Shown: one piece after another, positions 1 through 64,000 of the stretch
How the letters are laid out: each line of letters begins with the position of its first letter
How positions within the stretch are numbered: the stretch's first letter is position 1
NCBI GenBank assembly: GCA_016196065.1
Contig: JACPYL010000008.1
Coordinates: 434,001-498,000, forward strand
Direction of reading: 5' to 3'
Source of the DNA: Acidobacteriota bacterium
GTDB lineage: Bacteria; Acidobacteriota; Terriglobia; Terriglobales; Acidobacteriaceae
DNA length: 64,000 bases
Translations under genes and position numbers: made by a program
Notes under the pieces: generated by a model
Seen by the model: the letters and a program-made list of their open reading frames with translations, nothing else
The model's database searches: none
What the model was told of the DNA's origin: nothing

Positions 1-451
1 AGATGGACTCCCCGTCGTAGCGATAGTCGGCAATGATGGTGCGAACGTTATGCAACTTGTCGGAAGCTGAGACCAGGCGGGTTTCGGCGTCTTCGCTCTT
101 CAGCCGGGATAGATATTCGCTCTTGCGGACGATCCACGGCAGTTTCGGATCGGAGAACGAATCCGTGCAGCCTTCGACAATCTTCGCTACACGGCCGCCA
201 AACATTTTATGAACCTCGCGCAGCCTCGGCATGCCGCCACAGTCTTCCACCACATCGTGCAGGAGTGCTGCGATGGCCATATCCTCGTCGCCGCCGCTTT
301 CCATTACCAACGACGCAACCGCCATCAGATGCGACAGATAGGGCACGGCAGTTTGTTTGCGAGTCTGTCCTGCATGCTTATCGGCAGCATAGCGAAATGC
401 CTTCTGCAGACGCGGGCCTAAGTGTGGCGGCTTGGGGGCGCCAGGTTTCAT
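1..451 (-). CDS. HD-domain (p)ppGpp hydrolase-like protein, partial (C-terminus off the left edge)
   Basis: About 150 N-terminal residues are visible; the gene continues past base 1. The reverse strand reads MKPGAPKPPH..., with an early His (PYLSH), the HD pair in ALLHDVVED and a late Asp in ASDKLHNVRT. These are the metal-binding positions of the SpoT/MESH1 HD hydrolase domain, which in characterised members removes pyrophosphate from (p)ppGpp. No synthetase or TGS domain can be judged because the gene is cut. Its ATG overlaps the prfB stop codon (ATGA), so the two are probably translationally coupled in an lnt-prfB-HD operon. Other small-nucleotide phosphohydrolase activities are possible; the family is fairly secure, the substrate is inferred. 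Confidence 0.8.
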   Translation of the reverse strand, partial: MKPGAPKPPHLGPRLQKAFRYAADKHAGQTRKQTAVPYLSHLMAVASLVMESGGDEDMAIAALLHDVVEDCGGMPRLREVHKMFGGRVAKIVEGCTDSFSDPKLPWIVRKSEYLSRLKSEDAETRLVSASDKLHNVRTIIADYRYDGESI

Positions 452-1564
452 GTTGTTTTTTCACCTCTCCGCATGCGCAGGTACGCCTGCATGAACGGCC
501 TCAAATTGCCGTCCAGTACACGGTCTACGTCGCCGACTTCGAACTTCGTCCGGTGATCTTTGATCAGGCGGTACGGTTGCAGGACATAAGAGCGGATTTG
601 CGATCCGAAACCGATATCGAGTTTGGAGTCTTCAATTTTCTTGGTTACTGCGCGCTTCTTCTCCATTTCGAATTCGTAGATTTTTGAACGCAGCATGCTC
701 ATCGCCTTTTCTTTGTTCTTATGCTGGGAGCGTTCGTTCTGGCAACTGGCAACAAGTCCCGTAGGGATGTGCGTAATCCGCACCGCCGAATCGGTTGTGT
801 TGACGTGCTGGCCGCCCTTGCCGCTGGAGCGATAGGTATCGATACGAATATCGTCCGGCTTGATGATGACTTCGATGCTGTCATCAATTTCCGGCGACAC
901 AAAGACGCTGGCAAACGAAGTATGGCGCCGCTTTGCCTGGTCGAAAGGTGAAATGCGGACGAGGCGGTGTACTCCGATTTCGCTGGAAAGGTAGCCGAAG
1001 GCATACTGGCCGTTGACCACGAAGGTCGCGGACTTGATGCCCGCTTCTTCGCCGGGCTGCTCGTCGTACATTTCCGTCTGAAAGCCCTGCTGCTCAGCCC
1101 ATCGCAGATACATACGCAGCAGGATCTGCGCCCAGTCCTGGGACTCCGTACCGCCCGCACCCGGATGGATGGTCACGATGGCGTTGCGTCCATCGTTGTC
1201 GCCGGAAAGCAGCGTTTCAGTTTCTACGCGGTCGACAAGTTCGGTCAGGCTCGTCAGGTCGCGCTGCAATTCGCTGGTGACGTTTTCGCCTTCGCCGGCA
1301 AGATCAAAATACGCGCCGATATCATCGGTGCGCCGCGCCAGATCGCTTTCCAGGGACAACATGCCTTCCAGGCGCTTGCGTTCCCGCATCACTTGTTGGG
1401 ATTTCGCGGGATTCGACCACAGACTCGGGTCAGCCGCCTGCTTTTCGATTTCGGCTAACTGCGGGCGCAGTTTACCGGCGTCAAAGATACTCCCGAAGGT
1501 CGTGGACTTTGCTTTTGAGTGCGGTGTATTGCTGCTCGAGTTCAGCTAGAAGGTTGTCGCTCAT
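448..1564 (-). CDS. prfB: Peptide chain release factor 2 (programmed +1 frameshift)
   Basis: RF2 reads UGA and UAA stop codons and triggers peptide release. The gene starts at ATG 1564, is read for 27 codons to CTT (1484-1486), meets an in-frame TGA (1481-1483), and continues in the +1 frame from GAC (1480-1482) to the stop at 448, giving about 371 aa, normal for RF2. The GGQ peptidyl-hydrolysis motif (GKGGQHVN) and the SPF stop-codon recognition tripeptide (RISPFDQ) are present. Only the frameshifted reading supplies the N-terminal coiled-coil domain (DAGKLRPQL..., then LWSNPAK). The start lies inside the end of lnt (23-nt overlap) and the stop overlaps the HD gene start. A caller that ignores the frameshift would give a truncated 314-aa product. 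Confidence 0.96.
1481..1497 (-). promoter_or_regulatory. prfB autoregulatory +1 frameshift site
   Basis: On the minus strand the sequence is TTCGGGAGTATCTTTGAC: a Shine-Dalgarno-like GGGAG, then TAT, the slippery CTT and the UGA stop followed by C. This is the canonical bacterial RF2 arrangement, where scarce RF2 makes the ribosome pause at UGA and slip one base forward. The SD-like element is GGGAG rather than the E. coli AGGGGG, but its spacing to CTT is the usual one. The downstream +1 frame is a perfect RF2 continuation. Confidence 0.95.
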
Positions 1565-3179
1565 ATTTGCGAAAAACAAAACGCGCTGGGATTGCGCCTA
1601 AAGAAATTATCGCACAGAGAACCGCGAACCAATCCCCATGCCGCGTGTAGAACGTGGTACTCGAAAGCAGGCTGTAGGGTGCGGAAAGAGTCGTACGGAA
1701 TTTACGGCCCGTGGCGGCCACGATCCGGCCATAAGGATCGACCGAGGCGGTCTTGCCGGTATTCGTTGCAACCAGCATCCAGCGGCCATTTTCGATGGCC
1801 CTCATCTGCGTCATTTCAAGATGCTGTTTCCAGGCGCCGCTGTCGCCGTACCAGCCGTCGTTGGTCAGATTGATCAGGACGTCGGCTCCACGCTGCACGT
1901 ATTCGCGGACTTCGTCGGGAAAAATTGATTCGTAGCAGATCGCGATTCCCAGCTTTTGCCCGCCTGCCTCCAGCGGCTCCCGGGAGTGCCCCCAGGCGAA
2001 GTTGCCGATCTGGTCGGTCAACATATTCATGAACGGGAGAAGGCGCTGGAATGGAATGTATTCGCCGAAAGGTACGAGATGAGTCTTGTCGTAGCGGGCG
2101 GCCAGTTCTCCGGACGGGTTAATCAATCCGGCGGAATTGAAGACTTCACTACGATGTTCGAACGACATCGATGCATTTTGCACGCCTATACTGCCAACCA
2201 GCAGCCAGGACTGGCTTTGACGCGCCAGTTCCTCGACGGGTCGTCGAAAATTGGGGTCGTTCAACAGGAATGGCGAGGGCGACTCGGGCCAGACGATCAA
2301 GTCGTAATGCTGGCCTTCTTTTCCGCCGGGAGGATGCAGGCTGATCCACGACAAGTCCCGCAGCGTCCCTTGAAAATAGTCGGTCGTCCAGGTCGATTCC
2401 GCCGGAATGTTCTGCTGCACAAGAAGGGCTGTATGGTCGGTGGAAACGGGCGGCGGCGATATCAATTGTCCAGCCTGCAATACACTCGCTGATGCAAAAG
2501 CCGCTGCCAGAAGCCACTTTCGACGATCTTTCGGCACCAGGAACGCAGCGGCGAACACGCTGTTTACCAGCATGATTTCAAACGACAGTCCGTAGACTCC
2601 CACCAGCGTTGTCACGCGGGCGAGCGCTGCATTGTTGGTTTGCGTGTAGCCGAGCAATTCCCATGGATACGCCGAGATCCGTGTCCGCGCCAACTCGATT
2701 GCGACCCACAGGAACGGGGCCACGGCCAGCGCGCGGCGCTGCAAGACTTTGTTGCCCGCGGAGTGTGCGAGAAGCAGTCCGAACACTCCGTGATAGGTGC
2801 CCATGTACATGCAGGCAGCCAGCAGCACCAGCAGTGCGAGCGGGATCGGCAATCCGCCATAGTGGCGCATGGTATCGAAAATCCAGTAGCAGGTTCCGAG
2901 GTACCACAAAGTGCCGCAGGTGTAACACATCAGGAATGCCTGCCAGGGGCTGGCGGGTTCGAGCCGCACGGAAGCATCCACTTGCAGGCTACCGGGCGTC
3001 TGGGTACGGCGCAGGGCAATCAGTAGGGGCGCCACTGCGATCCAGGAAAGCCAGAACAACCCGGGCAAGGGAAAAACTATAATCTGCAGAATCGCTGACA
3101 GCAGAACCAGAAGCCACGCGCTGGAGTGGATCTTTCGCACGCCGCAAGAATAGCAAATTCGTTCCCATTTCTGAGCCAC
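1542..3179 (-). CDS. lnt: Apolipoprotein N-acyltransferase
   Basis: Inner-membrane enzyme that adds the third acyl chain to the N-terminal Cys of lipoproteins. The protein has a multi-span N-terminal half (about residues 15-245) followed by a periplasmic nitrilase-like domain. The catalytic triad is visible as Glu in VWPESPSP, Lys in YDKTHLVPFGEY and Cys in AICYESIF. Length of about 545 aa is normal. The start drawn is GTG 3179 with only a weak SD; a second GTG 13 codons in (VRKIHSSAW) gives a more typical N-terminus and is also possible. The 3' end overlaps prfB by 23 nt, suggesting coupled translation. Confidence 0.95.
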   Translation of the reverse strand: MAQKWERICYSCGVRKIHSSAWLLVLLSAILQIIVFPLPGLFWLSWIAVAPLLIALRRTQTPGSLQVDASVRLEPASPWQAFLMCYTCGTLWYLGTCYWIFDTMRHYGGLPIPLALLVLLAACMYMGTYHGVFGLLLAHSAGNKVLQRRALAVAPFLWVAIELARTRISAYPWELLGYTQTNNAALARVTTLVGVYGLSFEIMLVNSVFAAAFLVPKDRRKWLLAAAFASASVLQAGQLISPPPVSTDHTALLVQQNIPAESTWTTDYFQGTLRDLSWISLHPPGGKEGQHYDLIVWPESPSPFLLNDPNFRRPVEELARQSQSWLLVGSIGVQNASMSFEHRSEVFNSAGLINPSGELAARYDKTHLVPFGEYIPFQRLLPFMNMLTDQIGNFAWGHSREPLEAGGQKLGIAICYESIFPDEVREYVQRGADVLINLTNDGWYGDSGAWKQHLEMTQMRAIENGRWMLVATNTGKTASVDPYGRIVAATGRKFRTTLSAPYSLLSSTTFYTRHGDWFAVLCAIISLGAIPARFVFRKYERQPSS

Positions 3180-3232
3180 CTCTGAGCGGAAGCCTGTTCT
3201 CCAGAGCGAGTATCAGATACCATGTTGTACTC

Positions 3233-3382
3233 ATGCCTTTGCGGGTCGAACACATCGCACTTTTTTCAGAAGGAATGTGCCTTCTCGGATTGCTCGGCTC
3301 GTTCGTAGTCCCGGTACTCAGCGGCATCGAGAACTTGGAGACGCTCTTTGGCATGGATTTGAAGGAGGAAAAACCCTCCTGA
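3233..3382 (+). CDS. Possible 49-aa membrane peptide (doubtful)
   Basis: In the 220-bp gap between divergent lnt and the APC permease there is an ATG-initiated frame of 49 codons with one hydrophobic stretch (CLLGLLGSFVVPVL) and a charged tail (DLKEEKPS). No Shine-Dalgarno is seen and the peptide is not recognised. Its end contains a perfect AGGAGG (3363-3368) paired with CCTCCT (3375-3380) across a 6-nt loop, a hairpin that could affect translation of the permease at 3401. It may be leader sequence rather than a gene. Confidence 0.22.
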   Translation: MPLRVEHIALFSEGMCLLGLLGSFVVPVLSGIENLETLFGMDLKEEKPS

Positions 3383-3400
3383 GGGCCATCCTGATTTAGC

Positions 3401-5782
3401 ATGTCGACTCCCAACCTGCCTACATCCCCGGGCTCAAACCGGGTTCGAATCGTAGTCGCCACGTCGGTGATGCTGACGTTCATCTCCTACTGGCGCGCGG
3501 CTGCGATCGTGCTCAACGACCTTGGCTCTTCCGCCTTTTATGCATGCGGCATCGCCGAACAGGCCGTCGGAAAATCAGCAGCCTGGTTCATCGTGGGCGT
3601 CATGCTGTTCTCGTTTACGGTACGAGCGGTGTATGTCGAGAGCTGCTCGATGTTTGTCCGGGGCGGCGTTTATCGAGTCGTAAAAGAGGCTTTAGGCGGA
3701 ACTCTCGCCAAGGTCAGCGTTTCTGCGCTGATGTTCGACTACATCCTGACCGGGCCGATCTCGGGAGTATCCGCCGGCCAATATATTGCCGGACTGGTGA
3801 ACGATACCCTGGTCACCGCCGACGCGCACGGCTGGATCCCGCGCGCCGTCCACACAATTTTCCACGGTACTCCGCACATCAACGTCAACTGGACCTCGGT
3901 CGTGCTGGCGCTGGTTGTCACGATTTATTACTGGCACGAAAACATCAAGGGCATCCACGAGTCGAGCGAACGGGCGCTGCAGGTCATGCAGATCACAACC
4001 GTGATGGTGGTCATTCTGCTCGGCTGGTCGGCCTTCACGCTGGTCAAATCCGGGTATCAGTCCGTACCTCTGCCAACGCCCGAGAATCTCCATTTCAGCA
4101 AGGAATCGCTTGGCTTCCTGAAAAGCAGCTTCCCGGAGCAGGGCCTGGCGAAGATGTTCGGCATACTCGGAATCCTGATGGCATTCGGGCACTCCGTGCT
4201 TGCCATGAGCGGCGAGGAATCGCTGGCTCAGGTCAATCGTGAACTGGCACATCCGAAGCTGAAGAACCTGAAAAAGGCCGCGATCGTCATCGCGATCTAT
4301 AGTTTCGTATTCACCGGACTGACCGCCCTTCTGTCGGTCATGCTGATTCCGGACGCGGTCCGAGTCCCCGTTTACAAGGACAACCTGATTGCCGGACTGG
4401 CCATGCATTTGTACGGGCCGGAAATCCTGCGCCTGCTGTTCCGGGCGTTTGTTGTGGTCGTCGGCTTCCTGATTCTTTCGGGTGCGGTCAACACCGCAAT
4501 CATCGGATCCAATGGCGTCTTGAACCGGGTTTCGGAAGACGGAGTTCTGGCCGACTGGTTCCGCTTTCCTCATCGCAAGTACGGCACCAGTTCCCGCATT
4601 ATCAACATGGTGGTCGTTCTCCAGATTTTGACCATCCTGGCGAGCCGGGGAGATGTCTACGTCCTCGGCGAAGCGTACGCGTTCGGCGTGATCTGGAGCT
4701 TTACGTTTAACAGCCTGGCCATGCTGGTTCTGCGCTTTAAATACAAAGGCGAGCGTGGCTGGAAAGTGCCGCCGAATATCACGATTGGCGGACGGGAATT
4801 CCCGATTGGCCTGGCTTCGGTGTTTTTGGTATTGCTCGCAACCGCAATCGTGAACCTGTTCACGAAGTCGGTCGCGACGGTGGCTGGAGTTTCGTTTGCG
4901 GTTGTGTTCTTTGTGGTCTTCAGCGTGTCCGAGCGTGTGAACAATCGCAAGTCCGCGCTGGCGCAGAAGACGATGAAAGACCAGTTCCAACTCCTGCAGA
5001 GTGACACGGTCGAGCGCGCGTCGCTCAACATTCGCCGGGGCAATGTGCTGGTTCCCGTGCGCGATTACAACACGCTGGCTCACCTGCGCTGGGCTCTGGA
5101 GCGGATCGACACCCGGGAGCAGGATGTAGTCGTGATGTCGGCGCGAGTCAGCCGGTTTGGCGCGGCCGCCTACGACCTTTCCATGGAACAGATTTTCAGT
5201 GACTACGAGCAGACGCTGTTTACGCGCGCTGTGTCAGTAGCGGAGAGCGTCGGAAAACACGTGTCATTGCTAGTGGTTCCGGCCGCCGACGTCTGGTCTG
5301 CGATCGTACAGACGGCCAACAATCTCGACTCCTCGGCGGTCGTGCTGGGCCTGTCCAGCAAGATGCTGCCTGCGGAGCAAGCTTTGGCGCTGGGACAATC
5401 CTGGGAAGGCCTGCCGGAACCGAAGCGCCAGTTTGTGCTGCAAATCGTTCATCCCGAAGGTAAGGTGGATTCCTTCCGTATCGGTCCACACACGCCGACC
5501 ATGATGAACGAGGATGTTCTGCTGCTCCACCGCTTGTGGCTGAACATCACCCGCGAACCGGGACTGGAAAATGTTCACCACCATGAAATCCTGACCGAAG
5601 CGTTGACTCGCTTCGCCCGTGATTACGGAGCTCGCGATCGTCAGGAAATCATCAAGGAATTGCGCCGGATCAGTGGCGAAGGCAGCACGTTTGCGCCGCG
5701 TCGCAGCGCGGGTCCGACTCTACCCATGCAAGTCGAACCCAGCCAGTCTGATCCTAAGAACGGCCCGCCGACCGCGATTTAA
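3401..5782 (+). CDS. APC-superfamily amino acid permease with C-terminal UspA-like domain
   Basis: 793 aa. Residues about 20-510 form a 12-helix amino acid/polyamine/organocation transporter (ISGVSAGQYIAGL and AFGHSVLAMSGEESLAQ regions). After the last helix comes a soluble tail of about 280 aa. Its part from about 545 to 690 (NVLVPVRDYNTLAHL... to SSAVVLGLSSK) resembles a universal-stress-protein fold, and an HHHEILTEALTRFARDYG segment follows. A full in-frame stop lies just upstream, so ATG 3401 is the earliest start; the SD is weak. Substrate cannot be told. Cytosolic UspA-like tails on APC and CPA transporters are usually read as nucleotide-sensing regulators; here that is inference. Confidence 0.85.
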   Translation: MSTPNLPTSPGSNRVRIVVATSVMLTFISYWRAAAIVLNDLGSSAFYACGIAEQAVGKSAAWFIVGVMLFSFTVRAVYVESCSMFVRGGVYRVVKEALGGTLAKVSVSALMFDYILTGPISGVSAGQYIAGLVNDTLVTADAHGWIPRAVHTIFHGTPHINVNWTSVVLALVVTIYYWHENIKGIHESSERALQVMQITTVMVVILLGWSAFTLVKSGYQSVPLPTPENLHFSKESLGFLKSSFPEQGLAKMFGILGILMAFGHSVLAMSGEESLAQVNRELAHPKLKNLKKAAIVIAIYSFVFTGLTALLSVMLIPDAVRVPVYKDNLIAGLAMHLYGPEILRLLFRAFVVVVGFLILSGAVNTAIIGSNGVLNRVSEDGVLADWFRFPHRKYGTSSRIINMVVVLQILTILASRGDVYVLGEAYAFGVIWSFTFNSLAMLVLRFKYKGERGWKVPPNITIGGREFPIGLASVFLVLLATAIVNLFTKSVATVAGVSFAVVFFVVFSVSERVNNRKSALAQKTMKDQFQLLQSDTVERASLNIRRGNVLVPVRDYNTLAHLRWALERIDTREQDVVVMSARVSRFGAAAYDLSMEQIFSDYEQTLFTRAVSVAESVGKHVSLLVVPAADVWSAIVQTANNLDSSAVVLGLSSKMLPAEQALALGQSWEGLPEPKRQFVLQIVHPEGKVDSFRIGPHTPTMMNEDVLLLHRLWLNITREPGLENVHHHEILTEALTRFARDYGARDRQEIIKELRRISGEGSTFAPRRSAGPTLPMQVEPSQSDPKNGPPTAI

Positions 5783-5823
5783 GAGCTTCTAATAGTGCCC
5801 CGTCGAAGACTTCCGATCCGATC

Positions 5824-6321
5824 TCACTTCAGCTTGGGTGAACTCAGATCGGCAGGCTTCTGATCGTCGCCGTGAATGATCCCATCGTCTTCCGCGTAGA
5901 ACGAGCGATGTTCCGTATCCATTTGTTTGGGAGTCATGGTGAACACGAAGCCATCTTTCTTGGAGCGGAAGCTGGCAGTGTAGTCGCCGCGTTCAGGAGA
6001 CCGCGCCATGCGCTTGGTCAGGGAGCCGGTACCCGCCAAAGCCGGGAGTGATTCGGCAAATTTGTCGTGGCGCTTCTTGTATTCCTTCTGCGCGCGGAGC
6101 ACAACGCGCATATAGCCAAGCGCCTGCGCTTCGGATTCCGAGCGTGCAGGATCGCCTGCGAATTTTGGTTGGTACGCGCTGGGAGCTGCGGCGGGTGCGG
6201 GTGCGGCGGTAGTCTCGGGGGCAGCGCCCGGCTCCTGTGTTTGCGCCCATCCGGGCACGGCTGCGGTCAGAGCGAACCCCACGACCAGAACCGCAAGCCG
6301 GCTTGTCTGCGTGTTTTTCAC
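5824..6321 (-). CDS. Secreted protein with pilin-like globular domain
   Basis: Starts at GTG 6321, chosen because AGGAGG lies 8 nt upstream; the longer frame from 6375 adds an unlikely charged leader. Residues 1-27 form a signal peptide ending at Ala-Gln (PGWAQ). An Ala/Pro-rich linker follows, then a domain of about 110 aa beginning SESEAQALGYMRVVLRAQ, which resembles the globular part of acidobacterial type IV minor pilins (helix, then YTASF and FVFTMTP strands). The prepilin N-terminal helix and peptidase site are absent, so it is probably periplasmic rather than pilus-assembled. Convergent with the upstream permease, 41 bp apart. Function unknown. Confidence 0.7.
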   Translation of the reverse strand: MKNTQTSRLAVLVVGFALTAAVPGWAQTQEPGAAPETTAAPAPAAAPSAYQPKFAGDPARSESEAQALGYMRVVLRAQKEYKKRHDKFAESLPALAGTGSLTKRMARSPERGDYTASFRSKKDGFVFTMTPKQMDTEHRSFYAEDDGIIHGDDQKPADLSSPKLK

Positions 6322-6449
6322 GGCCAATTCCTCCTCGTATGCCTCTTCTATTACGTTACCGCCGTAATTTCTCATCCCCTACCAATCATTCCAATTCCAT
6401 GACAAATCAGGCACTCTACTAATTGGATGCAATCCTAACAGGGAAACCT

Positions 6450-7106
6450 ATGAAAGCTGCAGTCGCGAGAAAGCCGCTTATTCGTATTGCCGTCGTGGAA
6501 AGTGATCCGCTTCGGTTTGTGGGATTCCGCGCGCTCTTCGATTCGGAACCGGATCTGGAACTGGTCTCCGCCTCACTGGCCGATCTAAGCCAGCTACCCA
6601 GTATTGATCTGGCTCTGCTCGGCAACCGCTCGGGTCAAAATTTATTCGACATTATGGCGAGCCTTAAAGCGGTGCGCCCGGATGTCCGCATCATCGTTAC
6701 GGGATCAGGCATGGACGAGGAGAGCATCCTCAAAGCGATCGCCGCCGGCGCCAAGGGATATGTGGACGAAGCCGCGTCGCCGACCGAGTTTGTGCAGGCT
6801 CTGCGCGTCGTCAACCAGGGCTCAGTCTGGGCTCCGCGTCACGTACTCTCGACGTTCATCGAACGCGTCACGCAGTCGCCGGGCCGCATTTTCCCGGCCG
6901 GACGCGTCACCTTCACCGACCGCGAAAAAGAAGTTCTGGAAATGCTGGTCGCAGGACGCTCCAATAAAGAAATCGGCGCGGCTCTGGGAATCGAAGAACG
7001 CACCGTGAAAGCACACGTGGCCAAACTGATGCGAAAAGTTGGAGTGCAGAATCGCATCGCGCTTTCGGTCCACGCCATTACCCATTCGCTGGTGACAGCG
7101 AAATAG
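6450..7106 (+). CDS. Orphan NarL/LuxR-family response regulator with degenerate receiver
   Basis: 218 aa from ATG 6450, which has AGGG six bases upstream (a TTG 27 nt earlier is less likely). N-terminal receiver of about 120 aa (VVESDPLRF acidic pocket), C-terminal LuxR-type helix-turn-helix (FTDREKEVLEMLVAG, then EERTVKAHVAKLMRKVG). The residue aligned with the phosphorylated Asp is Gly (IDLALLGNRSG instead of the usual LLDxxxP), so normal His-Asp phosphorelay is unlikely. No sensor kinase is adjacent. It probably regulates transcription by a phosphorylation-independent signal; targets unknown. Confidence 0.88.
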   Translation: MKAAVARKPLIRIAVVESDPLRFVGFRALFDSEPDLELVSASLADLSQLPSIDLALLGNRSGQNLFDIMASLKAVRPDVRIIVTGSGMDEESILKAIAAGAKGYVDEAASPTEFVQALRVVNQGSVWAPRHVLSTFIERVTQSPGRIFPAGRVTFTDREKEVLEMLVAGRSNKEIGAALGIEERTVKAHVAKLMRKVGVQNRIALSVHAITHSLVTAK

Positions 7107-7113
7107 TCGTCAT

Positions 7114-7157
7114 AGCCGGCGCCCCCGCCGGCTGTCCGGTCGGCGCCTGGCCGACCG
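7114..7157. repeat. Two back-to-back GC-rich hairpins (REP-like)
   Basis: Directly after the LuxR-type gene lie AGCCGGCG/CGCCGGCT (7114-7121 and 7126-7133, loop CCCC) and CGGTCGGC/GCCGACCG (7137-7144 and 7150-7157, loop GCCTG). Both stems are perfect and separated by three bases. No U-tract follows, so this resembles a REP/BIME-type extragenic repeat rather than an intrinsic terminator, though it may stabilise the 3' end of the transcript. The rest of the 7158-7406 spacer shows only a GAATGCATTC palindrome near 7208 and no clear gene. Confidence 0.6.
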
Positions 7158-7406
7158 TAGCCACGGCCCGTCCCTGGTCACCCCCTTTGGCTCATCTACT
7201 GGATATGAATGCATTCAATGTGATTTCCCCTGTCCTTGCCATCTGCCTGGTTACTACCGGACAGTGACCCTCGTAATCTTGTCGGTTTTTGGCGCCTGTC
7301 GCATACTCGCCTCACCTACCACAGAACCTGGGAGACGGGGTTGGAAGCGGAGATTAGGGTCGCCGCCTTCAGCCCCGATTTTTCTTGAAGTTGAAAGAGC
7401 ACGACA

Positions 7407-8534
7407 ATGAAACCGCATTCCGTACCCGTACTGCTATTTATCCTCGCCATTCTTCTGGCATTGACTACCAGTTGCGGAACAACAACACCTCTGCAGAGCG
7501 GATTTCCACCAGGGCAGTCGTTCGTTTATGTCGCCAATGATGGCTCGCAGACGATTTCCGGCTTCAAACGAGATATCACTACCGGCGCCTTGACGCCAGT
7601 TCAAGGGTCGCCCTTCGCGGCCGATGTTGAGCCTGGACTCTGGTCTTCATCGCTCGCCGTTGATCCCAAAAATTTGATGCTTTTCGCCCTCGGTCACAAG
7701 GCACCGGGAGGCCAGCTTTCCGTTTATCTGATCAATTCTGATACGGGTGCGCTCGCACCCGCAGCGGGCTCGCCCTTCAACTTTCCCGCGGCCTGCAGCA
7801 CGCGTTCAATCTCTGTCGATCCAACGGGACGCTTTGTTTATGTCGGAACCCAGTGCGCAGGCATCTTGGCGTGGCAGATCGACCGTCGTGGCAGAACTCT
7901 GGTTCCCGTGCCCGGTTCGCCCTTCGGCAACCTCAATGCGCCCTATAACGCCACCGTGGACACGGCGGGCAAATACCTCTACGCAGCCGAGTACACCAAC
8001 GGGATCGAAACGTTCGCCATTGATCAGAGCACGGGCTCCCTGCAACTCGTCAACGGCCCCTTCTACATTCCGCATGACGGTCCCAAGTCGATCATAATGC
8101 ATCCCAGCGGCAACTTCGCATACGTGATGGGAGATGCCAACGACCTCAGCCTGGAGCTGTGGGTTTGCGCGGTAATTCCCTCGGATGGAGCCGTCTCCGC
8201 TCTCGAACGACAGAGTGGCGGAGTTCCGCTTCTTGCGCTCGCGCCGGATGCCAAGTTCCTCTTCACTTCCATCGGCACCTATGGCACTCTCACGGGCCAA
8301 CCCAACCTTAGCGGTTCCTATTCGGCGGAACCACTACGCTCGCTTCTGCCGAGCGCGGCGGCAGTGACACCAGACAATCGATTTGTTTTTGCGACCGTTA
8401 ATTCCCCGCAACAGTCAGCGCCGGGAACCCTTTCTGTGTTCAGGCTGGATGAAACGACCGGCGCATTGACGCCAATTCCAGGGTCTCCCTACTCGGTCGG
8501 CGCACAGCCCACTGCAGTTGCGGTAACCCACTAA
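7407..8534 (+). CDS. YVTN/lactonase-type beta-propeller lipoprotein
   Basis: 375 aa. N-terminal lipoprotein signal with lipobox LTTSC (Cys at about 23). The rest is a seven-bladed propeller with recurring blade motifs: FVYVANDGSQTISGF, DITTGALTPVQGSPF, FVYVGTQCAGILAW and ETTGALTPIPGSPY. This matches the lactonase/YVTN family, which is very expanded in acidobacteria. The family includes 6-phosphogluconolactonase, but secreted lipoprotein members are usually of unknown substrate, so an enzymatic role is not claimed. SD is weak (GAAAGAG). It appears to be a single-gene unit. Confidence 0.85.
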   Translation: MKPHSVPVLLFILAILLALTTSCGTTTPLQSGFPPGQSFVYVANDGSQTISGFKRDITTGALTPVQGSPFAADVEPGLWSSSLAVDPKNLMLFALGHKAPGGQLSVYLINSDTGALAPAAGSPFNFPAACSTRSISVDPTGRFVYVGTQCAGILAWQIDRRGRTLVPVPGSPFGNLNAPYNATVDTAGKYLYAAEYTNGIETFAIDQSTGSLQLVNGPFYIPHDGPKSIIMHPSGNFAYVMGDANDLSLELWVCAVIPSDGAVSALERQSGGVPLLALAPDAKFLFTSIGTYGTLTGQPNLSGSYSAEPLRSLLPSAAAVTPDNRFVFATVNSPQQSAPGTLSVFRLDETTGALTPIPGSPYSVGAQPTAVAVTH

Positions 8535-8658
8535 CAATAGGGACGATATTCGTTCGACCCGGTTCCGCCCGACTCTTCCTGATCACCCCTGCCACCAAGC
8601 GATGCAAATCGTGCATCCTATAGAATTAAGACAATTCCTAACTCCCAAGTGAGGCATC

Positions 8659-9351
8659 ATGAAAAGGCTTCTGGTTCTGGCATTATCCGTCTGTCTGTTG
8701 ACTACCGTTCTCTTTGCTGCCGACGAGGCTGACACGAAAGCAAACAGGCGCGTGGAATCGGCCGCCACGGTCCTCGACGAGATTCAGGGAGCGCCCGACC
8801 AGGGCATCCCGGAAGAAGTGCTGGGATCAGCGGAATGCGTTGCCGTGATTCCAACGCTCCTCAAGGGCGGCTTCATATTCGGAGGCCGGTATGGCAAAGG
8901 CGTGGCTAGTTGCCGCACCCCCAAGGGCTGGAGCGCGCCCGCGTTCTTCACCATCGGGGGCGGCAGCTTCGGACTCCAAATCGGTGGCGAAGCCGTCGAC
9001 CTGGTCATGCTGGTCATGAACAAGGACGGCATGAAGAATCTGCTCTCCAGCAATTTCAAGCTGGGCGCAGATGCCAGTGCGGCTGCTGGTCCTGTGGGAC
9101 GCCATGCGTCTGCCAATACAGATTGGAAAATGCGCGCCCAGATTCTTACCTATTCCCGTGCCCGTGGCGCCTTCGCCGGACTGGAACTCAGCGGAGCGGT
9201 CGTAAAGCAGGACAAAGACAGCACGCGCGATTTCTACGGCCGCATGGTTCCATTCAAGACATCGCTGGAAGGCAACATTGAAGCGCCAAAAGACGCCTAC
9301 CCGTTCTTAAACACGCTGGCGAAGTGGGCCAAGGCCGCGGAACAGAAGTAG
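8659..9351 (+). CDS. SYLF/Ysc84 lipid-binding domain protein, secreted
   Basis: 230 aa with a cleavable signal peptide (ends LFAAD, about residue 21). The remainder is one SYLF domain: CVAVIPTLLKGGFIFGGRYGKG, FFTIGGGSFGLQIGGEAVDLV, then a GAFAGLELSGAVV end. The family binds phosphoinositides/phospholipids in eukaryotes; bacterial members are periplasmic or surface proteins of unclear role. GAGG lies 5 nt before ATG. Upstream is a dyad GATGCA-N5-TGCATC (8601-8617) and a GAATT-N5-AATTC dyad (8623-8637), either of which could be an operator; nothing supports a specific regulator. Confidence 0.88.
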   Translation: MKRLLVLALSVCLLTTVLFAADEADTKANRRVESAATVLDEIQGAPDQGIPEEVLGSAECVAVIPTLLKGGFIFGGRYGKGVASCRTPKGWSAPAFFTIGGGSFGLQIGGEAVDLVMLVMNKDGMKNLLSSNFKLGADASAAAGPVGRHASANTDWKMRAQILTYSRARGAFAGLELSGAVVKQDKDSTRDFYGRMVPFKTSLEGNIEAPKDAYPFLNTLAKWAKAAEQK

Positions 9352-9405
9352 GGAAAAAGGATTCCTCAGCGCCGCGTGGCATGTAGCCTCTAGTAGTCGC
9401 CTTGC

Positions 9406-9454
9406 CTGGTCTCTGGTCTCTGGTCGCTGCTGCTGCTTGCTCGCGGTTTGCTAC
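9406..9454. repeat. Degenerate heptad array A (CTGGTCT type), single arm
   Basis: Seven consecutive 7-nt units can be read: CTGGTCT, CTGGTCT, CTGGTCG, CTGCTGC, TGCTTGC, TCGCGGT, TTGCTAC. It lies between convergent genes and runs to the stop codon of the small membrane protein. No inverted partner is evident. See the finding on heptad arrays. Confidence 0.7.
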
Positions 9455-9621
9455 TTGCCCGTTCGCATCGCAATCCACAGTCTCCAAAAGAAAACCAGAC
9501 CGAGTGCTGCGAAGAATGAGCCCAGCACAACCCGCTGGTCGGATGCGCCGGACATGTAACCCAAGCCAAACAGCAGGAGATAGAAGGCAATGAAACTCCG
9601 AATCGTGAGCCAAATATCCAT
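9451..9621 (-). CDS. Small two-helix membrane protein
   Basis: 56 aa from ATG 9621 (MDIWLTIRSF...). Two hydrophobic helices are visible (SFIAFYLLLFGLGYMSG and VVLGSFFAALGLVFFWRLW), separated by a short polar turn (ASDQR), with a basic C-terminus. The frame is open further upstream but that part is charged and lies in the promoter region of the divergent acyltransferase. No strong SD. It resembles short uncharacterised acidobacterial membrane proteins; function unknown. Confidence 0.6.
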   Translation of the reverse strand: MDIWLTIRSFIAFYLLLFGLGYMSGASDQRVVLGSFFAALGLVFFWRLWIAMRTGK

Positions 9622-9718
9622 GGCTGGCACTTTACGCCGAAAGTAGGCCGGATTCCAGCGGCCCGGGTTGGATCTGTCCTTTGTAGAATCCTTGGCCTGC
9701 CTGCTAAACTCCCGCACA

Positions 9719-10618
9719 GTGCGCGAACGCCTCGAATACTGGCTCGTGTGGGTCTTCCTGAAGGTGATGGGGATTCTTCCCCGTCCGCTGGCCCGCGCGA
9801 AAGGTATCAGCCTCGGCTTGCTGGTCTACGTCCTGCATGGACGCCTGCGGCGCGTCGGGATGCAGAACTTGTCGCTGGCCTTTCCAGAAATGTCGCGAAA
9901 GCAGAGAGTTCGCATCCTGCGTGGGGAATACATCTCTTTGGGACGTCAACTCGCCGAGGTCTGCCTCTTCCCTCGCTATACGCGGGAGAATGTCACGCAG
10001 GTAGTTGTCTACGACGGCTTCGAGAATTTCGAGCGTGCCTTCGCGCGCGGCAAGGGCGTCCTGTTTCTGACCGGTCACCTGGGCGGCTGGGAGCTTTCCG
10101 CCTTCGCACACTCTTTGCAAGGGCATCCTCTGTCCGTCGTCATGCGCTCGCTGGACAATCCTCGCGTCGACCATCTGATTCAGAGTTATCGCACCATGCA
10201 CGGCAATCGCACCGTCGATAAAGACGATTTCGTGCGCGGCCTGCTGGCAGCCATGAAGAAGGGCGAGGTCGTGGGTATCCTGATGGACACGAACATGACT
10301 CCGCCGCAGGGCGTGTTCGTGGACTTCTTCGGGATCCCGGCATATACGGCGAGCGGGTTGTCGCGTATCGCCCTACGCACGGATGCAGCCGTGATCCCCA
10401 CGTTCACGATCTGGGATGCGAAGCTCGGGAAATATCGCCTGCGATTCGATCCGGCCGTGAAACTGATCCGCACGGACAACAACGAAAGCGACATCGTCGC
10501 CAACACAGCGCAGTTCACGAAAATTATTGAAAGCTATGTCCGGCGCTACCCTGAACAGTGGCTGTGGGTACACCGCCGATGGAAGACGCGGCCGGAGGGG
10601 GACAAGCCGCTGTACTAG
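9719..10618 (+). CDS. LpxL/HtrB-like lysophospholipid acyltransferase
   Basis: Inner-membrane acyltransferase of the late lipid A (lauroyl/myristoyl) family. The HX4E active site is TGHLGGWEL. Other family marks are the N-terminal helix, RVGMQNLSLAFPEMS, VVGILMDTNMTPPQGVFVDFFG and the C-terminal YPEQWLWVHRRWKTRP, which is near-diagnostic. About 299 aa from GTG 9719; an upstream in-frame TTG at 9668 would add 17 residues, and neither has a clear SD. It is followed 88 bp later by lpxD, which supports a lipid A role. Exact acyl donor and position are inferred. Confidence 0.9.
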   Translation: MRERLEYWLVWVFLKVMGILPRPLARAKGISLGLLVYVLHGRLRRVGMQNLSLAFPEMSRKQRVRILRGEYISLGRQLAEVCLFPRYTRENVTQVVVYDGFENFERAFARGKGVLFLTGHLGGWELSAFAHSLQGHPLSVVMRSLDNPRVDHLIQSYRTMHGNRTVDKDDFVRGLLAAMKKGEVVGILMDTNMTPPQGVFVDFFGIPAYTASGLSRIALRTDAAVIPTFTIWDAKLGKYRLRFDPAVKLIRTDNNESDIVANTAQFTKIIESYVRRYPEQWLWVHRRWKTRPEGDKPLY

Positions 10619-10706
10619 TTGTCGGTAAAAGCTATTCGCCCTCAGGTTTTTTGCGGCGCCGAGAATGATTTGCGAACGTAACGGTTGAACGCGACAATAG
10701 AGGTTC

Positions 10707-11702
10707 ATGAAACGCACTCTTCAATATCTTGCGGAGCGCCTTGGCGGCAGAGTAATTGGCAATGGGACGGTTGAAGTTGCTGCGGTAACGAGCCTCCAGT
10801 CCGCAACGCAGGAAAGCCTTGTCTTCGTCGACGAGGCCAAGCACCTTGATTCCGCACTCACCTCACACGCGGCCGCGGTCATCGCAGGAGAATTTGCCAC
10901 GTCGATCCCTTCCACGAAGCCACTACTGATCCATCCCCATCCACGCCTCGCATTTGCGCGCGCGTCCAAACTCCTGCGTAATGATGAGCAACGTGGCGGA
11001 GTGCACGCTTCGGCGATCGTCTCTGCTTCGGCTCGTCTCGGCAGAGGAGTCGCGATCGGGGCACGTGCCGTTATTGAGGAGAACGTTGTCGTAGGCGATG
11101 GAGCCGTCATTGGCGCCGGATGCGTGATTGGCGACGAAGTGAAGATTGGTACTGATTGCCGGATTGACCCGAACGTGACCGTCTATCCGGGCACGACGAT
11201 CGGTGACCGCGTCGTGATCCAGGCAGGCGCGGTGCTGGGCAGCGAGGGTTTCGGGTATGTTCGCGACGCTGCGACTGGGCACTACGAACAATTTCCGCAA
11301 GTCGGACGCCTCGTGATCGAGGACGACGTCGAGATCGGCGCCAATGCAACCATTGATCGCGGCGCACTCGACGAAACTCGCATTCGCCGCGGCACAAAGA
11401 TCGACAACCTGGTGCATGTGGGCCACAACGTCCAGATCGGCCATGATGTCGTGATCGCAGCGCAGACTGGGCTATCCGGGAGCGCGGTGGTCGAAGACAA
11501 TGTCATCATCGGCGGGCAGGTTGGGATTGCAGACCACGTGCGGATCGAAGAAGGCGCGATCCTCGGCGCGCAGAGCGGCGTTCCATCGAAGAAAGTGATT
11601 CGCGGCAAAGGCATCGTGTTCTGGGGAACTCCGGCGCGTCCGCTGCGAGAGTATCTAAAGGAACTGGCATTCTTGGCGCGAGCGGCGAAGCGAAAAGAAT
11701 AA
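10707..11702 (+). CDS. lpxD: UDP-3-O-acylglucosamine N-acyltransferase
   Basis: Third step of lipid A synthesis: transfer of a 3-hydroxyacyl chain to the 2-amino group of UDP-3-O-acylglucosamine. 331 aa. N-terminal uridine-binding domain (to about residue 100), then left-handed beta-helix hexapeptide repeats (GDGAVIGAGCVIGDEVKIG and many others). The catalytic His lies in IDNLVHVGHNVQIG. The GFGYV segment and GTPARPLREYLKELAFL C-terminus are typical of LpxD. GAGG four bases before ATG supports the start. Neighbouring genes (LpxL-like acyltransferase upstream) fit an envelope lipid locus. Confidence 0.96.
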   Translation: MKRTLQYLAERLGGRVIGNGTVEVAAVTSLQSATQESLVFVDEAKHLDSALTSHAAAVIAGEFATSIPSTKPLLIHPHPRLAFARASKLLRNDEQRGGVHASAIVSASARLGRGVAIGARAVIEENVVVGDGAVIGAGCVIGDEVKIGTDCRIDPNVTVYPGTTIGDRVVIQAGAVLGSEGFGYVRDAATGHYEQFPQVGRLVIEDDVEIGANATIDRGALDETRIRRGTKIDNLVHVGHNVQIGHDVVIAAQTGLSGSAVVEDNVIIGGQVGIADHVRIEEGAILGAQSGVPSKKVIRGKGIVFWGTPARPLREYLKELAFLARAAKRKE

Positions 11703-11714
11703 AGAAAACGCCCT

Positions 11715-11767
11715 GCTGCGAGCTTGCAGCGGGAGTTCGAAAGCCCCCAAGATCGAAGCTCGCAGCT
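11715..11767. repeat. Heptad array pair B (AGCTGCG type), inverted
   Basis: Left arm units TGCTGCG, AGCTTGC, AGCGGG (one base short), AGTTCGA; right arm reads on the opposite strand as AGCTGCG, AGCTTCG. GCTGCGAGCTT (11716-11726) pairs perfectly with AAGCTCGCAGC (11757-11767) across about 30 nt. It fills the gap between lpxD and the next gene and could fold in the mRNA just before its start codon at 11774. Confidence 0.65.
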
Positions 11768-11773
11768 AATGAT

Positions 11774-12433
11774 ATGCCCATCCTCGTCATCGGCGGCCAT
11801 TCCCGCAGCGTCGGCAAAACCAGCGTCGTCGCGGGTCTGATCTCTGCCCTGCCCGAGTTTCATTGGACTGCCTTCAAGATCACGCAATATGGACACGGCA
11901 TATGCTCGGCCAACGGCGCAGCCTGTGACTGCGCGACAGACGATCATGCCTGGGCGGTATCGGAAGAAAGGAATCGCGATGGCGAGTCCGACAGTTCGCG
12001 ATTCCTGGTTGCGGGTGCCGAGCGTGCGTGGTGGGTGCGTACGGAACAAGGAAGGCTTGCGGAAGCCATGCCGCGGGTCCGGCAGATTCTTGCCGGGACA
12101 CAAAATGCGATCATCGAGTCGAACAGCATTCTGCGTTTTCTAAAACCTGATCTCTACCTGACGGTACTCGACCCATCGATTGCTGATTTCAAGAATTCCG
12201 CGCAAACGTTTCTCGATCGTGCGGATGCAGTCCTGCTGCACCCTGCCGAGGACTCCAGTTCCCCGGCGTGGGAGCGCGTCTCACTCAAGCCGGTGGCCAA
12301 CCGTCCAATCTTCGCGATTCGTCCGCCGCAGTATGTCACGCCAGAAGTCGTTCAGTACGTCCGCGAGCGTCTTTCGACAGTGCTGCATCGGACGGAAGAT
12401 CCCTCGCTCGCTCCGGATGACAGGATCAAATGA
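11774..12433 (+). CDS. BioD-like P-loop NTPase, function unknown
   Basis: 219 aa. The N-terminus ILVIGGHSRSVGKTS is a Walker A variant with five residues between Gly and GKT, as in dethiobiotin synthetase (GTDTEVGKT), placing it in the SIMIBI class of P-loop proteins. A later IESNSILRFLKPDLYLTVLD resembles the Walker B/Asp strand of that fold, and RADAVLLHP may correspond to the base-recognition strand. An unusual Cys pair occurs at CDCATDD. It follows lpxD by 71 bp on the same strand, so a link to lipid A or envelope metabolism is possible but unproven. Not assigned as bioD because the substrate residues are not recognisable. Confidence 0.7.
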   Translation: MPILVIGGHSRSVGKTSVVAGLISALPEFHWTAFKITQYGHGICSANGAACDCATDDHAWAVSEERNRDGESDSSRFLVAGAERAWWVRTEQGRLAEAMPRVRQILAGTQNAIIESNSILRFLKPDLYLTVLDPSIADFKNSAQTFLDRADAVLLHPAEDSSSPAWERVSLKPVANRPIFAIRPPQYVTPEVVQYVRERLSTVLHRTEDPSLAPDDRIK

Positions 12434-12439
12434 AAAGCG

Positions 12440-13831
12440 CTATTCCGCATACATCGCAATCACTCGCTCGATCGCCCGCCGGCATACACCACAGAACGCA
12501 TTGTGCCGCGTGAACATAATGCAATTCATCTGCGGACGGTAGTATCCCTTCGCCTGATAGTTCGCGCCTTCGAAAGCCCCTACGCTACTGGCATTTTTTT
12601 GCGTCGCAAACATGGCATCTTCCTTCTCGCGCTCCTTGCGAAAAAGTTCTTCCATCTCCGCTTCCGGCTTTCCAGCAGCTCGCAGCTCCCTGCGCTGCTT
12701 CTGTATATCGGCTTCGTAACGCTCGAATTCTTCCTTCGGCCAGGGAGTGGGAAGCGGCGTGCCCTTCTCGACGAGATCTCTCCACTTCAAGTTTGCCGGA
12801 TCCAGCAGGGCCGTCACGTTCGGCTCCCAGGGTTCTTTCTTCTCTGCCCCAGAAAGATACGCCACGTCGGATGTGTAATACTCGTCCGCCAAAGCAGCAA
12901 AGTGGTGGCCGAATTCGTGGACTCCCACATATCCGGCCCATCCGTTGTCGATCGCGACGGTTGCGTACTGATTGAAGATTCCTCCTCCGCCATAGGTCTT
13001 TCCGTTGACGAGGATCTCGATGAACTCGTAGGGAGCAAACGAAGCTGCGTCACGTAACGTGCGGTTCTCAGCGGTCAGAATGTAGCGCTCGCTGTCGAAG
13101 GTGTCGTAGGTAGCGCCCAGTGGCGATCGACGATAGATCCCGCTTGAAGGCCGCGCAATTCCGCTTTCCGCCGCCGGGGGACACAGTCCCCACACGTTGA
13201 AATCTTTCTGGTGCTCGCGAAATGGCGACGTCGAAAAGAGCGTTTCCAGGAATCGGCGAGCATCTTTTTCGAACTTACCGCGTTCAGCTTCCGTGTAGCC
13301 ATCGCCCATTACAACCAGATCGACTTTCGTGGACGGGTCTCCCATCCTCTGCAACGGAATCAACGCGCCCACGGAAGGCGGACGCGACCGGTCGACAAAC
13401 TTGTCATTCGGATCCACGGCTGTTTTCCAGACCTCTTGAAAGCCGCCGTCCGTGCGGGCTTTCACGGACACTTCGACGGGAACCGACGGGCTTGGAAAGC
13501 GCAGTGATTCGGAAAAAGTGCGGTTCGCGTGCAAGGCTTCGTCGGTATCGCGCCACTCTGTGAATACCGAACTGAACCCGCGCGAGTAAACGAGTTTCCC
13601 AGTCTGCTTTTCGCGGACCTCAAAAATGTAGTTGCCGAGAGCGCTGTCGTCGATTGCCTTGGTAGGATTCCCGGGCCACTCCAGCGGTTCAAGAACGGTC
13701 CTATCCAGGCTGAACCATTCCTGCTTGGAGTTCCCCGCGTGGTAGTAGTCCACGCGCATGGTGCGGGGGGCGGCAAAGCTGACGACGGAAAATGCGAGAG
13801 CAGACAAAACAACCGCGAGGGTTCGTCTCAT
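12440..13831 (-). CDS. Secreted M64-family (IgA peptidase-like) metallopeptidase
   Basis: 463 aa with a signal peptide (cleavage near VSFAAP, residue 21). N-terminal beta domain of about 130 aa, then the M64 catalytic domain: KVDLVVMGDGYTEAE near the start, TYGGGGIFN, and the zinc site VHEFGHHFAALADEYY (HExxH plus downstream Asp). The C-terminus has paired Cys (NCIMFTRHNAFCGVCRRAI). A charged helical insert (about residues 355-405) is rich in Glu, Lys and Arg. Known M64 members include bacterial proteases cleaving IgA, but environmental members have unknown substrates. Ends six bases from the convergent P-loop gene with no visible terminator. Confidence 0.88.
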   Translation of the reverse strand: MRRTLAVVLSALAFSVVSFAAPRTMRVDYYHAGNSKQEWFSLDRTVLEPLEWPGNPTKAIDDSALGNYIFEVREKQTGKLVYSRGFSSVFTEWRDTDEALHANRTFSESLRFPSPSVPVEVSVKARTDGGFQEVWKTAVDPNDKFVDRSRPPSVGALIPLQRMGDPSTKVDLVVMGDGYTEAERGKFEKDARRFLETLFSTSPFREHQKDFNVWGLCPPAAESGIARPSSGIYRRSPLGATYDTFDSERYILTAENRTLRDAASFAPYEFIEILVNGKTYGGGGIFNQYATVAIDNGWAGYVGVHEFGHHFAALADEYYTSDVAYLSGAEKKEPWEPNVTALLDPANLKWRDLVEKGTPLPTPWPKEEFERYEADIQKQRRELRAAGKPEAEMEELFRKEREKEDAMFATQKNASSVGAFEGANYQAKGYYRPQMNCIMFTRHNAFCGVCRRAIERVIAMYAE

Positions 13832-13854
13832 GCGAGAAATTGTACTCGAGTGGC

Positions 13855-14577
13855 TTACTCTCCCGGCTTGATCTCCGTCGCCTTGTCATCCCGAAACGTA
13901 ATTGTGAAAGGCTTGCCCCCGTTAGCGTATTTCAGCGTTCTGGAGCCGTAAGTTCCCGAACCTTCGGGGATGCCGAGCCCCAACGCGAGGCTCGCTTGCA
14001 GTTCACTCATTCCTTGGAGCGCCTCATGGCCGTCGATCGCTTTCCACATTTCGGCGGGCCACCGTTTGTAGAGCTCGTGCGGGTCTTCGATGAAGAACAT
14101 TTCATCGGAATAAATTCTGAAGTCGCCACCTTGTTCGGCCCCGATGGGGACGGCAAAAGGCATTCCATCCAACTCGAACCTCGCTATCACCTGTTTGGCT
14201 TCGGGTGCTTTCGGAGAGACATCGGTGACGACGTCCTGAATTTGCAGCTTCTGAAGCGGCAGCAGCGTCCCGGATTCACGGCTGAAATCTACTTTGCGAC
14301 GCGCGACATTGTAGGGATAGTAAGTGTATCCGTAACCGATCTTCACCCAGATCGGCTGCTTCGTCAGTTCGCGCGCCGACTTCAAATCGTAGGGATGCAG
14401 TTTCTTCGGCGTGATGTAGTAGTCGGCCTTGAGCGCTTTTTCCTGCTTTGGCTTGGCATCCTCTTTGCGTTCCTCATAGCGGTCGTAAACGATGTACGCG
14501 GCACGCGCTCCCGCCAGAACGATCGCGACCATCAGAAATATCTGTATTTTCTTTCGAGACTCAGGATCCATGGCCAT
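13855..14577 (-). CDS. Membrane-anchored hypothetical protein
   Basis: 240 aa, not recognised. One N-terminal transmembrane helix (IQIFLMVAIVLAGARAAYIVY), then a basic/acidic linker (DRYEERKEDAKPKQEKA), then a mostly beta domain predicted outside the cytoplasm (ADYYITPKKLHPYDLKSAREL, WVKIGYGYTYYPY). Start at ATG 14577 or the second ATG two codons in; no good SD. Lies 23 bp downstream of the M64 peptidase start in the same direction, so they may be co-transcribed. It is divergent from the DUF59 gene. Confidence 0.6.
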   Translation of the reverse strand: MAMDPESRKKIQIFLMVAIVLAGARAAYIVYDRYEERKEDAKPKQEKALKADYYITPKKLHPYDLKSARELTKQPIWVKIGYGYTYYPYNVARRKVDFSRESGTLLPLQKLQIQDVVTDVSPKAPEAKQVIARFELDGMPFAVPIGAEQGGDFRIYSDEMFFIEDPHELYKRWPAEMWKAIDGHEALQGMSELQASLALGLGIPEGSGTYGSRTLKYANGGKPFTITFRDDKATEIKPGE

Positions 14578-14600
14578 AGGAATGATCTAAACTTATCGTT

Positions 14601-14918
14601 ATGCCGTTAACCCAGGAAGACGTTCTTAGTGCCCTCAGGCAGTGTTATGACCCCGAAATCCCCGTCAACATTGTCGATTTGGGCCTGATCTATGACGTGC
14701 GCTTCGACGCACTACCGGAAGACCAGCAGGACGTCACCGTAGAGATGACACTCACTGCTCAAGGTTGCCCGGAGCACGTCAACATCAGTGCGCAGGTGAA
14801 GTCGCGAGTGGAACAACTTCCGGGTGTGCGCAATGCCAATGTCAACGTGGTCTGGGAGCCACCCTGGACCCCAGAACGCCTCAGCCCCGACGCGCGCAAG
14901 CAACTGGGGATTGAGTAG
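14601..14918 (+). CDS. DUF59/MIP18-family Fe-S cluster assembly factor
   Basis: 105 aa; the MIP18 (DUF59) domain fills the protein: VLSALRQCYDPEIPVNIVDLGLIYDV at the N-terminus and the conserved Cys in LTAQGCPEHVNISAQVK. Homologues (SufT, PaaD-like, CIA2) help Fe-S cluster maturation. The C-terminus (VWEPPWTPERLSPDARKQLG) is typical of the single-domain bacterial form. No suf or paa genes are nearby, so a general maturation role is the best guess. Confidence 0.9.
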   Translation: MPLTQEDVLSALRQCYDPEIPVNIVDLGLIYDVRFDALPEDQQDVTVEMTLTAQGCPEHVNISAQVKSRVEQLPGVRNANVNVVWEPPWTPERLSPDARKQLGIE

Positions 14919-14921
14919 GGC

Positions 14922-15015
14922 GTCGTCAGTCGTTGGTGGTTCGTCCTTCGCGATGCGTCGCTCGTCCTTCGCTAAATGCAAAAGTCTCAGCTACGAAGTG
15001 CGAACGACGAACGAC
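14922..15015. repeat. Heptad array pair C (GTCGTTC type), inverted
   Basis: Left arm, seven contiguous units: GTCGTCA, GTCGTTG, GTGGTTC, GTCCTTC, GCGATGC, GTCGCTC, GTCCTTC (14922-14970). Right arm: GAAGTGC, GAACGAC, GAACGAC (14995-15015), which is the reverse complement of the left-arm unit. It lies between convergent genes, three bases after one stop and five before the other. The clearest example of the 7-nt period in the window. Confidence 0.75.
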
Positions 15016-15020
15016 GGCCC

Positions 15021-15302
15021 TCAGAACTCTTCCAACTCCTCCAGCAAGCCGCGGCCCCGTTGCTCGACGAGTGCTCCGATCTTGCTACCGATCTTCATCG
15101 CCATATCGAAGAAACGCGTTCCCTGCTGGACGTAGCTGGGAATCTCTTCGCGAATCTGGGTGAATTTTTCGGGATATTCGGACGCCAGGACGGCCAGCCC
15201 GACTCCTGCCGCCAGAACTCCGGCTGGGCGTTTCCCTTTGACGATCAAGATTGTCGCCGCTCCCACCGATCCAGCGATCACTGCCTTCTTCCAGTTCTCC
15301 AT
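15021..15302 (-). CDS. Small hypothetical protein with hydrophobic N-terminal region
   Basis: 93 aa from ATG 15302, supported by GGAG six bases upstream (TTGGAGTCGAC). The first half is hydrophobic (AVIAGSVGAATILIVKG and GVLAAGVGLAVLAS), possibly two short helices. The second half is amphipathic and helical (YPEKFTQIREEIPSYVQQG, RFFDMAMKIGSKIGALVEQRG) and ends in LLEELEEF. Not recognised; could be a small membrane-associated protein. Divergent from the P1 peptidase gene. Confidence 0.65.
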   Translation of the reverse strand: MENWKKAVIAGSVGAATILIVKGKRPAGVLAAGVGLAVLASEYPEKFTQIREEIPSYVQQGTRFFDMAMKIGSKIGALVEQRGRGLLEELEEF

Positions 15303-15402
15303 GTCGACTCCAAGGTTCAAGAAAACTTTCTGGCTCTGGATTGTAAACCAGTCCTCGTGCTTCGATGCTTTATACTGCGCAGTGCGCTGCTCCTGTCTCT
15401 CT

Positions 15403-16569
15403 ATGAAAATGAAAATGTCCATGACTTGTTCCGTCCGAACTCTGTCTGTGCTCCTCCTCGTGAGTGTTTCCGCATTCGGCCAAGGCAAGCCACGCGCACG
15501 CGATCTCGGCGTTCCCTTCGATGGAGATCCAGGACCGCTCAACGCAATCACCGACGTCAGAGGCGTCGAAGTCGGCCATACGACATTGATCTCTGGCAGC
15601 GGCAAGCTCAAGGTGGGCGAAGGTCCCGTCCGCACCGGCGTCACGGCTGTACTACCGCGGGGGAAAGATTCCCTGGATGCGGTGTTTGGCGCGTGGTTCA
15701 CGCTCAACGGCAATGGTGAGATGACCGGCACAACCTGGCTCGACGACTCGGGCTTTCTCGAAGGCCCGGTCATGATCACGAACACGCACAGCGTCGGCGT
15801 CGTGCGGGATTCGGTCATTGCGTGGCGTATCAAAAAGGCTCCGCCCGATTCCGAAGGCTATAGCTGGTCCCTGCCCGTGGTGGCCGAAACGGCCGACGAT
15901 GACCTCAACGACATGAACGGCTTTCATGTGAAGCCAGAACATGTTTTCCACGCGCTCAACAGCGCTCACGGTGGACCGGTCGAAGAAGGCAACGTGGGCG
16001 GCGGGACGGGCATGATCTGCAATGAGTTCAAGGGAGGGATTGGTACCGCTTCTCGCGTCCTGCCTGCCAAACTGGGCGGTTACACGGTCGGGGTGCTGGT
16101 CCAGTGCAATTACGGACGGCGAAGCCAGCTTCGTATCGCAGGCGTACCCGTGGGCAAGGAAATTCCCGATCACCTGGTGCGCGACGAAGACATAGGCTCC
16201 ATCATCATCGTGGTGGCCACCGATGCACCGCTGATTCCGACCCAGCTCAAGCGCGTGGTGCGCCGGGCATCTCTTGGACTGGGACGTGTCGGCAGTTTTT
16301 CAGGCGACGGCTCGGGAGACATTTTTATCGCCTTCTCGACCGCGAACCCAGGCGCTGCGAACCCGAAGGAAATTCGTGATTTAAAGATGCTGCCCAACCA
16401 GCATTTGAATCCTATTTTTCTCGCCACCGTCCAGGCAACCGAAGAGGCCGTCGTCAATGCGATGGTCGCGGCGGAAACCATGACAGGCATCAACGACACG
16501 ACCGTGATTGCATTACCGCACGACAAGTTGCGAGAGGTTTTGAAGAAATACAACCGGCTCGTGAAGTGA
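15403..16569 (+). CDS. P1-family peptidase (DmpA-like aminopeptidase), secreted
   Basis: 388 aa from ATG 15403, giving a signal peptide that ends VSAFGQ. The longer upstream frame overlaps the divergent gene and is rejected. DmpA/BapA-fold N-terminal-nucleophile hydrolase: RDLGVPFDGDPGPLNAITDV, then the conserved region around GGGTGMICNEFKGGIGTASR that includes the self-cleavage site of this family, and NAMVAAETMTGINDTTVIAL near the C-terminus. Family members release N-terminal D- or L-amino acids or beta-amino acids from peptides. The precursor should self-process into two chains. Ten bases from the convergent phosphoesterase. Confidence 0.92.
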   Translation: MKMKMSMTCSVRTLSVLLLVSVSAFGQGKPRARDLGVPFDGDPGPLNAITDVRGVEVGHTTLISGSGKLKVGEGPVRTGVTAVLPRGKDSLDAVFGAWFTLNGNGEMTGTTWLDDSGFLEGPVMITNTHSVGVVRDSVIAWRIKKAPPDSEGYSWSLPVVAETADDDLNDMNGFHVKPEHVFHALNSAHGGPVEEGNVGGGTGMICNEFKGGIGTASRVLPAKLGGYTVGVLVQCNYGRRSQLRIAGVPVGKEIPDHLVRDEDIGSIIIVVATDAPLIPTQLKRVVRRASLGLGRVGSFSGDGSGDIFIAFSTANPGAANPKEIRDLKMLPNQHLNPIFLATVQATEEAVVNAMVAAETMTGINDTTVIALPHDKLREVLKKYNRLVK

Positions 16570-16579
16570 CGACTGCGGA

Positions 16580-17578
16580 TTATTGAGGAGCATCGACAAA
16601 GAATTCTCCGATATCAGGTGCGGTGGCGGCCGCTCCGGGGAACTCTTCCACTCCCAGCGCTCGCAAGCTGAGTCGCAGGACGCTTTCGTGATTGAACACC
16701 GCGTCCGAAACACATCCGCCTTCGGGAAGATGCGCTCCAACCAGGACAGCCGCAATGTGCCCGCCACCGTGTTTCCAGTTGGGTCGGAGGCTGCTGTCGC
16801 TCTTGGGACCGCGATCGCAAGCTTCGTCAAAGATAATCAGGAGCAAGCCATCTTTTTGAAACGGCTTGGCATTCACGAGCGGACCGATGTTCGCTCTCAG
16901 CCAGTTGTCGGCAACGGTCAAGCTTTCCGCCTCACCACAGGCAGCGCCTTTTCGCGTCTTGGGATTATCGTGGGCATCGTTCACAAGGTTGGGCACAACG
17001 AATGAATAGCTCGGCAGCTTATCGTCACGCAGGTCGGATGCAAACTCAGTAAAGGGGACAATGTTGCCACGCTGGTTGGCTCCAGACGCCGGATTCACTA
17101 CGCTCTTGAAGTATGCAAAGGGGACATGCCGCCTGGCGTATAACCGCTCCGGACCGGGGTCGGGCTCGACAGAACCTGCATGCGGAAGACTCTCGGCATA
17201 AGCCTTCCAGGTTTTGCCATTCCGCGTGAGAATGCTGGCCACATTCTCGCCACCCACGATTCCGCCAAACGTATCCGCCATGGCATACGGTAACGAGGTG
17301 CCGCGGCGTCCGGTAGTAAGAAGAAAATAGTTATTGATGGAGGGGTGGGTGTTCGCATAATAGCCGCGTGCCAAAGCACCCTGAGCGGCCAGCTCATTGA
17401 GGTATGGCATCCTCGAATTCTTGCCAATCACATCGTCGAAGCTCTGGTTCTCCTCCACCACAATGATTACGTTGCGAAATACCGGTATCTTCGATTTTTG
17501 CCCCTTACAGGCATTCTGCGCGAACGCGTTCACGCCGAACGCTGCCAACGCAAGAATCAAGAATTGCCGAATATACAT
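16580..17578 (-). CDS. Secreted phosphoesterase (phospholipase C/acid phosphatase-like family)
   Basis: 332 aa. Start ATG 17578 was preferred over 17614 because GGGGGA stands six bases upstream and the signal peptide (FLILALAAFGVNAFAQ) then begins at residue 1. The phosphoesterase domain has the family opening NVIIVVEENQSFDDVIG, then NTHPSINNYFLLTTG, and a C-terminal metal-binding stretch IIFDEACDRG followed by HGGGHIAAVLVG. Relatives cleave phosphodiester or phosphomonoester bonds in the periplasm or outside the cell. Specific substrate unknown; no adjacent pho genes. Confidence 0.85.
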   Translation of the reverse strand: MYIRQFLILALAAFGVNAFAQNACKGQKSKIPVFRNVIIVVEENQSFDDVIGKNSRMPYLNELAAQGALARGYYANTHPSINNYFLLTTGRRGTSLPYAMADTFGGIVGGENVASILTRNGKTWKAYAESLPHAGSVEPDPGPERLYARRHVPFAYFKSVVNPASGANQRGNIVPFTEFASDLRDDKLPSYSFVVPNLVNDAHDNPKTRKGAACGEAESLTVADNWLRANIGPLVNAKPFQKDGLLLIIFDEACDRGPKSDSSLRPNWKHGGGHIAAVLVGAHLPEGGCVSDAVFNHESVLRLSLRALGVEEFPGAAATAPDIGEFFVDAPQ

Positions 17579-17672
17579 GGACTTCCCCCAGGAATAATCC
17601 GACGCAGCTTTCAAAGGCTAAGATGCGGATTTGGCGGACTTCGCCACGAGAATGAGGGCACTCTCGGACAAA

Positions 17673-18257
17673 CTACTTTATGGAGGTTCGAAAATCGCGA
17701 TTTCCGCCTTGGAGAGAGGTCTCCAGATCCTTCAGGCGCCCCAGCGAGTGCGCTGCGGATTCGCGCTCTTTCGTATCACTCTCACGCTCAATAAGCTCTT
17801 CCAGGCGTCCGGTAACCACTCGTTTGACTTCCCGAATACGTTCCGGAAAATCAACCGGTCCGTTTTCGACATGGGCAAAGCGCTGACTCGCCTGCTTGTA
17901 CTTGAGATACGTATAGGCAAGATACTGATTGAGTTCCGCGCGGAACAATTGTTCCCGCTCGCGCGGATCCTGCCCCGCGGCCGCCATTGTGGCTAGCCTT
18001 TCCTCGCAGGCTTCGCGCTCCGCGTGGCTCACATCGCTGAATTCACGCCATGTTTGCGGCGTAGGACATCCTTGAACCTTGATTTCGGGAATTACGCGGC
18101 CATCTTCGAGCAGGAAATCCCGCCACACTAGGCCCCAACGAACTTCTGCGAGGACGCCTTTATCCCAGGTCTCCCCCGACTTAAAAGAGATGACATGACC
18201 CGGCGGGGGAGGCCAGGTCTCGCCGACACTCATTTCCTCTGCCATGAAATTTGTCAT
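17673..18257 (-). CDS. Hypothetical cytoplasmic protein
   Basis: 194 aa, not recognised. No signal or transmembrane helix. N-terminal beta-rich part (GHVISFKSGETWDKGVLAEV, WGLVWRDFLLEDGRVIPE) followed by a long charged helical part rich in Glu, Arg and Lys, possibly coiled coil (VKRVVTGRLEELIERESDTK). Three candidate starts (ATG 18257, 18245 and 18230); the last has GAGGAA almost touching it, so the choice is open. Same strand as and 32 bp from the next membrane-protein gene. Confidence 0.55.
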   Translation of the reverse strand: MTNFMAEEMSVGETWPPPPGHVISFKSGETWDKGVLAEVRWGLVWRDFLLEDGRVIPEIKVQGCPTPQTWREFSDVSHAEREACEERLATMAAAGQDPREREQLFRAELNQYLAYTYLKYKQASQRFAHVENGPVDFPERIREVKRVVTGRLEELIERESDTKERESAAHSLGRLKDLETSLQGGNRDFRTSIK

Positions 18258-18289
18258 TCGCTGGTACTAAGGATGGAAAATACTACCGC

Positions 18290-19162
18290 TTAGTTGCTCT
18301 CCTCGGGGCCAGGCTTACGCCCGATAATTTGTGTTCCCGAACCTGACTGCGCAGGCCACGTATGTCGCGATAATACGCGATCCACCGCTTGCTCCACCCA
18401 AACGATGAAGGACTCATCCTCCTTCACGCCGGAACTGGGCGTCGCCAGTGCCAGATTCATTCCACTCACAGGCGCCATGGTGAGCACAGGAACTTTCTCG
18501 CCCTCGCTCTCCTGCGCCAGATAGCCAATCCAGAGGATGGTCACTGCATTGTAGGCTGCGCTCTTCACCAGGCTTACCATTTCGTCGGCACTGCCACCGC
18601 GCCATATGGCCACGCTGACCAGGATCAATTCGATGCTCGCGAACACACCGAATCCTAGAGCGACTCCAAATACTGGCTGGCGCCAGCTATCCTTCAGAAC
18701 GCGGCACAACAGCATCAACAGCAAGAACAAGCCGCACTGCATCAACCGGAGGCTGCGCTCGAAGTAAAGCACCGCGTCGATCACACGATCGGGAGTGGAG
18801 TCTGGACTGGTCACTGCCCCGACGATTGCAAGCAGCAACAGAAGTCCGCAGGACCATCGGAAAATCATCGTGCCCAGCGTCTGAATCCCGCCATATCGCT
18901 TAAACAGGTGATGCAGGATCTCATCCATTACCGCGACCGCCAGGAGGACGCTGATGGCATTTCCCGTCCAGTACACGTCGAAGTAGTTGTCCTGAGAATA
19001 GCGGTAGGTCAGGAAAAGAACTCCCGATTTGAGAACCTGAAACAGAATGTAGGAAAAAAATCTCGGAAAAACCTTGTGCAACTCGCGCCGGACCATGAAG
19101 GTTAGAAGAACAATCTGCAGCGCCGGCCCCGCGACCCAGCTCACTACTGTTAGCCAGTTCAT
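18290..19162 (-). CDS. Polytopic membrane protein of unknown function
   Basis: 290 aa with about six or seven hydrophobic helices between residues 5 and 215 (VAGPALQIVLLTFMVRRELH, AISVLLAVAVMDEILHHLF, CGLLLLLAIVGAV, CGLFLLLMLLCRVL, VFGVALGFGVFASIELILV). The polar tail is about 70 aa. A DEILHHLFKRYGG segment between helices is typical of a group of acidobacterial membrane proteins I have no function for. No catalytic motif seen. Likely upstream partner of the hypothetical gene that follows it 32 bp downstream. Confidence 0.65.
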   Translation of the reverse strand: MNWLTVVSWVAGPALQIVLLTFMVRRELHKVFPRFFSYILFQVLKSGVLFLTYRYSQDNYFDVYWTGNAISVLLAVAVMDEILHHLFKRYGGIQTLGTMIFRWSCGLLLLLAIVGAVTSPDSTPDRVIDAVLYFERSLRLMQCGLFLLLMLLCRVLKDSWRQPVFGVALGFGVFASIELILVSVAIWRGGSADEMVSLVKSAAYNAVTILWIGYLAQESEGEKVPVLTMAPVSGMNLALATPSSGVKEDESFIVWVEQAVDRVLSRHTWPAQSGSGTQIIGRKPGPEESN

Positions 19163-19258
19163 CGCAATACGTGCCCCCGAAGCTCGGAAGCATACCTCTC
19201 CCCCGGCAGCCGTGGCAATGAAAATCTGAGCTACCCTAGTGTGCTGTTGTTTGCAAAA

Positions 19259-19441
19259 TCACTTACCGATCGGCCTGCAGTGGCCGCGACGGCACAACGG
19301 CATGGGATCGCTACCGTCAGCAATCATGACCTCCTGTTGCGCCCGCACCGTAGTTCCCACTGGCGATATTTTGTTTGGGATTGCGCAATACATTCCGGCA
19401 AGAGCAAGAATTGTGAGCAGGACTTCAAATGCCTTATTCAT
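19259..19441 (-). CDS. Small secreted or anchored peptide, 60 aa
   Basis: ATG 19441 has AGGAG about 11 nt upstream. Residues 1-20 are a hydrophobic signal-like segment (AFEVLLTILALAGMYCAIP). The mature part is short and ends in a Cys-containing tail (GSDPMPLCRRGHCRPIGK) with a CxxxxC pair. No homologue is named, but the arrangement (signal, short linker, DPMPLC-type tail) looks designed rather than random. Could be a short exported peptide; could also be a chance frame. Confidence 0.45.
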   Translation of the reverse strand: MNKAFEVLLTILALAGMYCAIPNKISPVGTTVRAQQEVMIADGSDPMPLCRRGHCRPIGK

Positions 19442-20041
19442 TGGGGGAGTCTCCTACGCGCAAAGGCCGCGCGTGGCGCAGTATATGCCGGATTGGTCCT
19501 CCCGGAAACCTGTGGATAATTTTTATTTTTGACCAGCCCGATGGGCTGCCTGACGCGGTGTCGCGCTCGCCAGGTCAGCGGATGTTCCCGATGAGTTTAT
19601 AATTTCTTTTCAATTTCCGAGCGACGGGTGCCCTTTGTCTTCGCTGGTCCAGATTCACGAGCGCGGGATGGTTCCAATATTTTGCCCGCTTCGATTCGTG
19701 CAGGGATTTCGTTGCTCCCGTTGTCCCTGGACTCGGCTCCTGCCTGACTGTCACACGCCTTGGGCCGTCCCGGCCTGTGAGATGGCCTCAACCTGCCGGG
19801 ATTTCCAACTCCATTCCTGCCAATACGATCCACAACGCAATGTACCCTTCGTGGTCATTCAATAAAGCTAGGTGTAACCACTGAGAGCCTAAGTTCTATC
19901 CCCTATTTTTCCGTGACCTGCATGATGTTTCACTTTCCTGCCCTCGGCCCCACCGCGAAGTACTTTGCTTTGCTTGCAGAATCAGATGGCAGTGGACCTG
20001 CTCTTCAGAAGCACGGAGTTGTAACCGAGGTCCGTCTGCTT
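19442..20041. other. Gene-poor spacer
   Basis: About 600 bases with no convincing coding frame. Frames on either strand between 19597 and 19865 are rich in Arg, Cys, Pro and Ser and lack SD sequences. A short hairpin CAGCCC-GAT-GGGCTG occurs near 19535-19550, followed by an imperfect CCTGAC/GTCAG fold. It may be a long 5' region of the PilZ gene or hold an unrecognised RNA; nothing specific was identified. Confidence 0.4.
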
Positions 20042-20059
20042 TGATTACTTAAGTAATCA
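20042..20059. promoter_or_regulatory. Perfect 18-bp palindrome upstream of the PilZ gene
   Basis: TGATTACTTAAGTAATCA is fully self-complementary and AT-rich within a GC-rich region, 94 bp before the PilZ gene start. A second dyad, ACGCC-TTCGA-GGCGT (20103-20117), lies between it and the gene. The first has the form of a dimeric repressor or activator site. No known consensus is matched. Confidence 0.5.
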
Positions 20060-20153
20060 CGGCGGGAGCCGGCACTGTGAGTAGAAGGCCACATCCCCCT
20101 AGACGCCTTCGAGGCGTTAACAGACATTCGACAGACGAGGAAAGTTGAAAATT

Positions 20154-20861
20154 ATGGGATGCCGTCGTCAACCGCGAGTACCAATGACCCTAAGCGCCAC
20201 GGTATGTGGCATGGACGCCAAGGGGCGATCCTTCCTGGATCGCGTCCAGGTTTTGAATCTGAGCCGAGACGGAGCACTATTGGAAGACGTGAGCTGCGCG
20301 GTCCGCGTAGGGGACACCCTGGCGCTTCGTTGTGAGGGATCGACACGCCGTTACCGCGTGACGTGGGAACAGTCGACTGCAGAAGGGCGACGCGTGGGAT
20401 TGGCTGGCGTCGGAAATACATCGGCGATTGCCGAAGCCTGGTTGCCTGCTTCAGGCACAGACGACTACCAGCGCCCTCGGATGACGGTCCGCCGCGAGCA
20501 CGATCGGTATGTCTGCGAGATTGCGGTGGAGATGCGGCTGAAGGATGTCAGCACTCCGTTGTGGGTCACAGCCAGCGATCTGGGCGAGGGTGGCTGTCGC
20601 GTGCAAGTGCCGCATGCCATGACGACGGGGACTGAGGTCCATGTCGCTCTGTGGGTGGATAACGAGAGAGTGTGGGTACTGGGCGAAGTGACCCATTGCA
20701 TCTACGGATGCGGAACCGGGATTCGCTTCAAGAAACTGGAGCGCGCCGCTCGCGAACGCATCGCAAGCCTGGTCACAAAGGGCGAAGCAATGGTATTCGA
20801 CCGGCGTGAGGGGACAGAACTGATCACGGAGTTCTACCCAGCTTATTCGGCGACATCGTAA
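20154..20861 (+). CDS. Tandem PilZ-domain protein (probable c-di-GMP receptor)
   Basis: 235 aa from ATG 20154 (GAGGAAAG upstream; a TTG nine bases earlier is also in frame). Two PilZ-like domains. The first has RRQPR and NLSRDG, matching RxxxR and (D/N)xSxxG. The second (from about residue 105) has RREHDR and DLGEGG, where Gly replaces the Ser of the second motif. The first domain keeps the full c-di-GMP signature; the second may be weakened. Such proteins relay c-di-GMP levels to motility, exopolysaccharide or pili. No diguanylate cyclase is nearby. An 18-bp palindrome upstream suggests regulated transcription. Confidence 0.82.
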   Translation: MGCRRQPRVPMTLSATVCGMDAKGRSFLDRVQVLNLSRDGALLEDVSCAVRVGDTLALRCEGSTRRYRVTWEQSTAEGRRVGLAGVGNTSAIAEAWLPASGTDDYQRPRMTVRREHDRYVCEIAVEMRLKDVSTPLWVTASDLGEGGCRVQVPHAMTTGTEVHVALWVDNERVWVLGEVTHCIYGCGTGIRFKKLERAARERIASLVTKGEAMVFDRREGTELITEFYPAYSATS

Positions 20862-20889
20862 GCCGGAATGGACAACCGCTCGGACTCTG

Positions 20890-22227
20890 CTAGTCTTTCA
20901 CTGCCTTGTCGGTGATCTCCAGACCCTTGTCGATGATGGCGAACGCTTCGCGTAACTGCTCTTCATTGATGCAGAGCGGCGGATTCGTATAGAACGTATT
21001 CCAGCGCACGAGCGTGTAAAGCCCATTCTCCCGGAAAAATTTCCCGAGAGCTGCCATTTCTTCCGACGTTCCGTTGAACGGAGCCATAGGCTGCCGAGTG
21101 GCACGGCTGCGAACCAATTCGACGATCCCGAACAAACCAATCGAGCGCACAACTCCGACCGATGGATGCTTCGCTTGTAACTGGGCTCCCAGTTCTTTCA
21201 TGACCACACCCATCTTCCGCGTATTCTCAATCAGCTTGTCTTCCTCGTAGACGCGGATCGTCGCCAGGGCCGCCGCGCAGCCCATCGGGTGGGAGTTGTA
21301 CGTCAGGCCTCCGTAAAAGACCTTGTCCTGGAAGTGTTGCGCGATGTGGTGGCGCATGCCGAGCGCACCCAGCGGCAGGTAGCTCGACGTAAGCCCTTTC
21401 GCCATGGAGATCAAGTCCGGCACAACCTTCCAGTGATCAATGGCAAACCACTCGCCGGTGCGGCCGAAACCGGCCATCACTTCGTCGGCAATCATGAGGA
21501 TGCCGTATTTATCGCAGAGCTTGCGCACGCCCTGCATATAGCCATCGGGCGGCACCAGGATGCCGTTCGTACCAACTACGGTCTCCAGGATGAATGCGGC
21601 GATGGTGTGCGGGCCCTCGAGCTGCATGGTCTCTTCGATCATGGCGAGCGAGGCTTCCGCCGATTCCCATCCGCGCTCGATACCGTGATACGGATCGAGC
21701 ACGCGCACGACACCCGGGATGCCCGGCTCGGCAGCCCATCTGCGCGGGTCTCCGGTCAGGCTGATCGCGCCGGCAGTGGCTCCGTGATAGGAGCGGTAGC
21801 GCGCCATGATCTTGTGACGTCCAGTGAAAGCCCTCGCAATCTTGATGGCATTCTCGTTACATTCGGCGCCACCATTCGTGAAAAAGAATGTATCAATGTC
21901 GCCGGGCGTGATCTCGGCTAACTTGGCGCCAAGGCGAGCCCGCGGCTCCGTGGCCATGAACGGGTTCGCATAGGCGAGGGTCTGCGCTTGCTCGTGAATT
22001 GCTTGGATCACACGTTCGTCACCGTGTCCGATATTTACGGACATCAACTGGCTGTTGAAGTCGATGAAGCGCTTCCCTTCCGGCGTCCAGAAGTAGATGC
22101 CTTTGGAGCGAGCAACTGGGATGGGATCGACCTTCGACTGCGCGGACCATTCGAACAGCGTGTGCTTTCTGGTGAGATCGACAATTTCTTTGCCGGTCAT
22201 GCTCGGCGCTGCAGTAGCAGTAGTCAT
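20890..22227 (-). CDS. Class-III (omega) aminotransferase
   Basis: PLP enzyme of the fold-type I, class III group. 445 aa from ATG 22227; the longer GTG frame runs into the repeat arm upstream. Visible marks: TFFFTNGGAECNENAIKIAR (cofactor phosphate region), SYHGATAGAISLTGDPRRW, LMIADEVMAGFGRTGEW (Asp to the pyridine N) and the Schiff-base Lys in ISMAKGLTSSYLPLGA. The TSSYLPLGA form is shared with omega-amine:pyruvate and beta-alanine-type transaminases, so an amine or omega-amino acid donor is likely. Last gene of the minus-strand amine cluster. Confidence 0.9.
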   Translation of the reverse strand: MTTATAAPSMTGKEIVDLTRKHTLFEWSAQSKVDPIPVARSKGIYFWTPEGKRFIDFNSQLMSVNIGHGDERVIQAIHEQAQTLAYANPFMATEPRARLGAKLAEITPGDIDTFFFTNGGAECNENAIKIARAFTGRHKIMARYRSYHGATAGAISLTGDPRRWAAEPGIPGVVRVLDPYHGIERGWESAEASLAMIEETMQLEGPHTIAAFILETVVGTNGILVPPDGYMQGVRKLCDKYGILMIADEVMAGFGRTGEWFAIDHWKVVPDLISMAKGLTSSYLPLGALGMRHHIAQHFQDKVFYGGLTYNSHPMGCAAALATIRVYEEDKLIENTRKMGVVMKELGAQLQAKHPSVGVVRSIGLFGIVELVRSRATRQPMAPFNGTSEEMAALGKFFRENGLYTLVRWNTFYTNPPLCINEEQLREAFAIIDKGLEITDKAVKD

Positions 22228-22253
22228 CAGTTTCTTATCCTCAATCGAGAGCT

Positions 22254-22688
22254 TCACCACAGAGTCACAGAGACTCAGAGAAATCTATAGAATTCGTCGG
22301 ACAATTCCTTGCGTGAGTAACGGCACGTTGAAGTTGATCAGGAGGCCAACGCGCTTCCCGGAAAGTTTTAGATAGGTCAAGAGCTGCGCTTCGTAGATTG
22401 GAATGAGTTTCTCGACCGATTTCAGTTCCACCACCACTTCGCCGGCAACGATCAAATCGATTCTGTATCCGCAATGAAGGTTCAATCCCTTGTAGACAAC
22501 CGGCAAGTCCACCTGGCGTTGAAAATCCAACCCAAGGAGGGTGAGTGCGTGGCACAAGCACTCCTCATAAGCAGACTCCAGAAGCCCCGGACCAAGATGG
22601 CGATGCACTTCGATGGCGGCGCCAATGATCGGAGCAGTTCTTCGATCCTGCCCTTCGATTTCTCTGTGTCTCTGTGCCTCTGTGGTGA
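22254..22688. mobile_element. Inverted-repeat-bounded cassette carrying a GxxExxY gene
   Basis: The left end 22254-22285 (TCACCACAGAGTCACAGAGA...) and the right end 22657-22688 (reverse complement TCACCACAGAGGCACAGAGA...) form a 32-nt inverted repeat with 30 matches. Each arm consists of CACAGAG words with a period of about 8 nt. Between them lies almost all of the GxxExxY gene; its first codons (ILTTEAQRHREIEG) are encoded by the right arm. No transposase is present. The arrangement suggests a small dispersed element or hitch-hiking cassette inserted between two aminotransferase genes. Confidence 0.55.
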
Positions 22689-22698
22689 GGATGTTCAT
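22285..22698 (-). CDS. GxxExxY-family protein (PD-(D/E)xK nuclease-like fold)
   Basis: 137 aa from ATG 22698, whose A is also the last base of the TGA of the upstream gabT-like gene (TGATG). The family signature is GLLESAY (in HLGPGLLESAYEECL), preceded by GAAIEVHRHLG. The Asp of YRIDLIV and the ELK of VVVELKSVEKL match the PD-(D/E)xK core, so a nuclease-like activity is possible, though no biochemical role is known to me. It does not fit the metabolic cluster around it. The repeat arms at both ends and the repeat-encoded N-terminus point to insertion. Confidence 0.85.
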   Translation of the reverse strand: MNILTTEAQRHREIEGQDRRTAPIIGAAIEVHRHLGPGLLESAYEECLCHALTLLGLDFQRQVDLPVVYKGLNLHCGYRIDLIVAGEVVVELKSVEKLIPIYEAQLLTYLKLSGKRVGLLINFNVPLLTQGIVRRIL

Positions 22699-24062
22699 CA
22701 CGCCGGTTGCACAGCCAGCATACTCTTTTTCTCAGCGACGCTCGCGAGCGCGCCTTCCAGCACGTCGAGGGCTTCATCCATCTGCGCGTCAGTCAGGACC
22801 AGCGGCATCAAGAGGCGAATCACGTTGCCATACGAGCCTGCTGTGATCGTTACCAGGCCATGCTCGTAGCAATATTGTGCCACTTGCTTCGTCTCTTCGT
22901 CGGCCGGTTGGCGTGTCGTTTTCGAGCGGACAAGCTCCAGGGCCTGCATCGCGCCCAGTCCGCGCACTTCGCCGATCAGTTCCCATTGCGATTGCCATTT
23001 CGCGGCCCGCTTACGGAAACGCTCTCCGAGAATATTCGCTCGGGCACAGAGATCGTCTCTCTCGATAATATCGAGCACGGCGAGAGCAGCTTCGCAGGAA
23101 ACAGGATTGCCACTAAACGTTCCGCCCAGCTGACCGGCTGCGGGCGCGTCCATGATCTCGGCCCGTCCGGTAACGGCTGCCATCGGCAGGCCACCCGTCA
23201 ACGATTTCGCCATGCAAATCAAATCCGGCTCGAGGCCGAGTTGTTCGCAGGCGAAGAGCGTGCCGGTCCGGGCAAATCCGGTTTGGACTTCGTCCGCGAT
23301 GAGCAGGATGCCGTACTTGCGGCAAATCTCGGAAAGCGTCGGGAAAAATTCCGCGGGCGGCGTCACGAAGCCGCCCTCTCCGAGAACGGGCTCCACGATG
23401 ACCGCCGCGACTGTTTCCGCCGCAACCACGCGCTTGAACGTATCTTCGATGTGCTTCGCACAATGGACTTCGCACGACGGATACGTCATCGAATACGAGC
23501 AGCGGTAACAGTACGCATAGGGGATGCGATAGACTTCGCCCGGGAACGGCTCGAAGCCCGCCTTGTACGGATGCGTCTTACTGGTCATGGCCATCGCCAT
23601 GTAGGTCCGTCCGTGAAACGCGTCCTCAAAACTGATGACCGCTTGCCGCTTGGTGAAACTGCGCGCGATTTTGATCGCATTCTCCGTCGCTTCAGCGCCA
23701 GTATTGACGAGTAACGTCTTTTTGCGGAATTTCCCGGGCGTCAGCGCGTTCAACCGCTCGCACACCGCGACGTAGCTTTCGTAAGGCAGCACGTTGAAGC
23801 TGGTGTGCAGAAAGCGATCGAGCTGGCGGCGAACCGCTTCCACGACCTCCGGAGCGCGATGGCCTGTATTAAGACAGCCGATGCCGCCGGCAAAATCGAT
23901 CAGCCGGTTGCCATCCACATCTTCAACAACCGCACCTTCCGCTTTCGCGATGAAGACAGGCGTTGCGTGATACGCCGCCTGTACCACAGCGGCATTGCGG
24001 CGTTGCATCAGCTCTTGCGAGCGCGGACCAGGAATGGAAGTACGAAGTTGAATGGTAGCCAT
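22698..24062 (-). CDS. GABA/ornithine-type class-III aminotransferase
   Basis: 454 aa. PLP-binding features: LLVNTGAEATENAIKIAR, FEDAFHGRTYMAMAMTSK, LLIADEVQTGFARTGTLF and Schiff-base Lys in ICMAKSLTGGLPMAAVTG. The LGGTFSGNPVSCEAALAVL end of the active site matches 4-aminobutyrate aminotransferases (GabT), which convert GABA and 2-oxoglutarate to succinic semialdehyde and glutamate. A Cys-rich insert at about residues 184-205 (YCYRC, then YPSCEVHCAKH) gives four closely spaced Cys, possibly a metal or Fe-S site. The GxxExxY gene overlaps its stop. Substrate in vivo inferred from the cluster. Confidence 0.9.
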   Translation of the reverse strand: MATIQLRTSIPGPRSQELMQRRNAAVVQAAYHATPVFIAKAEGAVVEDVDGNRLIDFAGGIGCLNTGHRAPEVVEAVRRQLDRFLHTSFNVLPYESYVAVCERLNALTPGKFRKKTLLVNTGAEATENAIKIARSFTKRQAVISFEDAFHGRTYMAMAMTSKTHPYKAGFEPFPGEVYRIPYAYCYRCSYSMTYPSCEVHCAKHIEDTFKRVVAAETVAAVIVEPVLGEGGFVTPPAEFFPTLSEICRKYGILLIADEVQTGFARTGTLFACEQLGLEPDLICMAKSLTGGLPMAAVTGRAEIMDAPAAGQLGGTFSGNPVSCEAALAVLDIIERDDLCARANILGERFRKRAAKWQSQWELIGEVRGLGAMQALELVRSKTTRQPADEETKQVAQYCYEHGLVTITAGSYGNVIRLLMPLVLTDAQMDEALDVLEGALASVAEKKSMLAVQPA

Positions 24063-24077
24063 AGGAATTCTCTCTTC

Positions 24078-24164
24078 GTGGTTTGTGGCTAGTGCTTAGT
24101 GATTAGTAAACGACTGTTTCCTTCCATCCGTTTCGCTAACCACTAATCACCAACCACTATCCAC
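24078..24164. repeat. Heptad array pair D (GTGGTTA type), inverted
   Basis: Left arm GTGGTTT, GTGGCTA, GTGCTTA, GTGATTA (24078-24105). Right arm TAACCAC, TAATCAC, CAACCAC, TATCCAC (24137-24164), the reverse complement of the same unit. The two arms are 31 nt apart and fill the gap between the aldehyde dehydrogenase gene and the downstream GABA-type aminotransferase gene. Confidence 0.72.
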
Positions 24165-24171
24165 TGGTTTT

Positions 24172-25653
24172 TCAGTACCAGCCGATTGGCGCTTCGTTCA
24201 AATTGATGTGGACCTGTTTCGTTTCGAGATACTCGTCGATTCCGTGTGGCCCCAACTCGCGACCGAACCCTGACTGCTTGTATCCTCCCCACGGCGCCTC
24301 GACGTAGGTCGGTTGCATGTGGTTGACCCAGACGATGCCTGCACGCAGCGACTTCACCGTGCGCATCGCTTTGAAAATGTCGCGGGTCCAAACTGCAGCG
24401 GCCAGGCCGTAAGGAGAATCGTTCGCAATTTTGAGTGCATCTTTTTCGTCGTCAAACGGAATCACCGTAGCGACCGGGCCAAAGATTTCTTCCCGAGCGA
24501 TCCGGGCATTGTTGTCTACGTCGTAAAAGATAGTCGGCTGCACGTAGTAACCCTTGGCAAACTTGTCGGACTTGCCGCCTCCAGAAGCAACTTTCGCCTC
24601 TTTCTTTCCGATATCGATATAGGAAAGCACGCGGTCATATTGCTCTTTGCTGACCAATGCGCCCATTTTCGTTTCGCGTTCCAGAGGAGGACCAAGTTTG
24701 ATCGCCTTTGCTTTCTCCGCCATCGCGTCAACGAATTTCTTGTAAATCGATTTCTGAACGAGAATGCGGCTGCCTGCCGAGCACACTTCGCCTTGATTGA
24801 TGAACACGCCGAACAGTGCTCCGTCGATGGCAGCCTCAAAATCGGCGTCCGCAAAGAAAATATTCGGCGACTTCCCTCCAAGTTCCAGAGTCACTCGTTT
24901 CACCGTATCGGCAGCTTCTTTGACGATAATCTTGCCAACAGCGGCGGAACCCGTAAACGCAATCTTGTTCACGTCAGGATGCTTCACCAGCGGCGAGCCG
25001 CAGGTTTCTCCGAATCCCGTAATGACGTTCACTACGCCCTTCGGCAGCCCCACTTCGTCGAACCACTTCGCAACCTCGAGCGCTGTGAGCGGCGTTTGCT
25101 CGGCTGGCTTCAGCACGCAGGTACACCCGGCAGCGATCGCGGGTGCAAGCTTCCATGCTCCCATCAGGAGCGGATAGTTCCACGGAATAATCTGACCGGC
25201 CACGCCGACCGGTTCTTTCAACGTGAGGCTCATAGCGTTGTCGGGGACGGGATTCACATATCCCACAACCTTGGTGGCCAGGCCGCCGTAGTACTCGAAG
25301 CAAGTCGCGGCGTCGGTGATGTCATATTCGGCTTCGACGATCGGCTTGCCCGTGTTGCGGCACTCGATTTCGGCAAGCGCCGGCAGATTCTGACGGACTT
25401 TCTCCGCCAACCGGAATAAAACGCGGCCGCGCTCCTGGGCAGTAGTCGTCGACCATGGACCCTCTTCAAAAGCGGCTTTCGCGGCCGCGACGGCGCGGTT
25501 TACGTCGTCGGCGTTGGCCTCGGGCACCTGCGCGATGATCTCTTCGGTCGACGGATCGTAGACGGGAAAGGTCTTGTTCGACTTGCTCGCGACCCACTCA
25601 CCGTTGATCAACATCTGATAAGTCTTGACGTCGGTCTGCACTCCACCTGGCAT
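24172..25653 (-). CDS. NAD(P)-dependent aldehyde dehydrogenase (betaine/aminobutyraldehyde type)
   Basis: 493 aa from ATG 25653, preceded by GGAGG at five bases; earlier GTG codons are rejected. Full ALDH superfamily domain: PWNYPLLMGAWKLAPAIAAG (cofactor region), catalytic Glu in VTLELGGKSPN and nucleophile Cys in NQGEVCSAGSR. The C-terminus PWGGYKQSGFGRELGPHGIDEYLETKQVHI matches betaine-aldehyde and gamma-aminobutyraldehyde dehydrogenases. Sitting among aminotransferases and an amino acid permease, it probably oxidises the aldehyde product of amine transamination. Exact aldehyde is inferred. Confidence 0.92.
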   Translation of the reverse strand: MPGGVQTDVKTYQMLINGEWVASKSNKTFPVYDPSTEEIIAQVPEANADDVNRAVAAAKAAFEEGPWSTTTAQERGRVLFRLAEKVRQNLPALAEIECRNTGKPIVEAEYDITDAATCFEYYGGLATKVVGYVNPVPDNAMSLTLKEPVGVAGQIIPWNYPLLMGAWKLAPAIAAGCTCVLKPAEQTPLTALEVAKWFDEVGLPKGVVNVITGFGETCGSPLVKHPDVNKIAFTGSAAVGKIIVKEAADTVKRVTLELGGKSPNIFFADADFEAAIDGALFGVFINQGEVCSAGSRILVQKSIYKKFVDAMAEKAKAIKLGPPLERETKMGALVSKEQYDRVLSYIDIGKKEAKVASGGGKSDKFAKGYYVQPTIFYDVDNNARIAREEIFGPVATVIPFDDEKDALKIANDSPYGLAAAVWTRDIFKAMRTVKSLRAGIVWVNHMQPTYVEAPWGGYKQSGFGRELGPHGIDEYLETKQVHINLNEAPIGWY

Positions 25654-25701
25654 ACACACCTCCACGAACTGTACTCGACTGGACGGACCAGTCGCCCGCC
25701 T

Positions 25702-27123
25702 CTACTCGGACTTGACGGCCTCTTCGACTGGCGCCTTCAGACGGCCGTAACCAAAGAAAAAGAATGCGGCCAGCACCAGAAAAAACAACGTGAACCCAAC
25801 CATCTTCACTTCATACCACCACAGCGATGTAATCTGCTTCGCTGGAAAAAATGCCAGCGCGATGCCCAGCGTCGTCGTACAGAATCCGCTCACACCTGCA
25901 AAGACCAACGTGGCGCGACTGTAACGAACGCGGACGAAGTCCGAACGAAATGCGAACCGCAACAGCGCCGCAAATACGTAAAGAAACGGCACCAGCTGTA
26001 AAACGACCGCCAGCGACAGCATGGTCTGAAAAGCTTCCTGTACGCCCCCGGAGGCCGTGAAATTAATCACGATCAGGATTAGCGAAACGACCGCCTGCAC
26101 GATCAGCGCAGCGTGTGGCGTTGAATACTTGGGATGGACTTTGCCCAACCACGCGGGCATGTACGAATCGAGGCCGGCGACAAATGGAATACGCGCCGAG
26201 CCACCCATCCATGCCGAGCCAATTCCTGCAATCGACAGACTCAGCATGATCGCGAACGGCGTAATGATCCATGTAACGCCGACTTCGCCAGCCATATGAC
26301 TCACAGCCTGCACGATCCCCTGCAGCACGCTGATGTCATTCTTGCCGACCGCGACGAGCAGCGTGAGCGTAGCGCCGATATAGAGCGCGCCCGATATCAC
26401 GCCGCCCCATGCAACCGCGCCGGGTAGAGTCTTCTGCGGATCGCGAATTTCGTCGCCCATGATGGATGCGAGTTCAAGTCCAACCAGGCCGAAGCAAATC
26501 ACGCCAAACGAGTTCAGGACGAACTTGGGATCCGCGGGAACGCGAAAATCAGCTGCGCTTACCGGGCTTCCGAAGCGTGACCATACGGTAATTCCAAGCC
26601 CGATGAGGACAGCGGCCGCTACAAAGGTTCCAATTGCGCCGACATTGTTCAGCCACTTTCCGACGCCCAGTCCGACGATGTTCAGAATGGTCAGTAGGGC
26701 CAGGAGCGCGAGCGACGCGACCATCGCGAAGTTCTTGTTGTCCGCCAGGGCCGTGTGCCCGGGCCCGAGGGCAAATACCGACACGCCGACGAAGTACAGC
26801 ATCACCGTCGGAACGTACAGCATGTTGTTCGTCCAATAACACCAGCCGGAAAGAAAACCGTGGAAGTCGCCGAACACTTCCTTGGCCCACAGATAGACGC
26901 CGCCTTCGCCGGGATAGCGTTGGGCCAATTCAATGACCGCGATTCCCTGCGGCCAGAAAAACAGGGCCAGCGAAATAATCCAGAGCCAGACGGTGACGCC
27001 GCCATTCGCGGCAATGCTGGGTACCACATTGAGGTTGAAGACAGCGACAACAAACAACAACACCAAGTCGAAGCGTCCGAGGACGCGCTTGAGGTGAGGC
27101 TGGCTGTCGGCTGATTGCGTCAT
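25702..27123 (-). CDS. APC-family amino acid/amine permease
   Basis: 473 aa with about 12 transmembrane helices and short termini. Family marks: FDLVLLFVVAVFNLNVVPSIAANGG in helix 1, PGEGGVYLWAKEVFGDFHGF, and FGLVGLELASIMGDEIRDPQKTLPGA in helix 6. It resembles glutamate/GABA-antiporter and polyamine-type members of the superfamily. It lies between two aminotransferase-side genes on the same strand (ALDH 48 bp downstream), so import of an amine or omega-amino acid for the cluster is the natural reading. Substrate unproven. Confidence 0.88.
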   Translation of the reverse strand: MTQSADSQPHLKRVLGRFDLVLLFVVAVFNLNVVPSIAANGGVTVWLWIISLALFFWPQGIAVIELAQRYPGEGGVYLWAKEVFGDFHGFLSGWCYWTNNMLYVPTVMLYFVGVSVFALGPGHTALADNKNFAMVASLALLALLTILNIVGLGVGKWLNNVGAIGTFVAAAVLIGLGITVWSRFGSPVSAADFRVPADPKFVLNSFGVICFGLVGLELASIMGDEIRDPQKTLPGAVAWGGVISGALYIGATLTLLVAVGKNDISVLQGIVQAVSHMAGEVGVTWIITPFAIMLSLSIAGIGSAWMGGSARIPFVAGLDSYMPAWLGKVHPKYSTPHAALIVQAVVSLILIVINFTASGGVQEAFQTMLSLAVVLQLVPFLYVFAALLRFAFRSDFVRVRYSRATLVFAGVSGFCTTTLGIALAFFPAKQITSLWWYEVKMVGFTLFFLVLAAFFFFGYGRLKAPVEEAVKSE

Positions 27124-27130
27124 CGGGTTA

Positions 27131-27235
27131 TGGAGTCATGAATCATCGAGGCATTGAATCACTGAAAACGACAGGACTGGGGCAATGATTCAGTGAATCA
27201 ATACCTCAATGACTCAATTGCCCCGATGACTCAAT
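27131..27235. repeat. Imperfect inverted array E (TGAATCA type)
   Basis: Short words of 7-8 nt (GAGTCAT, TGAATCA, TTGAATCA on one side; TGATTCA, TGAGTCA on the other, read in reverse) make a nested fold. ATTGAATCACTGAA (27153-27166) pairs perfectly with TTCAGTGAATCAAT (27189-27202); GGGGCAAT (27179-27186) pairs with ATTGCCCC (27217-27224); GAGTCAT (27133-27139) pairs with ATGACTC (27226-27232). Two of these pairs interlock, so alternative folds are possible. It occupies the whole gap between two genes of the cluster. Confidence 0.65.
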
Positions 27236-27242
27236 CCCCGAT

Positions 27243-28622
27243 CTAGTGCGCTGCGACTGCTCCAATCCGCTCGTGCTGCGCAGCGGCGAGTGCGGGCGCA
27301 ATGTCGGCGAATGCAGCCAGATGCTTGTCGATGTCCGCCTCGGTGTGTTGCACGGAAATCGTCCACTGTTCATCCCACCAGTAGGGTTGGCACATCACGC
27401 CGCGGTTCACCATCGCAAACCAATAGTGTCGCCACAGGTCAACATCGATTGGCAACCAGTCGCGGTAGTTGCGAATTTCCTTCGGATAGAGCATGAGTGC
27501 CCCATTCACGCCCGCGCTGGCAATATAGGCTTGCATTCCAGCCTTGGCGACCGTCTTCCTGTAGCCATCGGTGAGCTTCTGGCTGAGTTTGTCGACGTGC
27601 GCATAATTCTCGCGAGTCAACACTTCGCGGAACGTGGCCAGGCCCGCGGCCATCGAAACCGGATTCGTGTTGTAGGTGCCGCCATGAAAGACCTTGTGAT
27701 CGGATATCAGGTCCATGACGCGCTTGTGCGTGCCGAATGCGGCGAGAGGCAATCCGCCGCCAATCGACTTCGCGAGGCAGATCATGTCGGGCGTGACGCC
27801 GAAGTATTCGGACGCTCCGCCCCAGCTCAGCTTGGCGCCGGTTTTCACTTCGTCGAAAATCAGCAACGCGCCATACTTGTCGCAAAGTTCGCGCAGGCCT
27901 TCGAGGAATCCCTTTTGCGGCATGCAGAGGCCGACGTTCATCATGATCGGTTCGAGAATGATGGCGGCGATCTCATTCGGATTCTCTTTGAAGCGGCGTT
28001 CCACGGTTTCCAGATCGTTGAAAGTCGCGATCTGAACATTGGCAATACTCGCCTTCGGCACGCCTAAACCACCGGGGATCGGTTTCGGATTCTTCACATC
28101 GCCGAAATCGTCCTGCGGGGGATGCGGCTTCACGCTGACCAGGGCAGCGTCATGCAAGCCGTGGTATCCGCCTTCGAACTTGATGATCTTGTCGCGTCCG
28201 GTCGCAGCGCGCGCGAGACGGATGGTGTGCATCGTCGCTTCCGTACCGCTGTTGCCAAAGCGGCACATTTCCACGGGAAAGCGGTTACAGACTTCCTCCG
28301 CCAACTCCCATTCCATGTTGTGCGGCATGCCGAACATGGTGCCAGTGGAAAGACGCTTTTCGACCGCCTTCATTACCGCCGGATGACAATGCCCGGCCAT
28401 CAGCGCGCCGAAACATAGATTGTGATCGATGTACTCGTTGCCATCGAGATCGCGGAACTTACTGCCCTGCCCTTCCGCAACGAAAATCGGATACGGATCG
28501 TAAGCGCGGTAATTGCTGGCCACGCCCAGCGGCAGGCGCTTCAGGTTTTTCTTATGCGCCTCGGCGGACTTCGGGGTACGGCGCTCGAAGGTCTCGAGCT
28601 CTTTTTGCAGTGCGGGGTACAT
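27243..28622 (-). CDS. Glutamate-1-semialdehyde aminomutase-like class-III aminotransferase
   Basis: 459 aa. ATG 28622 is preferred over TTG 28634 because GGAG lies seven bases before it. The sequence has the GSAM-type layout: CRFGNSGTEATMHTIRLARAATG, FEGGYHGLHDAALVS, LLIFDEVKTGAKLSWGG and the Lys in ICLAKSIGGGLPLAAFG, then FHGGTYNTNPVSMAAG. True HemL is usually about 430 aa and lies in a housekeeping context. The C-terminal half here (YPKEIRNYRDWLPIDVDLWRHYW) differs, so an amine or amino-acid mutase/transaminase role is more likely. First enzyme gene of the cluster after the TonB receptor. Confidence 0.88.
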   Translation of the reverse strand: MYPALQKELETFERRTPKSAEAHKKNLKRLPLGVASNYRAYDPYPIFVAEGQGSKFRDLDGNEYIDHNLCFGALMAGHCHPAVMKAVEKRLSTGTMFGMPHNMEWELAEEVCNRFPVEMCRFGNSGTEATMHTIRLARAATGRDKIIKFEGGYHGLHDAALVSVKPHPPQDDFGDVKNPKPIPGGLGVPKASIANVQIATFNDLETVERRFKENPNEIAAIILEPIMMNVGLCMPQKGFLEGLRELCDKYGALLIFDEVKTGAKLSWGGASEYFGVTPDMICLAKSIGGGLPLAAFGTHKRVMDLISDHKVFHGGTYNTNPVSMAAGLATFREVLTRENYAHVDKLSQKLTDGYRKTVAKAGMQAYIASAGVNGALMLYPKEIRNYRDWLPIDVDLWRHYWFAMVNRGVMCQPYWWDEQWTISVQHTEADIDKHLAAFADIAPALAAAQHERIGAVAAH

Positions 28623-28669
28623 CGTGATCTCCAATTTAAGGCTCAGGCCGGATCGGCCATTAGATTAGG

Positions 28670-28692
28670 CCCGGGCGGGTTCGCCGCCCGGG
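28670..28692. other. GC-rich hairpin just after the TonB receptor stop
   Basis: CCCGGGCGG and CCGCCCGGG form a perfect 9-bp stem with a 5-nt loop, six bases past the receptor stop codon. There is no U-tract on either strand. It could attenuate or protect the 3' end of the receptor mRNA and so separate its level from the aminotransferase gene downstream. Confidence 0.5.
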
Positions 28693-28698
28693 ATCGAA

Positions 28699-31600
28699 CT
28701 AGAAGAAAAACTTCAAAGCAAATTGTACCTGTCGCGGCTCGCGGCTGCGCTTGATACGGCCAAAATCCGTGCCATCCGTGATGTTGCCATCTGGATTGTT
28801 GAATTGTGTGTGGTTGAACATGTTGAAAATTTCCGTCCGGAATTCAAACCGGCGGGTTTCACTCAACGAAAATATCTTGTGGAGGCCGAAGTCGAAGTTA
28901 TTAATGGCCGGTCCACAACAAATGGTTCGCTTGGCATTGCCGATTGTTCCCAGGTCGCTTTCGACAAACGCCGAGGTATCAAACCAGTAGCCCGCCCCGT
29001 TGCCGTTCCCCGAATCTTTCTTGGGATCGAGTTTGTGGAAAGGTGCGATCTGGTTGGGCTCGCCGGGATACTCGAAGAACGCGCTATACATCAGCTCCTG
29101 ATCCGATGACGAAGTGATACGAACCGGGAAACCGCTCTGGAACGTGTAGATGCCCGATATATCCCAGCCCGACAACACCTGACCTGCGAGGCCGGAATAT
29201 TTTGGGACCGGCAGTTGCCACACGTAACTCAAAATAAACCGGTGACGCGCGTCGAACTGCGAAAGCGAATAGGTGCTGTGGAAGTCGAGAGGATTCAACT
29301 CACCTTCAAAGCTGGAAGCCAAATCGAACGACTTGCTCCAGGTATACGCAACGTTGGCCTGAAGTCCGTGTGAAAAGCGTTTTTCCAGCGAGGTCTGAAA
29401 CGAGTTGTAGTTGGAATTGGCAATCGTATCTTCGGCGAAGATGCTGGAGAACACCGGCGTGCCATCCGCCGGGCAATTGTTGCCCGTCAGCGGATCGCAA
29501 TTCGGCGAGGAGTAGCGGCGCAGTCCAACCAGAGTGAGCCCGTTGGCAAGAGTCGTGCCCGCCGGAATCACTGTCGGTCCACCGCCGTTGGCGGAATAGG
29601 GCAGATGGAAATCGACCGGCAAGACAGTTCCGGGTTCGATCGCAAACGCGCTGTCCGCAAAAAACGGGCCGCAAGTCCCATCGCCCAATACTGAGTTCAG
29701 GTCGAGGCAAGTCTGCGAGTTGCCATAGTTAATGTCATGGCTCGCGAGCAACCGGTGTCCCTGCGAACCCACATAGCCCACCTGCAAAACCAGGTCCTTC
29801 GTCAGTTCGCGCTGAATGTTGATGTTGTATTGCGCGGAGTACTGCGTTCGCAAGTGAGGCTCAAATTGTCCGAAGAGGAGTAACGACCGGAATCGCTGCC
29901 AGTCGGGATCCTGCCCCTTAGGCGGAGTAATGATGCCGCCGAAAGGATTCGGCTTGGGATCATTGCCAGCCTGGTCCTGGTACGGAGTGTTGAAGAGGGG
30001 AGAACTGATCAGGTTGCTTCCACCGAATGGCGGTTCAGCGCTGAATTGCTCCAGCACCAACTGTTCCATCGGGTTGTAGAACATTCCCCAACCGGCGCGA
30101 ATGCTGGTCTTGCCCGAAGAGCCGGGGCTATACGCGATGCCGATGCGTGGTGCGAAAGTCTTGTAGTAGGTCGTGGTTAGCCCGGCAGGAACTCCCGGAT
30201 CTCCGGGCACGAGCAATCCCACTGGACAGTACATGTCCGGAGTGTTCGTACAAGGATAGGTCTTACTGGTTTGGCCGGGACGGAAACTTTGTACGTGGCC
30301 GCTCACGTCAGTAAGCGGTGTGAACAGTTCCCACCGCAGGCCGTAGTTCAGGGTCAGGTTCGGCCGAATCTTCCAGCTGTCTTGGGCAAAGAGGGAGAAA
30401 ATCTTGCTGCGCACATTCTCCACCTGCGCCGAGCCCTGTCCAAAAGTGTCGGGCAATCCCAACAGGTACGCCGGGAAGAGATCCTCGACGGTCGTATTGT
30501 CACCCTGCGGGACTTCCAGGTCCGGATCGTTGCTGCCGCCGCCGAAATAGCTGTAGAAGCCGTTAACGTTGTAGTACAGAGTCTGATCGAAGCGCTGGTA
30601 ACGAAGATCACCGCCAAATTTCGCGGAGTGTTTTCCCTTGATCCAACTCAGGCTATCGGAGAACTGGAAACTGTTCCCGATCTGAGGAATTTCGCCTTCG
30701 AAGTTGTTTCCAATATTGAAGTACCCAGACAGCGCAATAAAGGGAACACCTTCGCGGCTCGCACCCAGTCCCGGATGAATACCGGTTGCGTTGTCCGGAG
30801 TTCCGTCATTGAAACAGGCGCTGGAGGGAACCGTGATGCAAGAATCCTGCACCAGGTTCGTCCGCTGGGGATGAAGGAAATTGCCCTGTGCCTCCCGGAA
30901 AATGGTGAAATGCGCTTCGTTCACCAGGGTGTTGCGCAGCGTCCAATTGTGAGTGACGTTCCATTGCTGGTAGCGCTCTTTCGTATTGGCTCCAAAGTTC
31001 AGCACATTGGCGCCGCCTGCCTGAAATCGCGAGTAAGGATCGAAGAGCGTGCTGTCGTTGAAGTAGTAGTACGCGGAAATATTCTGCTTGTCGTTGATGC
31101 GGTGATCAAATTTGAAGGTGAACTGATCGGTGCGATCCTTGTGGACTCCGGCCACCGTCTGGAATGTGCCATCCGGGCGATTGGCGGAGGGCACAAACTG
31201 GGTCATCAGATCGACCGCCGTTGGATCCATGCACTCGACCGGAATCCGAGAGCCCGTAAAGACCTCAGCGTAGGCCGCGCCGGCTGTGATGGGAACGCCC
31301 TCTGCATCCGCGACAGCCGCACTGCATCCGGGACGACTATTGAACACGTCCGCCACCGTTTGATCGGTAATGACGCCATTGAAATCGCCCGTGAAGATTC
31401 CATTACGGAAATCCTCGCTCGGAACGGTCACGCTCTCAGAAGAAATTCCCTGCCGTATCCGGCGCCCTTCATACGAAGTAAAGAAGAAACTCCGATCCTT
31501 CTTGATTGGCCCGCCAAAGGTTCCGCCAAATTGATTCTGTTTGAAATCGGGCTTCTCACTATCAAAGTAGCCCTTCGAATTCAGGACTTTGTTGCGGAAA

Positions 31601-32382
31601 AATTCGAACAGGTTGCCGTGAAAAGCGTTACTGCCAGACTTGGTCACCACGTTGACAACCGCGCCCGAGTTGCGGCCGTACTCCGCGTCAAACGTATTGG
31701 TAAGCACGCGGAATTCCTCAATGGTGTCAGGACTGGGTTGCACGGCCGGAAGGTTGGCGAACTGGTCGTTGGCATCGCCGCCGTTGACGCTGAAATTGTT
31801 GGAGCGTCCACGGCCGCCATTTACCGAAACGACTCCCGCGCGATCACTGCCATAAAACAGGTCCGTACCAGTCTGCGACTGGACACCGGGCTGGAGCGAC
31901 AGCAACTGGTACGTGTCGCGGGCATTCAGCGGCAATTGCGATACCGCCCGGTCATTCACGATCGCGCCGAGCTGCGTGCTGCTGGTATCGACGAGCGGCG
32001 CTTCCGAGGTAACTTCAACTGTTTCCCTGGCCTCGCCGACCTGCATCACCATATTCAAGGTGAGCACCTGGCTGATCTGCATTGTGATTTCGCGGCGCAC
32101 ATTCTTCTTGAAGCCGGCAAGGTCGAACTCAGCACGGTAGGCGCCCACGGGTACGTCCGGAAACGTGTAGTCGCCAGCCTCATTGCTGACCACATTCCTG
32201 CTCACGCCCGTCGCTTCATTAATCAGGGTGACCTTCACGTTGGCGAGAACGGCGCCGGACGGGTCTGCAACGCGGCCCAGGATACGGCCACTGGTGCCTT
32301 GGGCGGAGACGAGCGTGGAACAAATCAGGCAAAGTCCCAGGACGGTAAGCCACTGCGAAACCCAAATATTCTTAGACGGCAT
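28699..32382 (-). CDS. TonB-dependent outer-membrane receptor, Oar-like, with N-terminal carboxypeptidase-regulatory domain
   Basis: 1227 aa from ATG 32382, which has GGAGG nine bases upstream. Signal peptide ends TLVSAQ. Residues about 30-115 form a CarboxypepD_reg-like beta-sandwich (GRVADPSGAVLANVKVTLIN, GDYTFPDVPVGAYRAEF). The plug follows (QLPLNARDTYQLLSLQPGV), then a long beta-barrel ending in the aromatic VQFALKFFF typical of outer-membrane insertion. This is the big acidobacterial Oar/TonB type, thought to import oligosaccharides, peptides or other large substrates. Upstream of the amine cluster and divergent from a PuuR-like regulator, it may import a substrate that the cluster degrades. 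Confidence 0.92.
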   Translation of the reverse strand: MPSKNIWVSQWLTVLGLCLICSTLVSAQGTSGRILGRVADPSGAVLANVKVTLINEATGVSRNVVSNEAGDYTFPDVPVGAYRAEFDLAGFKKNVRREITMQISQVLTLNMVMQVGEARETVEVTSEAPLVDTSSTQLGAIVNDRAVSQLPLNARDTYQLLSLQPGVQSQTGTDLFYGSDRAGVVSVNGGRGRSNNFSVNGGDANDQFANLPAVQPSPDTIEEFRVLTNTFDAEYGRNSGAVVNVVTKSGSNAFHGNLFEFFRNKVLNSKGYFDSEKPDFKQNQFGGTFGGPIKKDRSFFFTSYEGRRIRQGISSESVTVPSEDFRNGIFTGDFNGVITDQTVADVFNSRPGCSAAVADAEGVPITAGAAYAEVFTGSRIPVECMDPTAVDLMTQFVPSANRPDGTFQTVAGVHKDRTDQFTFKFDHRINDKQNISAYYYFNDSTLFDPYSRFQAGGANVLNFGANTKERYQQWNVTHNWTLRNTLVNEAHFTIFREAQGNFLHPQRTNLVQDSCITVPSSACFNDGTPDNATGIHPGLGASREGVPFIALSGYFNIGNNFEGEIPQIGNSFQFSDSLSWIKGKHSAKFGGDLRYQRFDQTLYYNVNGFYSYFGGGSNDPDLEVPQGDNTTVEDLFPAYLLGLPDTFGQGSAQVENVRSKIFSLFAQDSWKIRPNLTLNYGLRWELFTPLTDVSGHVQSFRPGQTSKTYPCTNTPDMYCPVGLLVPGDPGVPAGLTTTYYKTFAPRIGIAYSPGSSGKTSIRAGWGMFYNPMEQLVLEQFSAEPPFGGSNLISSPLFNTPYQDQAGNDPKPNPFGGIITPPKGQDPDWQRFRSLLLFGQFEPHLRTQYSAQYNINIQRELTKDLVLQVGYVGSQGHRLLASHDINYGNSQTCLDLNSVLGDGTCGPFFADSAFAIEPGTVLPVDFHLPYSANGGGPTVIPAGTTLANGLTLVGLRRYSSPNCDPLTGNNCPADGTPVFSSIFAEDTIANSNYNSFQTSLEKRFSHGLQANVAYTWSKSFDLASSFEGELNPLDFHSTYSLSQFDARHRFILSYVWQLPVPKYSGLAGQVLSGWDISGIYTFQSGFPVRITSSSDQELMYSAFFEYPGEPNQIAPFHKLDPKKDSGNGNGAGYWFDTSAFVESDLGTIGNAKRTICCGPAINNFDFGLHKIFSLSETRRFEFRTEIFNMFNHTQFNNPDGNITDGTDFGRIKRSREPRQVQFALKFFF

Positions 32383-32452
32383 GGAACAGAACCTCCGGAT
32401 TCCTCGAGGGGAAGTCAATATTTGTTAGACCGAGTTGCCAGACCGATTCGGC

Positions 32453-32491
32453 TTGCGCGCAGTGCAAACCTTGCTATAATCGCGCAAGGTT
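32453..32491 (+). promoter_or_regulatory. Promoter with overlapping palindromic operator
   Basis: TTGCGC (32453-32458), 16-nt spacer, TATAAT (32475-32480). The -10 box sits between the halves of a perfect dyad, AACCTTGC (32467-32474) and GCAAGGTT (32484-32491), nine bases apart. A protein bound there would cover the -10 box and start site. It drives the MerR/XRE/cupin regulator gene and is placed to affect the divergent TonB receptor as well, which suggests autoregulation. Confidence 0.7.
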
Positions 32492-32561
32492 AGTGATTGC
32501 CGTCACTTCTGTCAAGCGGAAAATTCCTCTACGATCCATCAACAAAGACGGCGCTAAAGCG

Positions 32562-33371
32562 ATGGCGAATAATATTGCGGGCGACGCAAAATCCTATCTG
32601 AAGATCGGCGACGTTGCCCGGATCGTGGGCGTGTCTCCCTCGGCGATTCGGGGATGGGAGAGCCTTGGACTCACGCGTCCGCTACGCACGGAGAGCCGTT
32701 ACCGGCTCTACAGCGATGACGATGTTCGGCAATTGAAGAAGGCGCGCTATCTCCGCAAAGTTAGAGGACTGAATGCGCCCGCGATCGTGCAGATGCTGAA
32801 ACGAGAGGGCACGCTCAGACCGCCCAACGATGGTGCGGCTAGTGCGATTGGTCCGCGGTTGCGGCAGTTGCGGAGCAAGCACAACCTGAGTCTGGCCGAA
32901 GTCGCAAAATCAGTCAGTATTTCCGTCGGGTTCCTGAGCGCGATTGAACGCTCGCACATGAGCGCGTCGGTCGGCACGCTCCGTAAGCTGGCGCGTTTCT
33001 ACAAGACAAACATTTTGGATTTTTTTGGTCCGACCGAAGCCGATACGCCGCTGGTGCGCCCGCAGACCCGCAAAGCTCTGGAAGCCGGACCGGGCGTACG
33101 CATGGAATTGCTGGCCTCGGGTCCCACCGTGATGGAGCCGCACCTGTTTCGAATCGCGCCGCAGTCTGGCAGCGGCGAATCGTACGCGCACGAAGGCGAA
33201 GAATTTCTGTTCCTTCTGCGCGGCGAATTGACAATCTCGCTGGCTGACCAGGAGTATTCTCTGAAACGCGGCGACAGCTTCTATTTTCAAAGTGCAACAC
33301 CGCATCACTGGAGAAATCCAGGACGGAGTGAGACATGGGTACTGTGGATCAACACTCCGCCCACATTCTGA
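32562..33371 (+). CDS. MerR + XRE + cupin transcriptional regulator
   Basis: 269 aa from ATG 32562; GTG 32493 is in frame but would leave almost no leader. Three domains in order: MerR-type winged helix-turn-helix (YLKIGDVARIVGVSPSAIRGWE, residues 10-80), XRE/Cro helix-turn-helix (LRQLRSKHNLSLAEVAKSVS, about 100-155), and a C-terminal cupin (SYAHEGEEFLFLLRGELTIS, GDSFYFQSATPHHWRNPG, about 195-265). XRE-cupin regulators such as PuuR control putrescine/GABA catabolism by sensing the amine; the extra MerR domain in front is unusual. Its location beside aminotransferase, ALDH and permease genes fits the same role. Confidence 0.9.
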   Translation: MANNIAGDAKSYLKIGDVARIVGVSPSAIRGWESLGLTRPLRTESRYRLYSDDDVRQLKKARYLRKVRGLNAPAIVQMLKREGTLRPPNDGAASAIGPRLRQLRSKHNLSLAEVAKSVSISVGFLSAIERSHMSASVGTLRKLARFYKTNILDFFGPTEADTPLVRPQTRKALEAGPGVRMELLASGPTVMEPHLFRIAPQSGSGESYAHEGEEFLFLLRGELTISLADQEYSLKRGDSFYFQSATPHHWRNPGRSETWVLWINTPPTF

Positions 33372-33389
33372 ATCCGAAGAAAAGGGCCT

Positions 33390-35132
33390 ATGTGCTTCCC
33401 CCAACTTTGTAATTGGTTGAAATCTGCTTCGTTTATTTTTTCCTTGCTCTTCATCGGCACTCTGGTTTTTGCCGAACCTTCCCAACCCGCCGACATGATC
33501 GTCGTCAATGCGCGGGTGTACACCGTCAATGCTCAGCAGGCATGGGCCGAGGCGATCGCAGTGCGCGGAGGCAAGATTGTCGCGGTGGGCGACAACGCCA
33601 CGATCAAAGGCTATCAAGGCAAAGAGACAAAGGTGATTGACGCTGCTGGTCATCTTGTCCTGCCTGGGTTTACCGATTGCCACATTCATTTCATGGAAGG
33701 GTCGCTGGGGTTGACGCAGGTGGATCTCAATGCGGCGGGCTCCGTTGCCGAGATCCAGAAGCGCGTGAAGGAGTACGCGGAGAGCCATCCCAATGAGCCC
33801 TGGATTGAAGGCATGGGATGGACGTACCCGACCTTCAAACCGTCGGGTCTTCCAGACAAGAAGATTCTTGATGCAGTCGTGGCGGACCGGCCGGTCTTTC
33901 TGTCTGCCTTTGACGGCCACAGTTCATGGGCAAACAGCAAAGCATTGGCGATGGCAGGAATCAACCGCAACACTCCTGACCCTCCGAACGGCAAGATCGT
34001 TCGCGACGAACATGGCGACGCCACGGGCGCACTGAAGGAAGCGGCCGGCGATCTGATCAGCTCCAAGATCCCGAAACCAACCCGTCAGCAGCGTTTGGAC
34101 GCCCTCCGCAAAGGCATTCGCGAAGCAAACAAGGTTGGCCTGGTGCGGGTGCACAGCGCCGGCGGCGACTTTCAATATCTCGACCTCTATGACGAGTTGC
34201 GCAAACACGGCGAACTCAGTGTGCGTTTCTATGTTGCTTATTTTCTCGATCCTCCTGGGCTAACCGCCGACATCAATCAGACGATCGACACGGCGCGTAA
34301 GCAGTATGACGATGAATGGATTTCCGGCGGCGTGGTCAAGACCATGCTCGACGGCGTGGTCGAAGCGCACACCGCTGCCATGCTCCAACCGTATTCCGAT
34401 GACCCGTCGCAGACCGGCAAACTTTTCTGGGATGTCAGCCAATATCAATCCGCGATCGCCGATCTTGATCGTCGCGGCTACCAGATTTTCACGCACGCGA
34501 TCGGGGATAAAGGTGTGCGGACGGCACTCGATGCTTACCAGCACGCTGCCGAAGTGAACCATACGAAGGATGCGCGGCCGCGCATCGAACATATCGAAAC
34601 CATTAATGCTCAAGATATCGATCGCTTTGGCAAGCTCGGCGTCATCGCAAGCCAGCAACCGCTGCATTCTTATCCCGACGAGGACACTCTCAGCATCTGG
34701 GCGCGCAACATTGGACCGGAACGCGCCACTCGCCCGTGGGTATGGCGCAGCATCGCGCAGAAAGGCGGAGTGCTTGCCTTCGGCAGCGATTGGCCCGTAG
34801 TCACGCTGAATCCGTGGCATGGCGTACAAACGGCCGTCACGCGTCAGACCAGAGAAGGAGAACCCGCCGGAGGATTCGTTCCGCTACAGCGCTTGAGCGT
34901 GGAAGATACGATTCGCGCATACACGCTCGGCGCCGCTTTCTCCGGACGCCGCGAGAAAACGGAAGGCTCGCTTGAGCCGGGTAAACTGGCGGACTTCATC
35001 GTGCTCGATCGCGATCTGTTCAAGATCGAGCCTTCGGAAATCAGCAAGACTGAAGTGTTGCTGACGGCGGTCGGCGGCAAGGTGGTCTATGAGTCTCCAG
35101 ATTGGGCGCATGCCGCGGCCGGAAAGAAATAG
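33390..35132 (+). CDS. YtcJ-like amidohydrolase, exported
   Basis: 580 aa. Signal peptide (FIFSLLFIGTLVFAEP) then amidohydrolase-3 type TIM barrel. Metal-binding HxH is DCHIHFMEG. Further His/Asp ligands lie in DKGVRTALDAY (preceded by FTHAIG), RIEHIETI and FGSDWPV. Small beta domains flank the barrel (ADMIVVNARVYTVNAQQ at the start, LADFIVLDRDLFKI at the end). Members hydrolyse amide or imide bonds in varied substrates, often unassigned. It follows the regulator by 18 bp on the same strand, so it is probably co-transcribed and belongs to the same regulon. Confidence 0.9.
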   Translation: MCFPQLCNWLKSASFIFSLLFIGTLVFAEPSQPADMIVVNARVYTVNAQQAWAEAIAVRGGKIVAVGDNATIKGYQGKETKVIDAAGHLVLPGFTDCHIHFMEGSLGLTQVDLNAAGSVAEIQKRVKEYAESHPNEPWIEGMGWTYPTFKPSGLPDKKILDAVVADRPVFLSAFDGHSSWANSKALAMAGINRNTPDPPNGKIVRDEHGDATGALKEAAGDLISSKIPKPTRQQRLDALRKGIREANKVGLVRVHSAGGDFQYLDLYDELRKHGELSVRFYVAYFLDPPGLTADINQTIDTARKQYDDEWISGGVVKTMLDGVVEAHTAAMLQPYSDDPSQTGKLFWDVSQYQSAIADLDRRGYQIFTHAIGDKGVRTALDAYQHAAEVNHTKDARPRIEHIETINAQDIDRFGKLGVIASQQPLHSYPDEDTLSIWARNIGPERATRPWVWRSIAQKGGVLAFGSDWPVVTLNPWHGVQTAVTRQTREGEPAGGFVPLQRLSVEDTIRAYTLGAAFSGRREKTEGSLEPGKLADFIVLDRDLFKIEPSEISKTEVLLTAVGGKVVYESPDWAHAAAGKK

Positions 35133-35208
35133 CATCGGCAGCTGAAGTCGGGAACTGCTGGGCTCGTAATCGCAATCGCGCGTGGTAGATTGCTCGCTCA
35201 GAATCTAA

Positions 35209-35309
35209 ACCACGAAGGCCACCAAGGCTCACACGAAGTATCACGAAGGATGTCGGTTTAAGACTTTACTTCGTGCACCTTCGTGGTGTGCCTCCGTGGC
35301 CTTCGTGGT
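35209..35309. repeat. 101-bp inverted element of CACGAAGG words (MITE-like)
   Basis: ACCACGAAGGCCACCAAGG (35209-35227) faces the reverse complement ACCACGAAGGCCACGGAGG at 35291-35309 (17 of 19 matches). CACGAAG words also recur inside both arms. It has no coding capacity. It resembles the arms of the CACAGAG cassette at 22.3 kb in design but not in sequence. The remaining bases of the 35133-35374 gap show nothing else. Confidence 0.65.
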
Positions 35310-35374
35310 CATGTTTTTGGAGGACGTAACCTCAAACCGACTCACGACACAGACCCAGGTAATCTCCGCTCTTT

Positions 35375-36880
35375 TCAGTCGGCACTGCTCTCGCCGACAA
35401 GAGGCGCGCCCAGGTGGGCGAGATGCGCATCGCCTTCGGGCGCGTCGATTCTGTCGTATGGCTTGAAGAGCAGTGCATACAGCAGGCCGCTGACGAGTAC
35501 AAAAACTGTACCCACCAGCATCCCGTAGTTGCGGTACCACGGATCCTGCGGTGTGCGTGGCCACACCATGTTCACGATGGCCAGCACTCCATAGGTGAGG
35601 GCCGCCAGGTTCACCGGCCACGCCCACACTCCCAAACGAAAGGCACCGCTTGGCTTCCAGCCTTTTGCGCGCGCGACCAGCGCTCCCAGGACGATCATCT
35701 GAAAGGCAACGTAGATTCCAGCCGAACCAAACACGATGATGGTCTTGATCATTTCCACCAGGAACAGGCCGGCAATGCAGATGACGGCGGGTACGACTCC
35801 GGCGACCATCAACGCAAAAACTGGAACGTGAGTGTGCGGAGAAAGCGTGCTCATCCTGGCGCCACCAAAAATCATCCGGTCGCGGCCATAGCTGTAGAGC
35901 AGGCGACTGGTCGCTGCTTCCAGGCTGATCAGGCACGAGAGGAACGAAACCATGACCACGGCGATCACGGCACGCAGTCCAACCGGACCGAGGGCAGCAC
36001 GTAGCGTGGTCGTCACTGGATCCGCATCTTGCCCAGACAATGCGGCTTTCAAGTCCGGAATCGCCAGCACCAGAGCCAGGCAAACCAACATAGCCGCGAA
36101 GCCGCCGATATAGATGGTCATTCTCATCGCCTTGGGAATGGCACTGCTGGCGTTAGGGGTTTCCTCAGCCACGTCTCCGCAAGCTTCAAAGCCGTAATAG
36201 CAAAACATGGCAGCGACGCTCGACGCGAGAAACGCGGGTAAATAGTGCCCGTTGCTGCCGAGACCGAAACTTTGGAAGAGGACTCCGAAACTCTGATGAC
36301 GAGCGGCGACCAGCAGGTATCCGCCGACGACGATTGCGCCCAGCAATTCGCAAACGAATCCAAACATCGCGACCCGGGCCAGAAGTTTCGTGCCGCTGAC
36401 GTTGAGCGCGGTCGTCCCCGCGATCATGACCAGGGCGATCGCAACTTCTCCAACCTGGCTGACTTTGATGCCGACGAGCTGCGCCAAATAAGGAGCACCG
36501 CCAACAGCAACGGCCGCGATGGTCGTGCACAATGCCCACAGGTAGACCCAGCCCGCCATCCAAGCCCAACGTTTTCCGACGAGCCGGCGAGCCCATGGAT
36601 AGAGCCCGCCCGCGATTGGAAACTGTGACACGATTTCCCCAAAGACCAGCGCAACCAGAAGCTGCCCCAAGCCGACAAACAAGTAACTCCAGAACATTGC
36701 TGGGCCGCCCGTGGCAATTGCAAATCCGAAAACGGTGTACACGCCAACCACCGGGGATAGATAGGTGAAGCCAAGGGCAAAGTTCTGCCACAAGCTCATC
36801 GAGCGATCGAACTTCGAGTCGTAGCCGAGGGCTTCAAGTTGCGCGGAGTCGTTGTTTACAGCAGTTCGGTCTGTGGTCAT
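35375..36880 (-). CDS. APC-family amino acid permease
   Basis: 501 aa from ATG 36880 (AAGGA upstream); the 73 codons before it are Arg/Cys/Ser-rich and overlap the neighbouring gene, so they are rejected. About 12-13 helices. MSLWQNFALGFTYLSPVVGVYTVFG in helix 1, QFPIAGGLYPWARRLVG and CYYGFEACGDVAEETPNAS in helix 6 match the amino acid/choline transporter branch of APC (eukaryotic-type GABA/choline permeases such as UGA4). Third APC permease in the window, convergent with the amidohydrolase and close to the amine cluster. Confidence 0.88.
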   Translation of the reverse strand: MTTDRTAVNNDSAQLEALGYDSKFDRSMSLWQNFALGFTYLSPVVGVYTVFGFAIATGGPAMFWSYLFVGLGQLLVALVFGEIVSQFPIAGGLYPWARRLVGKRWAWMAGWVYLWALCTTIAAVAVGGAPYLAQLVGIKVSQVGEVAIALVMIAGTTALNVSGTKLLARVAMFGFVCELLGAIVVGGYLLVAARHQSFGVLFQSFGLGSNGHYLPAFLASSVAAMFCYYGFEACGDVAEETPNASSAIPKAMRMTIYIGGFAAMLVCLALVLAIPDLKAALSGQDADPVTTTLRAALGPVGLRAVIAVVMVSFLSCLISLEAATSRLLYSYGRDRMIFGGARMSTLSPHTHVPVFALMVAGVVPAVICIAGLFLVEMIKTIIVFGSAGIYVAFQMIVLGALVARAKGWKPSGAFRLGVWAWPVNLAALTYGVLAIVNMVWPRTPQDPWYRNYGMLVGTVFVLVSGLLYALLFKPYDRIDAPEGDAHLAHLGAPLVGESSAD

Positions 36881-36908
36881 AGGGTCCTTGGATATGGGGC
36901 GCGCCGGG

Positions 36909-37397
36909 CTACTGCGCGGGAAGCAGCCCGACCTGGCGCATGACGGTAGAGATATCGTAATAATCCAGGCTGCGGGAAATTTTCCCGCCGCGCACGTCAA
37001 CCACGGAAACGCCGCGCACCGTGAACTTCTTCCCCGTCTTGTAGACGGCCTTGTCAGTGCCAGTAAAAGTCCATTCGATGGTGCCGTGTCCGTCGTCAAT
37101 CGAAGCGCGCACCAGCTTCAGTTCGAGATCAGGGACGCCGTCATATTCCGAGGCGGCAAACTTACTGAGTTCGGCTTTCCCATGACTGATCTCGCCGAAA
37201 GCCACGTCCTCGTAGTAGACGTCGTCGGTGAAGATCGCGAGCATTTTGGCGGGATCGTGGGAATTCCAGGCGGCGATAAATTTTGCCGGGATAGCCTTTT
37301 CGGCGCCGTCCGCGGCGTTGACGCCTTGAGGGATTGAAGTGCACAGAACAAGAGCGATGAATGTGACCACACTGAACAACACGCGATTCCACGTCAT
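36909..37397 (-). CDS. Exported SnoaL-like/NTF2-fold protein
   Basis: 162 aa from ATG 37397, with GGAGG eight bases upstream (an ATG two codons earlier is too close to it). Signal peptide ends QGVNAAD. The rest is one cone-shaped NTF2/SnoaL-like domain: FIAAWNSHDPAKMLAIFTDDVYYED, GKAELSKFAAS, FTVRGVSVVDVRGGKISRSLDYYD. The family holds small polyketide cyclases, dehydratases and many unknown binding proteins; no catalytic assignment is made. 28 bp upstream of the APC permease, so probably co-transcribed. Confidence 0.82.
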   Translation of the reverse strand: MTWNRVLFSVVTFIALVLCTSIPQGVNAADGAEKAIPAKFIAAWNSHDPAKMLAIFTDDVYYEDVAFGEISHGKAELSKFAASEYDGVPDLELKLVRASIDDGHGTIEWTFTGTDKAVYKTGKKFTVRGVSVVDVRGGKISRSLDYYDISTVMRQVGLLPAQ

Positions 37398-37451
37398 GAT
37401 CATTTCCTCCCATCAATATCAGTATCAGTTCGAAATCGATCGCCGGACAGT

Positions 37452-39038
37452 CTACGGTTTGCCGGCGATTTTCTCCACCAGATCAAGACGAGCCTTCCAA
37501 GGATCGGGCCCGGCAACGGCGCCGTCACTAGTGAAGTCGAGTATCGTGTCGCTGTCCGCCGCGTACGCAGGCCACTTCGTACGCGGACGCCCGCCGGCGT
37601 TGGGGTCGCCCGACTTCGCGAACGCAACCCAGTATGCATTCACCGTCAGCGCCATCGCGCTATCGGCGGTATCGAGTTTGCTCACGTACGCCGCATTTGC
37701 CACGGTGTTGAAGACAAATGCAAGTTCGGTCGCATGATGCGCGCCGTCAACCTGAGCGCGGTCGGCGACCGGAACATAAGAAAAGCGATAGGCATAGGTA
37801 GGCTGTCCCGCCGCCGATTGCTGTCGCGCAATAAAACGCATAGGCTCGACCATGAGACGGTCGGAAGCGACAGCCGCCCCGACAACCTTCGCATCGTTCG
37901 TGTGCTGAGGATCGTACACTGCGTACGCTTTCATCTGATTCAGGCCGAAGGGAAACATGACTTCCTGAATGTTTCGCGCGAAAGAGATTCCAATGTCGCG
38001 ATTGGTGGCGCCGATCAGCAGCGGGACTTTCATCTGGCGTCCCGCCTGAAACGCAGCCTGCGGAGATTCGGGCAGCAATTGTCCATCGACCATCGGTCCG
38101 ACAAACGTCTTGATCGCGCTGAAAATCGACATCATGTTCAGGCCGTCGACCACATCGTCCGGCGACAGTCTGCGCAGCGCGTCGAGCGCGGCGGCGTCCG
38201 TGCCGTTGATGCCTTTCGACTTGGCAAATGCCAGCGCCGCGGACTCTCCCGTCGCCTTGCTGAAAAAACCCGACTTCCCTTTCATCTGCGTCATGCCGCC
38301 CGCCCCATCGCGCGCGGGAGCGGACTCGACAATCGCCTGCTGAAACAATCCCTGTGCCATCGGTGAAGCCATCATCGCCAGCACGGAGCCACCGCCGGCA
38401 GACTCGCCAAAGATCGTCACTTTTTTCGGATCGCCGCCGAAAGCTTCGATATTGTGCTGGACCCATTTGAGCGCGGCGATCTGGTCCATGTATCCATAAT
38501 TGCCCAGCGGTCCCGAAGGCGATTCGGCGGCCAACGCAGGATGCGCGAAGTATCCGAAACGCCCCACGCGGTAGTTAAAGCTCACCAGCACGACGCCCTG
38601 CCTGGCGAACTGCGTGCCGTCGTAAACCGCCGGCGAACTGCCGCCATTAACCCAACCGCCGCCGTAAATCCAGACCATCACGGGCAGCTTGGAAACGGCG
38701 GCGGGTAAGGGAGTCCAGACGTTCACGTAGAGACAATCTTCGTTGGGAGTAGTGCGTAGCGGCGCGAGGTCCTCAATAAACGGACGCTGCATGCAGTCAT
38801 GCCCGTAGTCGGTGGAGGGGCGGACAGTCGTCCAGGGCGCGGGTGGCTGTGGAGGCTTCCACCGTAGAGGTCCGACCGGCGGCGCAGCAAAAGGGATTCC
38901 CTTGAAGGAGACAACACCATCCTGCGTGATGCCGCGCACGGCGCCCGACTCAGTTTTCACTTCGTCCGAAGCGGAAACCATCACTCCAGACACAATGATC
39001 ACGACTGCCGACCAGCACAGAAACTTGCAGACTTTCAT
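37452..39038 (-). CDS. Type-B carboxylesterase, secreted
   Basis: 528 aa from ATG 39038, chosen because GAGGAA lies just upstream and a signal peptide (CKFLCWSAVVIIVSGVMVSA) follows. Alpha/beta-hydrolase of the carboxylesterase/cholinesterase family: GIPFAAPPVGPLRWKPPQPP, oxyanion YGGGWVNGG, nucleophile Ser in FGESAGGGS, NEDCLYVNVW. A His near the C-terminus (VDGAHHATELAFVF) fits the triad. Hydrolyses carboxylic esters in the periplasm or outside; substrate unknown. 54 bp upstream of the SnoaL-like gene and permease in one direction, which suggests a four-gene minus-strand unit. Confidence 0.92.
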   Translation of the reverse strand: MKVCKFLCWSAVVIIVSGVMVSASDEVKTESGAVRGITQDGVVSFKGIPFAAPPVGPLRWKPPQPPAPWTTVRPSTDYGHDCMQRPFIEDLAPLRTTPNEDCLYVNVWTPLPAAVSKLPVMVWIYGGGWVNGGSSPAVYDGTQFARQGVVLVSFNYRVGRFGYFAHPALAAESPSGPLGNYGYMDQIAALKWVQHNIEAFGGDPKKVTIFGESAGGGSVLAMMASPMAQGLFQQAIVESAPARDGAGGMTQMKGKSGFFSKATGESAALAFAKSKGINGTDAAALDALRRLSPDDVVDGLNMMSIFSAIKTFVGPMVDGQLLPESPQAAFQAGRQMKVPLLIGATNRDIGISFARNIQEVMFPFGLNQMKAYAVYDPQHTNDAKVVGAAVASDRLMVEPMRFIARQQSAAGQPTYAYRFSYVPVADRAQVDGAHHATELAFVFNTVANAAYVSKLDTADSAMALTVNAYWVAFAKSGDPNAGGRPRTKWPAYAADSDTILDFTSDGAVAGPDPWKARLDLVEKIAGKP

Positions 39039-39131
39039 TCGTTCCTCTGAGCGGTCATTCGGGTTGCTCCGAATGATTGCCGCCCAGAGTACCATTGACG
39101 CGCTCAGGCGTTCATTTGTTTCTTGGCCGCC

Positions 39132-41309
39132 CTATTTGGCCCCTTCCGGCAACAATCCCCGGTACTTCAGCATGGGCTCGATCGTCGGCTCCGCGCCGAG
39201 CCATGCGGCATACATCTTCGCAAGGTCCTCGGTGTTGCCGCGCGACAAGACCATGTTGCGAAGGCGGTCTCCGTTCGCGCGAGTGAGGCCGCCATGATCC
39301 TCGAACCACTGGTAGGCGGCGTGGTCGAGCATCTCGCTCCAGAGATACGCGTAGTAGCCGCCCGCGTAGCCGCTGCTCCAGATGTGCGAGAAGTAGCTGG
39401 AACGGTAGCGGGGAGGCACGGAACTCAACAGCAGGTTGGTCTTTTTCAGTGCAGCGATCTCGAACTCGTCCGGCTTCTGCAGCGGAGCGGCGGCCGGCAG
39501 TGTATGCCACTGCATGTCCAGTTCGGCGGCGGCCAGCACTTCTGTCAGAGCGTATCCGCCATTGAAGTTTTTCGCCTTCTTGAGTTTCGCAACCAACTCT
39601 TCCGGCATAGGAGCGCCGGTCTTGTAGTCCTTCGCGAAATGTTGAAACACGCTCGGATAAGTCGCCCAGTGCTCATTGAATTGCGACGGGAACTCGACAA
39701 AGTCACGCGCGACCGCTGCCCCCGACAGGCTCGGGTACATAGTGTTGGCAAACATGCCATGCAGCGCGTGCCCGAACTCGTGGAACATCGTGGTCACATC
39801 GCGGAAGCTGATCAGGGCGGGCTGACCGGGCGCGGGCTTGCTGAAGTTGGCGACGTTAAAGACCACCGGCTTCGTGCCCAGCAGCTTGGACTGGCTGACA
39901 TACACTTCCATCCAGGCGCCGCCATTCTTGTTGTCGCGCTTGAAGTAGTCGCAGTACCAGAGCGCCATCGACTTGCCGTCCGCATCGAACACTTCAAACG
40001 CGCGCACGTCCGGATGGTAGACCGGGATATCCTTGCGTTCCTTGAAAGTGATCCCGTAGAGCTGGGTGGCAGCGTAGAAGACGCCATTCTCCAGCACGTT
40101 GTTCAACTCAAAAAACGGCTTCACCTGCGCTTCATCGAGGTCGTAGCGCGATTTGCGCACCTGCTCGGCATAGAAGTCCCAGTCCCATGGCTCAAGCTGG
40201 AATCCGCCTTTTTGCGAATCGATGACCGCCTGGATGTCTTTTGCCTCAACTTTGGCGTGCGCGGTTGCGCCGGGCACCAGCGCGTCCATGAACTTCAGCG
40301 CGGCTTCCGGATTCTTCGCCATCTGGTCTTGTAGCTTCCAGGCAGCAAAGCTTGTAAACCCGAGGAGCTTGGCTTTCTGGGCGCGAATCTGGGCCAACCG
40401 CGCGATCGTATCGCGCGTATCGTTCGCGCCTCCACGTTCGGCGCGATTCCAGGCGTTCTCGAAGATCGTCTTCCGCGTGGTGCGCTGGCTGAGCGATCCG
40501 AGGTCGGGCTGCTGCGTGGTGTTCTGCAGGGTGATGACGTAGCCGTCTACTTTGCGATCTTTCGCGGTCTGCGCAGCGCCATCGATCCTCGCGGCACTTA
40601 AGCCTGCCAGAGCCGCCTTGTCGGAGGTGGTAAACGCCGCCTCCTTGGTCGCGGCCAGCAGCTTCGTGCTGAACGCGTTAGTGAGTGTGGACGCTTCCTC
40701 GTTCAGCTTTTTCAATTCAACTTTGTCGGACTCGGAGAGGTTCGCCCCGGCTTGCACGAACTGATCGTAGTCATACTCAACCAGGCGGAGCGATTCTGGA
40801 TCAAGTTTGAGCGCATGGCGCTGGTCGTAGACGGCCTTCACTCGTTGAAACAACTTGGCATCGAGGAAGATCGCGTCCTGGTGCGCGGCTAGTTTCGGCG
40901 CCTCGATGTCCTGCACCTTCTGCAGTTCATCGCTCAGGTTCGCCCCGGTAACGCCGTTGAATATCTGCATCACGCGGGTGAAGAGCTGGCCCGACTTCTC
41001 GAGCGCGACAATCGTGTTATCGAAGGTCGGAGGCTCGGGGTTGTCGGCGATCGCCCGCACTTCCGCGAGTTGTTGCGTCATTCCGGCGTCGATCGCAGGC
41101 TGGTAGTCCGTGTCCTTGATCTTGTCGAACGCAGGCGCTTGAAACGGCAATGAACTCGGCGCATAGAACGGGTTGTTTGGACCAAATTCACCATTGGCTG
41201 CCGACGCGGGCGCACTCGACCCCGCTGCCAAAACGCTACCTAGAGTCAATGTCCCCATCTTGAGAAGTATCCCCTTTAACTCGCGCATTTTTATGATGGC
41301 CATAGTCAC
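39132..41309 (-). CDS. M3-family zinc peptidase (dipeptidyl carboxypeptidase/oligopeptidase), exported
   Basis: 725 aa from GTG 41309, which has GAGG eight bases upstream; ATG 41303 and ATG 41288 are alternatives. A signal-like segment ([24 protein letters not shown]) precedes a mostly helical body. Zinc site [14 protein letters not shown] (HExxH), followed by [10 protein letters not shown], whose Glu is the third ligand. M3 enzymes (Dcp, oligopeptidase A) trim short peptides; with a signal sequence this one should act in the periplasm. Length and C-terminal sequence ([17 protein letters not shown]) are typical of Dcp. Confidence 0.93.
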
Positions 41310-41431
41310 TGATTTTTCCTCAGATCATTGATTGTAAAGGAAGATTTGTCCGCCGGCTTCGCCACGGGCATCGTGATCCGCGTTCGCATAGTAAAGTAGT
41401 AGTAGCACCCAAAGTCAGGAAGGATTCCTTT

Positions 41432-43255
<1,824 letters not shown>

Positions 43256-43268
43256 AATAGAGACGTAA

Positions 43269-43502
43269 ATGAAGAAGGCGAAAGCCAAGACGCGCGAGGA
43301 TCAGAAACCCCTGCCCAGAATGTTTCTGATCCCGTGCAGTTGCGGCACGACCTTCGCGATCGCCGAGAATTTCGACCGGCAGGGGACACATATCCGCAGC
43401 TTCCTTCCTTGCCCCGGATGCGGCAAACGGCACGATCCCAAGAACCGCGTGTTACGCATGGACTACAACCGCGAGCGTTTCTGGAACGTCGACGGTTGTT
43501 GA
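43269..43502 (+). CDS. Small zinc-ribbon-like protein
   Basis: 77 aa, 13 bp after typA. Two Cys knuckles, CSCG and CPGCG, separated by about 25 residues, suggest a four-Cys zinc ribbon. The N-terminus is very basic (MKKAKAKTRED). The end (VLRMDYNRERFWNVDGC) is polar. No homologue recognised. Co-transcription with typA is likely because of the spacing, so a translation-linked role is conceivable but only inferred. Confidence 0.65.
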   Translation: MKKAKAKTREDQKPLPRMFLIPCSCGTTFAIAENFDRQGTHIRSFLPCPGCGKRHDPKNRVLRMDYNRERFWNVDGC

Positions 43503-43509
43503 GCGGTCA

Positions 43510-43537
43510 GTAGAGACGCGGCAAGCCGCGTCTCTAC
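43510..43537. repeat. Perfect 13-bp hairpin repeat (GTAGAGACGCGGC)
   Basis: GTAGAGACGCGGC and GCCGCGTCTCTAC are separated by AA only, giving an almost complete 28-nt palindrome, nested in a further GAGC/GCTC pair. It sits between the zinc-ribbon gene and tRNA-Arg. Closely similar GTAGAGACGCG palindromes are, from memory, scattered in cyanobacterial and other genomes, so this is probably a dispersed repeat. It may also act as a transcript end, although no U-tract follows. Confidence 0.6.
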
Positions 43538-43566
43538 GCTCAGATTCGTGGGGATCGGGACCGGAT

Positions 43567-43595
43567 TTGAGGGTGCTCGCGACCCGATGTACACT
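43567..43595 (+). promoter_or_regulatory. tRNA-Arg promoter
   Basis: TTGAGG (43567-43572), 17-nt spacer, TACACT (43590-43595). The -10 box ends eight bases before the mature tRNA, so the 5' leader would be only one or two bases. Confidence 0.65.
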
Positions 43596-43603
43596 GTCCA
43601 CAT

Positions 43604-43680
43604 GCGCCCGTAGCTCAGCTGGATAGAGCGCTTCCCTCCGAAGGAAGAGGCCGGGAGTTCGAATCTCTCCGGGCGCACCA
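43604..43680 (+). tRNA. tRNA-Arg (anticodon CCG)
   Basis: 77 nt with genomically encoded CCA. Acceptor stem GCGCCCG/CGGGCGC; D arm GCTC-AGCTGGATA-GAGC; anticodon stem CTTCC/GGAAG with loop CTCCGAA, so the anticodon is CCG and reads CGG; 5-nt variable loop; T arm GGGAG-TTCGAAT-CTCTC; discriminator A. All stems pair fully. No integrase gene or repeated copy of its 3' end was seen nearby. Confidence 0.97.
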
Positions 43681-43687
43681 TAAAACC

Positions 43688-43715
43688 CAGCTGTCAGCTC
43701 TCGGCTTTCAGCTCA
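43688..43715. repeat. Heptad array F (CAGCTCT type), single arm
   Basis: CAGCTGT, CAGCTCT, CGGCTTT, CAGCTCA in contiguous 7-nt register, eight bases after the tRNA. No inverted partner found before the next gene. Confidence 0.6.
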
Positions 43716-43865
43716 AATCGCAAGGGTCCTAGTCGACCTGTTGTGGAAGTAACCAGCGTAACCTCTCCGCTTCTCTAAAGTTTCCCATCCAAAGGACCGA
43801 TAGAGTGCCAGACGGCAAGCCATCTCATCTGCATTGCCCGTCCGAGCAAGTACAACGGAGAGCAT

Positions 43866-44699
43866 ATGTCCACACAGCCAATCTCAGACAAAGCATCGAT
43901 TCTGCAGGAGTTGCAGGGCTTTCGACACCATCGGACCACGGGTGGATTTCACAAAGCTCGTACGACCGAGGATGTTGCCGTCCAGAGTCCGTCGGTGGTG
44001 GTCGTCATCAACGGTTCCCAGGGAACATCCGGACCACTTCCTCCCGAGTCGATCCACAATGAACGGCAGATCTTCTTCCATGACCGGAAGGCTGCCCTGC
44101 AGCAATTGGGTGCGGCACTACAGTCCGGCGACGCTGCGGCCGTACAGAAGGCGTACGACGCACTTGTAGCACTTGGTAAGAATGGTCCGCTGGTAAATGG
44201 CGAGACGTTCCACCGGGCTGACCGCGCACAGGACTTCGCCGCTATCGGTCAAGCCCTTGCTTCCGGCGATCTGGCTGGCGCACAGACCGCATTCGACGCT
44301 TTGGCGAGCACTTTCCAGGGCCACGGGCATAGCGTAGGTACTCTGCCGCCGACGCCAGCACCCGGACCTTTGCCGCCGACGCCGGCACCTGGGCCGTTGC
44401 CGCCGACGCCGGTGGGGACATTGCCGCCTACTATCCCGCCCCAGGGAACGCTTCCGCCAACCACGTTACCGCCATCCACCGGCGGCGTGGGCGGGCCAAG
44501 CGGACCTCCTGAGATCATCATCAATCTGGGAGGGAGCACCTCTGGCCACGTCAGCATTGACGTACAGCAGCAAAACGGCGGTGAATCCGTTTCCATCAAC
44601 GTGGACAATGGAGCCAGTAGCTACCAGCTCGTCCTGAACCTGACTGAATCGGCTGCGAGCAGCTCGGCGCAGAGTGGTTCCGTGAACGTGCAAGCGTAA
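43866..44699 (+). CDS. Proline-rich repeat protein with duplicated helical module
   Basis: 277 aa, preceded by GGAG. Not recognised. Three regions. Residues about 70-155 contain two similar helical units (AALQQLGAALQSGDAAAVQKAYDAL and FAAIGQALASGDLAGAQTAFDAL), both with the core GxALxSGDxxxxQxAxDAL. Then comes a repeat run of LPPTP and TLPPT units (GPLPPTPAP twice, then variants) and a Gly/Pro spacer. The tail of about 75 aa (IIINLGGSTSGHVSIDVQQQNGGE) is beta-rich and Ser/Asn-rich. No signal peptide. Followed by a strong terminator, so it is a single-gene unit. Confidence 0.75.
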   Translation: MSTQPISDKASILQELQGFRHHRTTGGFHKARTTEDVAVQSPSVVVVINGSQGTSGPLPPESIHNERQIFFHDRKAALQQLGAALQSGDAAAVQKAYDALVALGKNGPLVNGETFHRADRAQDFAAIGQALASGDLAGAQTAFDALASTFQGHGHSVGTLPPTPAPGPLPPTPAPGPLPPTPVGTLPPTIPPQGTLPPTTLPPSTGGVGGPSGPPEIIINLGGSTSGHVSIDVQQQNGGESVSINVDNGASSYQLVLNLTESAASSSAQSGSVNVQA

Positions 44700-44721
44700 G
44701 GGAATTTAAGACGTCAATCGC

Positions 44722-44757
44722 AGAGGCGTACCTCGAAGGGGGTGCGCCTCTTTTTTT
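44722..44757 (+). terminator. Rho-independent terminator of the Pro-rich repeat gene
   Basis: AGAGGCGTACC pairs with GGGTGCGCCTCT (one G-U pair) across a short loop and runs into seven T (44751-44757), 23 bases after the stop. Confidence 0.85.
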
Positions 44758-44760
44758 GTC

Positions 44761-44801
44761 CAAAAATTTAAGGGCGTCCAGAGTGGCGACGCTGGACGCC
44801 C
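44761..44801 (-). terminator. Probable terminator of the DsbA-like gene
   Basis: GGGCGTCCAG (44772-44781) and CTGGACGCCC (44792-44801) form a perfect 10-bp stem. Read on the minus strand it is followed by TTAAATTTTTG, a usable U-rich tail. It lies about 100 bases beyond the minus-strand gene and faces the plus-strand terminator. Confidence 0.65.
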
Positions 44802-44902
44802 GATACCTCGGATGCGCATCAAAAGACGCGCTAGAGACACGTTAGATCAGGTCACCAAATCCGACAAGATATCCAGAGTTACTCGTTGCGCGTTACGAAT
44901 AG

Positions 44903-45841
44903 CTATTTCGCGCCACCCGCAGTTGCCTTATGCTCGGGAGGCGCAACCCCTGCGTCGCGCAGGGCATTATCCAGAGCTGCTCGAATGTCGTCGATGGGCA
45001 GCGCTCCGTCGATCTTGCGGCCATTCACGAAGGTCTCGGGAGTCGCTGTCACTCCCAACGCCTGCCCTTCAAGCTGCGACGCGCGCACTGCTTTGTCGCT
45101 CTGTGCCTTAATACAAGCCTGCAGTTTCGTCGCGTCGAGATGGAACTTCGGGCCGCGCGCTGCGGCCGCTTTATCGAGCGCGGCAGCCTGCGTGGCGAGA
45201 ACTTTCATGTCATTGAATTCTTTTTGATTGCTGTGGATAGCGTCGGAGAAATCCCAGTACGCATCGACGTTTTGCGCAAGCAAACAGTTCGCATCGATGG
45301 CTGCGTGAAGCGCCCACGGATGATTATCCTCAAGCGGGAAGTCCTTGTAGATAAACAGGACGCGATCGCCATACTCCTGGAGCAGCGTGGGAAACAGAGT
45401 CGCGTGCATGCGCGAGCAGAACGGGCACTGGAAATCGTCATAGGTGACGGCAACAACCTTGGCGTCCTTGGCGCCGCGTGTGGGGCGCCCGTTGACATCG
45501 ATACTCTTCATCATTTCGGCATAGGGATCTTTGTTCATGTCGATGTGGAAAATGCGAAGCAGTGTCTTGTGGTCGCGGGCAAGGAGAAATTCGAAATCCC
45601 TCCTATTTTGTGGATCGTCGAACGTGACGTTCAGCGTGTCATAGCCCGGAATGTCGCTGGGTTGGAGCGGGTTCATGATGATCCTTATTTGCGGCGGCAC
45701 CGAGAAAATCGCTCGTATCTTTGGCTCCAGACGTCGCATGACGTCATCTGGAGCGGTTGGCGCCGTTTGGGCCGAACCACCAATGCAGACCAAAAGCGTC
45801 ATCAAGAAACAACGGACCGCAAATCTTGCTCGAATCGTCAA
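44903..45841 (-). CDS. Exported DsbA/thioredoxin-fold protein
   Basis: 312 aa from TTG 45841, chosen because AGGAG lies eight bases upstream and a signal peptide (FAVRCFLMTLLVCIGGSAQ) starts at once; the longer frame from 45925 lacks an SD. A domain of about 90 aa (PQIRIIMNPLQPSDIPGYDTL) precedes a DsbA-type thioredoxin fold with active site FQCPFCSRMH, the helical insert, and the cis-Pro strand TATPETFVNG. The fold is shared by disulfide oxidases, isomerases and DsbA-like chaperones; no dsbB is nearby. Function in periplasmic thiol chemistry is likely. Confidence 0.88.
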   Translation of the reverse strand: MTIRARFAVRCFLMTLLVCIGGSAQTAPTAPDDVMRRLEPKIRAIFSVPPQIRIIMNPLQPSDIPGYDTLNVTFDDPQNRRDFEFLLARDHKTLLRIFHIDMNKDPYAEMMKSIDVNGRPTRGAKDAKVVAVTYDDFQCPFCSRMHATLFPTLLQEYGDRVLFIYKDFPLEDNHPWALHAAIDANCLLAQNVDAYWDFSDAIHSNQKEFNDMKVLATQAAALDKAAAARGPKFHLDATKLQACIKAQSDKAVRASQLEGQALGVTATPETFVNGRKIDGALPIDDIRAALDNALRDAGVAPPEHKATAGGAK

Positions 45842-46059
45842 CCGGAAATCTCCTGTGTGACAAGAACCGCTACGGTTATCCATTCCACCCCTCGTTTGGC
45901 TGTGATGCCCACAATGTCCAGGCAAAATTGCAGGCCTACCTCAACTTCAATCCAGACGCATTTAGTATAGACGCTGCAAACACAGCGCCAATGGCGTTAT
46001 TTGCAAAACTACGGTCATGCGATATTCTCGAAACACGTTGTTCTGGAGAAAAAAACTCA

Positions 46060-46740
46060 ATGCGTCGTCACAAGATACTCGGTTTTGCAGGGCTGGTTTT
46101 GTTTGCTGTCACGTTCATTCACGCCCAAAACCCGCTTGACGCGTTCCAGCAATTTTCAGCCTCGGTCAGCGGCAGCCCGCTCAAGTGGAACAATTTGAAG
46201 GTGTATCGTTCCGGAAACCAATGGCGAAGCGAGTTCGCGCACGAGAACGAGATTCGACTGGGTAACCTCAAGGACAAGAACGGCTGGTACATAAGGCCCC
46301 TGGATGGGGTTAAGCCGAACCAATGCGGGCGCATGACGCTTTTGGATATGACCACGTATCCGTTCTTTGCCTACACTGGCGAAGACATCATTGTGGAACG
46401 GGTCCCGGCGGCGGCTTCGCCGGCGGAGGAGAAGGAAACAGTCGACGGTCACTCCTGCAAAGTGGAGAACTATATCGTCAAGCCAAAAGAGGGTGGCGTC
46501 ACCATCAAGATGAAACTCTGGGAGGCGGAAGACTTGAAGGGTTTCCCGATCAAAATGGAAATCGAGCCTTCGGCGAGACCCAAGTTTACAATGAGCTACT
46601 CCGATGTAAGCCTCGAGAAGCCTAACCTCAAACTCTTTCAACTACCTGCAATCTGCCGACTGCCAGGAAAACAAAATTCGCCGCCCGCTGCCGCGAAAAC
46701 GCCGAGCAAGAAAACAGCTCAAACTCCAAAATCAAAATGA
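46060..46740 (+). CDS. Secreted hypothetical protein
   Basis: 226 aa from ATG 46060 (GGAG 11 bases before); the longer frame overlaps the divergent gene. Signal peptide ends TFIHAQ. The body is mostly beta (LKVYRSGNQWRSEFAHENEIR, IRPLDGVKPNQCGRM, VDGHSCKVENYIVKP) with two Cys. The tail is Lys/Pro/Ala-rich (PPAAAKTPSKKTAQTPKSK). The pattern of strands and the ETVDGHSCKVE segment recall DUF4412/LolA-like lipid-binding proteins, but I would not assign it. Confidence 0.65.
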   Translation: MRRHKILGFAGLVLFAVTFIHAQNPLDAFQQFSASVSGSPLKWNNLKVYRSGNQWRSEFAHENEIRLGNLKDKNGWYIRPLDGVKPNQCGRMTLLDMTTYPFFAYTGEDIIVERVPAAASPAEEKETVDGHSCKVENYIVKPKEGGVTIKMKLWEAEDLKGFPIKMEIEPSARPKFTMSYSDVSLEKPNLKLFQLPAICRLPGKQNSPPAAAKTPSKKTAQTPKSK

Positions 46741-47153
46741 AGACAGGCTTGTTTCGCGATTTTCGGTACGAATCCGCAATCGCGGAATCCGGCCAGCAGC
46801 TTGGCTTTGCGGCGAGAACGACCGCAAGTTCGCACATATATCGCAAACTAATGCACCTCTGTGAACCTCATGGCTGAAAGTCTTTATCACTTGCGAACAT
46901 TCTTGCGAAAAATTCGAATTCCTTCCTTGACAACAGAACACGCTTGTTCCATGATGCTCCTCGCATGTACGGGTTTTTCCCCGGACCCGCAAGCAAACAG
47001 TAGACTTTCCGTTAGCACGACTTCAACTTCCAGGTAAAGACGTCCACGAACACACATTCATGCGCGGATGACTACGATCTCGAATCAAGCGGTTGTAGCT
47101 GACGGACAACAACAACTGTGGTTCATGCATTTACTTCCAGGAGGAAACACAAA
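46741..47153. promoter_or_regulatory. 413-bp spacer with a candidate promoter for the secreted-protein gene
   Basis: No coding frame is convincing. TTGACA (46927-46932), 17-nt spacer and CATGAT (46950-46955) could be a promoter, giving a 5' leader of about 190 nt. TTGCGAA recurs twice just upstream (near 46892 and 46903). The leader ends in AGGAGG nine bases before ATG 47154. No riboswitch recognised. Confidence 0.35.
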
Positions 47154-47606
47154 ATGAAGAAGTTCGCGATTTGTCTCGCAGTTCTCGCCGTTGCAGCCCT
47201 GATGGTTCCGGGCGCCCAAGCCGCCGGACCGAAGTGCTATCACTTTACTAACTTCTGCGACGTCATCCAGGCCACCCAGGTTCACGTTGGCGGAATCCAG
47301 GGCAACGAAGTCGTCGGTCTGTGGGACGCATTTTGTATCGGCGCCGGCTCCGGCACCCTGATTTCGGGTGGTCCCGGCAAAGTTGGTACCCAGATCGTCT
47401 ATCCGTACGTTGGCGGTTTTGCGTATGGCATCCAGGCCAACTTCACCTTCAAGAACAGCACCCATTTGTTTGATCTTTATGGAACGTTTGACGGCTTGAC
47501 CACCGGCGCTTTCCAGACCAATCAGCCTTTCACGACCACCAACGGCGCTTGCAACCCGCTCGGACATCAGGCTCCTGGCAAGAAGTCCTCGATCGGCATG
47601 CGCTAG
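47154..47606 (+). CDS. Secreted hypothetical protein
   Basis: 150 aa from ATG 47154 with a very strong SD (AGGAGG). Signal peptide MKKFAICLAVLAVAALMVPGAQA. Mature chain about 127 aa with four Cys (KCYHFTNFCDVIQ, DAFCIGAG, GACNPLG), Gly/Thr-rich, predicted all-beta. The tail (APGKKSSIGMR) is basic. Own leader and own terminator and the strong SD suggest high expression. Not recognised. Confidence 0.72.
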   Translation: MKKFAICLAVLAVAALMVPGAQAAGPKCYHFTNFCDVIQATQVHVGGIQGNEVVGLWDAFCIGAGSGTLISGGPGKVGTQIVYPYVGGFAYGIQANFTFKNSTHLFDLYGTFDGLTTGAFQTNQPFTTTNGACNPLGHQAPGKKSSIGMR

Positions 47607-47631
47607 AAATAGTTTTGGCTTTCCTACTACA

Positions 47632-47662
47632 CTCCCTGCCTCACGGCGGGGAGTTTTTTTTG
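47632..47662 (+). terminator. Rho-independent terminator
   Basis: ACTCCCTGCC (47632-47641) and GGCGGGGAGT (47646-47655) pair with one T-G wobble, loop TCAC, then eight T. It lies 26 bases past the secreted-protein stop. Confidence 0.9.
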
Positions 47663-47713
47663 CCAGATCAATTCCCCATGGCGCTCAGATTCGGGCGCGT
47701 TGATAGAAGCCGT

Positions 47714-49759
47714 ATGCTAGACTCCATTCCATCGGCTATGCAGGCCCTCGCACGGTTTCTCCTGATTGTTCTGGTTGCGCAGTATGCCTTGGCCACCCCA
47801 CCGAAGAATGCCAAGGGGGACACCCTCAAAGCAGCAAAAGCACCCAATCTGATCCTGATCACGCTCGATACCACGCGGGCTGACCGCATGGGCTTTCTCG
47901 GATCCAAGCGGGGATTGACACCCAATCTCGATGCCCTGGCGCAGCAGAGTGCGATCTTCGTCCGCGCGTACTCCCAGGTGCCTCTAACGACTCCTTCCCA
48001 CGCAGCCATGCTGACGGGAACCTATCCGCAGTTTAATCAGCTCGAAGACCTGGGTATGCCTCTCGCCAAGGATCTGCCTTGGGTGCCCTCCCTGCTTCAC
48101 CAGCGCGGCTATCACACGGCTGCCTTTCTCGGCGCCAATATTCTCGACGCAAAAGGAGGTACGGCGCCGGGCTTCGACCGAGGGTTCGATTTATACGACA
48201 CTGATTTTCACGACGCTGCTCCCGGGGACGATCGGTACCACAGCATCGAACGTCGGGCGGGAGATGTTGCCGACCGAGCCCTTCGCTGGTTGAGCCAGAC
48301 TCCGCAAGGACCATTCTTTATCTGGTTACATTTCTACGATGCACACGATCCCTATGACCCGCCCTCCCCGTTCAAAGAACGCTATCCCGAAGCACCTTAC
48401 GACGGCGAGATCGCCTACACGGACTCGGTAGTCGGACGCCTGGTCGATGCGCTCCGCCAGCGCGGCCTGTTTGATAATTCCCTGATCGCGATCGCTGCCG
48501 ACCATGGCGAAGCCTTTGGAGAACATGGCGAGGAACGGCATGGCATGTTCCTGTACGACGAAACCATTCGTGTGCCGCTCCTATTGAAGTTACCGCAGCA
48601 GAAACTTGCTGGACGAAAGGTGGATCCCCGCGTCGCGCTGGTCGACCTCGCCCCCACCTTGCTTCAAGCCGCCGGCATGACTGTGCCCGCCACCATGCAA
48701 GGTAGCTCGCTCTTCTCGCTACTCGAGTCAGACGAATCCTCTCCGGGCAACCAGAAAGAAAAGGACAAACCGAAAGACTCGGATCGAGCCATCTTTTCAT
48801 CGTCAAGCTATGCGCGGCGCGTCTTTGGCGCCAGTGAATTGAGATCCTGGCGTTCGGGGAAGTATCTCTACGTGCAATCTCCGAAACGAGAACTCTACGA
48901 TTTGCCCTTGGACCCTTCGACCAGCAACAATCTGGCGTCATCCTCTCAGGCCGTCGCCGACACCCTGGATACACAGGTTTCGGGCTTCCTGCAGAAAACC
49001 AGCAGCACCCGCAACAAGAATGCAAAACTAGATCCAAGCGTGGTCGAAAAACTGCGTGCACTGGGCTATCTGGCGAGCGAGAACAACGCGGTACAGAAGA
49101 GCGGAAAGGCCGCCATCGATCCCAAGGATTTGGTCGACGTGGCGAATCGATATCACCGCGCTTTGATCAAGGGGGAAGAAGGCCATTACGACCAGCAGAT
49201 CACGGAACTTCGCGATATTGTGGCCCACAACCCCGACCTGCCCGGCGCTCAATATAACCTCGGCGTTGCGCTCATCCATGAAGGGAAGTTCGACGATGCG
49301 GTACCGTTTCTGCGCTCGGCATCGGAGCAATTTCCCGACTCTCCCTCCGGGCACTACCAACTTGGGCTCGCTTTCATCTACTTAGGCAAACTCGATGAAG
49401 CACTCCGCGAGATGCAGGCTGCCGTGGTCTGTCTGCCCAGTTCCGCCAATCTGCACAGCATCACTGGTACTGTGCACTTGCGCCTAGGGCAAATACCGGC
49501 TGCGATGAAGGAGTACGCAAAAGCGATTGAACTCGATCCCACTCATTTCGAGGCGACCTTTAGCTACGGCCGACTGCTTCTGATGCAGGGACGCACAGAT
49601 GCGGCGCTCGTCAAACTCACCCGCGCATCCAAACTCAACCCTCAGTCGGCGGATGCTCACATGGCTTTGGCCGACGTGTACACCCAGATGGGCCAGACCG
49701 CCGCTGCCCAACGAGAAGTCAAGACCTACGAACGCCTAAGGGCGGCAAGCCCGCAGTAG
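47714..49759 (+). CDS. Sulfatase-fold hydrolase with C-terminal TPRs, Thr at the nucleophile position
   Basis: 681 aa from ATG 47714 (the longer frame overlaps the previous gene and terminator). Signal/anchor region (FLLIVLVAQYALATP), then the alkaline-phosphatase/sulfatase fold: NLILITLDTTRADRMG, SQVPLTTPSHAAMLTGTYP, FFIWLHFYDAHDPYDPP, IAIAADHGEAFGEHGE. At the signature site Thr92 replaces the Cys/Ser that becomes formylglycine, and His96 replaces the Arg. It is therefore unlikely to be a classic sulfatase; Thr is the nucleophile in related phosphodiesterases and phosphotransferases. Residues about 470-680 hold TPRs (AQYNLGVALIHEGKFDDAV, GHYQLGLAFIYLGKLDEAL), probably for protein contacts. 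Confidence 0.85.
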   Translation: MLDSIPSAMQALARFLLIVLVAQYALATPPKNAKGDTLKAAKAPNLILITLDTTRADRMGFLGSKRGLTPNLDALAQQSAIFVRAYSQVPLTTPSHAAMLTGTYPQFNQLEDLGMPLAKDLPWVPSLLHQRGYHTAAFLGANILDAKGGTAPGFDRGFDLYDTDFHDAAPGDDRYHSIERRAGDVADRALRWLSQTPQGPFFIWLHFYDAHDPYDPPSPFKERYPEAPYDGEIAYTDSVVGRLVDALRQRGLFDNSLIAIAADHGEAFGEHGEERHGMFLYDETIRVPLLLKLPQQKLAGRKVDPRVALVDLAPTLLQAAGMTVPATMQGSSLFSLLESDESSPGNQKEKDKPKDSDRAIFSSSSYARRVFGASELRSWRSGKYLYVQSPKRELYDLPLDPSTSNNLASSSQAVADTLDTQVSGFLQKTSSTRNKNAKLDPSVVEKLRALGYLASENNAVQKSGKAAIDPKDLVDVANRYHRALIKGEEGHYDQQITELRDIVAHNPDLPGAQYNLGVALIHEGKFDDAVPFLRSASEQFPDSPSGHYQLGLAFIYLGKLDEALREMQAAVVCLPSSANLHSITGTVHLRLGQIPAAMKEYAKAIELDPTHFEATFSYGRLLLMQGRTDAALVKLTRASKLNPQSADAHMALADVYTQMGQTAAAQREVKTYERLRAASPQ

Positions 49760-49873
49760 ATTTCGTAGCAGCCTGGTTGCAACAAACTGGCCACGCACCA
49801 TCCTGTGGACAATGCACGGCGGGCTCACCGCATGGATGATGATTTGTAAGTGATTGGCCTCGGTTTGCGGCGA

Positions 49874-50851
49874 TCACTCTGCGCGTAACAGTGTTTCTGC
49901 AAACGGCCATTCGTCATCCACCCATTGCTGATCGCAGCGAAACCCTGCCGCCATTGCCAATTGCAAAAGCTCCGGCCGGGAGTATTTGTGGCTGCTCTCC
50001 GTCCAAATGGTTTCGCCTTCGCGGAACGTTACGGTGAGGCCGGCGCGAGAGATGGTGACGTTCTGGTAGCGTTCCGACCGGAGATGCATTTCGATGCTGC
50101 GCGTCTCGGGGTTGTAGCGCGCTTCGTGACGAAAATGCGGTAGCGCAAAATTTCCGCCCAGTTCGCGGTTGATACGCGCCAGAAGGTTCAGGTTGAATGC
50201 CGCGGTAACCCCGAGACAGTCGTCGTAGGCGTCGAGCATCTGCGGAGTCGGCTTGATGAGGTCCGTGCCGAGAAGCAGGAAGTCTCCCGGCTGCAGGGTG
50301 CGCCGCACTGCGCGCAGAAATTTAACGTCCGCCGGACGGTCAAAATTTCCGATGGTACTTCCCAGAAACAGCACCAGCAAGTGTTCGCCCGGGCGCCGGT
50401 TGTCAGCCACTTCGAGCAGGCCGTCGAGATATTCACTCTCGAAGCCCACGATGCTGATGTGCTCAATATCGCCCAGCTCACGCGCACACATGGTCAGCGC
50501 GGAATGCGAAATTTCGATCGGACAATAGCGTGTTTGCTGCCGGCGATCGAGTGCTTCGAGCAGGTAGCGAGTTTTTTTGCCGCTCCCGCTGCCGAGTTCC
50601 GCGACCACCACGGGAGACTTGACTCTGGCCACTATCTCTCCCGCATTCTCTCGCAGCAGACGCTCGTCAGCGCGCGTGAGCCCGTACTCGGGAAGCGCAC
50701 TGATCACTTCGAAGAGCGCGGAACCGACTTCGTCATACAGGTATTTCGATGGCAATTCTTTCTGGCCGGGACGGAGCAAGCCCTCGCGCACCTCAGCGGC
50801 AAATTCAGCGATGGGATCGGCAGTGGTCGTAACTGTCTGTCGCAAAATCAT
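49874..50851 (-). CDS. egtD: L-histidine N-alpha-methyltransferase (ergothioneine step 1)
   Basis: 325 aa; SD GAGG before ATG 50851. Transfers three methyl groups from SAM to histidine, giving hercynine. SAM site ELGSGSGKKTRYLLEAL; family marks LPSKYLYDEVGSALFEVISALPEYGLTRAD, YCPIEISHSAL, LFLGSTIGNFDRPADVKFLR and DLIKPTPQMLDAYDD. The C-terminal EGETIWTESSHKYS segment is in the region that recognises the histidine amine in EgtD. Seven bases downstream of egtB, so co-transcribed. The neighbourhood has no egtA, egtC or egtE. Confidence 0.96.
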   Translation of the reverse strand: MILRQTVTTTADPIAEFAAEVREGLLRPGQKELPSKYLYDEVGSALFEVISALPEYGLTRADERLLRENAGEIVARVKSPVVVAELGSGSGKKTRYLLEALDRRQQTRYCPIEISHSALTMCARELGDIEHISIVGFESEYLDGLLEVADNRRPGEHLLVLFLGSTIGNFDRPADVKFLRAVRRTLQPGDFLLLGTDLIKPTPQMLDAYDDCLGVTAAFNLNLLARINRELGGNFALPHFRHEARYNPETRSIEMHLRSERYQNVTISRAGLTVTFREGETIWTESSHKYSRPELLQLAMAAGFRCDQQWVDDEWPFAETLLRAE

Positions 50852-50858
50852 TCGGTCC

Positions 50859-52205
50859 TCACGCGAGCCGGTTGCTCACACAGCGAAATCCTGCATAGAC
50901 GTACTGGTAATGCGCCTGGAACCAGTTACGAAACGAAGGCCGCAACATACATGCAGCCGTGCGCGACGATGCGCCTTTGATTACGAAATGCTTGCCATCG
51001 AAAAAGTCGGCGGAATATCCCGGATAAAACGAAAATGTTTCAAACCCGCGGAACGGCGCGAACACCGTCGACGTCCACTCCCAACCGTTACCGAGTATGT
51101 CTTCCGGGCCAAAAACGCTAGCACCAGCAGGATGGGCAGCCACTGAAACAGGATCCCAATGCGCAAAATCAAAATTGCCGCGGGACGCATCAGGTGACTG
51201 TGCACCCCAGGGATACTTTCTGGATTGTCCGTCCTGCGCTCCATACACTGCCCTCTGCCACTGTGCTTCATTGGGCAGGCTCTTCCCTGCCCAACGTGCG
51301 TAGGCACTCGCCTCGGCATGGCTCACATACACAGGCCAATCAAGCGGCAAAGGAATCGCAGAGAACATCCCCTTCCAGAACCACGGGGCACCGTGATCCT
51401 GTTTCTCCCAAAATGCTGGATGCGAAATGCCGCTCGACTCTTTCCACACCCAATCCGCGTCGCTCCACAATTTTTGATTGGCGTAGCCCCCCTCGTTGAG
51501 GAATCCCAGGTATTCGGCATTGGTTGTCTTGTAACGTTCAATCGCAAAACCGGGAACTTCGACCGCGTGGCGTTCGTATTCGTTATCCCATCCGAAAGCA
51601 TTGTCGGAGCGAGACAGGCCAAGGGCAACCGCACCGGAAGGAATTTCAATCATTCCCGAAGCGCGCGCTCCAGCCGAAATGCGCGGGATATCCGCAGGAG
51701 CGATCTTCCGCTCGTATGGCAAACGATGCAGCATGTAAGCGAGCGTCTCGGCGTGCATCAAACGATGCTCGATCGCCACATTCAGGAGCAGCGCCGGGGA
51801 GAATTCTCCGTCACTCCCTCCAGTTCCCTGCGCTAGTTTCTGAAGGCGTTCATCCAGTTCCTCGCGTACCCGCCGGACGTACTGCCGTACCTGTTCGACC
51901 TTTGGCCAGTCGGATGGCTGGTCGGTGGGTAGACCGCCCCCGACCGGATCGATCCCGAATGCGAACAATCGATCGAGCTGGGCAGAAGTGTCAGGAAGAG
52001 AAAGCGATCTTCCCCGGAGAAGATTTCGATCAAAGGCTTCCAGGTGCCCGATGTAGAAAATAATCCGGTGCCGTTCGCGGATGGGGCGCTCGTACAGCGA
52101 GTCAGGACGGACGATATCAAACAGCGCGTCGGTCCGGCGTCGCGCATCCTCCAAACTGGAGATCAACGCACGGGGCACATCGATTTCATGATTGGTTGCG
52201 AGCAT
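50859..52205 (-). CDS. egtB: Ergothioneine sulfoxide synthase
   Basis: 448 aa from ATG 52205 with AGGAGG seven bases upstream; the 38 codons before it are rejected. Non-haem iron enzyme joining hercynine to a thiol and O2. N-terminal DinB-like bundle carries the three Fe ligands: His in FYIGHLEAFDRN and the pair in IEHRLMHAETLAYM. C-terminal formylglycine-generating-enzyme-like domain: GWDNEYERHAVEVPGF, WAGKSLPNEAQWQRA, ILGNGWEWTSTVF, FRNWFQAHYQYVYAGFRCV. With no gamma-Glu-Cys ligase gene (egtA) or amidase (egtC) alongside, it may use free Cys, as shown for the Chloracidobacterium enzyme. Confidence 0.95.
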   Translation of the reverse strand: MLATNHEIDVPRALISSLEDARRRTDALFDIVRPDSLYERPIRERHRIIFYIGHLEAFDRNLLRGRSLSLPDTSAQLDRLFAFGIDPVGGGLPTDQPSDWPKVEQVRQYVRRVREELDERLQKLAQGTGGSDGEFSPALLLNVAIEHRLMHAETLAYMLHRLPYERKIAPADIPRISAGARASGMIEIPSGAVALGLSRSDNAFGWDNEYERHAVEVPGFAIERYKTTNAEYLGFLNEGGYANQKLWSDADWVWKESSGISHPAFWEKQDHGAPWFWKGMFSAIPLPLDWPVYVSHAEASAYARWAGKSLPNEAQWQRAVYGAQDGQSRKYPWGAQSPDASRGNFDFAHWDPVSVAAHPAGASVFGPEDILGNGWEWTSTVFAPFRGFETFSFYPGYSADFFDGKHFVIKGASSRTAACMLRPSFRNWFQAHYQYVYAGFRCVSNRLA

Positions 52206-52453
52206 GACCGGACCTCCTGATCGAGCGTTGGGTTCGTCCAGCACAGAAATGGTCTCTTTTGGATGCCGGAACGCGCCCCAGGACCCTTCTTTTTCCAAAA
52301 AATCTACGCTAGCCGGCAAGAGAAATGCTGGACCACGATTTTCGGGCTAGAATCTCCGGGAAAGGCTGCAGTCTATTGCAGGATCTGGGGCCGTGGGCAC
52401 GCATTTGTGCACGCCGGCGGCGCGCCAGAGGGAGTGCTCTTCAGGAGGCTTCG

Positions 52454-52792
52454 ATGCAACGAAACGTGCTGGGCGCGCTTGGCTTGGAAATTCTGTTGAT
52501 CGCAATCGTGATGACGACTGGATCCGGCGGGCAAGTTCGTCACGGGTTTCCTACGCCGCCAGAGCCCGCCGTGCATGAGGAAGCGCAAAAATCGCAGGAG
52601 CGAAAACTCCCGATTCCACGTACAGATGGCGTCGCGATGGAACGCGAAGCAAAGGAAATGTCGGCACTCGCCGCCAGTATCCCCGGGGACATTGAACTCA
52701 TGAAGAAAGGCCTGCTACCGAGCGATGCCCTCGACAAGTTGAAGAGAATTGAAAAGCTCTCCAAACAATTGCGCGGACAAATTCACCGGTAA
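52454..52792 (+). CDS. Small membrane-anchored or exported hypothetical protein
   Basis: 112 aa; AGGAGG five bases before ATG 52454 fixes the start. An N-terminal hydrophobic segment (VLGALGLEILLIAIVMTTG) is followed by a Pro/His spacer and a helical charged tail (REAKEMSALAASIPGDIELM, DALDKLKRIEKLSKQLRGQI). The tail pattern is common among short acidobacterial proteins of unknown role. Ends four bases from the convergent TonB receptor. Confidence 0.65.
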   Translation: MQRNVLGALGLEILLIAIVMTTGSGGQVRHGFPTPPEPAVHEEAQKSQERKLPIPRTDGVAMEREAKEMSALAASIPGDIELMKKGLLPSDALDKLKRIEKLSKQLRGQIHR

Positions 52793-52796
52793 CCGA

Positions 52797-55700
52797 TCAG
52801 AAAGTAATCTTCACCCCAAATTCAATTTGCCGGGGCGCTCCGAGTGCGTAGGTCCCCGAGCCGGGCATGATTCGATCCAGGCGCGAAGTGCAGAGCGCGC
52901 TTGAGTTTCCGCAGGTGCCTGGAGAGCTGGCGCCATTCAACGAACTGCCCGGTGAACCGTCAAGCACGCCGTTCAACTGACGGCCCGCGCCTCCAAAGTT
53001 CGCGAAATTCGCTATGTTGAAGGCAGCTACGTTCGGTTCCACCCGGACCCGCTCCCCAATTCGAAACGGCCAGCTGAAGCGTAGATCAACCGTCTTGAGC
53101 CAGGTCGTCTGCGCCGGATTGTGCGGCAACGCCGGACATCCGGGCTGTGCCGGACCCGCGCAGACGAAGGGATAGAGCGCACCCAGTTTCGAAAGCTGGT
53201 CGGAGGTGAACAACGGAGCGATCGTCCCATTCTGGCTGACCAGCGCCGCGCTGGCCGAGGTCAACCGGCCGGCGTAGTTCTTGTTATAGATTGCGATGGC
53301 ATTACCCAAATCGCTACCCGAATATCCGCCCAGACCGCCAACGCTCGTTCCGGGAAGAAGATCGCCGACAGTACCATCACCGGTGGCGTCGGTCCGAAAG
53401 ATTTCTCCGGCCACTCCACCGCCGTCCAGTTGCGGAAGGCGCGCGCTCAACTCCAGCGGAGAGGCCATCTGGGCAATGATGGAAAGCCGCGGTCCGTGCG
53501 GCAAGTCAAAGGTGGGCGCAAACGTAAACATGTTGCGCCGGTCGAGTCCGGACGATCCAAAATGACCGACGTGCGGGCGGATGTAATCTTCCGCCCGGCT
53601 GAGAATCGAGAAATCGCCGCCGCTGCCATCCGCCGCCGCGACGTTGCTTTGATATTTCGAATAGGTATAGGCAACCGCCAGATCCCAGTGCCGGATGCCG
53701 CGCGCCAGGCGATCTCCCGAAGTCCGAAACGTGGCATGCACGCCGACATACTTCGTGCGCCCGCTCGGGAAGTACATCACGTTCGATCCCAGGTACTGCA
53801 ATTTCGTCGGATCGGCGGGGTCGATTGCGGTCGCATGAATTCCACCGAACGCGGGCTCCGGTAAGCCAAGCACGGAACACGGGAACGGACCGCAGAACGC
53901 ATTTCCAGAATCGAGTCCATTGCGGGCGAAGTTAACAATGCTCGCTCCGGGAACCGCATTGATATAGCACTGCACAGCTGCCTGCGACTCGCTGCCAGCA
54001 GAGCCAGCGGGCGTACATCCAGCCTGCGTTACCGTGGCGTTAATTGCCGCCAGGGCCGCCGCGGAATCCAGATGCCGCGCATCGCCCACGTGGTTGGTGT
54101 CGATCCCGAGCGGATATTGCGTGCCGATCTCGCGCACGTAGTCCAGCGAGAACATGCTGCGCTCGCCTAGTTGGTGCTGGATCCCGGCGCTCATGTGCAA
54201 CACTCGCGGGGTTCGGAAATTCGGCGCCAGCGTCCCGCCAAAGTTGGCGAGACTGTTTGCGAGCGAGTAAATATTATTCCCGCCAGTCACGGAAGACTGC
54301 GCGTCCAGATATTGCTGCTGAAGATGCTGGATCGCATCCGCGACCAGCACTGGTCCGTCCGCTCCCTGTACCGTGCCCCCGATCGGCTGTCCACAGAGCG
54401 AGCCGATACTTACTCCGTCTGTCGCGACTGAGTTTACGGCCGAACCATCCGGAAAGAGCACCGTTGACGCCGGACAAAGATTCAGGCTGCGGAAGTACTG
54501 CCCCTGCGACAATCGGCTGATGCGATCCTGATAGGCGTTCTGAAGAAGGAAGTTGTCGTAGAACAATCCGCCGCCCGCGCGAATCACGGTCCGGCCATTG
54601 CGGCCCGGATCCCATGCGACACCGGCTTGCGGAGCGAAATTCCAGTTGGGCTGACTCACACGATTGCCCAAGCCCTTTACGTCGCCAAACTGATCCAGTA
54701 GCGGCGTGCCGCCCGTGCAGATCTTGTCAGAGTTCGGAACGATATCCGTATTGATCGACGAACATGGGATCACGCCGAGATCGCTATTGGTGCGATTCGT
54801 ATCGCGCGCGTAATTTACGCCTACGAAGATGTTGAGGTTTGGATAGAGCTTGAAAGTATCGGCGGCATAGAGTTCGATGCGATTATCCGTGTGGCCGCCC
54901 GTCGAACGATTGAAAGCAGAATGTTCGCTGAAATTTCCTAGCCCGTTGTAGATGGTGATGGTTCCCACTGGATAATTCAGCGGATTCTCGGCACCGCCCG
55001 ACAGAGTCGGATCATTGTTGATGGCGGTAATCACATCGATGCCATTGGAACTGGTCACCGACGGTCCAACGATTCCGGGTGAATAGAAATCGCCCTGTTC
55101 GATCCGATGAATGGCACCGCCAAAACGGAACGTGTGCCGGTCGTGGAACGGCGTGCTGCCATCGTAGCGCCCGAACAAATCACGTTGAATCGTTTGCCGC
55201 GGTCCCTGCGAGTTCGGCCCCGCCTCGAAAGATCCTATCTGCAGGTGAAACGGAGCTTCGGGGATAACGAGGGAGTCCCCACCTAACGCCGGATTGAGGG
55301 AGTTGACCAGCTTCTGATACCCGAAGCGCCCGCTGTGCGCGAATCGGCCTCGGTTCCAGTCCAAACCAAACACCGCGGACGGCACATTGATCTGATTCCG
55401 CAGCTTGGCCAGGCTATCGGTCGGCCCTAATCCGTTGGCGTTGTTATAACTGTAGCGGGCAAACCACTTCGCGTTTTCCGACCAGTTGTAGTCGAGGCGA
55501 GCGGTCAGCATGTTTTCACGGAACGGCGCCTGACGCGTGCTCAGAAAGTTGGCAGGAAACCCCTGGTAGAACGGCAACACGCCGTCGTCCTTGGTGCGCT
55601 CGCCGCCGAAATATAGGAATGCTTTATCTTTGATCAACGCCCCGCCCGCTCCAAACCCATAGTGCTGGCGGCTGTATTTCGGATCACCCGAAGGAAAGCC

Positions 55701-56534
55701 TGCGAGTCCTATCTTGCGGTCGCGGAAGTTCCCGAACAGATTGCCATGCCAATCGTCGCCCCCAGAGCGCGTCGTCAGACGAACGGATCCCGCCGCGTTC
55801 AGCGACTGAAATACTTCCGGCAAAGTCCGGGTCACAATCAATTCGTTGACCGCTTCGGCAGGCAAGTTGGCGATTGCCCCGCCCCTGGTTTCGTCCATTG
55901 CTTCGACTTCGTCGAAGTCGTAATGGACGGTGCGCCCGTACTGACTGTTGAGGGAGAGCGCCTGGTAACCACTCTTGCCAGAATCCAGTATCGAGCCATC
56001 GACGACCTGCACGCCGGGATCTGTCCGGGCGAGGCTTACAGTAGCGCGGCCGTTGATCGGCATCGAATCGACCAGTTCCCCTGGCCGGCGACTTTCCAGC
56101 CGAACTGGCCCGGGATTGATCCCCTCCAGTTTGAAGTCGGCGACGGCAGCCGCTCCCACCTTCACGGTGATATGAGTTTCGGAAATCTGTAGGTTGCGCG
56201 CATTCACCTGCACCAGGTAGTCCCCGGGCGCCAATCCCTCTGAAACATAAGCGCCATTCTTGCCGGAACGGACCACCGTACTGGTGCCTTCCAGTTTGGA
56301 ACGGAACAGGACGCGTGCCCCTTCGATCGGATTGCCGTCGACGTCCTTCACCGTGCCCTGGACGGTGCCTGCAGGGGCCTCAGTGGACGCAGGAGCCTCG
56401 GTTGCCGCGGGGGCATCCTGAGGAGTAGCAGGCGCGTCCTGCGCAGGCGAGGGCAAACTAAACAGGGCAAATGTAAGCAAGCAGAAGGAAATCGGGCGAA
56501 ACAACCGCCGCCACAACACGGGCTTGGATAACAA
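52797..56534 (-). CDS. TonB-dependent receptor, Oar-like, second copy type
   Basis: About 1245 aa from TTG 56534 (AGGAG nine bases upstream; TTG 56570 has no SD). Signal peptide (FCLLTFALFSLPSPAQ) then an Ala/Pro/Thr-rich linker with ATEAPASTEAPAG-like repeats. A CarboxypepD_reg beta-sandwich follows (GTVKDVDGNPIEGARVLF, GDYLVQVNARNLQISE), then plug and barrel (ANLPAEAVNELIVTRTLPEVF, RDRKIGLAGFPSGDPKYSRQ), ending in RQIEFGVKITF. It resembles the 28.7-kb receptor in design but not closely in sequence. Substrate unknown. Not linked to an operon; its neighbour upstream is a VWFA protein. Confidence 0.88.
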   Translation of the reverse strand: MLSKPVLWRRLFRPISFCLLTFALFSLPSPAQDAPATPQDAPAATEAPASTEAPAGTVQGTVKDVDGNPIEGARVLFRSKLEGTSTVVRSGKNGAYVSEGLAPGDYLVQVNARNLQISETHITVKVGAAAVADFKLEGINPGPVRLESRRPGELVDSMPINGRATVSLARTDPGVQVVDGSILDSGKSGYQALSLNSQYGRTVHYDFDEVEAMDETRGGAIANLPAEAVNELIVTRTLPEVFQSLNAAGSVRLTTRSGGDDWHGNLFGNFRDRKIGLAGFPSGDPKYSRQHYGFGAGGALIKDKAFLYFGGERTKDDGVLPFYQGFPANFLSTRQAPFRENMLTARLDYNWSENAKWFARYSYNNANGLGPTDSLAKLRNQINVPSAVFGLDWNRGRFAHSGRFGYQKLVNSLNPALGGDSLVIPEAPFHLQIGSFEAGPNSQGPRQTIQRDLFGRYDGSTPFHDRHTFRFGGAIHRIEQGDFYSPGIVGPSVTSSNGIDVITAINNDPTLSGGAENPLNYPVGTITIYNGLGNFSEHSAFNRSTGGHTDNRIELYAADTFKLYPNLNIFVGVNYARDTNRTNSDLGVIPCSSINTDIVPNSDKICTGGTPLLDQFGDVKGLGNRVSQPNWNFAPQAGVAWDPGRNGRTVIRAGGGLFYDNFLLQNAYQDRISRLSQGQYFRSLNLCPASTVLFPDGSAVNSVATDGVSIGSLCGQPIGGTVQGADGPVLVADAIQHLQQQYLDAQSSVTGGNNIYSLANSLANFGGTLAPNFRTPRVLHMSAGIQHQLGERSMFSLDYVREIGTQYPLGIDTNHVGDARHLDSAAALAAINATVTQAGCTPAGSAGSESQAAVQCYINAVPGASIVNFARNGLDSGNAFCGPFPCSVLGLPEPAFGGIHATAIDPADPTKLQYLGSNVMYFPSGRTKYVGVHATFRTSGDRLARGIRHWDLAVAYTYSKYQSNVAAADGSGGDFSILSRAEDYIRPHVGHFGSSGLDRRNMFTFAPTFDLPHGPRLSIIAQMASPLELSARLPQLDGGGVAGEIFRTDATGDGTVGDLLPGTSVGGLGGYSGSDLGNAIAIYNKNYAGRLTSASAALVSQNGTIAPLFTSDQLSKLGALYPFVCAGPAQPGCPALPHNPAQTTWLKTVDLRFSWPFRIGERVRVEPNVAAFNIANFANFGGAGRQLNGVLDGSPGSSLNGASSPGTCGNSSALCTSRLDRIMPGSGTYALGAPRQIEFGVKITF

Positions 56535-56739
56535 AGCAACACTCTCCTGGGAGCAGAACGTCGAAGCCAATTCTGCGGTGCTAGGGTCTGAGCTTCAACC
56601 GCTTCAATAATGGATAGAACAGTTTACTAGATGCGGGGGCAGTGGCGGCGAGGTGTATGGGAAATATGGGAACTATGCCTTAAGCGATAGGTTTCAAAAA
56701 GAAGGGGTGGGCAGCGCTGACCCGTAAGATCCCATGCTC

Positions 56740-57651
56740 CTAGAACGAGTCTTTCGTGGTGTAGTATCCCGCGCGGTAGCGGGCCCGGTAGGGACCTCCG
56801 GCGGGAGGGTTGGTCAAGTCGATTTGGATGTGGCGGAAATCGGCGAACGACTCGCGCTGCGAGGGATAGTACGCGAGAAGGTATTGGGTGCGGAGTTCGT
56901 CGCTGATCTGGCGGAAGGCTTCGTCCAGCTGTTGCAGTGAGCTTGCGTAGTAATATTTGCCGCCCGTGTCTTCAGAAAACTGAATCAGGGCATGTTCGCC
57001 CCCCGTGTCGCGTCCAGCGCTGGCTTCGATCGGGACGATGATGACGCTGTAGATAATTGCTTCGGATTCCTGGGCTGCGCGCAGCGCTTGTTTGTAGTCG
57101 ACCTGGCTGATCGTGTCTCCGCCATCGGTGACCGCTACGATCACCTTTCTTCCCTGCCGTTTTCCTAACGCCTCCGCGCCGAGAAACACGACGTCGAACA
57201 ATGCCGTGGCCGATCCGTTGCGAAGATGATCGATGCCGGCGTCGATGCGGCCAAGGTCAGCGGTGAACGGCACCACCTGCGTGACTTCTTCACTGAACTT
57301 GTAAACCGCGAGCCCGTCTTGTGGGCGAACAATGGTGTGCGCGAATTTGTGCGCCGCGGCCTGCTCCAGAGGAAGATCTTTCTTGGTGCTCAAGCTGGTA
57401 TCAATCGCGAGCACGATCGATAGCGGTATCGCGGACTCGCGGCTGAAGATTGCGATCTTCTGTTCCTTGCCGTCTTCCTTCAATAGGAAGTTTTCTTTTT
57501 GCAGGCTCGCCACCGGCCCGCCGTGGGCATCGGTGACGGTTACGAAGACGTTAACTAGTTTGACATCAACCTTGAGAGTGGTTTCCGGATCCTGCGCCAG
57601 ACAGGCCAGGCTTGTGACACCGAGGATCAGGGCTACGCCAAGAAATTTCAT
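56740..57651 (-). CDS. VWFA-related secreted protein (acidobacterial type)
   Basis: 303 aa from ATG 57651 (MKFLGVALILGV...), chosen for its signal peptide ending LACLAQ; the 26 codons before lack an SD. A short beta part (TLKVDVKLVNVFVTVTDAHGGPV, LLKEDGKEQKI) leads into a VWA domain with MIDAS DTSLS and the later VTDGGDT. The end (TQYLLAYYPSQRESFADFRHIQID) is the hallmark of the VWFA-related acidobacterial family. Presumed to bind metal and partner proteins outside the cell. Ten bases past the MoaD-MoaE gene on the same strand. Confidence 0.9.
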   Translation of the reverse strand: MKFLGVALILGVTSLACLAQDPETTLKVDVKLVNVFVTVTDAHGGPVASLQKENFLLKEDGKEQKIAIFSRESAIPLSIVLAIDTSLSTKKDLPLEQAAAHKFAHTIVRPQDGLAVYKFSEEVTQVVPFTADLGRIDAGIDHLRNGSATALFDVVFLGAEALGKRQGRKVIVAVTDGGDTISQVDYKQALRAAQESEAIIYSVIIVPIEASAGRDTGGEHALIQFSEDTGGKYYYASSLQQLDEAFRQISDELRTQYLLAYYPSQRESFADFRHIQIDLTNPPAGGPYRARYRAGYYTTKDSF

Positions 57652-57661
57652 GCGGGGACAA

Positions 57662-58396
57662 TCATTTGGATGCAGGCTGCCCTCTGGTTGCGCCTGCGGG
57701 ACGAGCGATTTCTTCGGGAAAGGGCTCACCGTCTGCCCACACAGCTCCGTCCTCGAAATATTCTTTCTTCCAGATGGGAACCGTCTTCTTCAAGGTGTCG
57801 ATGATCCAGCGGCAAGCCTCAAATGCAGGCCCACGGTGTGCGGATGCTACCACGATCAGCACGCTCGTCTCACCGATTTCCAGGTGACCCAGACGATGCA
57901 CGAGGGTCACTGCCCTTACGGCAAAGCGAGCCTTGGCATCCTCGCAGAGCGCCTCCATCTGCTTCAGCGCCATGGCTTCGTAGGACTCATAGTCGAGGTA
58001 GAGGGTACGACGCCCACGCGTGTTGTCGCGGACCACACCTTCGAAGACCACCGCCGCGCCATCCTGCGGGAGCTTGGTGCGATCGAGTTCCGCCTGCGTG
58101 GATATTGGTTCCCGCACAATGCGAACGCACGGTAGCACGCTGGCCGCGACCGAGCCTCCACTCACCGGCGGAAGCAATCCAACTTCGTCGCCGCTCCGTA
58201 GAACTTTTTCTGGACCGGAATACTCCTGATTTACAGACAGCGCCAGCGATGGAAGCAGCGACTCCAAACGGGGCGCCTGGCTTACATAGTGGGAGAGGAC
58301 GGCTTGAAGACGGGCTCCTTCCGGGAGTTCCAGCGCATCGCTCGACCGTCCGAGCAGGTCTTTCAACATCCCGAAAAAAAGTACGCGAATCTGCAT
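57662..58396 (-). CDS. moaX: Molybdopterin synthase MoaD-MoaE fusion (MoaX-like)
   Basis: 244 aa. Residues 1-81 are a MoaD sulfur carrier (MQIRVLFFGMLKDLLGRSS...) ending PPVSGG, the Gly-Gly that must be a free thiocarboxylate. A MoaE catalytic subunit follows from about residue 93: AAVVFEGVVRDNTRGR, LVHRLGHLEIGETSVLIVVASAHR, FEACRWIIDTLKKTVPIWKKE with the active Lys residues. Together they convert precursor Z (cPMP) to molybdopterin. In mycobacterial MoaX the fusion is cleaved after Gly-Gly to become active; Gly80-Gly81-Ser82 here fits the same maturation. No other moa genes in the window. Confidence 0.93.
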   Translation of the reverse strand: MQIRVLFFGMLKDLLGRSSDALELPEGARLQAVLSHYVSQAPRLESLLPSLALSVNQEYSGPEKVLRSGDEVGLLPPVSGGSVAASVLPCVRIVREPISTQAELDRTKLPQDGAAVVFEGVVRDNTRGRRTLYLDYESYEAMALKQMEALCEDAKARFAVRAVTLVHRLGHLEIGETSVLIVVASAHRGPAFEACRWIIDTLKKTVPIWKKEYFEDGAVWADGEPFPEEIARPAGATRGQPASK

Positions 58397-58722
58397 CGCA
58401 AATCACGAGGTCCCGCGGAGACGCGCCAATCCGCATCCATACGGCGTATGAAATTTTGGACGGACAGCTCCCCCGCCTAGCGTCCAGTGTAGCGCGACCA
58501 AGCGCGGGAACGCCTCGAATAACCCCGAAAATTAGGGCTGGATGAGGTTTTTGTATCCCAGTGGTCTATTACCTCCGTAATCGTGCATAAGGTCACTTTC
58601 CGTCATAGGCTTATGTCCGAAGGTCCTAACGCCCTGAGGAGGGAGTTATCTCCACCGCAGCTCAAACCGATGCTATCCGCAATGCGTCTGCGCGGGCGTT
58701 TATCCACAGCCTGAACATTCTT

Positions 58723-61353
58723 GTGAAGTACACGCGCCTCTATGGCGTGAAGCATAAGCGGACCGAAGGCCAGTTCCAAACCACCTGGAAAGAACTGCAG
58801 GAAGGCCTGCCCAAGACCGGAGAAACCGGATTTCTGCTGGGTGTAGCGGACAATCGATTGTTGCTGGACGGCACGCCTCTCGAAACCGGACAGGCAGAAC
58901 GAAGCTTCGCGCAACTGCTCACTGCGGCCGGCCTGGCGAGTATCCATTTTTCCAGCAAAGTTACGCTCGATGACTTTACCCGCCTGGTCACAGCCTTTGC
59001 GATGGGCGGATCGAAGGCGCAGGACTTCGCCAAGCAACTCAAAGACACGCTCGGCGACAACAAGAATTCTTCCATCAAAATCAATGAAGTGAAATTTATC
59101 GCAGCTGATCCGACGACCGGAGAAATTTCCGTCGCAGCCCAGCTCGCTGCACAATCGCTCGGACCAGAATTCAAACAGTGGCTGAACGATCCGCAAAAAA
59201 TGCTGCAGTTGATCGCCGCGGCCCAGGGAGCGAGTTCCGGCGGCTCGGGCGAGCCCGGCGGAGCGCCACTGGGTACGGTCCCCAATGTTCCGGTCGCGCA
59301 TGGCGGCGGAGCGGGCACCGGCGGCGGCGGTGGTGCGTGGACCGGCGGAACGGTTCCTCTTCAAGAAGAGGAAGTGATTCAAGCCATCCGCATGCTCACT
59401 CACTTCGGACAAGTAGCGCAGGATCCGAACGCGGGCCCCGAACAGTTCACCGCGGAGCTGAACAAAGTTCCCGAAAGCACCAAGCTGAATCTGGCTGGGT
59501 TACTTGAAAGTTTGTCGAAGCAGGTCACAACGGTTGCCGAAGAAACCGACACGCCACTGTTGATGAAGGCGGCCGAGCACATGGCCATCCGCTTCGCACT
59601 CGATCGCTATTCGAAGGGTGAAGTAAAGGTCAACGCCGTTCACCAGATGATGGAGCACATGAGCCGTCAGATGGACACGTTGCGGCAGATCTTGCGCGTG
59701 CAGGAAGACAAGATGTCGAAGGCGGGCATCCTGGTCGACTCGCATGCCGACATTCTCGACCGTATGTTCTGGGCGGAAGTCCCGGAAGCTGGCAAGAAGA
59801 GCGTACTGCTCTCGGGCGAAGCGGCATGTGTGCCTCCGCGCAACATCCGGCAGTTTGTGGAAATGCTGCTGGAGCGCGACGACAAAGAGATTGCAGCCAA
59901 GATCCTGACTAACTACTGCAGTTGCCTGGACGCCAAGGACCTCGAGCCGCGGCGCAAGACCGCCATTGGTCTCGCGCAGATTGCCGACCTCTACGCAAGC
60001 GCTCCGGAAGAAGTGATGCCGAACGCAATTTCCATGATCGGCGAAAAGCTGGCCAAGGAAACCGACAGTGAAGTGCAAAGCCTTTTGAGCGCGGCATTCA
60101 CCCGTTTCGGACAGGAAGCCTGCACTCGCAAGAAATACAAAGCGGTCGCGGAAGTTTGCCTGTCGCTGGTCGATATCGGCAAGGAACGTCCGCTGCTGGT
60201 GCAGGATCTGCGTTCCCGTGTTGGCATTGAAAACCGCCTCCCGGAAATGCTCGAAGAAGCCATCATGGCGCCTTCGGTTTCGGAAGAGCTGATCAACGTT
60301 CTGCAGCAGATTCCGAAGAGTTCCGTGGAACATCTCTCTGACCGATTCTTCCGCTCGCAGAAACGAGTAGAGTGCGACCGGATCGTGGAACTGGTCGGAG
60401 AACTGGGCCAGCCGGCGGTCGACGATCTGCGCGAGGTGCTGCGCACCGGACAACCGCGACAAGCTGCATCCTGTGTAGGCCTGCTGAGCCGTCTGAATGT
60501 CTCAACGTTGCTCGAACTGCTGCCGACACGCATGTCGGAATTCAACCGTTTCTATCAGGACGTAATCGTGCGCCAGATCGCGTACGGCGCCGCTTCCGAT
60601 CGCGGCCGCACGCTCCTGGAGCTTTTGGAATTGCTCGATCCGCTCATTCTGCCCGAGGCCATCGACGAAATCGGGATGAGCCTGGATCGCACCGCGAGTT
60701 CGAGTCTGATTGCGATGGCGAGCGCGGGCGAAGCTGCTTCCCGGCCACCGTTTGTGCAGCTCAAAGCGATCGAGTCCCTGGGACGATTGCGAGATGCAGA
60801 AGCGGTTCCGGTTCTGCGCAGCATCGTGGAAGAGAAGAAGATCTGGGGCCGCACGCAGCATCGCGAGCTACGCGTCGCTGCGGCGCAGGCACTGTCGAAG
60901 ATCGACCCGCGCTATGGCGCCCAGGTACTGGCAGACAGTGGCCTGGATGCCGCAGAACTGGCCATCAATCCGTTGGATCCGGCTCCTGCTTGCCCATGGG
61001 TGCGGCAGCGGCGCTATGAACGCGTCATTCTGCCACGCACATTCTCGGCGACGCTGAGCAGTTCCTGGGGAAAGTCCAATATCGTCATGCGCGAAATGAG
61101 CATGGGCGGCGGTATGGGAACGCGTAGCGACAATCTCCGCGTCGGTTCCGAAGCGAACGTCGAGATCTCCACGGGCGTAAAAAAGATTCGCGGCCAGGTC
61201 CTCCTGCGTCGCGCGCGTGTCAACGAAATCGGCTTCGAGTTCGTCAGCATGGATCTGGACAGCCGTTACCGGCTACGCCGCATCCTGGTCGAAGCGTCCG
61301 AGAAAGCGCCCGAGAATCGTTCGTCCACGTGGGACGGCGAACGCAAGACCTAG
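58723..61353 (+). CDS. HEAT-repeat/PilZ protein (start may be AUC 58648)
   Basis: 876 aa if started at GTG 58723, but this lacks an SD. In the same frame, ATC at 58648 has GGAGG exactly five bases before it and begins with Ser-Thr-Ala-Ala (a usual second residue), adding 25 residues. Residues 1-150 are helical; a Gly-rich linker follows (GGGAGTGGGGGAWTGG); residues about 225-770 form helical HEAT-like repeats (RKTAIGLAQIADLYASAPEEV, FVQLKAIESLGRLRDAEAVPVL). The last about 100 residues are PilZ-like (RYERVILPRTFSATL, EMSMGGG, NEIGFEFVSMDLDSRYRLRRIL). Acts presumably in c-di-GMP-dependent control. Single-gene unit with a strong terminator. Confidence 0.82.
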   Translation: MKYTRLYGVKHKRTEGQFQTTWKELQEGLPKTGETGFLLGVADNRLLLDGTPLETGQAERSFAQLLTAAGLASIHFSSKVTLDDFTRLVTAFAMGGSKAQDFAKQLKDTLGDNKNSSIKINEVKFIAADPTTGEISVAAQLAAQSLGPEFKQWLNDPQKMLQLIAAAQGASSGGSGEPGGAPLGTVPNVPVAHGGGAGTGGGGGAWTGGTVPLQEEEVIQAIRMLTHFGQVAQDPNAGPEQFTAELNKVPESTKLNLAGLLESLSKQVTTVAEETDTPLLMKAAEHMAIRFALDRYSKGEVKVNAVHQMMEHMSRQMDTLRQILRVQEDKMSKAGILVDSHADILDRMFWAEVPEAGKKSVLLSGEAACVPPRNIRQFVEMLLERDDKEIAAKILTNYCSCLDAKDLEPRRKTAIGLAQIADLYASAPEEVMPNAISMIGEKLAKETDSEVQSLLSAAFTRFGQEACTRKKYKAVAEVCLSLVDIGKERPLLVQDLRSRVGIENRLPEMLEEAIMAPSVSEELINVLQQIPKSSVEHLSDRFFRSQKRVECDRIVELVGELGQPAVDDLREVLRTGQPRQAASCVGLLSRLNVSTLLELLPTRMSEFNRFYQDVIVRQIAYGAASDRGRTLLELLELLDPLILPEAIDEIGMSLDRTASSSLIAMASAGEAASRPPFVQLKAIESLGRLRDAEAVPVLRSIVEEKKIWGRTQHRELRVAAAQALSKIDPRYGAQVLADSGLDAAELAINPLDPAPACPWVRQRRYERVILPRTFSATLSSSWGKSNIVMREMSMGGGMGTRSDNLRVGSEANVEISTGVKKIRGQVLLRRARVNEIGFEFVSMDLDSRYRLRRILVEASEKAPENRSSTWDGERKT

Positions 61354-61391
61354 CCAAGGCTAGACCTGCAAACGTAAGTCTCTCGAAACAA

Positions 61392-61420
61392 AAAAGCCTC
61401 CGCTTCGAGCGGAGGCTTTT
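61392..61420. terminator. Bidirectional Rho-independent terminator
   Basis: GCCTCCGCT (61396-61404) and AGCGGAGGC (61408-61416), loop TCG, flanked by a run of A (61390-61395) and TTTT (61417-61420). It serves the plus-strand HEAT/PilZ gene and the minus-strand ATP synthase operon, which face each other. Confidence 0.88.
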
Positions 61421-61450
61421 CACTGCATCGAATTCCCAACACGTAAATCT

Positions 61451-61762
61451 TTAGACAACCTTGACGAAAATAATCACGAGCGTGAACAGCACCAGCGACT
61501 CGATGAAGGCCAAGCCGAGAATCAGCGCCAGCTGAATGAAAGAACGTGCTGCAGGGTTGCGAGCCATCGCTTCGCAAGCCGCTGCACCCACTTTGCCCTG
61601 GCCTTGCGCAGCCAGACCAGCCGCGATTGCAATCGCGAAGCCTGCCGTAATCGCAACCCAGTTCGTACCGCCGGCCGCAGCGCCACCGGTCTGCGCGAAC
61701 GCAGGCACGGCAAGGATCGAGAACATCATCATCACGAACAGCACCATCAACATCTTCTTCAT
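61451..61762 (-). CDS. atpE: ATP synthase F0 subunit c
   Basis: 103 aa from ATG 61762 (AGGAG seven bases upstream; the 23 codons before are rejected). Ring-forming subunit that carries ions. An N-terminal extension of about 24 residues is a signal peptide (VLFVMMMFSILAVPAFAQ). Then come helix 1 (ITAGFAIAIAAGLAAQGQGK), the polar loop ACEAMARNPAA and helix 2 with the ion-binding Glu (GLAFIESLVLFTLVIIF). Of the residues that make a Na+ site in Ilyobacter, the helix-1 Gln, Glu and Ser are present but the following Thr and Tyr are not, so H+ use is more likely. Last gene of the atp operon shown here. Confidence 0.96.
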   Translation of the reverse strand: MKKMLMVLFVMMMFSILAVPAFAQTGGAAAGGTNWVAITAGFAIAIAAGLAAQGQGKVGAAACEAMARNPAARSFIQLALILGLAFIESLVLFTLVIIFVKVV

Positions 61763-61839
61763 TGTTTTTCTCCTAGGAAATAGCCGCCAGTTGGTGGTTG
61801 ACACCGCGCCTTGGGAGGCCGGAGCCCTCACGCTGGAAG

Positions 61840-61927
61840 CAGGTGACAGGTCTCAGGTGTTAGGTGTCAGGAAAACCGAATGAAGCGACGCGCTTCCTGA
61901 GACCTAAGACCTGACACCTGACACCTG
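61840..61927. repeat. Heptad array pair G (AGGTGTC type), inverted, between atpB and atpE
   Basis: Left arm AGGTGAC, AGGTCTC, AGGTGTT, AGGTGTC; right arm the same unit reversed. The 34-nt arms (61840-61873, 61894-61927) match at 30 positions, 20 nt apart, so the transcript can form a long hairpin in the leader of atpE. Confidence 0.78.
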
Positions 61928-61931
61928 TTCT

Positions 61932-62690
61932 TTAGTGTTCGTGCGCCGTTGCTTCGCCCAGATAAACGCAGGCGAGCAGCACAAAAATGTATGTCTGAAT
62001 CAGCGACACGCCGATATGCAATCCCTCGAACAGCACCGGGATACCAATCGGCAAGAGCGAGAAAAATACCAATGTCACCATTTCGCCGGCGAACATATTA
62101 GCGAACAAACGAATCGTCAATGACATGATCCGGGCGAGGTGACTGAACACTTCGATCGGGAACATCAAGACCGGCAAGAACAGCCGGACCACGATCGGCA
62201 GGTCTTTGTCCTGCGGCCCGATAAAGTGTTTCAAATATCCAATCGCGCCGTTGGTTCGGACGCCGTACAAGTTGTAATAAACCCAAGTCATCAACGCGCA
62301 ACCGAGCGGCACCACGTTCACCGCCGTTGGCGATTCCAGTCCCGGGACGAGTCCAATCAAATTGCAGGAGAGGATGAACATTCCCAGCGTAATCAGATAT
62401 CCGACGAACGGGTCCGCATGATGGCCGATCGTCTCGTGCGCCAGGTTGTTTACAAACCCGTAAATACCTTCCATGGTGTGCTGCAGGCTGCCCGGCTTCT
62501 CCACTGACAACCGCATCCGCACCAGGACAAAAAATGCCGTCAGCAGCAGGACGACCAGGATCTCCATCGCCACCGCATTGGAAATCGGCGCCGCAGGGTT
62601 CATCACGGGAACGCCAATCGCGTGCAGCAAAGCGAACACAGGTCCGCCGAAGATCCGATTCAGGAATTCAGTAAATACCAGTTGTTCCAT
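61932..62690 (-). CDS. atpB: ATP synthase F0 subunit a
   Basis: 252 aa, about five or six membrane helices. The essential Arg facing the c-ring is in SLTIRLFANMFAGE; the preceding VFSHLARIM and the C-terminal LLACVYLGEATAHEH are family hallmarks. N-terminus shows the periplasmic PVFALLHAIGV segment. The gene lies between atpI and atpE on the minus strand, in the order a-c usual for the start of atp operons. It is separated from each neighbour by an inverted heptad array. Confidence 0.97.
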   Translation of the reverse strand: MEQLVFTEFLNRIFGGPVFALLHAIGVPVMNPAAPISNAVAMEILVVLLLTAFFVLVRMRLSVEKPGSLQHTMEGIYGFVNNLAHETIGHHADPFVGYLITLGMFILSCNLIGLVPGLESPTAVNVVPLGCALMTWVYYNLYGVRTNGAIGYLKHFIGPQDKDLPIVVRLFLPVLMFPIEVFSHLARIMSLTIRLFANMFAGEMVTLVFFSLLPIGIPVLFEGLHIGVSLIQTYIFVLLACVYLGEATAHEH

Positions 62691-62705
62691 ACGATTAGGT
62701 AATGC

Positions 62706-62797
62706 AGCTTCGAGCTACAGGCTTGAACCTGATTCTTCCAGATTTCAAGACCGTCAGCGCCCAATTTTTCGCGGCTCGCAGCTCGTAGCTCGCAGCT
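62706..62797. repeat. Heptad array pair H (AGCTTCG type), inverted, between atpI and atpB
   Basis: Left arm AGCTTCG, AGCTACA, GGCTTGA (62706-62726); right arm CGCGGCT, CGCAGCT, CGTAGCT, CGCAGCT (62770-62797), the same unit reversed. The two arms span the gap before the atpB start. Confidence 0.72.
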
Positions 62798-62800
62798 TCT

Positions 62801-63247
62801 TTACTTCTTACGAAATGCAACGACCGCTTCGACTCCTGCCTCGGCCATCATGGCCGCCACCGGCAGGCAAAGCCCCCACAGGAACCCTCGGAAGGCCAAA
62901 ACGGAACCCTTTAAGATAGCATACGCAGCCACTCCAACCAACCCGTAACGGACCAGGAAACGGCCGACAATCGCCCATCCCCGCTCCTTGCTCTGCTGGT
63001 TCACTACGCGGTCGCCAAGGGCCTCGACGCCGCTGATCAAGGTTCGGAAATTGACATAGGAAACGGCCGATCCAGCGGCCACACCGAGTGCGCCAACCCA
63101 ACCGTAATACCAGTAGACGGGTCCCAGGAGAAGCACGCCGACCACCAGGATTGTCCGCAGCATTCGGGGGATGGCGCGTTCGTGGAAAGTATCGAAAGGC
63201 GTGCTTTCGACTGGGGCGCTTGCTTCGGAGTTGGAGAGGTTACTCAT
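62801..63247 (-). CDS. atpI: ATP synthase protein I-like membrane protein
   Basis: 148 aa. Four hydrophobic helices after a polar N-terminus (MLRTILVVGVLLLGPVYWYYG, VGALGVAAGSAVSYVNFRTL, FLVRYGLVGVAAYAIL, FLWGLCLPVAAMMAEAGVEAVV). This matches the AtpI family (c-ring assembly and Mg2+ transport have been proposed). Its start overlaps the atpZ stop by 8 nt, and atpB follows, which is the usual position. Assignment rests mostly on that context and the helix pattern. Confidence 0.85.
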   Translation of the reverse strand: MSNLSNSEASAPVESTPFDTFHERAIPRMLRTILVVGVLLLGPVYWYYGWVGALGVAAGSAVSYVNFRTLISGVEALGDRVVNQQSKERGWAIVGRFLVRYGLVGVAAYAILKGSVLAFRGFLWGLCLPVAAMMAEAGVEAVVAFRKK

Positions 63248-63473
63248 CCCGGGAGGCCGACATCGCCATACGAATCATCTGATAGAAACCCAGCACTGCG
63301 CCCGCCAGGAGGCCGGCCAGATAAAGCCACTTGGTGTGAAGCCAGTAGTCGAGAAGTTTGCCAAAAAAGAACCCTACCAGGATTGCAGCCGGGATGATGA
63401 ATCCAATTTCGGAGTAGCGTGCGAGCGCCACCAGCGGATCTTTCTTCCCGGGAGGCGTGGAGGGCGCGGCCAT
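63240..63473 (-). CDS. atpZ: AtpZ-family small membrane protein
   Basis: 77 aa. Two helices (IGFIIPAAILVGFFFGKLLDYWL and WLYLAGLLAGAVLGFYQMIRM), the standard AtpZ/AtpI hairpin with the GKLLDYW motif. N-terminus (AAPSTPPGKKDPLVALARYSE) is polar. First gene of the ATP synthase operon; overlaps atpI. In other bacteria AtpZ and AtpI form a complex that assists assembly of the c-ring. Confidence 0.9.
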   Translation of the reverse strand: MAAPSTPPGKKDPLVALARYSEIGFIIPAAILVGFFFGKLLDYWLHTKWLYLAGLLAGAVLGFYQMIRMAMSASRDE

Positions 63474-63489
63474 GCGGTGATTCTAAACT

Positions 63490-63650
63490 AGCCGCGGGCT
63501 GCGGGCGCCGAGCTACGTGCAACCAAATTTGCCGAGACCCTGTTCCGCCGGAGAAGCGGGCAAAATCATCAACCCAACCATCACTGAGTCGGAGGTGCTG
63601 AGGGGTGGGGGTGCGCGAAGCGCGAAGGTTCTAGCTCGTGGCTCGAAGCT
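63490..63650. repeat. Heptad array pair I (AGCTACG type), inverted, between nuoN and atpZ
   Basis: Left arm AGCCGCG, GGCTGCG, GGCGCCG, AGCTACG (63490-63517); right arm TCTAGCT, CGTGGCT, CGAAGCT (63630-63650). About 110 nt of unrelated sequence lies between the arms. The right arm ends three bases before the nuoN stop codon. Confidence 0.65.
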
Positions 63651-63653
63651 GCC

Positions 63654-64000
63654 CTACTTCATCACCTGCGCCACATGCGTCGCCTGCGGAATCCCCAGCG
63701 ACCAGTTCACGCCTTGAATAAACGGCTCCGGATAGATCCCGATCATCAGGGTGGCCAGTGCAGTGACGGCGAGTGCAGCACGCATTCCATAGCTGACCTG
63801 CAGCGGCTCACTGACCGTCGATTCCCGCATGAACATCGCGTTAGCGACCTTTAAATAGTAGTAGAGGCCGAACAACGCGTAGAGCACGGCCACGCCGGCA
63901 AGCACGTAGTGCTGGCTTTCCACCAGGCTGAGGAAGATGTAGTACTTGCCGAGAAATCCCGCGGCGGGCGGAATGCCTGCCAGTGAAAGCAGGAACAGCA
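63654..64000 (-). CDS. nuoN: NADH-quinone oxidoreductase subunit N, partial (N-terminus off the right edge)
   Basis: About 115 C-terminal residues are visible, reading into the window from base 64000. The segment LFLLSLAGIPPAAGFLGKYY is the strongly conserved proton-channel helix of NuoN, followed by helices with VLAGVAVLYALFGLYYYLKV and MRAALAVTALATLMIGIYPEPF. The subunit is one of the three antiporter-like subunits of complex I and is normally the last gene of the nuo operon, which fits its position before atpZ. Confidence 0.93.
   Translation of the reverse strand, partial: LFLLSLAGIPPAAGFLGKYYIFLSLVESQHYVLAGVAVLYALFGLYYYLKVANAMFMRESTVSEPLQVSYGMRAALAVTALATLMIGIYPEPFIQGVNWSLGIPQATHVAQVMK

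What the first reader, a model, noticed from the sequence alone, without database searches (positions are those of the whole stretch)
9406..63650. A class of intergenic heptad arrays: fixed 7-nt period, changing unit, usually paired as inverted arms
Nine spacers (9406-9454, 11715-11767, 14922-15015, 24078-24164, 27131-27235, 43688-43715, 61840-61927, 62706-62797, 63490-63650) contain 3-7 contiguous degenerate 7-nt units (7-8 in the fifth). Units differ between sites: CTGGTCT, AGCTGCG, GTCGTTC, GTGGTTA, TGAATCA, CAGCTCT, AGGTGTC, AGCTTCG, AGCTACG. Seven sites have two arms in opposite orientation around a 10-110-nt centre, so the RNA or DNA can fold back, with compensating variation between units. 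What is conserved is the period and geometry, not the sequence. This is not a normal tandem repeat, REP, MITE or CRISPR. The nearest thing I know of is the heptanucleotide STRR repeats of filamentous cyanobacteria, which keep their unit. Sites lie only between genes, in tandem and convergent gaps.
Basis: seen in the sequence. Interest (0 to 1): 0.85.

Follow-up and report, generated by a model that had tools for sequence, protein, structure and literature searches.

The report
Seven-base-repeat hairpins after bacterial genes
Between the genes of these soil Acidobacteria sit hairpins built from short runs of a seven-base word that starts right after a gene's stop codon; the word differs between sites and between species while the hairpin stays, a richer form of the seven-base repeats already known in a few other bacteria.

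Summary
In 740 kb of the same genome taken blindly, lag-7 self-similarity gives 37 intergenic segments, against 0.0 in dinucleotide shuffles and 3 in 556 kb of genes; lags that are not multiples of 7 give 0-2. Eight of the nine listed sites are heptads; 27131-27235 is an 8-nt hairpin. Seven of nine form arms.

(1) Units are not arbitrary: read outward from a stop codon they share a frame Y-Y-R-G-n-n-v, which held 48:5 in other genera and families. (2) Position 4 is nearly fixed and position 7 nearly free, so plain slippage is not enough. (3) At the orthologous atpB-atpE gap the unit differs between species, but both arms change together.

Hairpins start within about 8 nt of the stop, avoid divergent gaps, and crowd one relative's ribosomal-protein operon. 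They have no T-tract and no G-U excess over A-C, so RNA-level selection is not shown.

Single-unit relatives are published (Xanthomonas GGGAATC inverted pairs, Beggiatoaceae TAACTGA, Nostoc trnL P6b). Verdict: a new variant of a known kind, probably working like REP/BIME 3'-end hairpins; function unproven.

The parts
61894..61929 (-). 5' (stop-proximal) heptad arm after atpB, unit CAGGTNT, begins 2 nt after the stop codon
   Evidence: fold z -7.8
61838..61873 (-). 3' heptad arm of the atpB-atpE hairpin; unrelated 20-nt loop 61874-61893
62780..62803 (-). 5' arm after atpI, unit AGCTNCG, runs from the atpI stop codon; the array continues to 62769
   Evidence: fold z -2.6
62700..62723 (-). 3' arm of the atpI-atpB hairpin, 10 nt before atpB
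24132..24164 (-). 5' arm after the aldehyde dehydrogenase gene, unit AGTGGTT/AGTGATT
   Evidence: fold z -5.5
24078..24110 (-). 3' arm of the same hairpin
14936..14962 (+). 5' arm, unit GTCGTTC (array starts near 14922), after the iron-sulfur assembly (FeS_assembly_P) gene
   Evidence: lag-7 p=0.002, stem p<0.004
14989..15015 (+). 3' arm, unit ACGAACG
11715..11725 (+). short 5' arm, AGCTNCG type, after the LpxD-like gene
   Evidence: stem p=0.003
11756..11766 (+). short 3' arm of the same hairpin
27189..27216 (-). 5' arm of an OCTAD (8-nt) hairpin, not a heptad
   Evidence: best lag 8; fold z -7.9
27139..27166 (-). 3' arm of the octad hairpin
63609..63643 (-). degenerate 5' arm, AGCTACG type
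   Evidence: stem p=0.02
63490..63524 (-). degenerate 3' arm
9406..9429 (+). single heptad array CTGGTCT x3.4, no partner arm
   Evidence: fold z +0.75
43688..43715 (+). single heptad array AGCTSTC, 10 nt after a tRNA gene (43604-43677)

Best explanation
These are gene-end stem-loops made of heptad arrays. From a stop codon outward the sense strand reads (YYRGnnv)3-6, then a loop of 3-110 nt that is unrelated between sites, then the inverse array. Shown: period, frame, orientation, stop-codon anchoring, avoidance of divergent gaps, pairing, and joint change of both arms between species. Inferred: they are transcribed and act in mRNA as end-of-gene hairpins, working like REP/BIME elements (protecting or separating the messages of neighbouring genes in an operon), and not as intrinsic terminators. 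Each is renewed by gain, loss and copying of heptads within and between sites, which lets the unit change while the hairpin stays.
For: Period and intergenic restriction. 77 tandem-gap hairpins better than all shuffles, 5' arm starting within -3..+7 nt of the stop codon in 63. Stop-adjacent arrays read YYRG outward 60:5, and 48:5 in genera and families not used to derive the frame; array-free gaps show no such base skew. Divergent gaps avoided. Both arms change unit together at the orthologous atpB-atpE site: own-own pairing 19.6, same unit in another species 16.8, different unit 6.4; permutation p<2e-4. Same trend at the aldehyde dehydrogenase site (11.2 vs 8.2, p=0.0012). Crowding in a relative's ribosomal-protein/secY/rpoA operon: 15 of 25 gaps vs 14 of 165 elsewhere, p=2e-8, each hairpin pairing with itself and not with its neighbours (17.8 vs 7.0). 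Position-specific conservation.
Against: No excess of G-U over A-C mismatches on the sense strand (143:124, p=0.27; held-out 53:64), so selection on single RNA pairs is not visible. No T-tract (1.92 vs 1.85). About a quarter of array-bearing gaps have no significant partner arm, and several orthologous gaps have arms of different families. Many related genomes lack the arrays. No transcript data.
Confidence: 0.45

Rival explanations
1. Passive DNA-level repeats: heptads arise by polymerase slippage (7 nt thought to match the polymerase active-site footprint), inverted arms arise by strand switching across a quasi-palindrome, and both survive only where they harm neither coding, promoter nor RBS.
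For: Heptamer SSR excess in many bacteria and the slippage idea are reviewed in PMC4692102. G-U equals A-C. Single-arm arrays exist. No conserved loop.
Against: Slippage copies all seven positions alike, but position 4 is the same in the next unit 93% of the time and position 7 only 40%; 86 of 118 hairpins show this unevenness without assuming the motif. The fixed orientation relative to stop codons in held-out lineages is not predicted.
Confidence: 0.28
2. A dispersed, REP-like mobile family: about 35-nt arms are copied to new gene ends (for instance by RAYT-type Y1 transposases) as inverted pairs.
For: Arms at different loci share long exact runs more than permuted arms do (>=21 nt: 14 vs 4.4). 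Irregular unit order such as CAGTTCC-CGGTTCT-CAGTTCT recurs at several loci. Six Y1_Tnp genes in the genome. Location resembles REPs (PMC3733652).
Against: No flanking target duplication (1.76 vs 1.90); loops unrelated; arms are not palindromic by themselves on average and lack GTAG/CGTC tags; many unit families in one genome.
Confidence: 0.15
3. Binding arrays for a sequence-reading protein: each arm is a phased array of YYRG sites for an RNA- or DNA-binding protein, and complementarity is a by-product of both arms using one local unit.
For: YYRG frame, nearly free position 7, fixed orientation; single arms occur; published proposal of a translational regulator for TAACTGA repeats (PMC4679880).
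Against: Unit interior changes freely between sites; arms of one hairpin switch together; the obvious NAG-repeat reader, TRAP (PF02081), is absent from 41 related genomes.
Confidence: 0.1

Closest known systems
GGGAATC heptamer repeats of Xanthomonas (Rehm et al. 2015, PMC4692102)
   Same: Heptad SSRs, intergenic, 70-75 inverted pairs per genome, near stop codons on one strand and near start codons on the other, under-represented between divergent genes, site kept between species.
   Different: One G-rich unit proposed to form quadruplexes; here many units per genome, mostly not G-rich, a different frame (YYRG), and the unit itself changes at orthologous sites.
TAACTGA direct repeats of Beggiatoaceae (MacGregor 2015, PMC4679880)
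   Same: Intergenic heptads, also inside ribosomal-protein operons; reverse complement TCAGTTA fits YYRGnnv (score 4.7 against a random 95th percentile of 3.5), so it equals a start-proximal arm here.
   Different: A single unit, direct repeats with almost no inverted pairs, placed just upstream of start codons.
Nostoc trnL intron P6b stem-loop with Class I/II heptads (PMC4476775)
   Same: A stem built of complementary heptad arrays in which the unit class switches between lineages while the structure stays.
   Different: One locus inside a group I intron, two unit classes.
Cyanobacterial STRR heptanucleotides (known to me from the literature; heptanucleotides of Calothrix are cited in PMC4692102)
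   Same: Intergenic tandem heptads; a Trichormus plasmid gives 10 lag-7 segments vs 0 expected in the same scan.
   Different: A few fixed units; in that plasmid sample only one clear inverted pair and no consistent YYRG frame.
REP/BIME elements (PMC3733652)
   Same: 20-40-nt repeats, often in opposite pairs, downstream of genes in tandem and convergent gaps.
   Different: REP units are themselves palindromic with GTAG or CGTC tags; these arms are not.

Membership tests
Intergenic heptameric SSR / STRR-like repeats | Head-to-tail 7-nt units over-represented in intergenic DNA | tested here: met
   37 vs 0.0 expected in the blind set
Intergenic heptameric SSR / STRR-like repeats | One or a few constant unit sequences per genome | tested here: not met
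   39 distinct circular units among 77 hairpins of the genome, its genus and near relatives; at least five unit families in the own genome alone
Xanthomonas-type inverted heptad pairs | Two heptad arrays in opposite orientation near gene ends, rare between divergent genes | tested here: met
Xanthomonas-type inverted heptad pairs | G-tract unit GGGAATC able to form a quadruplex | tested here: not met
   units listed
REP/BIME | Each 20-40-bp unit is itself an imperfect palindrome | tested here: not met
   internal stem 3.84 vs 3.72 shuffled on average; 45 of 154 arms at or above the 95th percentile
REP/BIME | GTAG or CGTC tag at one end | tested here: not met
   3 of 77 arms
REP/BIME | RAYT (Y1) transposase in the genome | tested here: inconclusive
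   six PF01797 matches, RAYT subtype and neighbourhood not examined
MITE | Terminal inverted repeats with target-site duplication | tested here: not met
   no excess of flanking direct repeats
Intrinsic terminator | Stem-loop followed by a T-tract | tested here: not met
   T in the next 8 nt 1.92 vs 1.85 expected
Structured RNA under pair-level selection | G-U tolerated more than A-C on the transcribed strand | tested here: not met
   143:124, 53:64
Structured RNA under pair-level selection | Transcribed in vivo | not testable with these tools
   no RNA-seq held

The most novel reading that the evidence does not exclude
A gene-end 'heptad code': a dedicated, unit-agnostic machinery makes or reads arrays with period 7 and frame YYRGnnv at stop codons, so that only the period, the frame, the orientation and self-complementarity matter while the unit is free to change (for instance a repeat-adding polymerase with a six-base template plus one loose position, or a phased RNA-binding protein).
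Probability: 0.13. Interest if true: 0.85.

Novelty: new variant of a known kind. Interest (0 to 1): 0.55.

Why it matters
Heptamer repeats have been noted as over-represented in bacteria since 2007 (as cited in PMC4692102), without an accepted reason for the number seven. These genomes carry many unit families at once. At one orthologous gap the unit is replaced in both arms while the hairpin stays, which separates 'period and pairing' from 'sequence' and makes the origin of the seven-base step and its role at gene ends testable. If the hairpins act in mRNA, they would be a fast-evolving regulatory layer in essential operons (ATP synthase, ribosomal proteins) of a major soil phylum.

Tried and rejected
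Intrinsic terminator: rejected, no T-tract. MITE: no target duplication, loops unrelated. Classical REP: arms not palindromic, no tags. TRAP as reader of NAG repeats: no PF02081 match in 41 genomes. Neighbouring hairpins in one operon avoiding each other's unit: no more different than in random order (p=0.44). Rfam: no family at gathering threshold except a tRNA; the weak microRNA-precursor matches to the 61838 hairpin are far below their gathering scores and are chance. Stop codons in all frames as a function: considered from the unit list and dropped, because the CGAG and CCAG families contain none. Phase of the frame relative to the stop codon: broad, no clear birth phase. Literature on heptads in Acidobacteria: no paper held.
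Full report
WHERE IT IS. The window is G000:C8:434001-498000 of a 5.53-Mb genome. Named relatives found with the atpB protein are Acidobacteriota MAGs (Acidobacteriaceae/Terriglobales/Terriglobia in their titles). Genes were called with a simple hexamer-based caller of my own; starts and small genes are approximate.

THE OBSERVATION. For each intergenic gap I scored local self-match at lags 3-30. In 740 kb not chosen for repeat hits (454 gaps, 96,984 intergenic bp), lag 7 gives 37 segments, with 0.0 expected from dinucleotide shuffles and 3 in 555,525 bp of genes. Lags 14, 21 and 28 follow (28, 13 and 5); all other lags give 0-2. Same-genus loci: 69 vs 0.2 in 37 kb. In all own sequence 55 of 790 gaps carry an array. 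Of the nine listed sites eight are heptads; 27131-27235 is an octad hairpin. Octads are real but rarer: lag 8 gives 11 vs 0.3 in a relative's 400 kb, and two hairpins in that relative's ribosomal operon are of the type ATTGAGCG (L223:6198-6346 and 12363-12497).

ANATOMY. In tandem gaps, 77 hairpins (own genome, its genus and near relatives) beat every shuffle. Median arm length is 31 nt, about four to five heptads; median loop is 17 nt, range 3-111. The 5' arm begins within -3..+7 nt of the upstream stop codon in 63 of 77, while the distance of the 3' arm to the next gene is broad. Arrays occur in 46 of 529 tandem gaps and 6 of 107 convergent gaps but only 3 of 154 divergent gaps (tandem vs divergent p=0.002). 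Loops of different sites are unrelated and no target-site duplication is seen.

THE UNIT. Among 39 distinct circular units taken from sense-strand 5' arms, the best common register is Y-Y-R-G-n-n-v (G 96%), with 4.61 bits of information against 3.72 (maximum 3.96) when strands are randomised and 2.99 when letters are shuffled. Arrays within 15 nt of a stop codon read this frame outward in 60 of 65 cases in the training set and in 48 of 53 cases in other genera and families (p=7e-10); array-free gaps show no such base skew. A few loci of near relatives (L051, L053, L061) contributed units to the frame and are also in that second set; the bulk of it (L219-L278) did not. Within arrays position 4 is repeated in the next unit 93% of the time, position 5 86%, position 7 only 40%, and 86 of 118 hairpins show this unevenness at p<0.05 without assuming the motif. 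Neutral slippage treats all seven positions alike, so some position-specific constraint exists. A phylum-wide search for YCAGNTN-type runs found them in 33 of 149 Acidobacteriota genomes; some genomes carry more matches to the reversed control pattern, so that count is only a rough guide.

EVOLUTION. In the atpB-atpE gap nearly all genus members have a hairpin that starts just after the atpB stop, with units CAGGTNT, CAGTACC or CAGGAGT (and CAGTTTC in a neighbour lineage), followed by the same conserved atpE leader. Pairing of a species' 5' arm with its own 3' arm scores 18.3, with other species' arms 10.7 (permutation p<2e-4). For the two main unit families the scores are own 19.6, same unit in another species 16.8, different unit 6.4. 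Both arms therefore change together. At the aldehyde dehydrogenase site the effect is weaker (11.2 vs 8.2, p=0.0012), some species have arms of different families, and two have a 16-nt gap without any hairpin. Within one hairpin the exact order of unit variants adds only a little pairing (21.3 vs 19.5, p=6e-5). Arms at different loci of one genome share longer exact runs than permuted arms do (>=21 nt: 14 vs 4.4), which points to some copying between sites.

RNA OR DNA? For RNA: stop-codon anchoring, fixed orientation, avoidance of divergent gaps, presence in ATP synthase gaps, and the crowding in a relative's ribosomal-protein/secY/rpoA operon (15 of 25 gaps vs 14 of 165 elsewhere, p=2e-8), where each hairpin pairs with itself and not with its neighbours (17.8 vs 7.0). 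Against: G-U and A-C mismatches are equally frequent on the sense strand (143:124; held-out 53:64). There is no T-tract, so these are not intrinsic terminators. I therefore rate an RNA role as the most likely single explanation, at 0.45.

KNOWN RELATIVES. Heptamer SSR excess in bacteria and a polymerase-footprint slippage idea are reported in PMC4692102. The same paper describes inverted GGGAATC pairs near gene ends in Xanthomonas with a strand rule of the same form. TAACTGA arrays occur in Beggiatoaceae, some cyanobacteria and Bacteroidetes, partly in ribosomal-protein operons (PMC4679880). Heptad-built stems whose unit class switches are known for the Nostoc trnL intron (PMC4476775). So the kind is known. 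The many-unit form with a shared frame and joint switching of both arms was in none of the papers I found, but the library lacks most subscription journals.

LIMITS. Approximate gene calls; part of the own-genome sample was picked for AGCTGCG hits (the blind set excludes it); some relatives are incomplete MAGs; related sequences are not independent, so small p-values from pooled orthologues are optimistic; no expression data.

Noticed in passing
window 61763-61832 (-), and L029-L066: A conserved leader just upstream of atpE (CAGCGTGAGGGCGnCGGCTC..GAGnACGGCGTCAACCACCCACTGGCGGC..AAGGAG) in nearly all Terriglobia loci aligned, with a weakly covarying stem and no Rfam match: a candidate undescribed RNA element.
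   Followed up: partly
window 27131-27235; L223:6198-6346, 12363-12497: A minority class of hairpins with an 8-nt period (units like ATTGAGTC / ATTGAGCG), otherwise of the same geometry.
   Followed up: partly
L036, L040, L046 and L050 (atpI-atpB gaps); L164:12860-13260; L187:3479-3595; L114, L144, L149: Other dispersed palindromic repeats (TCATCCTGAGCG-type and GAGACGCGGCAAGCCGCGTCTC) occupy the same kind of gap, often in species without heptads there.
   Followed up: no
L056, downstream of atpB: A different, longer tandem array (units near 25 nt, AACCGTGGAAGAGCAAACAG-like) replaces the atpE leader region.
   Followed up: no
G000 C8:266627, C8:337755, C10:548768, C12:141620, C12:681950, C10:1515883: Six Y1-type transposase (PF01797) matches in the own genome; whether any is a RAYT next to heptads was not examined.
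   Followed up: no

Follow-up and report, generated by a model that had tools for sequence, protein, structure and literature searches.

A predicted leader RNA upstream of atpE and a neighbouring heptad-repeat hairpin in Acidobacteriota

The gap between atpB and atpE in this member of the Acidobacteriota contains a block of 56–60 nt, situated between a heptad-repeat hairpin and the atpE Shine-Dalgarno (SD) sequence, that is, on the comparative evidence, a structured RNA. This leader is present as a single copy in genomes, is tied strictly to atpE, occurs in one bacterial class and has no Rfam family. We interpret it as a new leader RNA that acts in cis on atpE, most likely at translation initiation, and the hairpin beside it as an optional, fast-turnover neighbour. 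The leader was missed by an earlier note on this DNA, which had drawn attention to heptad hairpins in three gaps of the operon. Bacteria require many c subunits for each a subunit and produce both from one transcript, and to our knowledge there are few species in which it is understood how the c:a ratio is fixed.

Results

Organization of the F0 segment

The window (the whole stretch of 64,000 nucleotides that was analysed) derives from an acidobacterium of Terriglobales type with a genome of 5.53 Mb, designated G000. Its minus strand carries, in order of transcription, the C-terminus of nuoN followed by atpZ, atpI, atpB and atpE, and the gene names assigned in the earlier note are borne out (Pfam matches of the atp genes in Table 1). 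The atpZ and atpI genes overlap by 8 nt, and the terminator-like hairpin downstream of atpE is the probable end of the F0 transcript. The N-terminus of AtpE resembles a signal peptide (MKK...VPAFAQ), an extension common to the class, including genomes without the leader. Convergent with atpE on the plus strand, positions 58723–61353 encode an 876-aa protein whose matches to HEAT-repeat and PilZ are weak.

Table 1. Coordinates of the F0 genes, the predicted leader and the repeat features, numbered along the window
Feature	Coordinates	Strand	Basis
atpE, F0 subunit c, 103 aa	61451–61762	-	Pfam ATP-synt_C, E 7e-12
Shine-Dalgarno AGGAG of atpE	61770–61774	-	read directly in sequence
atpE leader RNA (predicted)	61782–61841	-	covariance models R1/R2, E 9e-14 and 1e-12; covariation
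Leader P1 5' arm	61833–61840	-	covariance models, covariation
Leader core GUGAG	61827–61831	-	covariance models, covariation
Leader P2 hairpin	61800–61826	-	covariance models, covariation
Leader core AACCACC	61793–61799	-	covariance models, covariation
Leader P1 3' arm	61783–61790	-	covariance models, covariation
Heptad hairpin, atpB–atpE	61840–61927	-	30/34 arm matches; fold z -8.7
atpB, F0 subunit a	61932–62690	-	Pfam ATP-synt_A, E 5e-50
AGCTCGN heptad tracts, atpI–atpB gap	62706–62797	-	weak imperfect hairpin, core arms 62706–62718 / 62785–62797
atpI	62801–63247	-	Pfam ATP-synt_I
atpZ (ATPase_gene1)	63240–63473	-	Pfam PF09527
Two short AGCTCG-type tracts, nuoN–atpZ gap	63498–63649	-	no hairpin above chance
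Intrinsic-terminator-like hairpin after atpE	61392–61420	-	100% complementary, 13-nt arms, 3-nt loop, A/T flanks

A predicted RNA structure upstream of atpE

The block common to relatives has the form ...AGCGUGAGGG-(hairpin)-CAACCACCCACUGGCGGC... and comprises an outer helix P1, a hairpin P2 that varies, and a GUG:CAC helix with a conserved internal loop on either side; in one of these loops Y faces CNN, and in the other AG faces AAC. The core of the block, AG-Y-GUGAG ... AACCACC-NN-CU, hardly varies and lies at a near-fixed distance from the gene that follows, 13–17 nt from the SD in 40/47 and mostly 26–30 nt from the start codon.

Two covariance models were built, R1 from 54 sequences and R2 from 93. 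The 93 sequences contain 188 double-change paired cells, compared with 65 in shuffles (0/500) and 32–81 when columns were slid. Eighteen of the 22 leader pairs covary, with two-sided changes in both P1 and P2, and the GUG:CAC helix is intact in 92/92 distinct rows. An alignment mainly of hits outside the training set, itself model-fitted and with three members not at atp genes, gave 75 double-change cells versus 33, and when sequences were anchored on the core alone rather than on structure the P1 and P2 flanks still paired above shuffles. RNAalifold on a MAFFT alignment recovered only the inner helix and P2 (P1 was specified by hand and afterwards tested), and single-sequence folds of the leader were unremarkable, with z from -2.4 to +0.1; the case for the leader therefore rests on comparison, that is, on covariation.

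A GTG and an open frame can be read across the block in some species (a 126-aa ORF in the window), which could speak for a short leader-peptide gene, or else a DNA element such as a promoter or operator, and not for an RNA. Such a reading is highly improbable given that the length of P2 varies in all three phases, and is thus not that of a reading frame, that changes in P1 and P2 are compensatory and two-sided, and that the block abuts the SD, leaving no space for a promoter plus leader. Changes in P2 length break phase, and on this ground a leader peptide, or an extension of the AtpE N-terminus, was likewise rejected. Some families invite the idea that the core sequence CACCUCCU mimics the anti-Shine-Dalgarno, but family f1 mostly has CACCCACU, and such mimicry was therefore rejected as a general mechanism.

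Distribution of the leader and search for known relatives

Exactly one copy of the leader was found in G000 with both R1 and R2. Within the class, R1 matches 174/299 genomes and R2 matches 239/296 good genomes with one copy each, the exception being G377, which has two F0 operons (L196, L206) and one leader copy in each atpB–atpE pair. Of the class hits, 73 with E < 0.002 from a wide range of families were fetched, and every one is in an atpB–atpE gap; three weak hits within the class (L200, L201, L207) are not at atp genes. The leader is clearly absent between atpB and atpE in some members of the class (G047, G062, G114), indicating that it is not indispensable. Searches covered this phylum, and hits outside the class (G484, G551, G612, G476) were not at atp genes and were rejected as chance, so that no credible match was found elsewhere in the phylum.

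No relevant match to Rfam 15, which includes Na+-I (DUF1646), Acido-1 and Acido-Lenti-1, was obtained at E up to 5 in the window or in loci L039 and L115. A search of Rfam with the leader and the heptad hairpin returned only spurious weak matches, mostly to miRNA models. No described relative of the leader among known RNAs was found in Rfam 15 or by literature search, and a literature search for an acidobacterial riboswitch-like atpE leader found only an unrelated paper. Inspection of the leader showed no terminator and no conserved alternative pairing by which the SD would be visibly sequestered, and hence no switch is evident.

These results bear on whether the leader is a riboswitch aptamer, or the target of an autoregulatory protein, sensing a signal from ATP synthesis or c-ring assembly. 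Covarying stems that enclose invariant internal loops, a single target gene and a position just before the SD would suit a sensor of this kind, and ATP synthase genes of other bacteria are among those associated with Na+ riboswitches (PMC9337991). We consider this explanation not very likely, as the leader is small, has one target gene, displays neither a visible expression platform nor an alternative partner for the SD, and matches no Rfam family, Na+-I (DUF1646) included.

The heptad hairpin of the atpB–atpE gap

The hairpin lies directly after the atpB stop and has one paired nucleotide in common with leader P1. Its arms, 61840–61873 (3' arm) and 61894–61927 (5' arm), enclose a 20-nt loop (61874–61893). 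The earlier note had described 34-nt arms with 30 matches, and this description is exact: the remaining 4 positions of each 34-nt arm are mismatches, and an inverted repeat as good was found in 0/1000 shuffles. The predicted RNA fold has an energy of -54.1 kcal/mol, and shuffled sequences average -27.0 (z = -8.7). Both arms consist of degenerate 7-nt units in register, with a within-arm heptad identity of 0.78, the 5' arm being made up of CAGGTGT-type heptads in the mRNA sense. An intrinsic terminator was considered and rejected because the 3' arm is followed by CUUCCAGCG, with no U-run.

In relatives whose atpB identity is 70% or more, nearly all atpB–atpE gaps hold a significant inverted repeat, which is rare in the atpI–atpB and nuoN–atpZ gaps. 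A heptad hairpin occurs in 17/20 close-relative atpB–atpE gaps compared with 6/28 other codirectional gaps at the same loci (genes called by a simple codon-usage script; Fisher p 2e-5, a value that ignores phylogeny) and 17/202 in G000 itself, and is missing from many wider relatives and several close ones. The unit types at this site differ among relatives and include CAGGTCT, CAGTACC, CAGTTTC, AGGAGTC and TAGCTGG. When placed on an atpB tree in which 33/64 rows have no heptad type, CAGTACC needs 7 changes to account for 7 rows and CAGGTST needs 10 for 11. This scatter of unit types indicates a stem that is maintained and arrays that are swapped, without base-by-base compensation. The stem thus persists in the clade while whole heptad arrays are replaced. 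Arm heptads pair at 0.834 versus 0.801 (sd 0.011) for permuted heptads, a weak register signal. The check suggested in the earlier note, whether the operon's hairpins are kept despite sequence drift, with paired changes, consequently comes out positive for the atpB–atpE site as regards position, but neither for the other two gaps nor for paired base-by-base changes.

A related genome, G008, has at locus L193 (minus strand) a heptad hairpin of approximately 110 nt inserted in the loop of leader P2, with the core and the P1 and P2 sequences kept, and a second heptad hairpin after the atpB stop. The predicted minimum-energy fold of this leader copy does not show the leader. Retention of the core and P1/P2 sequences around the insertion indicates that leader and heptad hairpin are separable.

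Heptad repeats elsewhere in the operon and the genome

The atpI–atpB gap (62691–62800) has AGCTCGN tracts on both sides, of which the longest continuous complement is only 13 nt; the repeat was matched in 6/1000 shuffles and the fold gave z = -2.2. The nuoN–atpZ gap has one tract at each end, forming 18-nt arms 116 nt apart with an IR score of 8. This repeat was equalled in 309/1000 shuffles and folding of the gap is poorer than that of its shuffled versions (z = +1.4), so that there is no hairpin above chance. Inverted heptad arms, reported for all three gaps in the earlier note, are accordingly clear at atpB–atpE, weaker at atpI–atpB and no better than chance at nuoN–atpZ. Nor is it supported that three hairpins punctuate the transcript as that note proposed, one being at chance level, the two gaps other than atpB–atpE not retaining theirs in relatives and heptad hairpins being dispersed over the genome. 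It had also pointed to the lack of a hairpin between atpZ and atpI, which is uninformative because their 8-nt overlap leaves no space for one.

Used as a query, the atpB–atpE hairpin has 61 matches in its own genome, and the best full-length non-self match is 77% identical; no near-identical second copy was found there, and recent transposable copies (REP/BIME or MITE-like) were rejected on this ground. The 864 kb of the genome that were sampled, in stretches, contain 61 long inverted repeats, 19 of them clearly heptad-periodic with unit types GGTSTYA, GTTCTCA, AGCTCGN, GTGGTTA and others, and 15 of these 19 lie between codirectional genes. A heptad hairpin is present in about 8% of 80–300-nt codirectional gaps (17/202, with genes called by a simple codon-usage script). 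Since heptad hairpins occur genome-wide, the ATP operon has no private code of punctuation. A literature search for heptad repeats in Acidobacteria found no paper. Further repeat hairpins in the window have GTGATTA-type heptads (24085–24164), 7/8-nt TGAATCA-type units (27139–27216) and 9-nt CACGAAGGC-type units (35209–35309), and samples C10, C12, C25 and C27 of G000 (L136–L175) contain other dispersed palindromes of the families TGTCATCCCGAGCGAAGCGAGGGATCTGCA, CGTAGAGACGCGGCTTGCCGCGTCTC and AGGTCAAAGGTGAGAGGTCAGATTGCAGAGGT.

It is quite possible, though we would put it at rather less than an even chance, that heptad hairpins are neutral products of strand slippage and template switching, or selfish repeats, which build up in untranslated gaps, the atpB–atpE gap having one because it is kept open by the leader. 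The many unit types genome-wide, the wholesale unit swaps, the insertion inside the leader loop of G008 and the lack of a near-identical second copy are all consistent with neutrality. Retention in close relatives well above the level of other codirectional gaps argues against it, as do the slightly better pairing of arm heptads than of permuted ones and the distribution of hairpins in relatives' loci outside the atpB–atpE gap, where they occur only in codirectional gaps (6/28 versus 0/31 other gaps, p 0.008, ignoring phylogeny).

Discussion

The observations above are best accommodated by a picture of two elements, a cis-acting atpE leader governing translation initiation and a heptad hairpin next to it, which we regard, with moderate confidence, as probably correct. 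The leader would most likely fold in the mRNA and set translation initiation of subunit c, serving as an initiation module independent of atpB translation, and its invariant loops would probably be where a protein or the ribosome recognises it. The heptad hairpin most likely acts, if at all, only as a stable stem; it might insulate the leader from translation of atpB, serve the atpZ-I-B segment as a 3'-end block, or do both. A bolder extension, which we regard as rather unlikely, would have the leader as a new sensor RNA (a riboswitch, or an autoregulatory element responsive to c subunit or assembly) tuning c-ring synthesis across the class, and the adjoining hairpin as a functional insulator under stem-only selection, maintained by whole-array swaps and not by single compensatory changes. 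The likelihoods attached to these explanations overlap because leader and hairpin are separate questions.

The earlier note read the heptad hairpins as processing or stabilising the RNA, the one before atpE raising c over a through segment stability. The atpB–atpE hairpin is indeed very stable and its position is kept in close relatives despite sequence turnover, and segmental mRNA stability involving intercistronic hairpins is known for puf (PMC6238624), mal and pap (PMC5927463). In the malE type a hairpin stabilises the upstream segment, and in the papBA type cleavage upstream of the hairpin favours the downstream segment (PMC5927463). Lying directly after the atpB stop, the present hairpin would in the malE manner protect atpZ-I-B and not atpE; atpE would benefit only if cleavage of the papBA type took place on the upstream side of the hairpin. 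Two of the three hairpins claimed are not conserved or not real, and about 8% of unrelated codirectional gaps contain a hairpin of this sort. As for the hairpin setting F0 stoichiometry, its retention before atpE in 17/20 close relatives agrees with that idea, but much of the wider family, together with several close relatives, lacks the hairpin and has an equal stoichiometric need for c over a. We regard the stability explanation as unlikely; the stoichiometry idea is possible, but is not favoured by the comparative evidence.

The atpB–atpE hairpin resembles those of puf, malE and papBA in separating genes of a single operon for which unequal amounts of product are needed (PMC5927463, PMC6238624), and differs from them in being missing from much of the wider family and in standing right after the less-needed gene. 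Judged by published description, the closest parallel appears to lie among the heptanucleotide-repeat stem-loops of cyanobacteria, to which STRR repeats also belong, in the heptad stem of the Nostoc trnL intron (PMC4476775). In its P6b element Class I TDNGATT and Class II NNTGAGT heptads replace each other while the stem stays, and the two systems share degenerate 7-nt repeats in both arms, changes in length by whole heptads and recurrent switches of repeat class (PMC4476775). P6b is a fixed stem within an intron and has two types of unit in a single genus, whereas the Acidobacteriota have free-standing intergenic hairpins of at least five unit types that are swapped wholesale at one operon site. 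The TAACTGA repeats of Beggiatoaceae are also dispersed intergenic heptanucleotides, with a proposed post-transcriptional role, but unlike the present hairpin of mixed units they consist of one unit repeated directly, immediately before start codons (PMC4679880). The Na+-I (DUF1646) riboswitch is, like the atpE leader, a structured mRNA leader sometimes found at ATP synthase genes (PMC9337991); the atpE leader differs in its architecture, a single stem interrupted by two conserved internal loops, in having only one target gene and in its distribution in one class.

At the atpB–atpE site structure is kept while sequence is replaced wholesale, and such cases would be overlooked by ordinary covariation tests. 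The leader beside it provides a concrete, testable candidate for control of c-subunit synthesis.
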